A DNA stretch of 64,000 nt, from the NCBI GenBank assembly GCA_963082975.1, contig OY720345.1, forward strand, positions 79,267,034-79,331,033, written 5' to 3'. How positions within the stretch are numbered: the first letter of the stretch is position 1; every line of letters starts with the position of its first letter. This stretch comes from Labia minor (taxonomy: Eukaryota > Arthropoda > Insecta > Dermaptera > Spongiphoridae). The notes below the pieces were generated by a model. It was not told the DNA's origin. It did no database searches and was given only the letters and a program-made list of their open reading frames with translations. This document shows positions 1 to 64,000 of this stretch, piece by piece. The translations under genes were made by a program, and so were the position numbers.

Positions 1-905
1 ATATTGGATCCCTCATTTGACGCCTAAAATTCAGGTTTGCATCAGTAACTGCATTCATTGTATCTTGGCGAACAGGAAGTCTGGAAAGGCTGAAGGATTT
101 CTTAATCCGATATGTAAAGGCGAAGCTCCTCTCACGACGTATCATATCGACCATCTAGTGCCACTGCCTGCCACTTCTAGGTCTTACAACTATCTTTTTG
201 TAGTGGCGGACGGATTTAGCAAGTTTGTTTGGATGCACCCTACCAAAAGTCTGACTAGTCAGGAGGTAATTTCTAAACTTGAAGTCCAAAAAAGCCTGTT
301 TGGAAACCCAAAACGAATCATAGCTGACAGAGGAACCGCGTTCACGTCAACTGAATTTCAAAATTAGTGCAAGAATGAGAAGATTGACTTAAACCACATA
401 ACTACAGGTGTACCTCGCGCGAACAGCCAAGTCGAACGAACTAATAGGATAGTGATCCCCGACCGAGTGCAAAAATTCATTAACACCACTTATCAGAGAG
501 CGATAAATACTACACCGTTCGAATTACTGTTTGGAACTCGCTGTCGAGGACCAGATGATCTACGACTTCAAGAAATAATTCAATCCGAATATTACCAATC
601 TTTTAACGATGACCGCGAAGAATTACGAAAGAATGCTAGGGCCAGTATCCTTAAGCTCCAAGAAGAAAATAAAAGTACATATAATCGCAGAAGAAAAACA
701 GCCCGAATGTACCGGCCCGATGACTTGATTGCCATAAAAAGTACCCAGTTAGCTAACAGAAGTACATAAATTGAAAACTCATTTCTTGGGCCCTATAGAG
801 TTACCAGTTGTTGCGGTAAAGATCGGTATGAGGTGGAACGAGTGGAGCAAGTCTTTCATTTGAATAGAGGTAACTACGCAAATCTTACATACATATGAAA
901 TATCT
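1..905 (+). mobile_element. Ty3/gypsy retrotransposon fossil, integrase end
   Basis: The translation matches the catalytic core and C-terminal part of a Ty3/gypsy integrase. It includes a YHIDHLVPLP stretch, a DRGTAFTS motif and a downstream TTPFELLFGTR motif typical of insect gypsy elements. The element enters from the left edge of the window, so its 5' parts are not visible and no LTR is seen. It is an old broken copy with about two or three breaks. A repeat unrelated to it starts immediately to the right. Confidence 0.8.
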
Positions 906-1560
906 TTTTACCGACCGACGATAGTAAGGGAGGTATTGTTTTCACACCAAATTTCACATGTGGAGATTTTTACATATCTCCACGAATCATGCATTTTCTA
1001 AACAGAAAAAAGTATTTTTAGCATGATGTCTGTCCGTCCGTCTGTCCGTCCGTCTGTCCGTCTGTCCGTCCGTATAGATGTGTACAGCCTGAACGGCTCA
1101 ACCGATTTTGATGAAATTTGGTATATTTACTTAATGCATCAGTGGGATGAATTGATCAACTTTTGGTGCAATTCCGGAAACCGGAAGTGGTAGTATTAGC
1201 GATCGACAATAGGAAGGAAAGGGTTATTTTCACACCAAAGGAGATTTTTTTATATATCACCACGAATCATGCACTTTGTATTGGTTTTATTCTCGAGAAA
1301 AATCATATTTATTAGTTTTTTCTTGATTTAAAATTATATGACGTCATCCAGCCATTCATGACGTCACAGCCTGTTCTTGCATATATATTATAAATCAAAT
1401 AAAATTAAAAATGTTTATATTTATTATTTATGTATCCATATCTGTTTTTTATTACATTAATAGATATATGAAAATTATTTGAAATTGTTTCTATAGCTGG
1501 AAATTAATTTATTTCAAACCGTCGGTCGGTTCAGACCTGGCCACAGGTCAACTTATTTTA
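905..1560 (+). repeat. Interspersed repeat R3, copy 1
   Basis: A non-coding repeat that begins with the motif ACCGACCGACGATAGTAAGG and ends near AAACCGTCGGTCGGTT followed by ACCTGGCCACAGGTCAACTT. The same sequence occurs twice more, in opposite orientations, at 59335-60594, and end fragments lie near 17480, 25200, 35890-36040 and 38056. A TGTCCGTC microsatellite sits at 1027-1075. Two TGACGTCA palindromes lie near 1338 and 1360. The block AACGGCTCAACCGATTTTGA resembles a motif shared by many invertebrate Helitrons and other repeats. No reading frame is seen. Confidence 0.75.
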
Positions 1561-1886
1561 TTTATTTTTAATATAAAAAAATATTTAATTTGAGATTAAT
1601 TATATATAAAAATCTCTTGACCTAAAGCCAAACTTGGTTGAACGTATCGCCCTCTTGAGGACAATCATTTCTATCTCGGAACCATGGATGTAAATAATTA
1701 CCGAAATTAAAACTAATTTTTAAATAAAGCGCAAAATGTTTTTTTATTGAATTGAATTGTTGCTATCTTAAAGAAGATATTGTGTTATTATTTTGAGTGT
1801 CAATAAAAATCACAGAATATCGCTTTTAATACTTTTATAATACTTATTACCTTATATATAATTTGTAATAGATTATACAATTAAAA
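1561..1886 (+). promoter_or_regulatory. AT-rich spacer and conserved upstream region of zinc-finger copy 1
   Basis: From about 1697 to the ATG this sequence is shared with the other zinc-finger copies. It includes GTTGCTATCTTAAAGAAGAT and, just before the start codon, TTATATATAATTTGTAATAG followed by ATTATACAATTAAAA. Sharing across at least four copies in both orientations suggests a promoter or 5' UTR duplicated with the gene. Promoter function is inference only. The part before 1697 shows nothing recognisable. Confidence 0.4.
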
Positions 1887-2114
1887 ATGGATCTTTATTC
1901 ACAAGAAGACATAAAATATCCAATATATATAGGTAATTTTTAAATTTATCTAAATTATTGTTAATTTTCACTAGTATTATATTTTTAAATATATTTCTAA
2001 TGATATTCATTATATAGATTTTTAAAATAGTTAGAAAATAATTTAATATAATCAAAATAAAATTGTTTTAGGTCCTTTATATCCTTGCGAATATTGCTAC
2101 TCAAATTATATAAA
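1887..2114 (+). pseudogene. Zinc-finger family copy 1, truncated
   Basis: Exon 1 is 1887-1932 and encodes MDLYSQEDIKYPIYI. It ends in G followed by a GT donor. The intron is 1933-2071 (139 bases) and exon 2 begins at 2072 with the family start PLYPCEYCYSNYI. After about 42 bases exon 2 stops abruptly at an A where a Helitron 3' end begins. Intact copies continue at this point with TGAGGAA, so the insertion is at A^T. The remainder of exon 2 is not found next to another element end in this window, so the copy is dead. Confidence 0.8.
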
Positions 2115-2461
2115 CCAGCTGTGAAGAGCGCCGAAGGCGCTCTGACCAGCTGGACGGGGGCTCCGCCCCCTGTACCCCCGAGTGGTACATCGTATTTGGT
2201 TATTGCATTTGGTAATTGCAATTGCCGAATCTCTTATAATATTTAAGACGTCTGCTTAGCCTAACTTTTCAATTTTTTTGTTTAATTGCATTTCGAGTGA
2301 TTTTTTCCCAATTTGTGTAATCACATACTCACAACATGCAACATATAATGGGCCGTGGGAAAAACATGGGGATTGCAAATGAGTGTCTGGCCCTGAGCTT
2401 TGTTGTTAGTATGTTTGTTTCCTTAGAACCTTTACCTCCACAAAACATACCCACATTGCAC
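2115..2461 (-). mobile_element. Helitron 3' part with helicase C-terminal remnant
   Basis: Read on the minus strand, 2332-2401 translates to pieces of the Rep-helicase C-terminus: KAQGQTL, then in another frame CFSHGPLYVACC, matching the helicase motif usually written NKAQGQTL...CFSHGQLYVACSR. Three hairpins follow at 2171-2189, 2156-2170 and 2115-2153. The last ends CAGCTGG and is followed by T in the host exon. Hairpin, CTRR terminus and A^T target are the classic Helitron 3' signature. The helicase is a decayed fragment containing a frame change, and the 5' part is missing. Confidence 0.75.
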
Positions 2462-2900
2462 TTTTATAATATATACCGGGACCCTGAGCCTTGGCTTGGT
2501 ACTTAAGTTAAAAAAATGATTCATTATTTTTGGATTTGGCTGGTAATATTAATACCTGGGACACCGAGCTCTCGCTCTACCCTTTAAAAAATATTGATAT
2601 ACAATTCTTTAATTATTTATTACAATTATTAAATGTTACACATTTGCATCAATATGATTAAAATGAATGAACTTGTGCTCCTCAATAATACATAAATATA
2701 TAATATATAGGTACATATATTTTTTTTCTATAGTGTCTTTTTGAAAAACTGTTTAGCGCCCCAAGTGGTTATAAAACAAACAATTTTAGCTAGTATAATA
2801 AGATTAATCCAAGTAATATCGTCTATTTCTATTCGACACTATTTTCACTCCTTATGGTAGCGGCCCAGTCGATGATGTTATATGGATCGTTAATTAACCA
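2462..2900 (-). mobile_element. Helitron family HelA fragment, inverted
   Basis: The reverse complement of the 3' part of the element at 22680-24276. It starts with the terminal hairpin (GTACC...GGCTC...GGTCCC, here slightly degenerate), then ACACCGAGCTCTCGCTC. It continues through the block next to GCGCCCCAAGTGGTTATAAA and ends in the AATCTTATTATACTAGC border region. A short block around 2850-2888 is also found at 52819-52857. There is no coding capacity. Confidence 0.7.
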
Positions 2901-3333
2901 TTAACCATTCACCGAATCGCCATTCAAATAATAACATACAAACAGAAAAGTAGGCGTGTTGATATAAAATATATACCTGTGACACTGAACTATCACTCGA
3001 CCCTTTAACCAATTTATTTATACAATTTATTTTTATATACTTTAAAAATTTTACAATTTTTTAATTTAATCAATAAATTAATTATATATTATTATTATTA
3101 TTTGTGTCCCTTCATACAAAATGTAAATTCTCTTTTTTGATATGTTTTCCTAACATAAACAAATATACATATTCTTTGAATGAAAATAAAAATAGATATT
3201 TATTTAAATGAAATAAAATTTTATGAATAATTGATCTCATAATTGGATTTTCATTTTCAATTAACGATTTGAATTCATAAAATATTAAAAAAAAACTTTT
3301 AAAACTTTTTAAATTATTTTCAAGTAAGTAATA
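2901..3333 (-). repeat. Inverted copy of HelB-like repeat sequence
   Basis: The reverse complement resembles parts of 32450-33360 and 52200-52740, including the ACACCGAACTATCACTCGACCC-like hairpin region and ATGAAAATCCAATTATGAGA. It is AT-rich and non-coding, and it is cut on the right by the mariner at 3334. A stretch containing TGTATGAAGGGACACA recurs just beyond the mariner's other end, so the mariner landed between two related repeats. Confidence 0.55.
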
Positions 3334-3496
3334 GGTTGTCAAATATCTCCCATCCGCTTATTTGCTCTTTATTCAATGCTTTATCAATAAATAATCATTT
3401 TTTTGAACATTATTTTGTGTTATTATTCATTTTTTTTAATTTTTAAAAAAGGCCCCTAAAGTAAAATTTGTCCAAAAAATGTTACGGTGATCGGAT

Positions 3497-4523
3497 TTAG
3501 TTCAAATATGCGCCATTTTGTTCGATAATCTGTTTCCATCTAGACGGCAACTTCATAATTCCCCCCTCGTAGAAACCCCCTTCCTTATTTGCGAAGAACT
3601 CGGACAGCCACTTTTCACAAGCCTTTTTGGAGTCTAACTTTACACCACCAAGGGCGTTCGCCATGGACAGGAACAGGTGGTAATTACTTGGCGCTATGTC
3701 CAGCCTATATGGTGGATGTGATAAATCCTCCCATCTGAGCTCCAGTAGCTTCTGACGAGTCATCAACGAAGTGTGTAGTCTTGCGTTGTCCTGGTGGAAC
3801 ACTACACCCTTCCTTTTGGCCAATTCTGGACGCTTCTGGTGGATCTCCTTCTTCAAGCGGTCCAGTTGTTCGCAGTAGAATGGTAGAATTAAGCGTCTGA
3901 CCATATGGGAGCAGCTCAAAGTGGATGATTCCCTTCCAATCCCACCAAACACACAGCAAAACCTTCCTGGCCGTCAAGCCCGGCTTGGCCACTGTTTGGG
4001 ACGATTCACAGGCCTTCGACCACGATCGTTTTCGCTTGATATTGTCGAATGTGATCCATTTTTCGTCGCCTGTCACCATCCGCTTAAAAAATGGGGCAAG
4101 TTCGCTCCGTTTCAGCAGCATTTCGCAGGCGTTGATTCGGTCCAGAAGGTTTTTTTGCGTCAAATCATGCGGCACCCAAACATCAAGCTTTTTTTTGTAT
4201 CCAGCCTTCTGCAGATGGTTTAAAATGGTTTGGTGACTAACTCCCATCTCCTGGGCGATGTCACAAGATACCACATGCCGGTATAACTGGATGTTTTCCA
4301 TGATTTGATCGGTATTCGTCGTCACGGGTCTTCCGCCGGCTGGCTTATTCATGGTGTCGTTTTCACCGGCTCTGAATCGTCGAAACCAGTCCTCTGCGGT
4401 TCTAAGTGATAGAGTACCATCCCCCAAAACACCATTAATCTCACAGAACGTTTCTCTAGCGGATTTGCCTTTAACGAAGGAAAACTTTAAAATAGAGCGA
4501 ATTTCGGCGTTAGTGAACTCCAT
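3497..4523 (-). pseudogene. Mariner-1 transposase, inactivated
   Basis: Starts MEFTNAEIRSILKFSFVKGK. It contains the paired helix-turn-helix region and then the mariner motifs WVPHDLTQKN and MVTGDEKWI (first catalytic Asp). Further on, in another frame, are VFHQDNARLHTS (second Asp) and YRLDIAPSNYHLF. In active mariners the last motif reads SDY, so the third catalytic Asp is Asn here. A frame change lies near 3885-3900, between LNSTI and YCEQLDRL. Both defects indicate a dead copy. Total length is about 340 codons, normal for the family. Confidence 0.9.
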
Positions 4524-5669
4524 ATTTACACGTCTATAATTGTTGAACGCAATATCCAAACTAATCATGCATAGCGTCGTTTTGTAGATTATGTCAATAC
4601 CTTTCAAATGATGTATAGAAGTGGTTCTTAAACTGTGGTCCGCGGACCCCTGGGGGTCCGCGAAGCCTTTACTGGGGGTCCGCGGTCCTCGGAAAAAAAT
4701 CATCGTAAAAATATATACATATATAAATATTTAAAGTTCATTGTTTAACTATATCCTCCTAGAGAATTACGGCTATAATTTAATACTATTAATAATACTA
4801 TTTTATTTTATTAAATTGATAATTATGTCAATTAATTTTTTGTGAATAAATAAACATATATAAAAAACTATATATAAAATTTGAATTTTCATCCATTCAT
4901 TCATTTAAAATCATTTTTCGATTGTTCCTTTAAAATAACCCCTCTTAGGGGCTCGGAAGGGGAGGCATATAAGGGAATTTTCTTTCACTTTGTTATTGGG
5001 GAAAACCAGGGGAGGGGACAGTCTTACCCGGAAAAACCCAAATTGTCAGCGTCCACTCTGGGGTTTTAAACAGTTTTAAAGCAAATGTTAATTATAAGTT
5101 CATTTCTCAACGAGTTGTATCTTTAAATTATTTTTATTAATGTTAATTATAAGTTCATTTCTCAACGAGTTGTATCTTTAAATTATTTTTATTAATTTAA
5201 TTAATTATAATTAAATTATAGCTAATAATAGTTTATTATAGCTAATAATTTTTTTTAATTTTTAGTGTAATTTGCATGATCATTATTTTATAAAAACACT
5301 AAACACATTTTGCAATTTCCCAGAAAGGCTGTTTTTGAGAGTAAGTATAAGTTAGTTTTATGAATAAAAAATATTTATTTTAATAATATTTTAGAATCAA
5401 ATTACGAAATTAATAATATTTTAGAATCAAATTACGAAATATATTTATTATATAAATTAATATTCATTTAAAATGATATTAAATCATTTATTTAAAATGA
5501 TTTAAAACATTTATTAAAATGATTTAAAACATTCATTTAAAATGATATTAAAACATTCATTTAAAATCATATTAAAACATAGCTAGTAAATAATAATTCG
5601 TTATATTTATATTATATTTATATTATATTTATATTATTGTAGTTCAATGTTAATAAATTACTCCATAAA

Positions 5670-7529
5670 ATGGATCGTTGGCTACAAACTGGTTCAACAC
5701 AGAAACGGAAAGAATCAGATGATGAGGCATCAACAGCAAACTCTACCAAGAAACGCAAAACTAGAAAATATTCGGATGATTATTTATCATTTGGATTTAC
5801 TTATATTTGCAACAATGATGTGGAAAGACCAGTCTGCGTTCTATGTCAGGAAAGTTTATCCAATGAAAGTATGAAACCTGCTAATCTCAGACGTCATTTA
5901 CAAACAAAGCACAGCGAGCATGTTAGTAAGTCTATCGAATTTTTTAAAATGAAAAAAGAAGAACTTAATTCAAGTCAGAAATTGATGGTAAAGACGGGAT
6001 CTGGTGGTATGAGTAAGAAAGCAGTAATGGCATCATATGAAGTAGCTCTACTTATTGCTAAAGCAGGAAAGCCGCATAATATAGCAGAGCAATTAATTCT
6101 TCCTGCTACAAAAGTAATTACAAATATAATGTTAGGAACTAAAGCAGCAAACGATATAAATTTGATTTCATTATCAAATGATACGGTTAAGAATAGGATT
6201 GAAGACATGTCATGTAATATAAAAGAAGAATTAATATCGAGAGTGCGCAAAAGTCACTATTACTCATTACAATTGGATGAAAGTACTGATGTCACTAATA
6301 ATGCCAATTTGTTAGCTTTCATTAGATATGAGTTTGAAAATCAAATACAAGAAGATGTATTGTTTTGTGATTCACTACCTTCACGAACGACAGCTAATGA
6401 CATATTTAACAGTTTGAATAATTTTATAACCGAAAATGAAATAGAGTGGCCAAAATGTGTTGGAATTTGCACTGATGGTGCTCGTGCAATGTCAGGTACA
6501 AGAACTGGATTGATTGCTCTTATTAAAAATGTTGCGCCTCAGGTTGTTTGGAATCATTGCTGCATTCACAGAGAATCATTAGCAGCCAAAAATATGTCAC
6601 CAGATTTGAAAAGAACATTAGACGAAGTAGTTAAAATTGTCAATTTCATTAAGGCTCGTCCACTTAATTCCAGAGTTTTTAAAATTTTGTGTGAGGAAAT
6701 GGGTAGTCAACATACACATTTATTATTACATACAGATGTACGTTGGTTGTCCCGCGGGAAAGTACTCATTCGCCTTTTTGAGCTTCGAGATGAAATACGA
6801 TTGTTTTTAATAGATGCGCATTTTGAACTGACCGAATGTTTCAATGATTTTATCTGGTTAGCTAAGGTGGCTTACTTGACTGATATTTTTACAAAATTGA
6901 ACGAACTTAATTTGAGCCTGCAAGGTACTGTTGTAAATATATTTAAAGTTGAAGATAAAATAGAAGCAATGATTAAAAAAATCGACTTGTGGTCGAAACA
7001 CATCCAGAACGGTGTATATGAGTCTTTTCCAACTCTCAATGATTTCATAGAAAGCTCCAGTGAAAAATTGCTTAATCAAACGCGTCAATTATTTGTTGAA
7101 CATTTAATTACTTTGAAAAGCAACTTCAGGAAGTATTTTTCTACTCCTGATCCTTGCAATAACTGGATCAGAGATCCATTTAATATGGAAATTACAAATG
7201 CTAAACATTTATCTGCACCTGAACAAGATATTCTCGTGGAATTATCATGTGATACAACTTATAAACTAAAATTTAACAAAACTGAATTGAGCAACTTTTG
7301 GTTACTTCTCAGGTCAGATTATCCTGCGCTTGCAAATAAAGCACTTCAACACTTGATTCCATTCTGCACAACATATTTATGCGAACAAGCTTTTTCGGTA
7401 CTATTTTATATTAAGTCTAAATATAGAAACAAATTAAATGTAGAGCCGGATCTTAGATTAAAAGTTTCCAATATTAAGCCAGATATTGAGATTCTTGTTT
7501 CAAGAAAACAACTGCATACATCTCATTAA
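5670..7529 (+). CDS. hAT-1 transposase (BED finger, hATC domain), intact
   Basis: A 619-residue open frame beginning MDRWLQTGST. It encodes the DNA-cutting and joining enzyme of a hAT element, related to the ZBED5/FAM200 group. A BED-type zinc finger lies at residues about 38-85 (C56, C59, H76, H81). The RNase H-like catalytic part follows with LQLDESTD (D203) and GICTDGARAMSG (D269), then CCIHRE and DVRWLSRGKVL. The hATC dimerisation region around LIPFCTTYLCEQAFS lies near the C-terminus. The upstream ATG at 5647 is in another frame. The length is normal and no defects are visible, so this may be the one potentially functional DNA transposase in the window. Start codon confidence is good because the BED finger follows closely. 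Confidence 0.92.
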   Translation: MDRWLQTGSTQKRKESDDEASTANSTKKRKTRKYSDDYLSFGFTYICNNDVERPVCVLCQESLSNESMKPANLRRHLQTKHSEHVSKSIEFFKMKKEELNSSQKLMVKTGSGGMSKKAVMASYEVALLIAKAGKPHNIAEQLILPATKVITNIMLGTKAANDINLISLSNDTVKNRIEDMSCNIKEELISRVRKSHYYSLQLDESTDVTNNANLLAFIRYEFENQIQEDVLFCDSLPSRTTANDIFNSLNNFITENEIEWPKCVGICTDGARAMSGTRTGLIALIKNVAPQVVWNHCCIHRESLAAKNMSPDLKRTLDEVVKIVNFIKARPLNSRVFKILCEEMGSQHTHLLLHTDVRWLSRGKVLIRLFELRDEIRLFLIDAHFELTECFNDFIWLAKVAYLTDIFTKLNELNLSLQGTVVNIFKVEDKIEAMIKKIDLWSKHIQNGVYESFPTLNDFIESSSEKLLNQTRQLFVEHLITLKSNFRKYFSTPDPCNNWIRDPFNMEITNAKHLSAPEQDILVELSCDTTYKLKFNKTELSNFWLLLRSDYPALANKALQHLIPFCTTYLCEQAFSVLFYIKSKYRNKLNVEPDLRLKVSNIKPDIEILVSRKQLHTSH

Positions 7530-7781
7530 ATATGTAAGTTATATTTAATGAGATAGATGCAGTTATTTTTTAAAATATTTCTTATTTAATATTTTCTGAA
7601 AAAAATTATAAAATATTTATATGAATTTAATGTAAGTACCCATTATAATTTGTGAGATTTGTTGCTATGACAATGTTTGTATTTTCTTTCTTCAATATTA
7701 TAATTTCTAATAAAATGTGTTCTACAATATGCAAAAAAATCGTTATTCACCAATCACTGTTAGAAATATTCATCATATATC

Positions 7782-8033
7782 TGTGGGTGTGTGAAGTGGC
7801 AGTGAGGTCGGAGACGGTTTGATATTAATATTAATTTATTGAACTAAAAATAGATACAGTAGAAACAGGGGAGGACTCGTATAGGAGATGGTGAAAGTTG
7901 TGTGTTCGCTCGCGACGGTGGTCGGGTCGTGACTGCCTCTCCATCTGGCCCTTCAGGGCCACTTGTTTTCCGGTGGAGGGAAACTTTCTCTTTGCTGGGT
8001 GCCTTTGTGTTAGCGAGCATCCGGGTCGCCACA
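7782..8033 (-). repeat. CsRn1-like element, left (3') LTR
   Basis: 252 bases starting TG and ending CA, preceded by the target TATC. Appears identical to the copy at 12301-12552. Confidence 0.92.
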
Positions 8034-8062
8034 CCACCCCCCTAATCTCTCGAAGAGCGGGA

Positions 8063-11000
8063 TTATGTGGCGTAATCCCGAAGCCTAATCGGTGTACGCG
8101 GAATTCGTCCGGATCGCGTCGCCGCTCTAGTAGCTTGAGGAGGACTCGCCCTGCTGGTCGTCGACGTTGCAATCGGTGTGGGAGTTGACCCCCCGCTCGA
8201 CGTCGGTGTGCACGGTGTGGGGGTCGACCCCCCGCTCGACGTCGGCGTGCACGGTGTAGGGGTCGACCCCCCGCTCGACGTCGGCGTGCCCGGTGTAGTG
8301 ATCTCCGTCGGTGTACATGGAATTCGCCCGGATCGAGTCGCAGTTCCGGTAACCCGTGGGAGAATCGCTCTGTCGGTTGTCGCCGCTGCAATCGGAGCGG
8401 GGGTCGCCCCACCGTTCGTCGTCGGCGTGCACGGTGTAGTGTTCTCCATCGACGGGTTAGGTATAATGCCCGTCCCATCGGGGCTCGGAAAAGACGCTCC
8501 GGCCGGCTCGTCGATGTCGGCGAGGAGGAATGCCGGTTTCACCCTATCCATCGAAACCGTGACGTTCGTTCCGCCTATGAGGATTGTGACGGTCTTCTCT
8601 TTCCTCTCCGTTACCTGGTAGGGGCCTGTGTATGGGTGCTGTAGTGCCCCTTTCACCCCGTCCCGACGGAGGAAGACGTGGGACGAATCCTTTAATGCCG
8701 GGTGCACGAAGGGGCGTTCCCTCGTGTGTCGCGCGGTTGCTACGGGCCGGAGTTTTGACATGTAGCTGCGCAACTGTTTGACTAAGCCGTCGGGCTCCGG
8801 GCTGGCGTCTTGCGGGGCGAAGAATTCTCCAGGGAGATGTAGCGGCTCACCGTAGACCAGTTCCGCTGTGGATGCGCCGATGTCGGGCTTAAATGATGCG
8901 CGAATACCCAGTAGCACCAAGGGCAGGCAGTCGGTCCACGTCGTGTCTGCCGAGCACATTATGGCGGCCTTGAGGTTCCTGTGGAAACGTTCGACCAGAC
9001 CGTTGGCGGCCGGATGGTACGCCGTCGTCGGCGCGTGTCGGAACCCGCAGAGGTTGGCCAGAGCCCGGAATAGGTGGGACTCGAACTGTCGGCCTTGGTC
9101 TGTCGTGATGCGCTCGGGGCAACCGAATCTTGCGATCCACCCGGAAAGCAGAGCTCTGGCTACGGTCTCGGCGGAGATGTCGGCGACGGGAAAGGCTTCC
9201 GGCCACCTTGAGAAACGGTCGACGGCCGTCACACAGTAACGGGAGCCGTTTGACGTCGGCAACGGTCCAATGATGTCTACATGTACGTGTCGGAACCTCG
9301 CTGATGGCGGTGTATAGTTGCCAATTGGTGTCACTGTGTGGCGGGTGACTTTTGATCTTTGACACGCTAGGCAGGTGCGGGCCCATTCGCGGCAGTCTTT
9401 TCTCACTCCTGGCCACACGAAGCGTTGGGAAACGAGCTTCGCTGAGGCCGCTGAGCCGGGATGATTGAGCTGGTGGAGAGCGTTGAAGACCTGTCGTCGT
9501 AGTTTGGCCGGTACGAAGGGCCGCGGGCAACCCGTTGAGGTGTCGCAAATGAGGGTAACGTCGGAGCCGGGTGCAGTAGTCTCTATGAGTCGGAGGGCAG
9601 AGCCGCGCATTTGCAGGCCGGTGAGTTGTTCGTCGTTCGATTGTAGGCGGGCGAGCTCCTTGAGATCCACGGGGGCGACGATGGCGTCCACCCGGGAAAG
9701 TGTGTCGGCGACTACGTTGTCGCGGCCCGAGATGTACTGAATGTCCGTTGTAAATTGCCCGATGAAGTTGAGGTGGTTGAATTGGCGGGGTGCACATTGC
9801 TCCCGTTTGAGGGCGAAAGCAAATGATAGCGGCTTATGGTCGGTGTACACCGTGAAATTCCGGCCCTCGATCATGTGGCGGAAATGTCTGATCGCCTCAT
9901 AGATGGCCAGCAGTTCGCGATCATAAGCGCTGTATTTGATCTGGGCAGAGCTCAGTTTCTTCGAAAAGAAAGCTAATGGTTGCCAGGATCCGTCGATGTG
10001 CTGCTGGAGGGCGGCACCCATGGAGGTTGCCGAGGCGTCGGTCATCAGCGCGAGTCGGGCTGCCGCGTTTGGGTGTGCCAGTAAAGTCGCCTCTCCCAGG
10101 TGTTCCTTTAGGTTCTCGAAGGCGTGTGCCAGTTCCTCGTTCCACTCTATGGGCTGGCTTCCTTTGACGTTCGTGCCGGCGAGCAATGCATGAAGGGGCG
10201 CCTGCGTTTCGGCGGCGCGTGGCAGGAAACGCCTGTAGAAATTCACCATTCCGAGGAACCGTCGCAGTTGTCTGATGTTGCTTGGTGGCTGGCACTGCTG
10301 CAGGTCGGCGATTCGGTCCGGCAGCGGACAGGATCCCTCTGCGGAAATGCGGTACCCCAGGAAGGTGACTTCTCGGGCGGCGAAGACGCATTTGGAGGGA
10401 TTTATGAGGATCCCGTAGTCGGTGAGTCGCCTGAAGAGCTTACGGAGATGCTCTTCGTGTTCCGTCGCTGAAGTCGAGGCCACCAAGATGTCATCGATGT
10501 AGGCAAACGCGAACGGGAGGTCGCGCAGTGCTTCGTCAATAAATCGTTGGAACGTCTGCGCCGCGTTCCTGAGACCGAAGGACATGAATGGGAATTCGAA
10601 CATTCCGAAAGGCGTTGTTATCGCCGTTTTCGGGATGTCCTTGGGGTTGACGGGGATCTGGTTGTACGCCTTCACCAGGTCGATGGTCGAGAAGATGTTG
10701 CATCCTGCGAGCTGGTGGGCGTAATCGAGGATGTGCTTGACGGGGTAGCTGTCCGGGATGGTGCGGGCGTTGAGAGCTCTATAGTCTCCCGTTGGTCTCC
10801 AACCGTCTTTCTTGGGAGCGAGGTGGAGGGCCGAAGACCAGGGGCTCTCGGATGGCCTCGCGGTCCCGTCCTGGAGCATCGCGTCGAATTCTTTTTTGGC
10901 GATCCTGAGTCGATCGGGAGCTAGCCTCCGGGGTCTGCAGGCGACTGGCGGGCCTTCGGTTGTCCTGATGTGGTGCCGCGTGTTGTGCTTCACCCGTCGA

Positions 11001-11554
11001 GGGAAACCCATCGGACGCGTCAGCTCGGGGAACTCGAGGAGGGCCGGGTGCGTGTTAGATGCGCTCGTCACCTTAACGCTGGCGATCTCACCCTTGTGCC
11101 TTGACCCGGGGCACGACGTCGAGGTGGACGGGTCGAGGAGACGCTGACGCTGGCAGTCGACGAGCAAGTCGTGGAAAGCCAGGAAATCGACGCCGATGAT
11201 GGGTGTGTCGACGTCCGCGATGATGAATCGCCATGGGAGATGACGACCCAGGCCCAAGTCGAGTTTGAAGCTGGCCCAACCATATGTGGAGATGGTCGTG
11301 CCGTTGGCGGCGGTGAGGTCGTAGTCGATGCGGCCTCGGCGCTCTGGCATGCGCTTCCTCGGAAACACGCAGACGTCTGATCCTGTGTCAACGAGGAAGC
11401 GGTGTCGCGAGGTCCGGTCGAAGACGAAAAGACGGCTCGGCTGATTGGGGCGACTAGTCTCCGCCACTACTAGTTGCCTGGGGCGTTTCCCGACATGGTG
11501 CAGGGTGGTCTGCACCTTCTCGCCCGGGCTCCATATTGGCGATGGTACCAGCAA
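8063..11554 (-). CDS. CsRn1-like pol polyprotein frame
   Basis: One frame of 1163 residues. It contains an aspartic protease motif ([12 protein letters not shown]), reverse transcriptase with [11 protein letters not shown] and the CsRn1-style [10 protein letters not shown], and RNase H with [11 protein letters not shown]. The integrase has a zinc-binding H-C region, then [20 protein letters not shown] and [11 protein letters not shown]. The C-terminal tail has repeats rich in Thr, Pro and Gly ([12 protein letters not shown]). Codon use is GC-rich, unlike the host-type genes in this window. The first Met lies inside the gag/pol overlap and may not be the true start. Confidence 0.88.
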
Positions 11555-12268
11555 ATATCGTCGTCGGCTGGCTTGTTCCGGTGGCGTCTTGGTGTGGGGC
11601 TCGGTGCCCTCGCCGAATGCGCTCTTTTTCCCATCAGATCGGCGACCGCGTTCTCGATGGCGCTGGCGAGTGCGAGTGTGATGGGCCGGGAGATGGCTGC
11701 GACATCGGATGGGGCGTTGGAAGCGTCTCCGACGGGCACCGGGTTCGCGGTAGTGTTGGTGGCGTTCCGAGATGTGCTGTGAACCGCTGGGCGAGGTGGC
11801 AGCGTTTCATGTATCCTGTCGGCGAGGCGGGCCACCTCATCCAGGGGGGGCTTCCTTCCAGATCGCCGTCTGGACCTGTATCGCCGTGGGAAGGCGCTTT
11901 GTCCACACGTGTCTGAGCATCTCTTCAGAGGCTCCCGTATCGAGTCGTCGGAGATGACGTAGGAGTGTGGACGGTTTACGGTCCCCGATATCCTCGGCGG
12001 CGAAGAATCGATCGAATTTGTTCGCTTCCGGGGTGGCAAATCTCTCGATCAGCGCCTCCTTAAGCCGCCCATATGGATGTTCAGTCGGTGGCTTGAGGAT
12101 GATATCCTCGACTTCTTCCACGAAAGCGTCCTCGAGGCCGGCTACGACGATCCCAAACTTTGCCTTCTCGCACACCACTTTATGGCCCTCGAAAAGGGCT
12201 TCGAGACGAGCGAAGTAGATCAGCGGTTTCTCCGGGTTGAACCGCGGCATCGTGGAGTTGTTCATCAT
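11470..12268 (-). other. CsRn1-like gag region
   Basis: The gag part of the same element, upstream of and overlapping pol. Recognisable are the capsid-like segment near RFNPEKPLIYFARLEALFEG and a nucleocapsid-type cluster [18 protein letters not shown], a Cys/His arrangement usual in arthropod CsRn1 elements. It is carried in more than one frame. Confidence 0.75.
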
Positions 12269-12300
12269 AGTTTCGTTTATTTCTGCGTCGGGGTCACCAG

Positions 12301-12552
12301 TGTGGGTGTGTGAAGTGGCAGTGAGGTCGGAGACGGTTTGATATTAATATTAATTTATTGAACTAAAAATAGATACAGTAGAAACAGGGGAGGACTCGTA
12401 TAGGAGATGGTGAAAGTTGTGTGTTCGCTCGCGACGGTGGTCGGGTCGTGACTGCCTCTCCATCTGGCCCTTCAGGGCCACTTGTTTTCCGGTGGAGGGA
12501 AACTTTCTCTTTGCTGGGTGCCTTTGTGTTAGCGAGCATCCGGGTCGCCACA
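12301..12552 (-). repeat. CsRn1-like element, right (5') LTR
   Basis: 252 bases, TG...CA, followed by the target duplication TATC. Appears identical to the left LTR. Confidence 0.92.
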
Positions 12553-12784
12553 TATCCTTGTCCTTATGAGATCGTAAGCCAGAAATTAATTAATAAAATG
12601 ACGTAAAGTACCTAAAGTTGTGATGGGGGTCCGTCAAAAAAAATTTTTTCAAGTGGGGGTCCGTGGAGTACATAAGTTTAAGAACCTATGATGTATAGTA
12701 TTGCCAGATACGAGCTCTGTAGCGCTTTATACATAGCCGCGAAATTCATAAGACAAAAAGGCGGAAGGGAGATATTTGACAACC

Positions 12785-13480
12785 TAATATATAAGATATT
12801 ATATTATGGGTGAATTCAAAATGTATGAAGGGACACATTATATAATATAGATAGATATAACATTTACAATAATAATATATATAATTAATTAACTGATTAA
12901 ATTAAAATATATTTTAAATAAGAACACAAAAACAAATAAATGTTTTATCTAATTGAATATTTGATAGTGATTGAATATTTAGTAAATAATATTTTATAAT
13001 ATTTACCGGAGTATAATAAATTGATAACGACATTTAATTCTCCTACTATATATCGAATCGAATATAAAGATAAATCTTCTTTTAAACGTTGTGTGAAACA
13101 ATTTCAAATAATTTAAATGTAAAACTATTAATGAAATTAAAAAATCAAATATATGAATATAATATAAATATTTTTAATTTTATTTTAAGAATATATATAT
13201 ATATCTCACAGGCGGTGGTTGTGACGTCATCCATATATTATAAATTTAAATTAAGAAGAACTAATAAAGATGTTTTCCAGAGATGTGGTCAATAAAACTC
13301 AATTTTTCTTTATAAATACTATCTCTGTTGTGAATTTCAAAAAAATCGTTAGAGCGGTTTTTGAGAACAATGAAACAAACAGAGAAACAAACAAACAATG
13401 AAATAATTGGATTTTCATTTTCAAGTAAGTAAGATGGCGGAATAGAGATAGATAGATATAACATTTACAATAATAATGTT
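12785..13480. repeat. AT-rich repeat D, first copy
   Basis: About 12905-13395 is nearly identical to 15232-15722. It includes TTTACCGGAGTATAATAAAT, a TGACGTCA site near 13220 and the block AAATCGTTAGAGCGGTTTTT that characterises the 5' region of the HelA Helitrons. It encodes nothing convincing; the short frame MCETISNNLN... is found in both copies but resembles no protein. The start, 12785-12900, is the flank of the mariner. Confidence 0.6.
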
Positions 13481-15231
13481 ACGGATTCGTTCTATAATAA
13501 TGAAATTAAAAAATCAAATATATGAATATAATGTAATGTAGGGCCGAGTACTTACTTTAAAGCCGAGCATTTACTTGTACATAATACTAGAAGGGAAGGA
13601 ACAAGATCATGCCACCTGTATGCGACGAGCGGGTCAAATTGATTATTAAAAACATCATTTAGCTTAAGTTAGTTTATTTGTCTAATCAAGATACTATTAT
13701 TAACTAAGTTCGAATTATTAATCCAGTCAAAATACAATTTATTTAATTTGTTCATTTAATTAGGATACAATTATAAAACAAATTTAAATCATTAATCTAT
13801 TCAAACACAATCTATTTATTTTGTTCAATTAATAAGGTTACAAATATAAATAGAATTTAAATCATTAATCTGTTCACATACAATTTATTTAATTTAACTT
13901 GTTTATTTAATTAATTTTATTTTAATCCATTTAATTATAATTCATCTATAAATATTTCATTCAATTTATTTCATATTCAGAATTCATTCAATTATAAAAA
14001 ATATTTCATTTAATTTATTTCATATTCAGAATTCATTTAATTATAATTTATTTAAAAAATATTTCATTTCAGTTATTTCATATTCAGAATTCATTCAATG
14101 ATAATTTACAAAATTTAATTATAAGTTACTTATTCAAATTTATATTACTTATTCAATTTGATATTAATATCTTTTGAAAACATTTCATTTGATTTATTTC
14201 AAATCAGAACTTCATTCAATTATAATTTACAAAATTTAATTATAAGTTACTTATTCAAATTTATATTACTTTATCCAATTCGATATTAATATCTTTTGAA
14301 AACATTTTACTTAATTTATTTAAAATACATGTTATTGAACTTACATTTATGTTGTGTCGGCCAACACTTACTATTGATATAACTAAAAATATTAACACTT
14401 GATATAATTAAAAATATTAACACAAACATTCACAATCACTTAACAATAATTCATCCCCTTATAATATATCATACACTGCACACTCTCCATCCTACCCCCA
14501 CTCTTCCCCTGCCAGGGGCCTCAGTGTGTCACATCTTACGCCCCTTGTAACTTTCTGTCTCTCGAGGCTCTCCAACGCCGAGTTTTTGTTGCAGTCCCCC
14601 CGCCGTGCCTCTCCCCTTCTCACCCATATTTTCTCCTCCCTTATGCATGTGTCGCTCCTCTAAGTAATGCAAATCTTTGCAAATCATGGCTTCGACTCAT
14701 AGCCTTGAACGAATGGCCAGCGCTCACATCTTCCCACGCATTTCTTATTTCTTTCTCATCACCTTGAGCCATTTCACTTGCTGTCTCCTCTGTCTCCATC
14801 CTGTCTCTCCTCCCCCCTCCTCTATCCCTTACCGGCTATCTCACTTCCACTTACATACATTATCTTAACTTAATTATTAACTTATTTTCTAGCAGACGCT
14901 AACCTATGCGAATTCCATTCCCCCCCAGCAGCCTTGAACGGGCGGCCAGCGATAATCCATTATCATCATATCTCCGTCTCACTTCCACTCATTATAATCT
15001 TTCTTTTCTTACGTAACGATCACCTTTGATCAGTGGACAACGATTACATTTTCTCACGGTTATGGAATGCCAACTCATCTTTCTTCTTCTTATTCTAACA
15101 CATTCTTAATCTATGACATAATGTATATTATATAATCTATTTCTACACATTCTAAAGATAACATAATAATATATTTCCATTACACTAAGATAATATATTT
15201 CCAATATATTACAATAATATAAATATAATAT
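13481..15231. other. Unclassified insertion between two repeat-D copies
   Basis: The left half (13680-14340) is built from degenerate tandem blocks of ATTCAATTATAATTTA type. The right half (14460-15060) has an unusual CT-rich, more GC-rich composition with two related phrases, AGCCTTGAACGAATGGCCAGC (near 14700) and CCTTGAACGGGCGGCCAGC (near 14930). It starts near TGTTACGGATTCG and ends near TTCTAACA. No coding frame or recognisable family was found. Confidence 0.35.
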
Positions 15232-15752
15232 ATTTTAAATAAGAACCCAAAAACAAATAAATGTTTTATCTAATTAGATATTTGATATTGATTGAATATT
15301 TAGTAAATAATATTTTATAATATTTACCGGAGTATAATAAATTGATAACGACATTTAATTCTCCTACTATATATCGAATCGAATATAAAGATAAATCTTC
15401 TTTTAAACGTTGTGTGAAACAATTTCAAATAATTTAAATGTAAAACTATTAATGAAATTAAAAAATCAAATATATGAATATAATATAAATATTTTTAATT
15501 TTATTTTAAGAATAGATATATATATCTCACATGCAGTGGTTGTGACGTCATCCATATATTATAAATTTAAATTAAGAAGAACTAATAAAGATGTAGTTTT
15601 CCAGAGATGTGGTCAATAAAACTCAATTTTTCTTTATAAATACTATCTCTGTTGTGAATTTCAAAAAAATCGTTAGAGCGGTTTTTGAGAACAATGAAAC
15701 AAACAGAGAAACAAACAAACAATTTTTACTCGTATAAGAAGATAAGATAAGA
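15232..15752 (-). mobile_element. Repeat D, second copy, with Helitron 5' terminus
   Basis: A nearly identical copy of 12905-13395. On the minus strand the right edge reads TCTTATCTTATCTTCTTATA, preceded by A in the flank (A^T target). This matches the 5' end of the HelA elements at 22680 and 51199. Its left (3') limit is unclear. Confidence 0.55.
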
Positions 15753-17059
15753 TTAGAATTGTTAAGGATTTAAGTCAAATATTGAATATACATATATATA
15801 TTTTTTTGATATTAATAATTTTCCTTATGATGAGTAGATGTATAGTGTTTCTCTCTTTTTAGGGCCCTTTTTAATATTTTTGGATACATCTCCCTTAAAT
15901 TGAACTATACAAAAATGAGAGGAAAGTAAAAAATTGTTTTTCTTTTACTTGAATAGTTCTAAAAATAATTATATATAAATTAAATTATTAGAAATTCTAG
16001 ATTATTTATCTCAATTTTACATAAATATTATCAATAAAAGATATATCGTTAATATTATCTACTCTATTATGTATTTTTTGCTTTCTTTTAATTTCTTTTT
16101 ATATGGATCAAAAATAACAATAAGCATATAAATATTAATTTAAAAAATTTATTTTCAAAATTTACAAATAAATTGGCAATTATATTGTTACATAATCAAA
16201 ATATTTCAAATATTGTCATTTCTGGATAAAATAAATAATAAATATGTATTAAATTAAAATATTAATGTATTAAATTAGTATTTATTTTTATTATTTAACT
16301 CGATTAAACATGTTTTATTAATTACATTCATTCATTATTTTGTATTTTCTTTCTTCGAGGAATGAGAAGAGCAATCTAGGATAAAAATACTTTCATAATA
16401 GTAAGCATTTGCCTTTCACAGCTGAAATCACAAACGAAAATATTAAATAATGTTGAAGGTTTTAAAAATATATGTACATTTATTTTATAATAATTATAAG
16501 TAGATTATATGAGCATACAAGCAAATAACATTTGACTAATAAGGTAATTTTGTTCACATATTCGAATATCGTAGATAGCCTGTTTATGTAATTATAATAT
16601 TACTATGATGGCCCCGAGTTACCATCTTTCTTAGATATAAGCACATTATTTGGTTCCATTGCCCAATCCTTCCACGAGTATGTGTTAGGATTGGAATTGA
16701 CATCATTTGCTTAGAAGATTGAAAGTATTAAAAGAAGAATAGCTGTAAAAAGACCATTAGATAATAATTGGTTTCTATATAGAGGACAGACCCTTTAAGA
16801 AAACTAGACTAATAAAAATAAATACTATAGATATAGATATATAAATAAATAAATACTATCTATGCAAAGTGATAATTATTTAAATCTCTCCCCGTGAATT
16901 TGGTGGCAGCTATCGCATCTTCTATTTATGTCACTACTCGAAATATATCTATAATTTTCTTAACAATTTTTTGTCAAAACCTGGTATATGAAATATCTGT
17001 AATCATGTGAATTAATTAGGCCTAAGAAGAAATAGAATTAGAAGGAATAGAAATAGAAG

Positions 17060-17290
17060 TAGAAGGAATAGATATACTAATAGATTGCCCTAGACCACCG
17101 TCAGGTACTACACTTTAGGAGTTTATGTCTAGAATAAGTAGACTTGCTTTTGTAAATCTGGAAACATTTTTTACAAATTCTATGGCAAGAATCGGCACCA
17201 CCTAATAATCTTAGAATAATAGAGAATAAGAGAAAAAGGGTAAGAAATAATAAATGAATAAAAAAGGCAAAGATAGATATTGAAGACATT
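17060..17290 (-). pseudogene. Possible C2HC finger exon, copy 1
   Basis: A short minus-strand frame with a hydrophobic start (FFIHLLFLTLFLLFSIILRL) followed by a finger-like motif CKKCFQIYKSKSTYSRHKLLK and then Cys. The spacing C-x2-C-x12-H-x4-C resembles the C2HC fingers of lola-type insect proteins and of the N-terminal finger of the local zinc-finger family. An AG precedes GTGGTGCCGATTCT, so it could be an exon acceptor. This copy stops soon after the finger. Function unknown. Confidence 0.3.
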
Positions 17291-17699
17291 CTGAAAAAAA
17301 AATTCCAATATATGAATAATTAGTTAGTAAATAAAATGTACAAAAAATAATTTGATGAACCAACCTTGATCACGCCAAAGAAAAATAATAAATAGAATAA
17401 TTAATTGAATATCTGAAAAAAACTAAAAATTTGGGATTAGAAGAACATAATATTCAAAAATTAAGATATATTATAACAATACCTCCCTTACTATCGTCGG
17501 TCGGTAAAAATTAACTTCAAATAAGAAATAGAGATGGTTAGAATTATTTGAATGGATGCAATTTTTCATTTATAATTTTGATTAATGCAAAATAATTAAA
17601 AAAAGAATAAAATTTCTTCATTTTTACGCTTAAACTTAATTTAAATTTCTAGATTATATATATTGAAATAATTGTAGAATTTTCAAAATATAGAATAGT

Positions 17700-17930
17700 C
17701 TGTCATGCTTTTCTTTTGAATGTGTGTCATGTATGGGACTGGCGAAAAATATATTTGTTGGGAAATGTCCGCTTGGAAAACCAAGGACGCGGTGGACAGA
17801 CCACAGACCATGCTTAAGAAGGGACGTGAGAGAGATGGACGAAAATACTAGTTGGATTGTTGCAGTTCAGCATAGGGGCACTTTAAGAAATGATGTTACT
17901 GCGGCTAAACAATTTCGAGATCCGTAGACC
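17700..17930 (+). mobile_element. LINE C-terminal fragment, copy 1
   Basis: Encodes GKCPLGKPRTRWTDHRPCLR and, later, a VQHRGTLRNDVTAAKQF ending. GK-P-G-P-RW plus a Trp/Arg-rich QxRxxW-like tail is the usual C-terminus of non-LTR retrotransposon reverse transcriptases. A related but distinct scrap occurs at 37555 and 41030. The copy is duplicated at 25420. The clade cannot be assigned from this little. Confidence 0.5.
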
Positions 17931-18280
17931 CACAAAGATAGATCTTTAAATTTTTAAAGATATCACTATTAAATATAACTTTTCAATATTAAATATAACA
18001 GTTTCTATATAATTTTCAATTAATTAATTAATAGTACTAATTATTTATTATTCAAAACAAGTTGGAAATTCAAACTATAAAATAAAAGAACAAATAAAAT
18101 TATTATATTTAATATATAAACAAATATAATTTTAATTTAAAAAAAAATTGCAATTTTTCTAAATCCGCAGTGGCGCCTCTTAAGGGTGAAACGAGTACTG
18201 TACTAACGTACCTATGTTCACGGTCATTTTTTTTGTTTATCTCAGGTGATCTCAGGAAAGTTCACAATTCATTATTTTGA

Positions 18281-18362
18281 ATATCAATAAAAATCAAACT
18301 GTTAATACTTTTATAGTACTTTTTACCGTATATATAATTTGTAATAGATTATACAATTAAAA
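18281..18362 (+). promoter_or_regulatory. Conserved proximal upstream region of zinc-finger copy 2
   Basis: Sequence immediately before the ATG is nearly the same in all copies with exon 1 (1805, 18281, 26000, 40347 reverse, 41720, 54500): a TAATACTTTTATA block, then TATATATAATTTGTAATAG and ATTATACAATTAAAA. Because further upstream sequences differ among copies, this block is the shared minimum. A role as core promoter or 5' UTR is inferred. Confidence 0.4.
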
Positions 18363-19953
18363 ATGGATCCTTATTCACAGAAAGACATAAAATATCCAAT
18401 ATATATAGGTAATTTTTATATTCATCTAAATTATTGTTAATTTTCACTAGTATTATATTTTTAAATATATTTCTAATAATATTAATTATATAGATATTGT
18501 GTATTAAGTTGTTGAATAAGTACACTGGTATAAAATAGCTATTAGTTTATTAATATTGCAATATTACATTCGTATATAATTTTAACAATTTATATTTAAA
18601 TCTGACTGTATAGTCAAGCTTTATTATTTTTTTCCGTGTACGAAAGTGTCACTGCTTACTTGATATGGTGTTACTTGATGTTGCATGTGAATATAATATT
18701 ATCAATGTTAATGTAAATGTTTATTATTATGACTGGAAATATATAACAATAGATTTTTAAAATAGTTAGTTAATGATTTAACATAATGAAATAAAATTGT
18801 TTTAGGTCCTTTATATCCTTGTGTATATTGCTACACACATTTTATAAATGAGGAATATTTATCTAAACATTTAAAAAGATGTATTTTCAAACAAATATTT
18901 TCAATTTTAAAAAATAAATTAAAACTCGAAAATGATACAGTTGAATATTCCAAGGAAAACAGTCATGACGAAAAACTTGAAAATACTGATTCAAACAATA
19001 TAGAAGCCAGACGTTTTGAATGTAATTATTGTGAAAAGAAATTTAATCGGAAATCTACTTTAAATACACATTTATTAATTCATACAAGTGAAAAGCCTTT
19101 TGAATGTAATCATTGCAAAAAGAAATTTAATCAGAAATCTCATTTAAATACACATTTATTAATTCATACAGGAGAAAAGCCTTTTGAATGTAATTATTGT
19201 AAAAAGAAATTTGATCAGAAATGTGATTTAAAGGGACATTTATTAATTCATACAGGCGAAAGGCCTTTTGAGTGTAATTATTATAAAAATAAATTTAATC
19301 AGAAATATATTTTAGATAGGCATTTATTAATTCATACAGGTGAAAAGCCTTTTGAATGTAATTATTGTAAAAAGAAATTTAATACGAAATCTAATTTAAA
19401 TTATCATTTATTAATTCATACAGGAGAAAAGCCCTTTGAATGTAATTATTGTAAAAAAAAATTTAATACGAAATCACATTTAAAAGTACATTTATTAATT
19501 CATACAGGTGAAAAGCCTTTTGAATGTAATTATTGTAAAAAGAAATTTAATCAGAAATCTCTTTTAGATAGACATTTATTAATTCATACAGGAGAAAAGC
19601 CTTTTGAATGTAATTATTGTAAAAAGAAATTTAATAGGAAATCACATTTAGACAGACATTTATTAATTCATACAGGTGAAAAGCCTTTTGAATGTAATTA
19701 TTGTAAAAAGAAATTTAATCATAAGTTTAGTTTAGATAGACATTTATTAATTCATACAGGTGAAAAGCGTTTTGAATGTAATTATTGTAAAAATAAATTT
19801 ATACAAAAAAGAGATTTTAATAATCATTTATTAAATCATACAGGTGAAAAGCCTTTTGAATGTAATTATTGTAAAAAGAAATTTAATCATAAAATTAGTT
19901 TAGATAAACATTTATTAATTCATACAGGAGAAAAGTCTTTTGAATGTAATTAA
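18363..19953 (+). CDS. C2H2 zinc-finger protein, two exons (copy 2, 397 aa)
   Basis: Exons 18363-18408 and 18806-19953. Exon 1 encodes MDPYSQKDIKYPIYI plus one base of a Gly codon. The intron has a GT donor and a TTTTAG acceptor and holds a solo LTR. Exon 2 opens with a C2HC finger (PLYPCVYCYTHFINEE, then H and C) and a charged linker ending in NIEARR. Eleven 28-residue fingers with HTGEKPFECN linkers follow; finger 4 has lost its second Cys (FECNYYKNKF). The frame ends at FECN-stop through an in-frame 6-base deletion. It is probably a nuclear DNA-binding protein. Exon 2 contains no ATG, so only splicing from exon 1 makes sense of it. The coding total (1194 bases) divides by three. Confidence 0.85.
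18496..18748 (-). mobile_element. Solo LTR of a gypsy element in the zinc-finger intron
   Basis: Matches the LTR of the element at 26215-29508 and lies at exactly the same intron position, with the same flanking ATAGAT on each side. The internal part is absent, which is the normal product of recombination between two LTRs. Confidence 0.85.
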
Positions 19954-20190
19954 AAGAAATTTAATATGAAATCACATTTAAATAGACATTTATTAATTCA
20001 TACATGTGAAAAGCCATTTGAATGTAATTATTGTAAAATGAAATTTATACAAAAAAGAGATTTTTATAATCATTTATTAATTCATACAGGTGAAAACTCT
20101 TGATTTAATCATTGTAAAAAAATTTAATGGTTGGTTTTATAAATATTATTTATTAATTTTAATTAATAATTTAATTTAAATATAATATAT
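19954..20190 (+). pseudogene. Decayed finger tail downstream of copy 2
   Basis: After the stop there are about two more finger units (AATATGAAATCACATTTAAA and a QKRDFYNH unit) that are out of use, ending GGTGAAAACTCTTGA. An AT-rich 3' module follows that recurs after 21040 and in the second duplication unit. Confidence 0.6.
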
Positions 20191-21054
20191 GTGTTAATTA
20201 ATCCAATTCAATTTGCGAGAATGGAGACAAACCAGAAATTTAATATGATCTCTGTTTTAAATAATCATTTATTAATTCATACAGGAGAAAAGCCTTTTGA
20301 ATGTAATTATTGTAAAAAGAAATTTAATACGAAATCTAATTTAAATAGACATTTATTAATTCATACAGGTGAAAAGCGTTTTGAATGTAATTATTGTAAA
20401 AAGAAATTTAATAGGAAATCTAATTTAAATAGACATTTATTAATTCATACAGGTGAAAAGCGTTTTGAATGTAATTATTGTAAAAAGAAATTTAATCAGA
20501 AATCATATTTAAAGGGACATTTATTAATTCATACAGGAGAAAAGCCTTTTGAATGTAATTATTGTAAAAAGAAATTTAATCAGAAATCTCTTTTAGATAA
20601 ACATTTATTAATTCATACAGATGAAAAGCCCTTTGAATGTAATTATTGTAAAAAGAAATTTAATATGATCTCTGTTTTAAATAATCATTTATTAATTCAT
20701 ACAGGAGAAAAGCCTTTTGAATGTGATTATTGTAAAAAGAAATTTAATACGAAATCTAATTTAAATAGACATTTATTAATTCATACAGGTGAAAAGCGTT
20801 TTGAATGTAATTATTGTAAAAAGAAATTTAATAGGAAATCACATTTAGATACACATTTATTAATTCATACTGGTGAAAAGCCTTTTGAATGTAATTATTG
20901 TAAAAAGAAATTTAATAAGAAATCATATTTAAAAGTACATATATTAATTCATACAGGTGAAACGCCTTTTGAATGTAATTATTGTAAAATGAAATTTATA
21001 CAAAAAACACATTTTAATAATCATTTATTAATTCATACAGGTGAAAACTTTTAA
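20191..21054 (+). CDS. Zinc-finger array frame without N-terminal exon (287 aa)
   Basis: An open frame with half a finger (METNQKFNMISVLNNH) followed by nine complete C2H2 units and the ending HTGENF. It contains a five-finger unit (420 bases) whose beginning is repeated: NMISVLNNH-TKSNLNRH-RKS occurs from 20236 and again from 20656. It lacks the exon 1/C2HC part. It may be a 3' array fragment moved by tandem duplication, or a further exon reached by splicing. The matching region in unit 2 has only two complete fingers. The true start and expression are uncertain. Confidence 0.5.
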   Translation: MLINPIQFARMETNQKFNMISVLNNHLLIHTGEKPFECNYCKKKFNTKSNLNRHLLIHTGEKRFECNYCKKKFNRKSNLNRHLLIHTGEKRFECNYCKKKFNQKSYLKGHLLIHTGEKPFECNYCKKKFNQKSLLDKHLLIHTDEKPFECNYCKKKFNMISVLNNHLLIHTGEKPFECDYCKKKFNTKSNLNRHLLIHTGEKRFECNYCKKKFNRKSHLDTHLLIHTGEKPFECNYCKKKFNKKSYLKVHILIHTGETPFECNYCKMKFIQKTHFNNHLLIHTGENF

Positions 21055-21412
21055 TGTAATCATTTAAAAAAATTTAATGTATGGTTTAATAAATATTATT
21101 TATTAATTTTAATTTATAATTTAATTTAAATATAATATATGTGTTTATTAATCCAATTCGAATTGCGAGATAGTCGAGTGGAGACACTCCAGATTCTTTT
21201 CATTTATATATTAACTCAAATGTACGAAAATCAGTTGTTTGATAAACTTTTTGTATATGTAGGGATAATTTTATTAATTAATTTAATTTTCATCTTGATG
21301 TATTGTATAAATTTGATCATTAATAAATTATGATTAATGTATCAAAACTGCCTTTTTGTTTAGATTTTTAATTATATGCAAAAAAGAGCAACGCGTGATC
21401 GGGTACAGCTAG
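21055..21412 (+). repeat. 3' module of zinc-finger locus ending in Helitron-like CTAG
   Basis: Contains the module seen after each array (TTAATGTAATCATTTAAAAA through CGAATTGCGAGATAGTCGAG). It ends GAGCAACGCGTGATCGGGTA then CAGCTAG|T. ACAGCTAG followed by T is the common 3' terminus of invertebrate Helitrons. The copy in unit 2 ends at 31761. Whether the gene was carried by a Helitron cannot be decided here, because no matching 5' end was identified. Confidence 0.45.
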
Positions 21413-21787
21413 TTGTTTTATATATTTTAATTGTGATCCCCTTTGATAATAATTTTGACGAGATTAGCCCCTTTATGCTGGATAACATGCGTTAATACCC
21501 GATTTCAAACTCCATTCAAATTCTTTTTCAATATTATTATCCTTCGTGATTACAGAACCTAAATATTTAAATTTTTGTTTATTTTCAAATTCTATGTTTC
21601 GTATGTTAATACTATTACTATTCCTCTCTGTTACTAAATACTAAATATTTAATTAAATACAAAATAAAATAAATATAGCAGGAATGGTTAAAATCTTTCA
21701 ACCCACTAGGCAGATAAATTAAACCAAAAAATTTCTTTGATAATTCTAATGCAAAGAAACTAATTCTTTTCTACTTGTATTACCTAA
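21413..21787. other. Non-coding end of unit 1 and spacer between units
   Basis: 21413-21655 aligns with 31762-31984. 21656-21787 is the only sequence between the two duplication units and shows nothing recognisable. Confidence 0.6.
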
Positions 21788-22948
21788 TATTAGAATTGTT
21801 AAGGATTTAAGTCAAATATTGAATATACATATATATATATTTTTTTTGATATTAATAATTTTCCTTGTGATGAGTAGATGTATAGTGTTTCTCTCTTTTT
21901 AGGGCTCTTTTTAATATTTTTGGATACATCTCCCTTAAATTGAACTATACAAAAATGAGAGGAAAGTAAAAAATTTTTTTTCTTTTACTTGAATAGTTCT
22001 AAAAATAATTATATATGAATTAAATTATTAGAAATTCTAGATTATTTATGTCAATTTTACATAAATATTATCAATAATATATATATCGTTAATATTATCT
22101 ACTCTATTCTGTATTTTTTGCTTTCTTTTAATTTCTTTTTATATGGATCAAAAATAACAATAAGCATATAAATAATAATTTAAAAAATTTAGTTTCAAAA
22201 TTTACAAATAAATTGGCAATTATATTGTTACATAATCAAAATATTTCAAATATAGTCATTTCTGGATAAAATAAATAATAAATATGTATTAAATTAAAAT
22301 ATTAATATATTAAATTAGTATTTATTTTTTATATTTAACTCGATTTAACATGTTTTATTAATTGCATTCATTCATTATTTTGTATTTTCTTTCTTCGAGG
22401 AATGAGAACAGCAATCTAGGATAAAAATACTTTCATAATAGTAACCATTTGCCTTTCACAGCTGAAATCACAAACGAAAATATTAAATAATGCAGAAGGT
22501 TTTAAAAATATATGTACATTTATTTTAATCAGAAAAGTTGATTAATTTTTTTTAAGTTGGATTCAATCTTATTTATAATTCATCTTCATTATAATAATTA
22601 TAAGTAGATTATATGAGCATACAAGCAAATAACATTTGACTAATAAGGTAATTTTGTTCACATATTCGAATATCGTAGATCTTATCTTATTATGCTAGCT
22701 AAAATTGTATATATGTATTTATCTATATATCATGGTTCTCAAAAACCGCTCTAACGATTTTTTTCAAATTCACACTAGATATAGTATTTATAAAGAAAAA
22801 TTAAGTTTTATTGATGATATCTCTTGAAACATACAGCTTCATTATTAATTTCTTAATTGAAAATTATATATTATATGGAAAACGTCAAAATTTTTAATAC
22901 TGCCTGCTAAGACAGTAAAAAAATGACAATTTTTTATCTAAATACATA

Positions 22949-23003
22949 TAGTCCAGCGGTTGGACTGATGTTTTAACGAGTGGATTTCGTCGGTTCGAAA
23001 CTC
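22949..23003 (+). other. tRNA-like A and B boxes inside HelA
   Basis: TAGTCCAGCGG fits the pol III A box and GGTTCGAAACTC fits the B box, 32 bases apart. GTCC/GGAC can form a D-stem, but no full cloverleaf with a matching acceptor or T stem was found. A second copy is at 51620-51674. Likely a tRNA-derived scrap carried by the Helitron; not a functional tRNA gene. Confidence 0.45.
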
Positions 23004-23551
23004 GCCGGGTGAATCGTTATTTAAAAATGAAAATAATGATTTTGTTATTTTTTTTTCTTTTTATCTATTGTTTACTTTTTAATAAATTACTATTCTATAT
23101 TTATTTATTCATTGTTCTTTTATTAATAAAGTTTTAGATAGTTTTATAAGTTTTAATATTTTTTCAATAAAATATTATTCAATATATTTATTAATATTAT
23201 TTTATTTATTATTATTGAGTACCCGAAGTTCCATTCATTTTAATCAGATTGATGCAATGATGCAACAGTTAATAATTGTAATATTGTAATAAATTTCTAT
23301 CTTGAAAATTGTTACATATTATTCAGGATATTTTAAAAACTATTTCTTTCTTTAATTAATATTCATTTTTTCTATAAGTCAGATATATTTCCAAATATTA
23401 AATAATTTTTGAAGTGAAAACTTCTTTAGCGGCGTTGAGCACTTTTGCGGGATGGGGAAAAAGTATAGAACTCGCGTGATCGTGACCAACACCATGAAAC
23501 CATCTGCTTTCAAATTTCTTATAACAGAGCGCGAAATTTGAATTGTCATTA

Positions 23552-23702
23552 GAACTGTTTTATAAATTATCTCTAACATATAAATATATATTTATTATGT
23601 AAAGTTCATTTCATATATACATATATAATCAAAATTATACGAAATGAACTTCACATAATAAATATATATTTTATGTTAGAGATAAGAATTATAAAACAGT
23701 TC
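23552..23702. repeat. Long inverted repeat inside HelA
   Basis: Arms 23552-23612 and 23641-23702 (GAACTGTTTTATAAATTATC... and its complement ...AATTATAAAACAGTTC) pair over about 60 bases around a 28-base loop. The HelA copy at 50277 begins in the right arm. Confidence 0.8.
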
Positions 23703-24759
23703 GTATTGCAATATTTTAAACAAAGTTGTGTATTTATATATATATAAATATAAGTTACAAATTTGTTTAAAATATATGTTTAAAATAATATATAAGTTAT
23801 ATATATATACATGCATATGAAATTCATCTTTCTCGTGAAATAGCGCGAATTTCGTCTGTTTTAAAATTTCTTACGCAGAAGTTTTCACTTCTGTCGGCCA
23901 GTCCCACGACTGCCAATTTTGCTTTTTTAATTCCGAAAAGCTGCAAAGCACGTTTTTTTGTCTTTAGTTTGTTTTATAACCACTTGGGGCGCTAAACAGT
24001 TTTTCAAAAAAACACTATAGAAAAAAAATATATGTACCTATATATTATATATTTATGTATTATTGAGGAGCACAAGTTCATTAATTTTAATCAGATTGAT
24101 GCAAATGTGTAACATTTAATAATTGTAATAAATAATTAAAGAATTGTGTATCAATATTTTTTAAAGGGTAGAGCGAGAGCTCGGTGTCCCAGGTATTAAT
24201 ATTACCAGCCAAATCCAATAATAATGAATCATTTTTTTTAACTTAAGTACCGAGCCGAGGCTCGGGGTCCCGGTACTAGCCTGTTTATGTAATTATAATA
24301 TTACTATGATGGCCCCGAGTTACCATCTTTCTTAGATATAAGCACATTATTTGGTTCCATTGCCCAATCCTTCCACGAGTATGTGTTAGGATTGGAATTG
24401 ACATCATTTGCTTAGAAGATTGAAAGTATTAAAAGAAGAATAGCTGTAAAAAGACCATTAGATAATAATTGGTTTCTATATAGAGGACAGACCCTTTAAG
24501 AAAACTAGACTAATAAAAATAAATACTATAGATATAGATATATAAATAAATAAATACTATCTATGCAAAGTGATAATTATTTAAATCTCTCCCCGTGAAT
24601 TTGGTGGCAGCTATCGCATCTTCTATTTATGTCACTACTCGAAATATATCTATAATTTTCTTAACAATTTTTTGTCAAAACCTGGTATATGAAATATCTG
24701 TAATCATGTGAATTAATTAGGCCTAAGAAGAAATAGAAGTAGAAGTAGAAGGAATAGAA

Positions 24760-25083
24760 TTAGATGTAGAAGTAGAAAGAATAGATAATAATAATAGATT
24801 GCCCTAGACCACCGTCAGGTACATTACACTTCAGGAGTTTATGTCTAGAATAAGTAGACTTGCTTTTGTAAATCTGGAAACATTTTTTACAAATTCTAGG
24901 GCAAGAATCGGCACCACCTAATAATCTTAGAATAATAGAGAATAAGAGAAAAAGGGTAAGAAATAATAAATGAATAAAAAAGGCAAAGATAGATATTGGA
25001 GACATTCTGAAAAAAAAATTCCAATTAATATATGAATAATTAGTTAGTAAATAAAATGTACAAAAAATAATTTGATGAACCAA
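24760..25083 (-). pseudogene. Possible C2HC finger exon, copy 2
   Basis: The duplicated counterpart of 17060-17290, slightly longer (107 codons), with CKKCFQIYKSKSTYSRHKLLK then Cys, and a tail NVPDGGLGQS. Both copies keep the finger while the surroundings drift. Function unknown. Confidence 0.3.
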
Positions 25084-25419
25084 CCTTGATCACGCCAAAG
25101 AAAAATAATAAATAGAATAATTAATTGAATATCTGAAAAAAACTAAAAATTTGGGATTAGAAGAACATAATATTCAAAAATTAAGATATATTATAACAAT
25201 ACCTCCCTTACTATCGTCGGTCGGTAAAAATTAACTTCAAATAAGAAATAGAGATGGTTAGAATTATTTGAATGGATGCAATTTTTCATTTATAATTTTG
25301 ATTAATGCAAAATAATTAAAAAAAGAATAAAATTTCTTCATTTTTACGCTTAAACTTAATTTAAATTTCTAGATTATATATATTGAAATAATTGTAGAAT
25401 TTTCAAAATATAGAATAGT

Positions 25420-25650
25420 CTGTCATGCTTTTCTTTTGAATGTGTGTCATGTATGGGACTGGCGAAAAATATATTTGTTGGGAAATGTCCGCTTGGAAAA
25501 CCAAGGACGCGGTGGACAGACCACAGACCATGCTTAAGAAGGGACGTGAGAGAGATGGACGAAAATACTAGTTGGATTGTTGCAGTTCAGCATAGGGGCA
25601 CTTTAAGAAATGATGTTACTGCGGCTAAACAATTTCGAGATCCGTAGACC
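25420..25650 (+). mobile_element. LINE C-terminal fragment, copy 2
   Basis: Identical in translation to the fragment at 17700-17930, duplicated with the segment. Confidence 0.5.
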
Positions 25651-26081
25651 CACAAAGATAGATCTTTAAATTTTTAAAGATATCACTATTAAATATAACT
25701 TTTCAATATTAAATATAACAGTTTCTATATAATTTTCAATTAATTAATTAATAGTTCTAATTATTTATTATTCAAAACAAGTTGGAAATTCAAACTATAA
25801 AATAAAAGAACAAATAAAATTATTATATTTAATATATAAACAAATATAATTTTAATTTAAAAAAAATTACAATTTTTCTAAATCCGCAGTGGCGCCTCTT
25901 AAGGGTGAAACGAGTACTGTACTAACGTACCTATGTTCACGGTCATTTTTTTTGTTTATCTCAGGTAATCTCAGGAAAGTTCACAATTCATTATTTTGAA
26001 TATCAATAAAAATCAAACTGTTAATACTTTTATAGTACTTTTTACCGTATATATAATTTGTAATAGATTATACAATTAAAA

Positions 26082-29000
26082 ATGGATCCTTATTCACAGA
26101 AAGACATAAAATATCCAATATATATAGGTAATTTTTATATTCATCTAAATTATTGTTAATTTTCACTAGTATTATATTTTTAAATATATTTCTAATAATA
26201 TTAATTATATAGATATTGTGTATTAAGTTGTTGAATAAGTACACTGGTATAAAATAGCTATTAGTTTATTAATATTGCAATATTACATTCGTATATAATT
26301 TTAACAATTTATATTTAAATCTGACTGTATAGTCAAGCTTGTCATTTGTTTAATTGTGTAGCCATCATCAAGTTCTACAAGGTAGTGCAGTCTTCCAAGG
26401 CATTCCACAACTGTTCCATAGCGCCATTTGCCAGAAGTAGAATAGTTACGAGCCTGTACCCTGGTTCCTAATGGTAGATAACGGACAGATTCAGGTGAAG
26501 GTTGAACTGCTAGATTGATATCAGGATCAGTAGGTTTGTAAAAATCCAATTTTGTTCGTAACTGACGGCCCATGAAGAGTTCTGCTGGTGTTTCTCCTAA
26601 CTCTAATGGTGATGTGCGCAATCTGAAGAGGGCTGCATGGACTTTTTCGTGATGAGTGCCTTTATCAAATGTCATTGTCTTGAGTTTATTCTTGAAGGTC
26701 TGGACATAGCGTTCAGCCAACCCATTTGTTGCTGGGTGGCCTGGAGCAATAAATCTTTGCTTAATTCCATTTCGCTTACAAAATGCTTGAAAGTCATTAG
26801 AAGTGAAGAGTGTAGCATTGTCGCTGACTAGGACTTCTGGAAGACCATTGTGTGAGAAGATTTCTCTTAGCATTATGATGGTTGAATTTGTTGTTGGAGG
26901 AGTAGTTGTTACTGCAATTTCAGGCCATTTTGATTTTGCATCAACCAATATGAGGTAGTAATTCCCTTTAAATGGACCTGCATAGACCATATGGACACCT
27001 TGCCAGTTAGCATCTGGTACATCCTACACATGTAATGGCACTTTCTTTGTATCTGCTTTGAATTCACAACAGTTCTTACAGCTTTTCACCATTGCTTCAA
27101 TATCTTTATCAATGTTTTGCCAGTAACAATAACGGCGAGGCAGAGCTTTCATCTTCACTACTCCTGTGTGGTTATCATGGAGGTCTTTAAGTACTTGAGG
27201 CTGAAGTTTCTTTGGAATGACAACCCTCATTCCTCGGAAGATTATTCCATGTTGGAGGCAGAATTCTGGATTTCTAACAGCACCACTAAGTAGACTTGAC
27301 TTGAGACTGCAAAGTTCAGGATCGGCATCAGTTTCATGTCTGATGATGTCAGAGTTGATGACATCAGATGATATTGACTGGATGTTCTGGACCAGGATTT
27401 GATCAACTTCATCCTCCACAGAATCTTTAGATGTAACATTTGTTTTAATAGGAGAGCGTGACAAATAGTCAGCATTGGCATGGAGTTCAGACTTCCTGTG
27501 TTCAATAGTATAGTTGAATCCACCCAAGAAAGCAGCATACCGCATCAGTCGACCAACAGTCGTTGTTGAGGCTTTTCCCTGTGTGAAAAATTGCTTGAAT
27601 TGGTTTATTGTCAATTATCAGTGTAAATTTCCTGCCATACAGGTATTGAAAGAATCGCTTGACGCACCAGTAGACAGCAGTAGCTTCTTTATCTAACTGT
27701 GAATAGTGTTTTTCTGATGGTGTCAAAGTCCGAGATACAAATGCTATGGGTCGTTCCTATCCATTATTGATGTGTGATAGTACCCCTGCCAGGCCCACTG
27801 GGCTGGCATCAGTAGCTAGGGTTACCGGAAGTTGAGGATTGAAGGCTACTAGAATCCTGTGACTGGTGATTTCCTGTTTGATAAGTTTGAAAGAGGTTTC
27901 ACATTGTTTATTCCACAAAAATGTGGTTCCTTTAGAAAGAAGTTGAGTAATAGGCTGCATAATTGTTGATATATGAGGGATAAACTTCGAGTAATACATC
28001 ACGAGTCCACAGAAACTCTTGACTTCATCTATGTTTGAAGGTCTTTTTGCATTCAAAATTGACTTAATTTTGTCATCAGATTTCTTCAGTCCCTCTTCAC
28101 AAATGATGTGTCCAAGATACTTGAAGTGGGATCTAAAAAATTGACATTTATCAAGATTAACATGAAAGTTTAGATCTTGAAGTCTCTGTAGGCATTGAAT
28201 GACCCTGTTTTTGCATTCTTCTTTGGTCTTTCCTTGGATAATTATGTCATCGAAATAAACAGCAGTTCCATCTAAATCATTTAGTGCATTGCCCATGACC
28301 TTTTGGAATTCATTTGGGGCAACCTTAATTCCAAATGGTAGTTTGTTGACAAAATATGTTCCTAAGTGTGTAGATACAGCCAATATCTTACGACTTTCAT
28401 CATCTACAGCCAAGTGATGAAATGCTCTGTGAATGTCTAATGCACTAAAGAACCGTCCTCCTCTCATTTTATTGAAAATGTCTTCAATACGTGGAATTGG
28501 GTAGCGACCTTCTTTGATGTGAGGATTAACTGTAGGTTTATAATCAAAACATAGACGAATTGGTGGGTGCGGTTCTCTGTGTGATAGTTCTGCACCTCCA
28601 ATTCTAGAAGCTTCTAATGCAATAGCCTTTTGAACTAGGTTTTTGAAATCCATCTTGTCAGACTGTAGCAATTTTTCCTTGATCCAACTATTTCGCAAAC
28701 CTCTAATGAACTGGGCTCTAAGAAAGTGTTCGGCTATAGAAATGTCTTTACCACAGTCACATCTAGTTACAAATGTCTTTCCTCAAACTAGCAACATAGT
28801 CGGCTATACTAACCTTCTCGTCTTGAAACTTGCTAAGAAAATAATGTTGGTAAATCAATGGATTCTTCTTGGGAGCTAAATGATTTGTTAATTGTTCGAT
28901 CAATTCACAATATTTAAATTCACCTGGCTATTGAGGAGACACTAAAGCTGTAGTATTCACATCCTATAGAGTTCAAGAGCAGTTGGACTTTCTTTTCTTC

Positions 29001-30881
29001 ATTAACTTCGTGCAGTTTAAGATAATTTTCGAACCGTTGTACGTAATTGTTGAAACTTTCAATTTTCGCATTGAATTGATCAAATGGTGTAATATTAGTT
29101 TCTTGATTGTTGCTGAGGTAATGAAAGTTGACATAGCCTCCAAAAACTGCTTGAACTGTTCGGGATCCATTTCTAAGATTTGTGTAGATCTTACCTCCGA
29201 TCAGCATAAATTAACATCCCATCCTCGTCGCCAAAATTATTTTGTATTACGCAGGTTCTTTGTTGAATAAGTACACTGGTATAAAGTAACTATTAGTTTA
29301 TTAATATTGCAATATTACATTAGTATATAATTTTAACAATTTATATTTAAATCTGACTGTATAGTCAAGCTTGTCATTTGTTTATTATTTTTTTCCGTGT
29401 TCGAAACTGTCACTGCTTACTTATCTGGTGTTACATGATGTTGCATGTGAATATAATATTATCAATGTTAATGTAAATGTTTATTATTATGACTGGAAAT
29501 ATATAACAATAGATTTTTAAAATAGTTAGTTAATGATTTAACATAATGAAATAAAATTGTTTTAGGTCCTTTATATCCTTGTGTATATTGCTACACACAT
29601 TTTATAAATGAGGAATATTTATCTAAACATTTAAAAAGATGTATTTTCAAACAAATATTTTCAATTTTAAAAAATAAATTAAAACTCGAAAATGATACAG
29701 TCGAATATTCCAAGGAAAACAGTCATGACGAAAAACTTGAAGATACTGATTCAAACAATATAGAAGCCAGACGTTTTGAATGTAATTATTGTGAAAAGAA
29801 ATTTAATCGGAAATCTGCTTTAAATACACATTTATTAATTCATACAAGTGAAAAGCCTTTTGAATGTAATCATAGCAAAAAGAAATTTAATCAGAAATCT
29901 CATTTAAATACACATTTATTAATTCATACAGGAGAAAAGCCTTTTGAATGTAATTATTGTAAAAAGAAATTTAATCATAAATGTGATTTAAATAGACATT
30001 TATTAATTCATACAGGTGAAAAGCCTTTTGAATGTAATTATTGTAAAAAGAAATTTAATACGAAATCTAATTTAAATAAACATTTATTAATTCATACAGG
30101 AGAAAAGCCTTTTGAATGTAATTATTGTAAAAAGAAATATAATCTGAAATCTGATTTAAATAGACATTTATTAATTCATACAGGAGAAAAGCCTTTTGAA
30201 TGTAATTATTGTAAAAAGAAATTTAATACGAAATCTAATTTAAATAAACATTTATTAATTCATACAGGAGAAAAGCCTTTTGAATGTAATTATTGTAAAA
30301 AGAAATTTAATTATAAATCTCATTTAAATACACATTTATTAATTCATACAGGAGAAAAGCCTTTTGAATGTAATTATTGTAAAAAGAAATTTAATCAGAA
30401 ATGTGAATTAAAGGGACATTTATTAATTCATACAGGTGAAAAGCCTTTTGAATGTAATTATTGTAAAAAGAAATTTAATACGAAATCTAATTTAAATAAA
30501 CATTTATTAATTCATACAGGAGAAAAGCCTTTTGAATGTAATTATTGTAAAAAGAAATTTAATAGGAAAACACATTTAGACAGACATTTATTAATTCATA
30601 CAGGTGAAAAGCCTTTTGAATGTAATTATTGTAAAAAGAAATTTAATCATAAGTTTAGTTTAGATAGACATTTATTAATTCATGTAGGTGAAAAGCGTTT
30701 TGAATGTAATTATTGTAAAAATAAATTTATACAAAAAAGAGATTTTAATAATCATTTATTAATTCATACAGGTGAAAAGCCTTTTGAATGTAATCATTGC
30801 AAAAAGAAATTTAATCATAAAATTAGTTTAGTTAAACATTTATTAATTCATACAGGAGAAAAGTCTTTTGAATGTAATTAA
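26082..30881 (+). CDS. C2H2 zinc-finger protein, two exons (copy 3, 453 aa)
   Basis: Exons 26082-26127 and 29566-30881, the duplicate of the gene at 18363. Exon 1 encodes MDPYSQKDIKYPIYI. The 3.4-kb intron is enlarged by a gypsy element on the opposite strand. Exon 2 has the C2HC finger, the linker and thirteen C2H2 units; finger 2 has Ser for its second Cys (FECNHSKKKF). It ends FECN-stop at the same place as copy 2. Fingers 4, 6 and 9 are TKSNLNKH units, suggesting internal duplication. The coding length (1362 bases) divides by three and no internal stop is seen. Whether the enlarged intron is still spliced is unknown. Confidence 0.82.
26215..29508 (-). mobile_element. Ty3/gypsy element in zinc-finger intron, broken
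   Basis: A minus-strand Ty3/gypsy copy between LTR sequences: right (5') LTR about 29236-29508, left LTR sequence from 26215. Flanking ATAGAT is seen on both sides. Beside the 5' LTR is TGGCGACGAGGATGGG, a plausible primer site. Parts recognised are a gag segment, reverse transcriptase with VYFDDIIIQG, RNase H, a zinc-binding linker and integrase (LVSDNATLFTS, GLAERYVQTF). It is perhaps Mag-like. It is broken, with about four or five breaks, and is older than the CsRn1-like and BEL copies. Confidence 0.85.
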
Positions 30882-31402
30882 AAGAAATTTAATATGAAAT
30901 CACATTTAGATACACATTTATTAATTCATACATGTGAAAAGCCATTTGAATGTAATTATTGTAAAATGAAATTTATACAAAAAAGAGATTTTTATAATCA
31001 TTTATTAATTCATACAGGTGAAAACTCTTAATGTAATCATTGTAAAAAAATTTAATGGTTGGTTTTATAAATATTATTTATTAATTTTAATTAATAATTT
31101 AATTTATATATAATATATGTGTTAATTAATCCAATTCGAATTTGCGAGATAGTCGAGTGGAGACAAACCAGAAATTTAATATGATCTCTGTTTTAAATAA
31201 TCATTTATTAATTCATACAGGAGAAAAGCCTTTTGAATGTAATTATTGTAAAAAGAAATTTAATACGAAATCTCTTTTAGATAGACATTTATTAATTCAT
31301 ACTGGTGAAAAGCCTTTTGAATGTAATTATTGTAAAAAGAAATTTATACAAAAAACACATTTTAATAATCATTTATTAATTCATACAGGTGAAAACTCTT
31401 AA
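30882..31402 (+). pseudogene. Decayed finger tail and short array after copy 3
   Basis: Out-of-frame finger units follow the stop, then the AT-rich 3' module, then an 86-residue frame (31142-31402, MRDSRVETNQKFNMISVLNN...) with half a finger and two whole ones, ending HTGENS. It corresponds to the 287-residue frame at 20191 but is seven fingers shorter. Confidence 0.6.
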
Positions 31403-31984
31403 TGTAATCATTTAAAAACATTTAATGTTTGGTTTAATAAATATTATTTATTAATTTTAATTTATAATTTAATTTAAATATAATATATGTCTTAATTAAT
31501 CCAATTCGAATTGCGAGATAGTCGAGTGGAAACACTCCAGATTCTTTTAATTTATAAATTAACTCAAATGTACGAAAATCAGTTGTTTGATAAACTTATA
31601 TGTATACGTAGGGTTAATTTTATTAATTAATTTAATTTTCATCTTGATGTATTGTATAAATTTGATCATTAATAAATTATGATTAATGTATCAAAACTGC
31701 CTTTATGTTTAGATTTTTAATTATATGCAAAAATGAGCAACGCATGATCGGGTACAGCTAGTTCTTTTATATATTTTAATTGTGATCCCCTTTGATAATA
31801 ATTTTGACGAGATTAGCCCCTTTACTGCTGGATAACATGCGTTAATACCTGATTTCAACCTCCATTCAAATTCTTTTTCAATAGAACCTAAATATTTAAA
31901 TTTTTGTTTATTTTCAAATTCTATGTTTCGTATGTTAATACTATTACTATTCCTCTCTGTTACTAAATATTAAATATTTAATTG
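31403..31984 (+). repeat. 3' module and end of duplication unit 2
   Basis: Aligns with 21055-21655, including the Helitron-like CAGCTAG|T at 31755-31762. Non-coding. Confidence 0.55.
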
Positions 31985-32810
31985 ATTCAGTGAGTAGAGC
32001 TCTCGAATAAGCTGGATGTGTTAAATCGGATACCTGCTCCCGACGTTCTAGCTCCTTTTATTTCAAGTCTGCCAATTTTGGTGAGATCTGATTCACTACG
32101 CATGTATATATATGTATATTTACTTAAATTTAGCAAACCGAATTGTCAAATTTTGACAATTTTGTTGAGCTTTTGTAAAGATTTTATATATATTTTCTAT
32201 TATTTTCTTGCTAAATAATAGGATTGTTATTTAAATACTCTTTTATTTTAGAATTTTATCCTTAAATCGCCTTATTCCAAATCCTAGTTAAGGATTTTAT
32301 TTGAATTTTAGTCTATTTTTAATTTTCCAAGGCTTTATCTCCTAAGGTCAGCCACACCCACAGGCCGGGGATGTGTGAAGAAAATTATCCTCACACCTCC
32401 CCCTCAAATGTACGAAAATCAGTTGTTTGATAAACTTAGATGATTAAAAATGCGTTTGAATAATTATTCTTGGTTAATCAATGATTAATGGATTAATGGA
32501 TTTTATAAATAATTTTAAAAGTTTTAAAAGTTTTTTTTAATGTTTTATGAATACAAAAATATTTTCAAAACGTCAATTGAAAATGAAAATCCAATTATGA
32601 GATCAATTATTTAAAATTATTTAATCATATAATCTTGAATGTTTACGTGTTTTATAAATAATTTAAAAAGGCTAATATTAAAAAAATAAAATTATACACA
32701 TAACATAAAAAATATAAACATTCTTTGAATGACAACGTATAGAAATCAAATTTTAAATAAGTTAACATAAATAATTAATAATAATTAAAAAATAATTCCA
32801 ATTAATATGA
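31985..32810. other. Non-coding, mixed repeat scraps
   Basis: 31985-32402 is not found elsewhere in the window. Its right end has TGTGTGAAGAAAATTATCCT followed by CACACC, which could be the edge of an unclassified insertion. From 32403 the sequence is the downstream flank of the zinc-finger family (AAATGTACGAAAATCAGTTG), as at 38520, without a gene. Confidence 0.4.
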
Positions 32811-35800
32811 TCTTCATATATTGTGAGAATTTGATAAATAATGTTGAGAGCAAAAAATATTTAAAAATAGATATATTTATTAAAATGAAATAAAATTATT
32901 TAATTTACAGAATGAAAATGTCTACAATAATATCTAAACATTTTTTCTTTATAATTTTACATTATAATAATTACAGTAGTTATAAATATATGGGGAATTT
33001 TGAACTTTGACCGCCGATTTGACCATGTTCCCAAACGAATTTTAAAAAACCAAGTCCACTTTACATTTACACATTTTAAGCTCTAATCGAATCCAAAATC
33101 AAAAAACAGACACACAGATATATAGATTTTATAAACAAACATTTTACATTTTATTTTAATTAATTTGAATCATTTTAGGAAACAAATTTTTAATGGGTCA
33201 TTTTTAGAAATCCCATTTAACAATTATAATAAATAATTGAAAAATTGTAAAATTTTTAAAGTATATAAAAATAAATTGTATAAATTGGTTAAAGGGTCGA
33301 GTGATAGTTCGGTGTCCCAGGTATATATTTTATATTAACACGCCTACTTTTCTGTATAATAAAGATATAAAGAATCATATTTTAATTTTTATATAACCAA
33401 GAAATCATTTTTTCACTTAAAATATAGTTGTAAAGCCCAAATCTCCGAGGAGTCTTCTCTTGCTCTGATTAGGGCCACCGGTATTTGCCATTAGTCTCGA
33501 AAAAATAATATTAAATTATATATAAATTTAAAAATTAGAATATTTGAATTTGTTTAAATTTTAACACATGTAATCAATCATATGCATAAAGAATAGAAAA
33601 TTTTGAAAATCAACTTGGTATTAAATTCAGGAAAAAAAAAACTCATATATAGAATACTAGCTGATCAGAGCGCCTTCCAGGCGCTCTTCACACCTAGACG
33701 GGGGCTCCGCCGGTTGAAAGTCTGTATGTAAAAGGTTTTCATCCATTTTGTTTCAATCAGTATAAGTAGATAAGACATATATTTGTTTTCTTGGAAAATA
33801 TATTTTAATTTAATCAACAACAAATTTTCCTAGTATAAATATAAAAATGCTTGTTTTTTATGCTTATATATTGGATGTATTATGATACTGAGCACATGGC
33901 AAAGACTTTCTAAAAATAATTGTTTAAAAAAAAAACGCAGGGAAAAACCCAGAGATATGCCTCTTCGTTTCCCCAATAGAGAGAGAGAGGGGTGGACAAT
34001 TTTGCCAAGTGGCAGAGAAGGGGATGATTGGCTTCGACATATTTTGAATTCTCAATTCCTTAACTACACAATATACCAACTGTGGTCGACAATTGGTAAT
34101 TAATAATTAATTATAAATTGCATTTGCTAAAATATAAATTAAAGTTCTTTTAATTTATATTTCTATTTTTACGGTACCTTTCAATTATTCTATTTCATCT
34201 TAATTTCTTGAGTTATCTATTTTAATTTAAATTCTTACAGTTTTATTAAATAAATCATTTTTAGTTATAATTTTATATAAGCATTTTTTAATTGAACCTA
34301 TTCAATCTTGTCATTCCCTAATCAACCTACGCGGTTTCAATAACCCTTTTAATTATTCTAAATTCAATCCAGAGTGCTACCAATTAATTAAACTTATTTT
34401 TAACCCAATTTTTCTTATAAAATACCTCACCTCTAATATCTTATACACGACAATCTATATATAAGATGGTAGGTTTAATCAAATGGACTATACACAGATT
34501 TGTTTGCTAAAAAAAAATTTTAAATAATTACAATAAATAGAATAATATATTCTTACCTAAAAACAAATTGGTTTTTATAGTCAACAATTCTTTAACACAC
34601 AACAATTCCGTCTCATTATTGTAATACAAAGTTAGAAATATTAATTTATTTATTAATACCAATTAATAATAGTAATTACTTATAAATAATTCATAATAAT
34701 AATAAATTGTGATACCAACTTATAGGAATATTAAAATAATATAATTATTATTTTACATATATATGAATATAATATAAATATTTTTAATTTTATTTTAAGA
34801 ATAGATATATATCTAAAAGGAGGTAACTGTGACGTCACATATATACATTTAAATTAAAAACAACTAATGAAGATGATTTTTTCCAGATATGTGATCAATA
34901 AAACTAAATAACTTAAGAGTATAACTAATGGTTTTCAATTTATAAAATCTAATTTAACACAACAATTCCGTCTCATTATTGTATTGTAATACAAAGTTAG
35001 AAATATTAAGTTTAAAAAAAATTTAAAATATTTGAATTTTGAAAATTATATGTAGCGCCATCTGTCGATAGTTTTGTGACACTACAGACTTAGCAATATA
35101 TTACTAATTAAATTAATTTTGGATTTAACTACACTAAAACCTTCCTTGGTATGCCCACAACAATCCCTGAAAGTTTCACCGTAATCGGACGGGTAGTTTT
35201 TGAGTCTATAAGAGACAGACAGACAAACCAACAGAGACAGACATTGCCTTTTATATATATAGATAGATATAGACTATTCGAATATAATTGAAACTCTTTC
35301 TCTCCCTCTATTTTAAATTTGAAAAAACGGAGTGTTAAGTAATTAAGATTCCTTATACAACATGGATGGTTACATGAATTGGGCTCCCTACCTCCCTGAG
35401 AAATTCTCATTAAAAATGTTTATAATATTTTAGTTTATTAAATCAAACTATTATTTTTTTATTTCAATATTTTTAATGTTAATACAATAATTTTTATTTT
35501 ATAATCTATAAAATAATTTAATTATTTTTAAAAACAACGGTCTTCAATTACAATTTTTTTACTCTCTACTGACTGTTCATTTCATAAACTGAAAATAGTG
35601 TTGAATAGAAATAGACGATATTACTTGGATTAATCTTATTATGCTAGCTAAAATTGTTTGTTTGTATTATTGAGGAACCCAGTTCAATTCATTTTAATCA
35701 GATTGATGCAACATTTAATAATTGTAATAAATAATTAAAGAATTGTATATTAATATTTTTTAAAGAGTCGAGCGACAGCTCGGTGTCCCAGGTATTAATA

Positions 35801-35875
35801 TTATCAGCCAAACCCAATAATAATGAATCATTTTTTTTAACTTAAGTACCGAGCCGAGGCTCGGGGTCCCGGTAC
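32811..35875 (+). mobile_element. Helitron HelB copy 1, interrupted
   Basis: Begins TCTTCATATATTGTGAGAAT after A and ends with the HelA-type hairpin GGTCCCGGTAC before T. It aligns with 52160-53676 but is interrupted by a second Helitron at 33657-35267. HelB shares its 3' 300 bases with HelA but has a different 5' end, as is common for Helitron subfamilies. Non-coding. Confidence 0.7.
33657..35267 (-). mobile_element. Helitron with classic ends, nested in HelB
   Basis: On the minus strand it starts TCTATCTATATATATAAAAG and then has the widespread Helitron 5' block TACCCGTCCGATTACGGTGA. It ends with the hairpin GAGCGCC/GGCGCTC and GATCAGCTAG, followed by T. The host site is AATA|TATAG, and the empty site is intact at 53065/53066. 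It is 1611 bases long. A short frame at 33882-34103 (MILSTWQRLS...) resembles nothing known. A TGACGTCA site lies near 34829. Non-autonomous. Confidence 0.88.
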
Positions 35876-36265
35876 TATATATTATAAAATAAAATTAAAA
35901 ATATTTATGTTATATCCATATCTGTTTTTTATTACATTAATAGATATATTAAAATTATTTGAAATTGTTTCTGTAGCTGGATATTAATTTACTTCAAACC
36001 GTCGGTCGGTTCGGATCTGGCCACAGTCAACTTATTTAATTTAATTACCGAGCCGAGGCTCGGGGTCCCGGTACTATACATTTAAATTAAAAAAAAACTA
36101 ATGAAGATGATGTGATCAATAAAACTCAATTTTTCTTTATAAATACTATCTCTGGTCTGAATTTCAAAAAAATCGTTAGAGCGGTTTTTGAGAACCAATT
36201 TACAAACAAACATACAAACATATATACAATTTTAGCTAGCATAATAAGATAAAATAGGGATAGTG
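35876..36265 (+). repeat. R3/HelA chimeric fragment and Helitron 5' scrap
   Basis: 35876-36076 carries the right part of repeat R3 (AAACCGTCGGTCGGTT) joined to the HelA terminal hairpin, ending GGTAC before T. From 36077 to 36250 lies the AATCGTTAGAGCGGTTTTTG block and GCTAGCATAATAAGATA, an inverted HelA 5' region. Non-coding. Confidence 0.55.
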
Positions 36266-36458
36266 CAGGGGTGGCGAACCCGCGGGCCGCATGTGGCCCG
36301 CCGTAAACATATTTGCGGCCCGCGAGATTCATCACACTTTTATATTCTGCGCCCTCATGAAACAAATATCGCACTAGTGAAATAAATATGATTTAATTTT
36401 TTTTTATTTTAGTATTATATATTTTTTACAATGTGCATTCAGTATCATTATTATTATA

Positions 36459-36683
<225 letters not shown>

Positions 36684-36710
36684 CTAAACATTTTGGGATG
36701 AGGATTTAAG

Positions 36711-37000
36711 GTGGGGAACACCAGAGGTCTCCAAAAGGAGACCTCATTGAATTCCTATAAATCCAACCTTACGTGGTTTGGTGGGGGGATGTGGTTCCTC
36801 CCTCCGATCTCTACAAAGGGTGTGATGAAGTCTCCATTAAATAAAGGGGGTTTGTATTTTAAGGTTTTGGATCGGGGGTGGTTGGAAACCCTGGGCCCCC
36901 AAGGAGTATTCCGAATTCTGATATGTAAAAATAATAGTATACATAATAAAAATTCATTATTTTTCAATTTGTCACACCAAACAATATCTATAATGGGTCT
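36711..37000 (+). pseudogene. ND5: NUMT: probable C-terminal fragment of nad5
   Basis: The frame reads MWFLPPISTKGVMKSPLNKG, then FKVLDRGWLETLGPQG. This resembles the C-terminal region of NADH dehydrogenase subunit 5 (WFLP...ST...VLDQGW-E--GGQG). It lies on the opposite strand to the cox1 fragment, as these genes are arranged in the ancestral arthropod mitochondrial genome, but they are not neighbours there, so the insert is a composite or rearranged. Less certain than cox1. Confidence 0.5.
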
Positions 37001-37097
37001 AAATCTAATATGGGTATGTATAATTTTATATGCGGCCCGCGAAGTTATGATGCATTTCCAAAGTGGTCCGCAAGATCATTTGGGTTGGCCACCTCTG

Positions 37098-37554
37098 GAA
37101 TAGTGGCTCACTTCAATATAAAAAAATATTTAATAATAATATATATGATATACGAGGTCTAGTCAAAAGAACAGGTGAATTTTGAATTTTCTTGAAATTA
37201 CGAAATATATATTATTTTATATCCACTACACATACTTTTGTCTTTCAGTGCATTAATAGGTACGTTTAAGGGCTGTTTATTACTATTTATTAATTTATGT
37301 TCTTTTAAATTTAAATTATTTGAAAAGTGACTCAGTGAACCAGTTATTAGTATTATCAGCCAAACTCGATAATTAGGAATCATTTTTTTTAAGACCGAGC
37401 GGCGGCTCGGTGTACCATGTATGATCTAAGAAAAGCATAATAGCAGCATAGTTGAAATGTTAGTTTTATCTCTAAATAAATAATTTTAATAAAACAAATT
37501 ATATCACACGGTTAAATAAAATAAATGCTTTATGAATTTTATATAAGTATACAA
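37098..37554. other. Non-coding with repeat scraps
   Basis: Contains TACGAGGTCTAGTCAAAAG near 37153, which looks like a mariner terminal repeat without a partner. A degenerate HelA 3' hairpin lies at about 37320-37420 (ACCGAGCGGCGGCTCGGTG). No gene. Confidence 0.4.
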
Positions 37555-37735
37555 TATCTATCTATCTTTGTGGCTATACGGAACTTGAAAGTTCTTTCTC
37601 CCATCTCTGTCCTTCCTAAATTATCCACCCACCGGTTCTTTGGTCCTCCAAACGGACGTTTCACACTCGGTCTCCCCACCAATATATTTTTCGCATTCTT
37701 TCCTCTCCTATTCTAGCCACGATATAATATACTGA
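37555..37735 (-). mobile_element. LINE C-terminal fragment, copy 3
   Basis: The minus strand encodes a degenerate form of the frame at 41030-41240 (VKRPFGGPKNRW-like). Only the last roughly 60 codons of a non-LTR retrotransposon are present. Confidence 0.45.
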
Positions 37736-38689
37736 AACTTTCTTTTTTAATATATATATTATATATATGTGATTTTTCCTTTACTTTATACTAACTAATA
37801 TAATAAATATTGTTCACGCTGTAGCATTAGAGATGAATATTATGTAATTATATTAATGATATAAATAATCCTTCTTCTTCTTAAAAAGCTTTCTCCCTAT
37901 AGAAGAAAGCGATCCATATGGTAAGACATCTTTTGGAAACAGCAGCTCTAAAGATGTCAGTTGATGAGCACCCAAACCATCTACGCAGATTTCCAAGCCA
38001 TGAGTTCTGGCCAGGCACTATGAACTAATTGAAAAAAAAATCGGGCTTGTCGGTGGGTGTTTTTACCGAGCGAAGATAGAGTAAGGGAGGTATTGTTTAT
38101 TTTTCTTTTATTTTTTTTGAAAAAATATTGGAAATTAAAAAAATATTTATTGAGAGATAAAACTAACATAACAGCAATCAAATATGCTTCATTCAAAAAT
38201 GTTAGTTTTATATCCAAATAAATAATTTTTAACTTAACTGGAAATTCTACCATATTTCATGTAATTTACGTAAGTAAAAGAAACGAATAATGTTCTTGTT
38301 AAAATTTAATATTAATGTATTAAAAGTTTCATTCATTGTAAATATTTGAAACGAAAGAAACACATACAAATTGTTCTTAGCGAGAAAGTAATTTACAAAA
38401 TAAATAAATAATCATTTCCATTACCATTAAGATACTAATTATAAAGATGACAAGAAATCCATTAAGGGAAAATAATTAATCAAACGCAATTTTAATCATC
38501 TAAGTTTATCAAACAACAGATTTTCGTACATTTGAGTTAATTAATAAGTGAAAAGAATCTGGCTTGTCTCCACTCGACTATCTCGCAAAATGGAATTGGA
38601 TTAATTAACACATATATTATATTTAAATTAAATTATTAATTAAAATTAATAAATAATATTTATAAAACCAACCATTAAATTTTTTTACA
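37736..38689. other. Non-coding, downstream flank of zinc-finger copy 4
   Basis: Includes a short conserved-looking block at 37870-38020 (complement of GCCAGAACTCATGGCTTGG) of unknown origin. A degenerate R3 end lies near 38056. From about 38500 it holds the zinc-finger 3' module in reverse (CGACTATCTCGCAAAATGG). Confidence 0.4.
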
Positions 38690-38833
38690 ATGATTACATT
38701 AAGAGTTTTCACCTGTATGAATTAATGATTATAAAAATCTCTTTTTTGTATAAATTTCATTTTACAATAATTACATTCAAATGGCTTTTCACATGTATGA
38801 ATTAATAAATGTGTATCTAAATGTGATTTCATA
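38690..38833 (-). pseudogene. Decayed finger tail downstream of copy 4
   Basis: Two finger units beyond the stop, the same units as those following copies 2 and 3, ending GGTGAAAACTCTTAA. Confidence 0.6.
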
Positions 38834-40346
38834 TTAAATTTCTTTTACATTACATTCAAAAGACTTTTCTCCTGTATGAATTAATAAATGTTTATCTAAA
38901 CTAATTTTATGATTAAATTTCTTTTTACAATAATTACATTCAAAAGGCTTTTCACCTGTATGAATTAATAAATGATTATTAAAATCTCTTTTTTGTATAA
39001 ATTTCTTTTTACAATAATTACATTCAAAAGGCGTTTCACCTGTATGAATTAATATATGTACTTTTAAATATGATTTCTTATTAAATTTTTTTTTACAATA
39101 ATTACATTCAAAAGGCTTTTCACCTGTATGAATTAATAAATGACTATTTAATTCAGATTTCAGATTAAATTTCTTTTTACAATAATTACATTCAAAAGGC
39201 GTTTCACCTGTATGAATTAATATATGTCCTTGTAAATAAAATTTCCTATTAAATTTCTTTTTACAATAATTACATTCAAAAGGCTTTTCATCTGTATGAA
39301 TTAATAAATGTGTATTTAAAGCAGATTTCGTATTAAATTTCTTTTCACAATAATTACATTCAAAAGGCTTTTCACTTGTATGAATTAATAAATGTGTATT
39401 TAAATTAGATTTCCAATAAAATTTCTTTTTACAATAATTACATTCAAAAGGCTTTTCTCCTGTATGAATTAGTAAATGATTATTTAAATCAGATTTCAGA
39501 TTATATTTCTTTTTACAATAATTACATTCAAAAGGCTTTTCCCCTGTATGAATTAATAAATGTCTATCTAAACTAAATTTCTGATTAAATTTCTTTTTAC
39601 AATAATTACATTCAAAAGGCTTTTCGCCAGTATGAATTAATAAATGTTTTTTTAATACCGATTTGAAATTAAATTTCTTTTTACAATAATTACATTCAAA
39701 AGGCTTTTCACCTGTATGAATTAATAAATGTCTATTTAAATGTGATTTGGTATTAAATTTCTTTTTACAATAATTACATTCAAAAGGCTTTTTCCCTGTA
39801 TGAATTAATAAATGTCTATTTAAATGTGATTTCGTATTAAATTTCATTTTACAATAATTACATTCAAAAGGCTTTTCACCTGTATGAATTAATAAATGTC
39901 TCTTTAAATCACATTTATGATTAAATTTCTTATTACAATAATTACATTCAAAACGTCTGTCTTCTGTATTGTTTGAATCAGTATCTTCAAGGTTTTCGTC
40001 ATGACTGTTTTCCTTGGAATACTTAACTGTTTCATTTTCAAATTTTAATTTATTTTTTAAAATTGAAAATATTTGTTTAAAAATACATCTTTTTAAATGT
40101 TTAGATAAAAATTCCTCATTTATATAATTTGAGTAGCAATATTCGCAAGGATATAAAGGACCTAAAACAAGTTTATTTTAATTATGTTAAATCATTTTCT
40201 AATTATTTTAAAAATCTATATAATGAATATCAATAGAAATATATTTAAAAATATAATACTAGTGAAAATTAACCATAATTTCGATGAATATAAAACTTAC
40301 CTATATATATTGGATATTTTATGTCTTCCTGTGAATAAGGATCCAT
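38834..40346 (-). CDS. C2H2 zinc-finger protein, two exons (copy 4, 457 aa)
   Basis: Exon 1 is 40301-40346 (MDPYSQEDIKYPIYI plus one base). The donor is GTAAGT, the best in the family. The intron is 139 bases (40162-40300) with no insertion. Exon 2 is 38834-40161: C2HC finger (PLYPCEYCYSNYINEE...), linker NNTEDRR, then thirteen intact C2H2 units and a final partial FECNVKEI. Total 1374 bases, in frame. This is the cleanest member: no lost zinc ligand, a strong donor and a small intron. It probably binds DNA in the nucleus; the target is unknown. The frame ends at the same decayed finger as copies 2 and 3, but by a different small deletion. The gene is divergent from copy 5 across 1.45 kb. Confidence 0.9.
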
Positions 40347-41029
40347 TTTTAATTGTATAATCTATTATATATAAGGTAATAAGTATTATAAAAGTATTAA
40401 AAGTTTAATTTAATTTAATTTAATAGATAGTCTGCGAGTTTGATTTTTTTATTGACATTCAAAATAATAACCAATATGTCTTCTTTAAGATAGCAACGAT
40501 TCAGTTCATTCAAAAACATTATGCGCCTTATTTAAAAATTAGTTTTAATATTTATTTAAAATCTTTTTATTATTTTTAACTGATATTTTAATAAATGGCT
40601 GCTCTTTTTAAGTATTAAATGAAAAAATACATTTTTAAAAATGTGTAGATTATTTCAGATTAACGCATGACCCGGTGTCTGGAATATATGTGCTAAATTA
40701 TAAACATTATTTTATTTTAGAATAAATATACACAACACAATGCTTGTAAGTTGTAATATTTTAGCTCATTTAATTTTTCCCTTCTTTTAAATATATATAG
40801 ATCAAAATTTAAATTAAGGTTTTATTTCTTAACAAAATCGTCTCAAAATTAAATATATATTCAGTAAGTTTTTATTTAATTATTTTAAAGCAAAATACTT
40901 TGCTCGTCTCTTTTCTAAATTTATTTGAAATAAATTTCTTCTTTAATCTATACATTTTAATAATTTATTGATGCTCTTTAAAAAAAAAATTATATAAATG
41001 GTTTATGTATTTTAAAAACTAGTTATACA
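40347..41029 (-). promoter_or_regulatory. Upstream region of zinc-finger copy 4
   Basis: The first roughly 270 bases upstream (to about 40615, starting AGAGCAGCCATTTATTAAAA on the minus strand) are shared with copy 5 and pseudogene copy 7. They include GTTGCTATCTTAAAGAAGA and the proximal block. The shared border at AGAGCAGCC suggests this is the extent of the duplicated 5' region. The rest is AT-rich with nothing recognised. Confidence 0.4.
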
Positions 41030-41240
41030 ATATCTATCTATTTTTCTGGCTATACGGAACTTGAAAGTTCTTGTCTGCAGCAAACACACTGCTCCAAGTA
41101 TCCCTATTCTGAGCCACAACCCTCCAATCCCTACATTATCCACCCACCGGTTCGTTGGTCTTCCAAGCGGACGTTTCACATTCGGTCTCCCTACCAATAT
41201 ATTTTTCGCATTCTTTCCTCTCCTATTCTAGCCACGATAT
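41030..41240 (-). mobile_element. LINE C-terminal fragment, copy 4
   Basis: The minus strand reads GRPNVKRPLGRPTNRWVDNV and, in the next frame, DWRVVAQNRDTW. P-G-RP--RW followed by W---AQ-R--W is the C-terminal signature of many non-LTR reverse transcriptases. It contains a frame change and is a scrap. Confidence 0.6.
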
Positions 41241-41526
41241 AATGGAGCAAGAGACAGAACAGTCAGTACAGAGTAAAAAAATTGTAATTGTAAAATTATA
41301 TACTAAATATTCAATCAGTATATTAGATAAAACATTTATTTGTTTTTGTGTTCTTAATTTACTACAGGAATTGAATGGCAAAGAATTGACAAACGGAGAA
41401 GAGTGGGGAAATAAATGGGAGAGGCCTGGTTCCACCTAAGTAAAAAGAATAAAAAAAAATAAAAAGGAAATATTTTTATTAACATATATAACAATTTTTA
41501 CTAGCATAAGAAGATAAGATAAGATA
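41241..41526 (-). repeat. Non-coding with Helitron 5' terminus
   Basis: The right edge on the minus strand reads TCTTATCTTATCTTATCTTC then TTATGCTAG, like the HelA 5' ends, adjacent to the shared zinc-finger upstream border. A 94-residue frame across 41155-41439 resembles nothing and is probably chance. Confidence 0.4.
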
Positions 41527-41799
41527 AGAGCAGCCATTTATTAAAATATCACATAAAAATAATAAAAAGATTTTAAATAAATATTAAAACTAATTTTTAA
41601 ATAAGGCATTTAATGTTTTTGAATGAACTGAATCGTTGCTATCTTAAAGAAGATATTGGATTATTATCTGTTATTATTTTGAATGTCAATAAAAATCAAA
41701 CTCACAGACTATCTCTTAAATTAAATTATATTAAACTTTTAATACTTTTATAATACTTATTTTCTTATATATAATTTGTAATAGATTATACAATTAAAA

Positions 41800-42757
41800 A
41801 TGCATCCTTATTCACAACAAGACATAAAATATCCAATATATATAGGTAATTTTTATATTCATCTAAATTATTGTTTACTTCCCCTAGTATTATATTTTTA
41901 AATATATTTCTAATGATATTCATTATATATATTTTTAAAATAATTAGAAAATGATTTAACATAATGAAAATAAAATTGTTTTAGGTCCTTTATATCCTTG
42001 CGAATATTGCTACACAAATTATATTAATGAGGAATTTTTATCTAAACATTTAAAAACATGTATTTTCAAACAAATATTTTCAATTTTAAAAAATAAATTA
42101 AAACTCGAAAATGATACAGTTGAATATTCCAAGGAAAACAGTCATGACGAAAACCTTGAAGATACTGATTCGAACAATACAGAAAACAGACGTTTCGAAT
42201 GTAATTATTGTAAAAAGAAATTTAATACGAAATCTAATTTAAATAGACATTTATTAATTCATACAGGTGAAAAGCCCTTTGAATGTAATTATTGTAAAAA
42301 GACATTTATACAAAAAACACATTTTAATAATCATTTATTAATTCATACAGGTGAAAAGCCTTTTGAATGTAATTATTGTAAAAAGAAATTTAATAGGAAA
42401 TCATATTTAAATACACATTTATTAATTCATACAAGTGTAAAGCCTTTCGAATGTAATTATTGTGAAAAGAAATTTAATATGAAATCTGTATTAAATAGAC
42501 ATTTATTAATTCATACAAGAGAAAAGCTTTTTGAATGTAATTATTGTAAAAAGAAATTTAATACAAAAGCACATTTAAAAGGACATTTATTAATTCATAC
42601 AGATGAAAAACCTTTTGAATGTAATTATTGTGAAAAGACATTTAATAGGAAATCTGTATTAAATAATCATTTATTAATTCATACAAGAGAAAAGCCGTTT
42701 GAATGTAATTATTGTAAAAAGAAATTTAAAAGGACATTTATTAATTCATACAGGTGA
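41800..42757 (+). pseudogene. C2H2 zinc-finger gene copy 5, frame-broken (272 aa)
   Basis: Exon 1 is 41800-41845 (MHPYSQQDIKYPIYI) and the intron is 139 bases. Exon 2 runs from 41985 in frame through the C2HC finger, linker and six fingers. In the seventh finger about 17 bases are missing near 42725 (between repeated AAATTTA/CATTTAAAAG), so the product ends KRTFINSYR at 42757. Linkers are less regular (HTREKL, HTREKP, HTSVKP) than in the other copies. A shortened six-finger protein could still be made, so expression is possible. The remaining fingers lie in another frame downstream. Confidence 0.75.
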
Positions 42758-43010
42758 AAAGCCTTTTCAATGTAATTATTGTAAAAAGAAATTTATTAGA
42801 AAATCTGATTTAGATAAACATTTATTAATTCATACAGGCGAAAAGCCTTTTGAATGTAATTATTGTAAAAAGAAATTTAATCAGAAATCTGCTTTAAATA
42901 CACATTTATTAATTCATACAAGAGAAACGCCTTTTGAATGTAATTATTGTAAAAAGAAATTTAATACAAAAGCACATTTAAATATACATTTATTAATTCA
43001 TATTGTATAA
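42758..43010 (+). pseudogene. Out-of-frame remaining fingers of copy 5
   Basis: Half a finger and three complete ones (FQCNYCKKKFIRKSDLDKH, QKSALNTH, TKAHLNIH) ending LLIHIV-stop. They continue copy 5 in a shifted frame. Confidence 0.7.
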
Positions 43011-43926
43011 AATATTATCTTAATAATGATGACTAAATATTTTCTTTGATTCTTTCTATGATTATATCTTATATTATATACTTTATCGTTTTATATTTAA
43101 ATCAATAATTTTCTGATTTATTTAACTTAGTATTTATATCATCTATTTTATTTCTTTCATTAATAAGTACATTATTACTAATTTTTAATTACATTTTCTA
43201 ATTACATTTAAAAATATCCTTTTATTATTCTTCATTTCTACAAGTCTGAAATATGTCAAAAGTTTCTTTTTTTCCAATTCTTATTTGTAAATAAAAAAAG
43301 AATTTATAAATTAATCTTTAATTAATTCTTACGCCTGAATTTAATTATTGTTGAAAATTCATTGTATATAATATATTTGATATTGTAACACTTACTCTTT
43401 AATTCTGTGGTCAGGATGGCACTGAAGAGACGATCGGGGAATATCTTATATCATAAAAGCTAAACCACATTTGATTTAGAATCAACTAAATAAAAAAATA
43501 TTTTACACAATGATCATAGCGTTTTAATTATTTTTATTTAAGAAAATTTTAATTAATTGTACAATCACCCTATATTATGTAAGCCAAACAATCCAATTAT
43601 ATAAATTAAATAAACTAAAAATCCTAATTTCACAATTTGAACGCGATAATTTAACTCGCGAATGATTCCAACTATTAATAATATTAAAAATCTCACATGA
43701 AAATGTTTCATATAAAACAAAAATATATAATTATATATTTCCAATAAATAAAGTAAAAAAGAAATCTCTATGGGGTTCCGGATGTTTACAATATGATTGA
43801 TCGTATATTATTGAAAATGTGTTTTATGATTTTAATTTGAATAAGCTTTTATTATTATTATTATAACATTTACAATAATTATAGGGGAATTTCTCTTTTG
43901 ACCACATCGTATAGGATTCTCTAGAA
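43011..43926. other. AT-rich non-coding
   Basis: No repeat partner, gene or RNA recognised. A GC-richer patch near 43410-43440 (GTGGTCAGGATGGCACTGAA) is unexplained. Confidence 0.5.
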
Positions 43927-44163
43927 CAGTGCTCCGCAACGTTTTTTTATTCGTGGCACACCAAAAGCTTTTTCTGGTTTTCACGGTACACCAAATTTAA
44001 TAGGTATAAATATAATAAAACAACACGTATACACATCAGAAAATAATACATTAATTAATATTTTAATTCGTTTTATTTTACATATTTACGGTATTATATG
44101 TACATAACATATATAATTAATTACAAAACTACAATAATACAAAAAAATAGGCAAAAAGGGTAA

Positions 44164-45690
44164 TTAATGTGATACTTGAGCTTGTTTCAAGGAACACAAG
44201 TATTTTATATTGGGCTCGATATTTGATAGTGCAACTCGAAGTTCTTGATCGAGATTTTTTAAGCAAGACCGCTTATCATTTTTAATTAAAAGAAGTGTCG
44301 AAAAGCTTTGTTCGCATGAATATGTCGTTGAAAAGGGGATTAAAATTGAAATAGCCTGTTTTGAAATTTGAGGATATTCATTCTTAGCCGAAATCCAGAA
44401 AACATCCAATGGAACTTCTCCAAAAGTAAGTTTTAACGTCCCGTCGTTACTCAGTTCAATAAACTCTTCTTTAAATTTAAGAGAAAATGCATCAACAGAT
44501 TTTTTTGCATTAGTTGCAAAAGGATTGCGAATCCAATCATATTCTTCACTTTTAATCGAATGAAAATAGTAGTCGAATTTATTTTCCAGTGTTGTTAAAT
44601 GGGATTGGGCCAGATCGATAATTAATTGCCTATTTTCAATTATTGTATTATGAACCCTTTGAAACATTTCTAAAGAGTTGTTACTTAGTTCATTCTGCCA
44701 AAGTTCCAGTTTATTTTTGAACCCTTGCAATTTGTCGGAACAGGTTAATAAGTTTTCATTCGGACCTTGCATTTTTCTATTAAGTTCATTAAGATGGTCG
44801 AAAATGTCAGCCATATATGCAAGTTTGGCGATCCAACTGTTATCTTCGAAGTGCTGGCCGAGTTCGGGCATATTTTGACTTAGTAAAAACTGATGCACTT
44901 CACAGCGAAGTTCAAACAATCTAGTCAACACTTTTCCTCGGGATAACCAACGTACTTCAGTATAAAATAATAAAGATTTATGTTCTGAACCCATTTCTTC
45001 ACAAAGCATTTCGAAAATTCTTGTATTTAAAGCTCTTAATTTAATAAAATTTATAATTTTGATGCATTCATTCATAGTTTTTAAAAGTTGTTCTGGTAAA
45101 TTCTTCACCATCAATACTTCCCGATGTATGCAGCAATGTGTAAATTGTATTGCCGGATTTTGTTGTTTTACAAAGGCAACAAAACCCTTTATGTTACCAG
45201 TCATTGCTGCGGCGCCATCAGTACAAATACTCATGCAGTTACTCCATTGTAGATTATGTATTTTGAAGAAATCATCAGTTACTCGAAAAATATCCTCTCC
45301 AGTAGTTCGTTCGGCAAGTTTTTTACAAAATAAAAAATTTTCTTTTATGCAATCTTCGCCAACAAAACGTACAATTGCAATTAATTGTGCTTGATTTTTA
45401 ATATCCGTTGACTCGTCAATTTGAAGAGCAAAATTGTTAGCTGCGATCAATTTCAAAATAAGCGTGTTCAAAATATCTGTTGACATGTCGCCAATATGTC
45501 TTTTAATAGTTTCAGCTGACAGTGAAACCTTACTCACTTCCTGAACCTCTTTAGGTCCAAGCATATCTCGCACAATTTCCATTCATGCTGGTTTAATAAG
45601 TTTTTCTCCAATAGTATGAGGTTTCTTTTCACGAGCTATTAATCTTGCAATGTAATAGCTAGCTTCTAATGCTTTATCGGAAACAGATAC
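44164..45690 (-). pseudogene. hAT-2 transposase, main part
   Basis: The catalytic and hATC part of a hAT transposase related to ZBED5-like proteins. Motifs: LQIDESTDIKNQ, SICTDGAAAMTGN, CCIHREVLM, EVRWLSRGKVLTRLFELR and, near the C-terminus, ILIPFSTTYSCEQSFSTL. From the insertion point the frame reads VSVSDKALEASYYIARLI... and meets an in-frame TGA at 45583-45585, just before MEIVRDMLG; the following 472 codons are open. It is clearly related to but distinct from hAT-1. It is inactive because of the BEL insertion and the stop. Confidence 0.88.
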
Positions 45691-46061
45691 TGTTAAGATG
45701 ATGTGTGTATGCTTGACGAATTATTTGAAGAAAGCTGTTGTGATCTGTAATAATGTAATCTGGAGAAATAATGTGAAATGAATAAATGTTTATAAATCAA
45801 ATGCTTGCAAATAATATAATATTTATTGATGTGTTTTAATGAAACATAAACATTTAATGTGTTATGATACAGGTTCAAAGAAATCCGATGATGTGGACTG
45901 ATGTCCTGCAAAGATGTGATTCAGTGTATGTTCAAAACACGAATGCATGAACATGGCGTCTCGCTGAAGTGGCGTACATCTCTCTGGCGGCGTCGAAGAT
46001 GGTGCATTTCAGGGCTTGTAGCACCCCCTATATTAATTCTTCGAAGCTTGGTGCTTCTCCA
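45691..46061 (-). repeat. BEL/Pao element, left (3') LTR
   Basis: 371 bases, preceded by the target GATAC. Appears identical to 49441-49811. Confidence 0.9.
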
Positions 46062-49000
46062 TCCCGCCGGCCTTGAAGTATCTTCAACGAAACCCCTCTT
46101 AGTGGACTGTATCTTCTTGGTTGATCGGTAAAGGGCACAGCTTCATCACCGATCGTCTGATGATGTTTCCATTTGGCATGGATACATCAACAACTCTGAC
46201 AATCTTGTCCTTGCCAGGATATAATTTTGCAATTCTTCCAAGTGACCATTTCAGCGGAGGTAAATTGTCTTCTTTCAAAAGAACCAGAGCTCCAAGTTTG
46301 ACATTTGCAGATTGATTCGTCCATTTCTGACGAACCTGCAGTTCTGAAATGTACTCAGCAGCCCATCTCCTCCAGAATGACTGAAACAGCTTGGTGATAT
46401 ATGCATATCTTTTCAAACGATTGTCTTTGATTTCGACAAAGTTTGATTCTGGAATATTTGTTGCTGGTTTTCCAATTAAAAAATGTGCAGGGGTTAATGG
46501 ATTATGATCTGATGGATCTGATGATAAAGGTGTAAGTGGACGAGAATTTAGAATGGATTCTATCACAGTTAGCACAGTGGTATATTCTTCAAAATTCAAT
46601 TTGGATTCGCCTAGAATTCTATTTAAATGATGTTTTGTTCTTTTTATCATGCTTTCCCAGCAGCCTCCAAAGTGTGGGCTTTTAGCTGGAATAAAATGCC
46701 ATTGTATATTTTCTCTCATTAGAGCTTCATATATTTGGCTGTTATTAAGAATTTTGAAAAGTTCCTTTAATTTATGATTAGCCCCCACAAAATTTGTACC
46801 ATTGTCTGAATATATGGCTAATGGTCTGCCTCTGCGGGCAATAAAGCGCTTCAATGAATTTAAGAACATATCCGCCGATAGATCTGATACCAATTCTAAG
46901 TGCACTGCTCGGGTTGATAAACATGTAAAAAGGCAAATGTACGCCTTGACTATTCGAGGCCGTCTACTGTTACCTTCCTTCAAAAGTACGGGACCTGCAT
47001 AATCAACCCCTACATTGTGAAAAAGCATATACTGTTCTACCCGTGCAGTTGGTAAATTCCCCATTTGATAATTAATTGATTTTGGTTTGGCTCGAAAACA
47101 TTTAATGCAGTTATGAATTATTTCCCTAGCCAGATTTCTGCCCCCAATAGGCCAATACTTTTGTCTAATGGAATATAACAATTGTTGAGGTCCACAATGC
47201 AATAGTCGTTTATGCTCCTGTGACATTAATAATCGAGTGAATTTATGTTTATTTGATAATAAAATTTGATGTTTTTGATTTTGTGGAAATTTTGAATTTC
47301 TTCTACCTCCCAAACCTTTTTAAATCAAATTCAAGATCGGTTAATCTTAATAAATTCACTTTGGAGCTGTTGTTAAGTGAATTACCAATATTGCCTGCTA
47401 CGATCCAACCGAATTTACTTTTTTGTAATTTGTAAAATTTGCCCTGCGCACAACGAATCATAAAATATGTCTGCACCAATTAACATATCAATATCCTCGC
47501 TTTCATTAAATGTTTCATCTGCAAGTTCAATATCATCTGGAATATTCAAATGATTGATATCAAACGAATTAGTTGGTAATTTATCAGTAATATGGTCCAT
47601 AACAAGAAACTGTAAATTTCGCTTATACTGTGATTTCAACGAGCATATCTCTAAATTTGTTTTATGTTTAATTTTATGTTGAATATTACCTATTCCTGTA
47701 ATTGTATATTCTATTTTGAATTTTTTTGATTTTAATTTATCGCACAATTTTTTTGTAATTAAATTGCTTTGCGATCCATTGTCTAAAAGCGCTCTACATA
47801 TGTGATAATTGCCATGAATGTCCTTTACCTTTACTTTAATTGTGGATAATAAAGTTGTATTTGATTGTATATCGGAACATATTCCTACCAAACCGTGGGT
47901 CGTGCTATTTGAATCGCTATTATTCTCATTTTCTTTGATTTCTATGTCATCTGTTGGCTGCATTTTTGATTGTATTTCAACGGGGTCTAAATGAAGTAAT
48001 GTATTATGGGATTTGTTACACTTAGTGCATTTTGAAGATTTACATGACGAGGCGTAATGGGAGGGTTTGAGACAATTTAAACATAATTTTAAATTCCGAA
48101 TGTTGTTAATTCTTTCCCTGGTGTTTAATTTTAAAATTTTTGAACATTTGTATATTGCGTGTGGCTCTTTACATAAGGCACACGATTTTGCAGTTGATAT
48201 ATGAGTATATCCTTTGTTTAATTTTGGTGATATTGGCCTAGTGGGTTTCGAATCTCCAACTCGTATTAAAATAGCAGATTTTTCCCTAATAAATTTTAAT
48301 AATGTTTCGAAAGAAATATTATCGTCCCTGGTTGTCTGTATTTCCCAATCCCTTCTGGTTTTACTATCAAATTTTGATGAAATTAAATAAACTAATAATG
48401 TATCCCAGGAATCAGTTGGTTCACCTAATGCTTTTAATGCTCTTAAATTTTTGTTTATATCATCATGTAACATCTGTAGATGGCTCCCCGATTCTCTTTG
48501 TAGTGAGGGCAGTTCAAATATAGATTTTACATGATTGTGAATTAATAATTTTTTATTTTCGAATCTTTCATTAAGAAGATCCCATGCTATTTTATAATTT
48601 TGAGCCGTGACCTTCATTGATTCCAAAATTTCTAAAGCCCGCCCCTTTAGAGTTGATTTCAAATAATATAATTTTTGAACCTCAGATAATTGATCATTTT
48701 GATCAATTAGAGCTGAGAATGCATCTTTGAATTCGAGCCAATTGTTAAAATTCCCATCGAAGTTAGGTAGGTCTATGGTAGGTAATTGTATGAATTGATT
48801 TTTAGAGGACGATGATGCTAAGCTAATTACATCAGCGTCTGGCCTAACGACAGACGCTCTCTCAAATTCATGAACCGCTTTTTTAATTTTGGATTTTAAT
48901 GCAAAATAACGATTTTCAAAAGTAGATCGTTCCTCAATTTCTATTTCGAAAGATTCCTCGTTATCAATACATTTCAGTTCAATTTGATCCTGAATTGTAT

Positions 49001-49440
49001 TGAATTTTTCGAATTTTGATTCAAAATTTTCTAAACGATCTACTGATTGAATAATTGATTCTTGGTCGAAAGTTTGTATGGACTCAACATAATTTTTGAA
49101 TTTAGTCAATTGTGCTTTTATTAATTTTCTTGAATTTTTTAAATGCTGCAATTCCATATTGAATAAAGGCTACACCAATTATGCAACTATAATGAATTAT
49201 ATGAATTAATGAAAGGAATGAAAAGGACTTACCGCACAAATTAATTCCAGCAACAAATATTAATTGTTTGTTAAATAAGGTTGCTCAATTTCTCCAGATA
49301 CAAATACTGTTTTCGGATTTCTCGGCTTGTTTTTTGCTTCTCAAATATGATTCGTCTCAATATGTTGAATTACTTGCTGTATCTAGCTCGATGAACTAAA
49401 TATTGAATATACTGGATGAATCCGGCTCAATTGGACCAAA

Positions 49441-49811
49441 TGTTAAGATGATGTGTGTATGCTTGACGAATTATTTGAAGAAAGCTGTTGTGATCTGTAA
49501 TAATGTAATCTGGAGAAATAATGTGAAATGAATAAATGTTTATAAATCAAATGCTTGCAAATAATATAATATTTATTGATGTGTTTTAATGAAACATAAA
49601 CATTTAATGTGTTATGATACAGGTTCAAAGAAATCCGATGATGTGGACTGATGTCCTGCAAAGATGTGATTCAGTGTATGTTCAAAACACGAATGCATGA
49701 ACATGGCGTCTCGCTGAAGTGGCGTACATCTCTCTGGCGGCGTCGAAGATGGTGCATTTCAGGGCTTGTAGCACCCCCTATATTAATTCTTCGAAGCTTG
49801 GTGCTTCTCCA
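49441..49811 (-). repeat. BEL/Pao element, right (5') LTR
   Basis: 371 bases, followed by the target copy GATAC. Confidence 0.9.
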
Positions 49812-50146
49812 GATACGGTCGACATCATAAATTTTTTTTGTTTTAAATTTTGAGCCAAAAACCTTTGAAAATATGATATATCCTTTTTAGCACAATTCGG
49901 ATGTTTTGAAGTTAGATGGCGATTTAGTTTACTGGGCACCATTGAGTCGTTTGTTAATTGTTCGTTGCAAATTACACATAATGGTTTCGGAGCCGCTTCA
50001 TCGCCGCACCAATAAAAGCCATAACGAATGTAGTCTTCGAAGTATTTTCTATTCACAATCTTTCTTTTCTTAGCAATACTGCTTGTGCAAGGTTCATCAT
50101 CTTCTGCCCGAGAAGTAGATTGTTTTCCAAATAAAAATTTATCCAT
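49812..50146 (-). pseudogene. hAT-2 transposase, BED-finger N-terminal part
   Basis: Begins MDKFLFGKQSTSRAEDDEPC, with a basic stretch KKRKIVNRKY, then a BED finger (CVICNEQLTNDSMVPSKLNR, H, H) in the order seen in hAT-1. It is cut at the BEL target site after MMSTV. An ATG 42 bases upstream is also in frame, but MDKFLFG matches the start position of hAT-1 (MDRWLQTG), so it is preferred. Confidence 0.85.
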
Positions 50147-50276
50147 ATTGAAATGGGCACAAAAATAAATCACGTTAATAACAAACACGAATGGTTAATT
50201 TATAAACTTCTGCGATTTAATTTATAGGGGTGTATGTGTCCAGTAGAAATTCGTATCTAACACTGACAATATAATA

Positions 50277-50895
50277 TAATAAATATATATTTTATGTTAG
50301 AGATTACAATTTATAAAACAGTTCGTATTGCAATATTTTAAACAAAGTTGTATATATATATAAATATAAGTTACAAATTTGTTTAAAATGTATGTTTAAA
50401 ATAATATATAAATTATATATGTATATACATATATACATGCATATGAAATTCATCTTTCTTGTGAAATAGCGCGAATTTCGTCTGTTTTAAAATTTCTTAC
50501 GCAGAAGTTTTCACTTCTGTCGGCCAGTCCCACGACTGCCAATTTTGCTTTTTTAATTTCGAAAAGCTGCAAAGCACTTTTTTTTGTCTTTAGTTTGTTT
50601 TATAACCACTTGGGGCTAAACAGTTTTTCAAAAAAACACTAAAGAAAAAAATATATATATATATATTATATATTTATGTATTATTGAGGAGCACAAGTTC
50701 ATTCATTTTAATCAGATTGATGCAAATGTGTAACATTTAATAATTGTAATAAATAATTAAAGAATTGTATATCAATATATTTTAAAGGGTAGAGCGAGAG
50801 CTCGGTGTCTCAGGTATTAATATTACCAGCCAAATCTAATAATAATGAATCATTTTTTAACTTAAGTACCGAGCCAAGGCTCGGGGTCCCGGTAC
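50277..50895 (+). mobile_element. Helitron HelA copy, 5'-truncated, in hAT-2
   Basis: Matches 23653-24276. It begins in the right arm of the HelA inverted repeat and ends with the terminal hairpin GGTCCCGGTAC followed by T. Confidence 0.7.
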
Positions 50896-51198
50896 TTGTA
50901 TTTATGATTGAAAATGTAAAGTTTTCAGTACGACCCAGACTACAGAGTCCATCTTCTATTTACTTCTATTGACATCCATTTCTTCTATTGTGTGAATACA
51001 TTATAGCAAGTGCTAAACAATTGTTATTTTATTGATGGTTTTGCATTGAAATATAGTAAGTATATACAATTCGTTTTTATAAATTGTAAATTTGTATTAG
51101 AGTACATTGCATTAAAATAAATATGTTGTGTAATTTCAAGCGGCGGCACACCTGTGTTTCAGCTGCGGCACACCGGTTGCGGAGCACTTGTTTATATA

Positions 51199-52156
51199 TC
51201 TTATCTTATTATGCTAGCTAAAATTGTATATATCTATCTATCTATATATATTGGTTCTCAAAAACCGCTCTAACGATTTTTTTCAAATTCACACTAGATA
51301 TAGTATTTATAAAGAAAAATTAAGTTTTATTGATGATATCTCTTGAAACATTCAGCTTCATTATTAATTTCTTAATTGAAAATTATATATGGAAAACGTC
51401 AAAATTGGCCTCCATTTTTATTTGTATTAATATTTTTTTTTATTTAAAATATTTTAAAATTTATTATTTAATTTCGAAATAAAATTAAAAATATTTATTT
51501 TTAATAAAATATATATAGATATTTATTAATCTCTCTCAAAAAAAAAAAAATAAAATAAAAAACATCAAATCTGCCTGCTAAGACAGTAAAAAAATGACAA
51601 TTTTTTATCTAAATACATTTAGTCCAGATGGTAAAGTGATGTTTTAACGAGTGGATTTCGTCGGTTCGAAACTCTCCGGGTGAATCGTTATTTAAAAATG
51701 AAAATGAAAATGAAAATAATGAATTTGTTATTTTTTTTCTTTTTATCTATTGTTTACATTTTAATAAATTACTATTTTATATTTATTTATTCATTGTTCT
51801 TTTATTAAATTTAATATTTATTAATATTATTTATTATTAATTTATATATTGATGACATCACAAATGACATTTATATTGAAATTTGACTCCCGCCTTTTTT
51901 TAAAGAATATTGTATTAATATTTTTTTTATATTTAAAATATTTTAAAATTTTTTATTTAATTTCGAAATAAAATTAAAAATATATATTTTTTTTATATTT
52001 AAAATATTTTAAAATTTTTTATTTAATTTCGAAATAAAATTAAAAATATATATTTTAATAATATTTTATAATTATAAATTACGATATATATTTATCAATA
52101 ATAATGAATTTTTTTTTTTTAACTTAATTACAGAGCCGAGGCTCGGGGTCCCGGTA
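51199..52156 (+). mobile_element. Helitron HelA copy, shorter variant
   Basis: Starts TCTTATCTTATTATGCTAGC directly after A, nine bases from the end of hAT-2. It contains the AACCGCTCTAACGATTTTTT block, the tRNA-like boxes and a run of tandem AAATATTTTAAAATTTTTTA-type repeats. It ends at a slightly altered terminal hairpin GGCTCGGGGTCCCGGTA. Non-coding. Confidence 0.7.
51620..51674 (+). other. tRNA-like A and B boxes, second copy
   Basis: TAGTCCAGATGG and GGTTCGAAACTC with the spacer conserved relative to 22949-23003. No cloverleaf. Confidence 0.4.
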
Positions 52157-52159
52157 TGA

Positions 52160-53676
52160 TCTTAATATATTGTGAGAATTAGATAAATAATGTAGAGAGA
52201 AAAAAATATTTAAAAATAGATATTTATTTAAATGAAATAAAATTATTTAATTTACAGAATGAAAATGTCTATAATAATGTCTAAACATTTTTTCTTTATA
52301 ATTTTACATTATAATAATACTAATTACAGTAGTTATAATATATGGGGAATTTTCAACTTTGACTGCCGATTTGACCATGTTCCCAAACGAATTTTAAAAA
52401 AACCAAGACCACTCTACATTTATTTACACATTTTAAGCTCTAATCGAATCCAAAATCAAAATTTAAAAAATCGAAAAACAAACTCACAGATATATAGATT
52501 TTATAAATGAACATTTATACAATTTATTTTAATTAATTTGAAACATTTTAGGAAACAAATTTTTAATGGGTCATTTTTAGAAATCCCATTTAACAATTAT
52601 AATAAATAATTAAAAAATTGTAAAATTTTTAAAGTATATAAAAATAAATTGTATAAATTGGTTAAAGGGTCGAGTGATAGTTCGGTGTCCCAGGTATATA
52701 TTTTATATTAACACGCCTACTTTTCTGTATAATAAAGATATAAAGAATCATATTTTAATTTTTATATAACCAAGAAATCATTTTTTCACTTAAAATATAG
52801 TTGTAAAGCCCAAATCTCCGATCCATATAACATCATCGACTGGGCCGCTACCAAAAGGAGTCTTCTCTTGCTCTGACTAGGGCCACCGGTATTTGCCATT
52901 AGTCTCGAAAAAATAATATTAAATTTTATATAAATTTATAAATTAGAATATTTGAATTTGTTTAAATTTTAACACATGTAATCAATCATATGCATAAAGA
53001 ATAGAAAATTTTGAAAATCAACTTGGTATTAAATTCAGAAAAAAAAAATACTCATATATAGAATATATAGACTATTCGAATATAATTGAAACTCTTTCTC
53101 TCCCTCTATTTTAAATTTGAAAAAACGGAGTGTTAAGAAATTAAGATTCCTTATACAACATGGATGGTTAAATGAATTGGGCTCCCTACCTCCCTGAGAA
53201 ATTCACATTAAAAATGTTTATAATATTTTAGTTTATTAAATCAAACTATTATTTTTTTATTTCAATATTTTTAATGTTAATACAATAATTTTTATTTTAT
53301 AATCTATAAAATAATTTAATTATTTTTAAAAACAACGGTCTTCAATTACAATTTTTTTACTCTCTACTGACTGTTCATTTCATAACTGAAAATAGTGTCG
53401 AATAGAAATAGACGATATTACTTGGATTAATCTTATTATGCTAGCTAAAATTGTTTGTTTGTATTATTGAGGACCCCAGTTCAATTCATTTTAATCAGAT
53501 TGATGCAATGATGCAACATTTAATAATTGTAATAAATAATTAATTGTAGATTAATATTTTTTAAAGGGTCGAGCGACAGCTCGGTGTCCCAGGTATTAAT
53601 ATTACCAGCCAAACCCAATAATAATGAATCATTTTTTTTAACTTAAGTACCGAGCCGAGGCTCGGGGTCCCGGTAC
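52160..53676 (+). mobile_element. Helitron HelB copy 2, uninterrupted
   Basis: Starts TCTTAATATATTGTGAGAAT after A, two or three bases beyond the preceding HelA copy, and ends GGTCCCGGTAC before T. It is 1517 bases long. It keeps the empty site (53065/53066) for the Helitron that sits in copy 1. It has a roughly 40-base block at 52819-52857 missing from copy 1 but present inverted at 2850-2888. The 83-residue frame at 52259 resembles nothing known. Confidence 0.75.
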
Positions 53677-53849
53677 TTTGCTTCATAATGATACCAGTTA
53701 GCGCCATGGTTCTTGCATTTTTGCGATTAATGTATTCACTCAAAAGATTATAAACAAAACATAGCATATCAAATTAAAATGATTATTATAATCGTTGATA
53801 ATGATTTGGATTTATGAAAATGATATGGATAGGGGTAATTGTAAATTAA

Positions 53850-54330
53850 TTGCAAAAATAAAAATAAATTAAAACTCAAAAATGATACTGTCGAATATTC
53901 CAAGGAAAACGGCCAAGACGAAAAAGGTTTGATTCAAACAAAACAGAAAACAGGCGTTTTGAATGTAATTATTGTAAAAAGAGATTTAAACATAGACATT
54001 TTACATTTATTAATTCATACAGGTGAAAAGGGCTTTGAATGTAATTATTGTAAAAATAAATTTAATAGGAAATCACATTTAAATATACATTTATTAATTC
54101 ATTAAGGGAAAAGCTTTTTGAATGTAATTATTGTAAAATGAAATTTATACAAAAAACACATTTTAATAATCATTTATTGATTGATACAGGAGAAAAGCCT
54201 TATGAATGTAATCATTGTAAAAAGAAATTTAATAGGAAATCTGTATTAAATAGACATTTATTAATTCATACTGTTTATCTTAATAATGAAGACAAAAGAT
54301 TTTCTTTGATTCTTGAATGCAGATTTTTAT
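53850..54330 (+). pseudogene. Zinc-finger family copy 6, fragment
   Basis: An exon 2 fragment starting in the charged linker (AATAAATTAAAACTCAAAAA), followed by about four finger units interrupted by small deletions and stops. A 64-codon frame at 54138-54332 keeps one and a half fingers (QKTHFNNH, RKSVLNRH). It has no exon 1 and is dead. Confidence 0.75.
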
Positions 54331-54567
54331 AAAATGTATTTTTTCATTTAATATGTACTTAGAAAGAGCAGCCATTTATTAAAATATCAAAAAAATAAAA
54401 AGATTTTAAAGAAATATTAAAACTAATTTTTAAATAAAGGGCATAATTTTTTTTTAATGAACTGAATCGTTTCTATCTTAAAGAAGATTTTGGTTATTAT
54501 TTTGAAACTTAATAAAAATCTAACTTATTACCTTATATATAATTTGTAATAGATTATACAATTAAAA

Positions 54568-55130
54568 ATGGATCTTTATTCACAAGAAGACATAAATTAT
54601 CCAATATATATAGGCAATTTTTATATTCATCGAAATTATTGTTTACTTCCCCTAGTATTATATTTTTAAATATATTTCTAATGATATTCATTATATAGAT
54701 TTTTAAAATAGATAATATTTTAACATAATGAACATAAAGAAAAATTTTTTTAGGTCCTCTATATCCTTGTGAATATTGCTACACAAATTATATAAATGAG
54801 AAATTTTTATCTAAACATTTAAAAGGATGTATTTTTAAACAAATAAATTCAATTTTAAAAAATAAATTAAAACTCGAAAATGATAGTCGAATATTCCAAG
54901 GAAAACAGTCATGACAAAAAACTTGAAGATACTGATTCAAACATTACAGAAGATACACGTTTTGAATGTAATTATTGTAAAAAAAAATTTAATACGAAAT
55001 CTAATTTAAAATTATTAATTTAATTTATTAATTCATACAGGAGAAAAACCTTTCGAATGTAATTATTGTGAAAAGAAATTTAATCACAATCTTTTTTAAA
55101 TAATCATTTAATAATTCATACAGGGCTTCA
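54568..55130 (+). pseudogene. Zinc-finger family copy 7, decayed
   Basis: Exon 1 is 54568-54613 (MDLYSQEDINYPIYI). The donor is GC instead of GT. Exon 2 starts at 54754 with PLYPCEYCYTNYINEKFLSK. A 2-base deletion in the linker (GATAGTCGAATATT) shifts the frame to a stop, and the few fingers after it are fragmentary. The sequence ends near 55130. The shared upstream region from AGAGCAGCC is present at about 54365. Confidence 0.8.
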
Positions 55131-56055
55131 ACATGAAACCGCCCCAAATTTAGTGGTTTTAGGTTAATTTATGAATAATTTCTTATTTTAAATAATATGT
55201 CATCATATTGAAGAAGAAGTTTCAATGATAATAAAGTTCTTAGCCTCATTATTTATTCATGTTTATTAATTTCTAAAAGCGACCATTTAATTGACTTACA
55301 CTATAATAATAGTAAGTGAGGCAATTTGGAGACCTGTAGTGGGCGTTCCAGATAAACCCGAACCCCCTCTACCTTTCCTCCCTTCCCCAAAGTATTCTTG
55401 ATAAAGAATGAAGTTTAAAAAATTATTTAAAAATAACTAACATAATTTTATTTATAACTTGAAAAATTTCAATTTATCTGAAAATATGGATTTACCAGAA
55501 AAAATGGTAAACTCTTGGAAGCAATAACTTTTTAAAGAATAATTTAGATTATTTTTAAGTAATAACTACTTTTAAGTTAATAATCAATTAATATTTTAAT
55601 TTAAGTAACCGAAAAATAATTTATATTGCTAATTAAAAATTTAAAATAATATAAAAATTTGTAAGTATTATATATATATATATATATTTATAAACTATTA
55701 TTTAGATAAATTTATATAATCTTGTGTTTTTCTATTAAAATTTATTAAAATAAACATACATATATATTTTTTTAAATAATTAAAATTAGAATAAATATAA
55801 TTTTAAAACTGATATTAATACTTCTATAGATTGTTTTTTATAAATCTTATTTTTTTTAAATTTACTAGATAGTTATTTATAATAAAAATATCTTGTAGTG
55901 AGTAAATAATTTAATGTTGTGGATCTTTGAGACTGGTTGTAAGAGAAACATCGCCTGAATTTTGTAGGAACAGCATCTTTAAAACCTCCAAATTCTAAGA
56001 CGTAATTAAATTTGTATTTTTTATCTAAAATATCCTCTAATAATTTTATTACCAG
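55131..56055. other. AT-rich, possibly intronic
   Basis: No reading frame, repeat partner or RNA recognised. It precedes an exon with a plausible AG acceptor at 56054-56055, so part may be intron of the AF10-like gene. Confidence 0.4.
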
Positions 56056-56495
56056 GCACGCGTACTGCAACAACTGAAATGGCTTCAGTAAATAAAAATA
56101 ATAAAAAACAAATACCACAAAAGTTTGAACAATTTTTAGAGAAACAGTGGGACCAAGAAAATCAAATTATAACGGAACAACCCTTACATTATGATAGTAA
56201 ATTAATATCTATATCTATATATATATATATATATATTATTTTATTTATTTATAAATTTTAAATATGAAAATTATTTTTAGTTTCTACATTACTATCCTGT
56301 CTTTATCAACTTAAAACTGCGAATAGCTTATTAGAAAAACATATAGCTATTTTATCCAACAGAAGAGATTATTTAAAGACATTTAATGTAAGATTATCTT
56401 TTACATTATCAACTCTTTCAACAATTGGTGAAGAACAAACCGGTTCTGTACTTACAGTTTCCATAATACTTCTTAGGGCACCTCCACTGATATAG
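56056..56495 (+). CDS. AF10/Alhambra-like OM-LZ exons, unit 1
   Basis: Exons 56056-56196 and 56281-56495, with an 84-base GT-AG intron in phase 1. Exon 1 (after ACCAG) encodes TRTATTEMASVNKN...FEQFLEKQWDQENQII...HYD. Exon 2 encodes STLLSCLYQLKTANSLLEKH, then NRRDYLKTFNVRLSFTLS. The order LLEKQW, QEN, HYD, STLLSCL-QL, LLE, RRD-L---N-RL matches the octapeptide-leucine zipper region of AF10/AF17 (Drosophila Alhambra), which binds the DOT1L methyltransferase. PHD fingers are not in the window. Whether the stop at 56493 ends the real gene is unknown. The residues have drifted in the acidic/EQAQ part, so this may be a relic. Confidence 0.6.
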
Positions 56496-56702
56496 TAACC
56501 TCATCTTCCTCAGTAAAAGACCCTCCATCTTTTTGCTTTGTTTCAGTTATGTCACCATTCCCAACTCCTAAAATACCTTTATTAATTTATAAAACAAAAC
56601 AAAAAAAATATTTGTATTTTTTCCAGGAATGTAAATAATATATTAGTTAAATTTCATTCATAAATTCTTTTGAATAACGAAAATAAATATATTTATTAAC
56701 AG

Positions 56703-57017
56703 GGATTTCTAGCACCAATTGATACACAAAACCCAAGTACTAAACAACATATACTAGAATTAAATATATTATTCGAAAGTATTTGGGAGCAAGGAAATCA
56801 TTTTCTAATGGAACAAGCTCAACATTATGATCGTAAATTAATATCTATATATATATATATATATATATTATTTTATTTATTTATACATTTTAAATATGAA
56901 AAATTATTTTTAGTTTCTACATTACTTTCTTGCCTTCTTCAATTTAGAGATGAGAATGTCCAATTAGAAGAAAGTGTAGCTACTTTATTACAAAGAAGAG
57001 ACTTTATGCAAGATTGA
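56703..57017 (+). CDS. AF10/Alhambra-like OM-LZ exons, unit 2
   Basis: Exons 56703-56832 and 56914-57017. Exon 1 follows TTAACAG and encodes GFLAPIDTQNPSTKQH..., then FESIWEQGNHFLMEQAQHYD. This is closer to the family consensus (EQGSQFLMEQAQHFD) than unit 1. Exon 2 encodes STLLSCLLQFRDENVQLEES, then VATLLQRRDFMQD-stop, ending soon after the RRD motif where AF10 continues. Same phase-1 intron and nearly identical intron sequence (81 bases) to unit 1. Probably a tandem duplicate of the last two exons of an AF10-like gene, or one gene with a repeated domain. Confidence 0.65.
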   Translation, partial: GFLAPIDTQNPSTKQHILELNILFESIWEQGNHFLMEQAQHYDRKLISIYIYIYILFYLFIHFKYEKLFLVSTLLSCLLQFRDENVQLEESVATLLQRRDFMQD

Positions 57018-58263
57018 TAATTACATTTCTTTCACCTCACAATTGTTCGCCTATCGGATTCTGATATTGATTTTTTACAATTAATGTTTAAAATTTAGAT
57101 GTATGTGAACAATTGCAATATAGAATATAAAGTAAATAATTTATAGAATATAAAAAGAATTAAATGATGACTAATTTCAAAATCAAATCATTTATATATT
57201 CTTATAGAGCAATTTTGCATAAAGAGAAAATTAATATTCATATTTCTTGTAGGTTCGCTAAGGGCTCTTCATATAAAATATCAATTAATCGCTAGAAGTC
57301 TCTCTGGATCCTAGTAATCTTGAATGATTCAACTCTTTCATAGACATCAATCCAAAACCCTAATTGGGCCAACATTACATTCCTTTGTCATGGACATCTT
57401 TATTTATTATATTATATAATTTCATTTTATTTCTTTATAATCGAATCTTTAAATATTATTTTTTTAGAACATTTTAAAAATATATGTATGTTAATTAATG
57501 TGTATGAATATGTTTATATTAACACGAGCATCTTTATTTCAAAATTTGCAAAAAAAAAAAAAAAAAAATTTAAAAGATTAACTTAAATATTAATTAATTA
57601 GAATTATCTTCATTACTAGTTTCTGACTTTTATATTCGACTTGAACCACTCTCAAAATGATGGTTTTTAATTATTGACTAACTGAAGTAACTTATTTTTC
57701 GAAAATTATCGTAAATATTAGTATGATCATTCTTAACCTGAAATGTTTTATTTATAGATAAACAACTTGAAATTATACTTGTAACTATTAGGTGAATTTC
57801 AAAATAGACGCTATGTATATATTTATTTAAAAGAAAATGTAATAAAATAATTTAAAAAATTCACAATGTTCTCTCTGATAATAAATAAAACGCTTGCATT
57901 TAATTTTTAATTATGTCACCATTTTTAATTTAAATGCAAGCGTTTTATTTGAGATCCCTAGAAATTTTAATTAGGCTCTTTATTCAAAGAATCTATACCA
58001 TTGTTGTTGAAGTACTTAGTAGGCAGACCCTTGTAGAACCCCATCATGAAGAATATACTTATTGAGACTAAGTGAAAAATTATTTTCTAGTTTTTAGTGC
58101 ATTTATAAATAAAACACTAACTTAATTTTTTTTAATTGAATTGAATTTAATTTAATTTTCCACTTGTGCGAAAATTTTGACAATTTTTAAATTGTAATTA
58201 ATGAATTTACATTCCTAGATGAAACGAGCAATGTTCATGTAATATATAATCTTTTATATTTAC
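57018..58263. other. AT-rich non-coding
   Basis: No gene found. A perfect 21-base inverted repeat lies at 57883-57950, and an A-run at about 57550-57567. A GC-richer patch at 57250-57400 is unexplained. Confidence 0.5.
57883..57950. repeat. Perfect 21-base inverted repeat
   Basis: Arms 57883-57903 and 57930-57950 (AAATAAAACGCTTGCATTTA plus A, and its complement) around a 26-base loop. No element ends or target duplication were recognised. Confidence 0.75.
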
Positions 58264-58924
58264 AGTGGCGCTTCCAGGATTTGATCCTGGGGTATGTGTG
58301 GGGGGGGGGGGTTTGACCACAGACAATCCGTTTTTTATTATGAATATTTTAGAAATGAAAATTAGAGAAAAAATATATTTAACATCTGTATCCGTTGCTT
58401 CAAGCTTTATGGATAATTCTAATTTTGATTATAAAATATACATTTTAAAAAGTCAGGCACATCTTGAAGAAAAAGAAGAAAATGATGTCTAATGAGAAAA
58501 TATTTATTTGAAGTAAAACGATTGTATGATACTTATCAAAATGTTATAAAATATTTATTAGGTATTTATTTTACAAAGCTTTTTTTTTTAAATATACATT
58601 AAAATAATTTTACACATAAATGTATATTACATTTAACAAGTACATATAAATATTAATTATAAGATATAACATTTGAACAAATAATAAATTCAATTATTTT
58701 CGTAATATTTACATTTATATTTTTTAAAAACTTAATTAAAAAAGCAAAATGTGCAGCATCGTACACGTGGCGGAAGTGAAACTTCTTACAATCTAGAGAA
58801 TTAGAGAAATTTTAGTTGAGAGTGTGAGTGAGAGAGAAATAGAGAAAAATAAAGGGATCATTTCGAAAGACATATAACAGTATAAAATTTTCGTAACAAA
58901 TATTCGCTTTATTATTATTATTAT
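58264..58924. repeat. GTGGCGC repeat end, first copy, and spacer
   Basis: CAGTGGCGCTTCCAGGATTT then GATCCTGG with a G-run recurs as CAGTGGCGCAACCAGGATTT at about 59204. The palindrome CCAGGAT/ATCCTGG is in both. A motif GAAGTGAAACTTCTT near 58778 recurs at 63736 and, with one extra A, at 23407. Probably transposon ends of unknown family; no transposase is seen. Confidence 0.4.
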
Positions 58925-59200
58925 CTACTCTATCATCATATCTACATTGCCTGTACTATTGTCGGTTGGTGCTTCAATTGGTAATACTGATATTAATGGC
59001 TTGTGATAACTAAAATAAGATATATATGTTCGTGATTCTATATTTTCTATATAACGTGTAAAAACAGCATCTATTGTAGTTCCAGATTTTGTTGTTGATT
59101 CCTTGGGATCGTTATTTAGAAGCAGACCAAATGTTTCTCGAAGAAAGTTGATCAACGGCAACGAATCATCAGATCCAAAATTTACATTAAAATCTCCCCC
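58925..59200 (-). pseudogene. Endonuclease (EEP) C-terminal fragment, mobile-element origin
   Basis: The minus strand reads GGDFNVNFGSDDS, then FLRETFGLLLNNDPKESTTK, SGTTIDAVFTRYIENIES and YISYFSYHKPL. GDFN, GTTIDAVF and S-HKP are the late motifs of endonuclease/exonuclease/phosphatase domains fused to Pif1/Helitron-type helicases (Helentrons). Only the C-terminal roughly 90 residues are present. A LINE source is the alternative. Confidence 0.5.
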
Positions 59201-59334
59201 GAGCAGTGGCGCAACCAGGATTTGATCCTGGGGGGGGTTTTGACTAGCCGCTCCACCTTCCTATGGCGCCCCCCCCCCCCCCCGGGCTCTCTCAAAGACA
59301 AATTTTCTTTAAGATTTTTTTTTTATATTAAATA
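59201..59334. repeat. GTGGCGC repeat end, second copy
   Basis: CAGTGGCGCAACCAGGATTT, then GATCCTGG, a G-run, and a C-run about 40 bases further (59266-59283). It parallels the end at 58264. Confidence 0.4.
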
Positions 59335-60594
59335 TTTAAATAAGTTGACCTGTGGCCAGGTCCGAACCGACCGACGGTTTGAAATAAATTAATTTCCAGC
59401 TACAGAAACAATTTCAAATAATTTTAATATATCTATTAATGTAATAAAAAACAGATATGGATACATAAATAATAAATATAAACATTTTTAATTTTATTTT
59501 ATTTATAATATATATGCAAGACCAGGCTGTGACGTCATGAATGGCTGGATGACGTCATATAATTTTAAATCAATACAAAGTGCATGATTCGTGGTGATAT
59601 ATAAAAAAATCTCCTCATGTGAAATTTGGTGTGAAAATAACCCTTTCCTTCCTATCGTCGATCGCTAATACTACCACTTCCGGTTTCCGGAATTGCACCA
59701 AAAGTTGATCAATTCATCCCACTGATGCATTAAGTAAATATACCAAATTTCATCAAAATCGGTTGAGCCGTTCAGGCTGTACACATCTATACGGACGGAC
59801 AGACATCATGCTAAAAATACTTTTTTACCGACCGACGATAGTAAGGGAGGTATTGTTTTCACACCAAATTTCACATGTGGAGATTTTTACATATCTCCAC
59901 GAATCATGCATTTTCTAAACAGAAAAAAGTATTTTTAGCATGATGTCTGTCCGTCCGTCTGTCCGTCTGTCCGTCCGTCTGTCCGTCCGTCTGTCCGTCT
60001 GTCCGTCCGTATAGATGTGTACAGCCTGAACGGCTCAACCGATTTTGATGAAATTTGGTATATTTACTTAATGCATCAGTGGGATGAATTGATCAACTTT
60101 TGGTGTATATCCGGAAACCGGAAGTGGTAGTATTAGCGATCGACGATAGGAAGGGAAGGGTTATTTTCACACCAAATTTCACATGAGGAGATTTTTTTAT
60201 ATATCACCACGAATCATGCACTTTGTATTGGTTTTATCCTCGGGAAAATCATATTTATTAGTTTTTTCTTGATTTAAAATTATATGACGTCATCGAGCCA
60301 TTCATGACGTCACAGCCTGGTCTTACATATATATTATAAATAAAATAAAATTAAAAATATTTATGTTATATTCATATCTGTTTTTTATTACATTAATAGA
60401 TATATTAAAATTATTTGAAATTGTTTCTGTAGCTGAAAATTAATTTACTTCAAACCGTCGGTCGGTTCGGACCTGGCCACAGGTCAACTTATTCTGTTTA
60501 GAAAATGCATGATTCGTTGAGATATGTAAAAATCTCCACATGTGAAATTTGGTGTGAAAACAATACCTCCCTTACTATCGTCGGTCGGTAAAAA
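59335..60594. repeat. Foldback arrangement of repeat R3
   Basis: 59340-59822 is the reverse complement of about 59935-60490, so the two copies form arms of roughly 480 bases. 59823-59928 and the complement at 60491-60594 form a second, 105-base inverted pair starting TTTTACCGACCGACGATAGT. The forward copy has an expanded TGTCCGTC tract (59946-60012), while the reverse copy has only one or two units. TGACGTCA palindromes lie in each arm. No coding frame. Confidence 0.8.
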
Positions 60595-61134
60595 GTTTTG
60601 TAAATGAAACACTGATTTTACAAAATCTGGCAAAAAAATTTAATTTTGTATTTTATTTACTCGTATCCACAGTTTTAGAAAGAAAATATTTTTTTCCAGC
60701 TATAAGTAAATTATTTTAGCTTTCCTCATGAAATAAGAATAGCTTATACGATGATCGGAAAATTTTGAAAATTTTTGCTGCGAGATTCTTCGAGATTTTC
60801 ACTTTTCAGGCGGTTCTGAATCCAAAACCGGCTCGTTACCGAGATTACGTCTAAACAAAATGAGATATTGTCTTGAAATTTGATATTTAGATGTTTTTTT
60901 TTGGGAATGATGGGCGAGGATTGGATTGTTGTTGGACAAGAACGGACCATAAGTAAGAGAGGGTAGTTTAAAGAGGTGTCAAAACATATTTTATTGATTT
61001 TCTCAATAAATACCGATTTTTATGAGCATTATCATACTATCGTATTAAATTTATAGGGAATCGAATTTACTAAAAGTTTCATTATATTCATTTTTACCTA
61101 AACTTAATAATAAAGTAGTTATTTATAAAAAAAC
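60595..61134. other. Non-coding
   Basis: No gene or repeat partner recognised. Confidence 0.5.
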
Positions 61135-62327
61135 TATTAGGTTGTCACATAAGTTTTTTCCGCATCACGCTATGAATGAATCTAACTGCCTATGTTTATA
61201 TATATAAACATGCAGGCTTATCTCTTAGCCGTTTATGGCATCTTATTTAATCATCCCAGAGCTTTTTCAGAGTACGTTTCGTTGGTGACAAAGTCTCTTT
61301 AAAAATTTTTCTACTATGGAGAGCCAAAAGAAGCATTTGCGGCAGAAGAGATTTGCACCGTTTACGGGAGTGGTGCTTCGACTATTAGGACCATCCGCAA
61401 TTGGTTTAAGAAATTTAGAGCTGGCCGCCCAGCAACGACGGATATTATCAATACTGTGCATGCTGAAAATCCACGATACAGTGTGCGCGAGATAGCGGGT
61501 GAAACTAACATTCCCAAAACAACGGCACATAAGCATTTAATCAAAATGGGATATGCGAATCGATATGAAGCTTGGGTTCCACACCAATTGACGGAGACCG
61601 GCCTTATAAAGCGCGTCCCTACGTGCGATTTGCTTCTACAGCGACACAAAAGAAATAATTTCTTAAAGAGTCTTGTCACTGGAGACGAGACTTGGATTTT
61701 GTATCAAAATGTGGATCGAAAACGGATTTGGTCTAAAGAAAATAGACCTTCAACTGTTGCGAAGTCTAGGCTTCATCCGAAGAAGGTTCTTTTGTGCATT
61801 TGATGGAACTGTAAGGGTGTACTGTATTACGAGCTCCTTCCTGAAGGTGATTTGACCAATGCTGACAAATATTGCAATCAACTGAATTAACTAAAAACCG
61901 CCATAGCAGAAAAACGGCAAGAATTGGCGAACCGACTAGGTGTAGTATTGCATTACGGCAACGCAAGGCCGCTTATTGCGTTGATCGTAAGGCAAAAATT
62001 ATTACAGTTTGATTGGGACGTTCTATCTCATCCTCCATACTCCCTATACCTTCCTCCATCCGAGTATTACTTGTTCCTCTCCTTAAAAAACTCTCTCCGT
62101 GGTAAATCTTTCAAATCCAAAATCGAAATAAAAACGCACCTAAATGAATATTTTGAAAGTAAGCCTCAACTATTTAGAAACAGGGCATAATGAGGCTTTC
62201 TGGGAGATGGAGGAAGGTTATAGATCAGAATGGTTCATACATAACATAATAAATCAACCTTAAACAACAAATATCGTGTATTCATTTCGCATCAAAAAAA
62301 GCGAAGAAACTTATGGGAACCCCAAGT
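61135..62327 (+). mobile_element. Mariner-2, dead copy
   Basis: Left end TTAGGTTGTCACATAAGTTT and right end the complement of TTGGGGTTCCCATAAGTTTC, about 1.2 kb apart, as usual for mariner. It carries a decayed transposase on the plus strand. It is a different family from mariner-1. Confidence 0.8.
61316..62190 (+). pseudogene. Mariner-2 transposase, decayed
   Basis: Motifs: YGSGASTIRTIRNWFKKF, NPRYSVREIA, AWVPHQLTE and LVTGDETWILY (first Asp). Then, after in-frame stops near 61801 and 61886, come VVLHYGNARPL and LPPSEYYLFLSL. The second catalytic Asp (normally QDNARPH) is Gly and the third (normally SDYHLF) is Glu. The N-terminus is also frame-shifted. Clearly inactive and older than mariner-1. 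Confidence 0.85.
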
Positions 62328-62389
62328 ACTTTAAGATTTCGAAAGCTTTTCGTCCGCCCGTAGTGGCAGGATATTTTGAAAGAAATCAT

Positions 62390-63552
62390 GTAAAAATCCC
62401 TAAGAAAAAATCCCTAAATACAAATATCCCTAAGAGAATAAATCCCTAAATAAAAAATTTCCCTAATTTTTTTTACTTATTTAATAATGAATAGCCGAAG
62501 AGACTTGAATGAGGTAGTTATACATCATGCTTGGTGTTATCACATCTGTTCCATCTGGTTTTTTAGCGTCCCATTATTCATGGTTTGCCTTCATTATGGT
62601 CAGAAGCTCATCATGCGAGTCGCTGAATCGTTTCCTTGGTGGATCAGGCTTCTTTCAACGAACATCACGACAGATTTCCAAAGAGATAAGGTTATGCTTA
62701 ATATGGATTTGCTTAATCAGGTCCCAAACTGATGACTTGTAACCTCCTAAGCGTGAACGAAGAGCATTGTTGTAACCTTCCAATGCATTGTTTGTTCGAG
62801 GCAAACCCATCAAAGTGGCATCGTAGATGTTCCAATGTTCCAATGTCGAATTCGGGGTCATAAAAGCCAGCCAAAAATTGTTCACCTAACCAAGTAAGAA
62901 AAAAGATCACGAAGTTTTACCCTGTTGGTCGTCCAGCTAATGCTTGGTAGGGTACAATGACTTTTGATGGTGGTATCAAAACCAAAGCTGCAAGAGTTCG
63001 TAAATGAGTGCAGTTGTCAGGATTATCTATATCATTATAGAGCTTCAAAACTTCTGGCATTGATTTGATGTTTCTATAAATGGATTGAGCAAAATGAAAA
63101 AGACAACCTCTGATGATTGTAAATTTCACAAATTGCGTTATATATTCCCTGGTGAAATATACGGTGCAAATGGGGTATTTTGTATTTGGAATCATTAAGC
63201 TATTAAAACGTATGCTAATAAACGAAATTTGAGTAAATTCCCTTTATTTTACATACGAATTTGACACCCCTATTTTTTGGAAAAATCACGTGTCTGGGCC
63301 ATATGTATGTATTTTTTGACCTATTTTTCCCTACTTTCGGTCCAGGCTCGATTACCTCCTTGGGAGGTCGTGTCTCAGGCAACTGGGTGTCATGCTCACC
63401 TTGTAATTAAATTTTCTTAATCACAATTAAAATTAATACAAAAATGAAAAATTTTGTTTTTAGTGATTTTTCTTTTTAGGGATTTTTGACTTTTATGGAT
63501 TTTTTCCTTTAGGGATTGACTTTTATGGATTTTTTCCTTTAGGGATTTTTAC
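62390..63552 (-). mobile_element. MULE-like element remnant
   Basis: Both ends read GTAAAAATCCCTAA inwards and carry several spaced copies of TCCCTAA (left, 62392-62460) or TTAGGGA (right, 63478-63545). Between them lie MULE transposase fragments. No target duplication was matched. Confidence 0.6.
62655..63195 (-). pseudogene. MULE transposase fragments
   Basis: The minus strand has GCLFHFAQSIYRNIKSMPEV, then LAALVLIPPSKVIVPYQALA and, in another frame, FWLAFMTPNS and LPRTNNALEGYNNALRSRLG. GC-FH--Q---R, LA-L-F-P---V and RTNN-LEG--N are the order of the C-terminal half of MULE/Phantom transposases. The catalytic N-terminal half is missing and at least one frame change is present. Confidence 0.7.
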
Positions 63553-63988
63553 CCGTTTCCATTTTGAAAAAATTAGTCTTCGCTTCATAATTTTTATGAA
63601 ATATTTAGAATTTGAGTAATATTTTTATTTATTTTATATTTAAATAATAGTCAAATTGAAAAATTTCACAATCATCTAGTAATCTTATGTTAAGTCTTTT
63701 GTTTTTTATGATTTAGGAGAAATAATAAAATAATTTTTGAAGTGAAACTTCTTTAGCGGCGTCCTGACATTTGGTCGAGAATGGAGAGTGAATTGAGAGA
63801 AATGTAACGTTTTGAGATTTCGTAACGCAAGAGAGAAAAAAGATATATAACGAGTGAGAATGAGAAAGAGAGCTATACAGTTTAGGCTATCTGCGTCTCC
63901 CTTTTGTGCGGTCTTTCGTTCTAATCCCCACGAGCAACAGAGAAGAGAATATAGTATGACGCGCATGCGCGCGAGTACGTATAGCCTA
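63553..63988. other. Non-coding with GA-rich repeat
   Basis: GAAGTGAAACTTCTTTAGCG (about 63736) also occurs near 23407, with an extra A, inside HelA. A GA-rich stretch follows, then a palindrome CGCGCATGCGCG near 63962. No gene. Confidence 0.4.
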
Positions 63989-64000
63989 GACCAGAGGTGG
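63989..64000 (+). mobile_element. Probable hAT terminus at window edge
   Basis: The last bases, CCAGAGGTGG, match the terminal repeat of the hAT-like element at 36266-37097 (CAGAGGTGGCCAACCC), so another copy may begin here. Confidence 0.35.

Follow-up and report, generated by a model that had tools for sequence, protein, structure and literature searches.

Zinc-finger families with a role in defence seem to have evolved repeatedly in animals, with different front ends. In the sections of the source that deal with them, the FiNZ-ZNF (FZNF) genes of cyprinid fish provide a precedent for such an architecture, for diversification of the DNA-contact residues and for repression of retroelements (PMC10547256). 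Among insects, the Oncopeltus paper, where it treats the ZF271 expansion, reports that this expansion and repeat content are not correlated within Hemiptera (PMC6444547). In the present study, we analyzed a window of 64,000 nucleotides from Labia minor, and found a cluster that looks like a family of an already known kind, the tandem C2H2 genes, with a short front end of its own. A further non-vertebrate case would help to test transposon conflict as the driver of such families.

The 46-base exon 1 is present six times, beginning at positions 1887, 18363, 26082, 41800 and 54568 on the plus strand and at 40346 on the minus strand. Seven copies had been proposed from the sequence alone; six of them have exon 1, and the seventh (53860-54352, plus strand) is a fragment of linker and fingers without it. 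Only copies 2, 3 and 4 can be called complete, copies 1, 6 and 7 being dead and copy 5 frameshifted. Nevertheless, an exon search and a junction check confirmed the shared gene anatomy overall. All four predicted junction pairs (18408/18806, 26127/29566, 40301/40161 and 41845/41985) were exact, each giving the in-frame join ...YPIYI-G-PLYPC, and six in-frame exon joins were obtained in total. Exon 1 contributes 15 residues, and exon 2 encodes a C2HC finger, a charged linker and a TGEKP-linked finger array. The intron is in phase 1 and has the expected empty length of 139 bases in copies 1, 4 and 5 (140 bases in copy 6); the splice sites are GT-AG in five of the six copies and GC-AG, with a GC donor, in copy 6. 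Because of the six in-frame joins and the GT-AG sites in five of six copies, and because the intron tolerates an LTR insertion and indels, a spliced family with a common N-terminal module is supported, as originally interpreted, except that the C2HC finger does not belong to what is unrecognised in that module.

Intact spliced frames were found in copy 2 (11 fingers), copy 3 (13) and copy 4 (13), in each of which exon 2 runs from the C2HC finger through the linker and the array to a stop codon. In copy 2 (plus strand), exon 1 (18363-18408) consists of MDPYSQKDIKYPIYI and the first base of the Gly codon, and is followed by a 397-base intron with an LTR-type remnant (18409-18805) and by exon 2 (18806-19953). 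Copy 3, on the same strand, has exon 1 at 26082-26127, an intron of 3438 bases with a retroelement insert (26128-29565) and exon 2 at 29566-30881. Copy 4 lies on the minus strand, with exon 1 at 40301-40346, an empty 139-base intron (40162-40300) and exon 2 at 38834-40161. In copy 5 (plus strand; exon 1, 41800-41845; empty 139-base intron, 41846-41984; exon 2, 41985-43002), the open frame covers six fingers and is shifted within the seventh; it ends at the stop at 42757, and the later fingers lie in another frame. Copy 1 (1887-2118, plus strand) is a remnant of exon 1 (1887-1932), intron (1933-2071) and a broken exon 2, cut at approximately 2114, and copy 6 (54568-55125, plus strand) has an exon 2 that is frameshifted in the linker. 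Furthermore, finger blocks without an N-terminus, both on the plus strand, lie after copy 2 (20234-21054, with a repeated 3' end) and 3' of copy 3 (31170-31418). Met is absent from the exon-2 open frames of both copy 2 and copy 3, and the first Met in exon 2 of copy 4 is residue 105; thus, as had been anticipated, ATG-based gene finding misses copies 2 and 3 and truncates copy 4, and the cluster illustrates how annotation of this kind overlooks such genes.

Copies 2-5 encode 11, 13, 13 and 6 TGEKP-linked fingers, respectively, and thus fall within the tandem C2H2 (poly-ZNF) genes, defined by at least five such fingers; copy 3 matches Pfam zf-C2H2 with an E value of 2.1e-61 in 13 stretches. The original prediction was silent on diversification of the contact positions and on array turnover. 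Among 58 finger units, selected for loose agreement with the scaffold, the zinc ligands and the scaffold are nearly invariant, and one finger in copy 2 and one in copy 3 lack a cysteine. What is new here is that variability among the 28 positions peaks at the four classical DNA contacts, with -1, 6, 3 and 2 holding ranks 1-4 in replacement diversity. Computed on the 54 distinct units, pN at the contact positions was 0.524 versus a scaffold pS of 0.112 (ratio, 4.7; bootstrap, 3.8-5.8), and pN/pS was 1.49 for the contact positions and 0.56 for the scaffold. These values show diversification concentrated on the residues that are predicted to contact bases.

Copies 2 and 3 form a recent pair. Only 8 mismatches and 8 gaps separate them in 1945 bases of flank up to the intron, and six corresponding fingers are identical at 81-83 of 84 bases. 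The middle fingers, five in copy 2 versus seven in copy 3, have no clear one-to-one match, and copy 3 holds three identical units. Together with the state of the other copies, these comparisons show a history of duplication and decay of copies, in which 84-base units were gained, lost and exchanged. The pair, with its array turnover against 8 substitutions in 1.9 kb of flank, would be a natural system for following changes of DNA-binding specificity. The two copies lie in head-to-tail segmental blocks that start at 15748 and 21785. Farther upstream, the blocks differ by 21 mismatches in 743 bases, and the best 3' stretches are 92-94% identical; because these outer regions are less alike, the near flank may understate the age of the blocks. 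The few mismatches in the near flank and the close succession of the blocks could also mean that the assembler set two haplotypes in tandem, so that there are fewer genes than counted. However, the second block has about 1.75 kb that the first lacks (22528-24276), its intron insert is the larger one, and we regard this explanation as rather doubtful. Even if it were correct, copies 1, 4, 5, 6 and 7 would be left standing, and allelic differences between the arrays would mean still faster turnover.

Where fingers correspond between copies 2 and 3, nine changes were counted, eight of them replacements; only two of the eight alter any of the four contact positions, and one alters a zinc cysteine. 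This excess of replacements fits relaxed constraint as well. Together with the death of three of the seven copies, the frameshift in copy 5, the loss of a cysteine from a finger of copy 2 and from one of copy 3, and the weak N-terminal constraint described below, it would be expected if the cluster were mostly decaying and the 84-base array grew and shrank like a minisatellite without function. However, neutral shuffling of whole units would not focus variation on four contact codons, and three arrays, with 11-13 fingers each, have uninterrupted frames throughout; thus, we consider general decay unlikely. Diversification of the contact residues with rapid array turnover seems to be a stronger feature of the family than its N-terminal module.

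LTR and DNA transposons are found between the genes, and one element is intronic; from their Pfam domains, we take them to be of BEL, hAT and Ty3/gypsy type. An insertion of LTR type, bordered by ATAG at either end, sits in the introns of copies 2 and 3 and is absent from copies 1, 4, 5 and 6. In the copy 3 intron, pieces of a pol of Ty3/gypsy type, in separate minus-strand frames, are bracketed by LTR-like repeats of 125 bases (97.6% identical). Searches of Rfam and with ARAGORN gave no RNA family and no tRNA, respectively. With transposons interspersed and copies in both orientations, the unit might itself travel within a mobile element, in which case the N-terminus would belong to a transposon frame. 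However, the BLAST edges vary from copy to copy, copies 2 and 3 belong to segmental blocks, and neither exon 1 nor the part of exon 2 that encodes the N-terminus is overlapped by any of the ten transposon-like frames that were scanned, all of which makes such an origin highly improbable.

The N-terminal module had been described as unrecognised. No Pfam family matched the front end above threshold, and a search of NCBIfam found no family. When four N-terminal members were compared with Pfam at E values up to 10, with HMMER filters that discard most matches above about 0.1, six families were matched in total, and neither KRAB nor ZAD (PF07776) was among them. The C2HC finger is indeed present, with the classical spacing and core residues and with the final His replaced by Cys, but it is not separate from C2H2: an hhalign comparison matches it to the finger unit of the family itself (probability, 77; E, 2e-5; 20 columns), and zf-C2H2 matches it in three of the four members, although the best match (E, 0.016) falls short of the threshold. 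To judge from these alignments, it is a classical C2H2 finger in variant form, which leaves exon 1 and the charged linker as the only unrecognised parts. Kinship with the MYST finger was rejected as not significant; zf-MYST matched two of the four members at Pfam E values of 0.03-0.05 (13.7 bits versus a cut-off of 28.8), and the MYST-finger matches in the PDB (E, 0.07-0.3) reflect a local LYxCExC resemblance. AlphaFold2 models of the N-terminus are of low confidence (pLDDT, 61 and 66) and do not show a beta hairpin as in the classical fold; a PDB fold search with such a model gave no match at E values up to 10, a result that does not argue for novelty. In viral_contigs and genome_contigs, pattern searches for relatives of the N-terminus and of copy 4 gave 50, 40, 5 and 4 matches, none of which tblastn confirmed; these collections are viral and prokaryotic and thus silent on animals. 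The dN/dS of the N-terminus was 0.25-0.8 over codons 1-83 and reached about 1.0 over codons 1-56 when copy 6 was included, and the excess of silent changes had P = 0.04 for copy 4 versus copy 5 and P = 0.40 for copy 2 versus copies 4 and 5 averaged. Protein-level constraint on the front end therefore appears weak.

The explanation that we favor, and hold to be reasonably probable, is that the cluster is a young, lineage-specific tandem C2H2 family of FiNZ-ZNF-like build, whose products probably bind repeats or transposons; it looks like a further family of the kind thought to restrain mobile DNA. The mobile elements between the genes and the FiNZ-ZNF precedent speak for it; the weak N-terminal constraint and the low-confidence models count against it, as does the finding for Hemiptera, so far as the Oncopeltus account of ZF271 covers it (PMC6444547). 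The exon 2 product would comprise the C2HC variant finger, probably a helical stretch, the charged linker and 11-13 fingers (six in copy 5), an array predicted to read approximately 33-39 bp of DNA, although contact sets of this kind lie beyond what a simple recognition code can reliably translate into targets. The arrays may bind genomic targets that change, with transposons or other repeats as the likeliest candidates. The N-terminal finger and helix may serve protein contacts, through which the proteins would dimerise or recruit a silencing partner. KRAB and ZAD are thought to serve such contacts elsewhere. More tentatively, exon 1, the C2HC finger and the helix might be a new effector module that recruits silencing to transposons by way of the fast-changing array; on the same reading, and no less tentatively, the module might be one animal lineage's independent counterpart of KRAB, ZAD and FiNZ. 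Alternatively, the genes may be a regulatory family unrelated to transposons (insulator, architectural or developmental), in which tandem duplication would account for the expansion and new gene targets for the contact changes. The general anatomy is that of insect multi-finger factors, and young fly ZAD-ZNF genes can be essential, with heterochromatin roles, according to the portion of PMC7655104 concerned with them. However, for conserved regulators it would be unusual that arrays turn over between nearly identical neighbours and that genes often die, and we think this alternative improbable.

With the MYST finger (KAT7, MOZ), the N-terminal finger shares the C-x2-C-x12-H-x3-C spacing; unlike in MYST proteins, no acetyltransferase domain is present among the 25 of 27 Pfam families listed for copy 3. 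As in insect ZAD-ZNF proteins, an N-terminal module and a variable linker precede multiple fingers, and the genes are partly in tandem clusters (as outlined in the relevant text of PMC7655104), but a single C2HC finger, without a ZAD match in Pfam, takes the place of ZAD. Tetrapod KRAB-ZNF genes, as summarized in passages of PMC10547256 and PMC6444547, resemble the present family in exon layout, clustering and contact-residue diversification, whereas the N-terminus here has no KRAB match in Pfam. The ZF271-like/APEZ genes of pea aphid and Oncopeltus are likewise invertebrate tandem C2H2 genes, in which clusters are recent, pseudogenes occur and arrays differ; in the description given by PMC6444547, by which we set them apart, the array is their sole domain, whereas a constant N-terminal module is present here. 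The likeness to FiNZ-ZNF is one of anatomy as described in the relevant sections of PMC10547256: a short first-exon module without a known domain, a second exon that carries the array, a clustered arrangement in a region rich in transposons, and variable contact residues. Unlike FiNZ, which is glutamate-rich and 28 amino acids long in that description, the present family has an exon 1 of 15 residues, followed in exon 2 by the C2HC finger and the linker.

The zinc-finger genes form a lineage-specific, fast-diversifying tandem family with its own N-terminal module. In a six-frame scan, exon 1 was found six times in the window (copies 1, 2, 3, 5 and 6, from 1887, 18363, 26082, 41800 and 54568 on the forward strand, and copy 4, from 40346 on the reverse strand), and all six splice in frame to the PLYPC... 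finger through a phase-1 intron. Of the seven copies in the original prediction, six carry exon 1 and copy 7 (53860-54352) lacks the N-terminus; the predicted empty intron of 139 bases was found in copies 1, 4 and 5, the intron of copy 6 being 140 b with a GC donor. The claim that exon 2 often lacks ATG was borne out by copies 2 and 3, in which exon 2 is free of methionine. In the window, a tblastn search with two queries, the N-terminus and a pair of fingers, found no copy besides the seven and the two extra finger blocks behind copies 2 and 3 (20234-21054 and 31170-31418). The family itself is real and well observed, and the gene model is very probably correct. The frames of copies 2, 3 and 4 are open to the stop, with 11, 13 and 13 fingers, respectively, one finger in each of copies 2 and 3 having lost a cysteine. 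Copy 5 has six fingers followed by a frameshift, copy 6 is frameshifted within the linker, and copy 1 runs into foreign sequence at about 2114; at least some copies are probably functional. The sequence interrupting copy 1 opens with GC-rich inverted repeats unlike the surroundings (2115-2200) and is presumed to be a mobile element.

In copies 2 and 3 an LTR-type insertion, flanked by ATAG at either end, lies in the intron; it is absent from copies 1, 4, 5 and 6. In copy 3 it contains reverse-transcriptase and integrase pieces, bordered on each side by 125-b repeats (97.6% identity); in copy 2 a mere remnant is left, consistent with a solo LTR. These two copies belong to blocks arranged head to tail, which start at 15748 and 21785, the second with an extra 1.75 kb or so. 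Over 1945 b near the genes (flank, exon 1 and the beginning of the intron) the blocks show 8 mismatches and 8 gaps; in the 494 columns that follow, through intron and N-terminus, there are 9 mismatches. Farther upstream they are less alike (21 mismatches in 743), and identity in the best 3' stretches is 92-94%. The first two fingers and the last four pair up at 81-83 of 84 bases, whereas the middle fingers, five in copy 2 and seven in copy 3, cross-match at best at 75-81; two pairs (80 and 81 of 84) could be related and the others not clearly so. Three TSNK units of copy 3 are identical, and unit 3 of this copy has its nearest counterpart in finger 1 of copy 4 (82 of 84). Over the 504 bases of corresponding fingers there are 9 differences, a higher rate than in the near flank (Fisher P 0.003). 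Eight of these changes replace an amino acid: the four contact positions account for two, and helix position 5 and a zinc cysteine for one each. The changes are compatible with exchange between paralogues, with selection and with some relaxation of constraint. If copies 2 and 3 were misplaced haplotypes, array turnover would be even faster.

The C2H2 helix contacts DNA at positions -1, 2, 3 and 6. Finger units were accepted if they started with FE, matched the consensus at 18 or more of its 28 letters and contained no stop, more decayed units being excluded; 58 passed this loose filter and 54 remained after removal of four identical ones, some coming from the 3' blocks and dead copies. Replacement diversity (pN) was highest at -1, followed by 6, 3 and 2, with helix position 5 fifth. 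Contact pN was 0.524 against a scaffold pS of 0.112 (ratio 4.7, 95% bootstrap 3.8-5.8), and pN/pS was 1.49 for contact and 0.56 for scaffold positions. The filter selects for conserved scaffold residues and thereby lowers scaffold pN, with little effect expected at silent sites. Since exchange of whole units would be expected to even out contact codons no less than silent sites, the pattern would call for selection on recognition. The arrays are likely to bind DNA.

Pfam searches of the N-terminus from four members gave no match at threshold; the best sub-threshold matches were zf-C2H2 in three of the four (E 0.016) and zf-MYST in two (E 0.03). PDB sequence matches had E 0.07 or worse, nearly all across a finger-sized stretch. 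The predicted C2HC finger is present, and we take it as a variant of the classical finger with Cys in place of the last His, because in a profile comparison it aligns with the family's own finger unit. AlphaFold2 models of the N-terminus were weak (mean pLDDT 61 and 66), with a long helix through and past the C2HC finger and no beta hairpin, and Foldseek with such a model returned no match in the PDB. A literature search by descriptive terms, covering the best-ranked results where lists were long, found no account of this N-terminus. Outside the comparison of copies 2 and 3, exon 1 showed 0.02-0.09 substitutions per site, the initial part of exon 2 0.05-0.08, the linker 0.06-0.08 and the intron 0.07-0.11; thus, the exons change just slightly less than the intron. 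dN/dS was 0.25-0.8 for codons 1-83, and reached about 1.0 for codons 1-56 when dead copy 6 was included. Exon rates so near that of the intron, together with this dN/dS range, only weakly suggest protein-level constraint on the module.

The 60 bases 5' of exon 1 in copies 1, 2, 3 and 5 (53 in copy 4) are as well conserved as exon 1. This proximal sequence, which contains a TATATATAA-type run, differs by 0-8% among copies 1-5 and by 20-23% from copy 6, the 150-b flank mostly diverging more; it is likely the core promoter. Copies 4 and 5 face each other head to head across about 1.45 kb (within 40100-42060), and their inverted homology extends about 260-275 b 5' of each ATG; a shared regulatory spacer is possible.

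The cluster lies in AT-rich DNA (of 32 2-kb bins, 27 have a GC content of 0.20-0.35), and mobile elements are numerous around it. Pfam identified transposon domains in nine of ten frames scanned (Mos1-type mariner, hAT, reverse transcriptase/integrase and DUF1759/DUF5641; one hAT assignment is below its cut-off) and had no match for the tenth. Two LTR elements, both on the reverse strand, have identical LTRs and flanking repeats. The Ty3/gypsy element at 7782-12552 (252-b LTRs, 100% identical, TATC on both sides) was inserted very recently and has an unusual composition, 60% GC inside against 20-35% in most other bins. Within 44164-50194, the BEL-type element (371-b LTRs at 45691-46061 and 49441-49811, flanked by GATAC) has a hAT frame on one side and, on the other, a second frame at 49778-50194, which by eye resembles the front of a hAT protein and has no Pfam match; the element was apparently inserted into a single hAT gene. 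Short tandem arrays at 62392-62466 and 63452-63550, in opposite orientation, have related-looking units AAAAATCCCTAAATA and TTTTCTTTTTAGGGAT. Because its BLAST edges differ among the copies, the zinc-finger unit itself is unlikely to be a transposon.

Clusters, pseudogenes and array differences are also described for the hemipteran ZF271-like/APEZ families, which are described as having the array and no other domain (PMC6444547). As to role, repeat or transposon control is the most likely, at about even odds, on the analogy of known families and the diversification of contact positions. By described anatomy, the closest to the present copies are the FiNZ-ZNF genes, in which one exon encodes a short N-terminal module that has no known relatives and the next encodes the array; their contact residues vary, and they repress young retroelements (PMC10547256).
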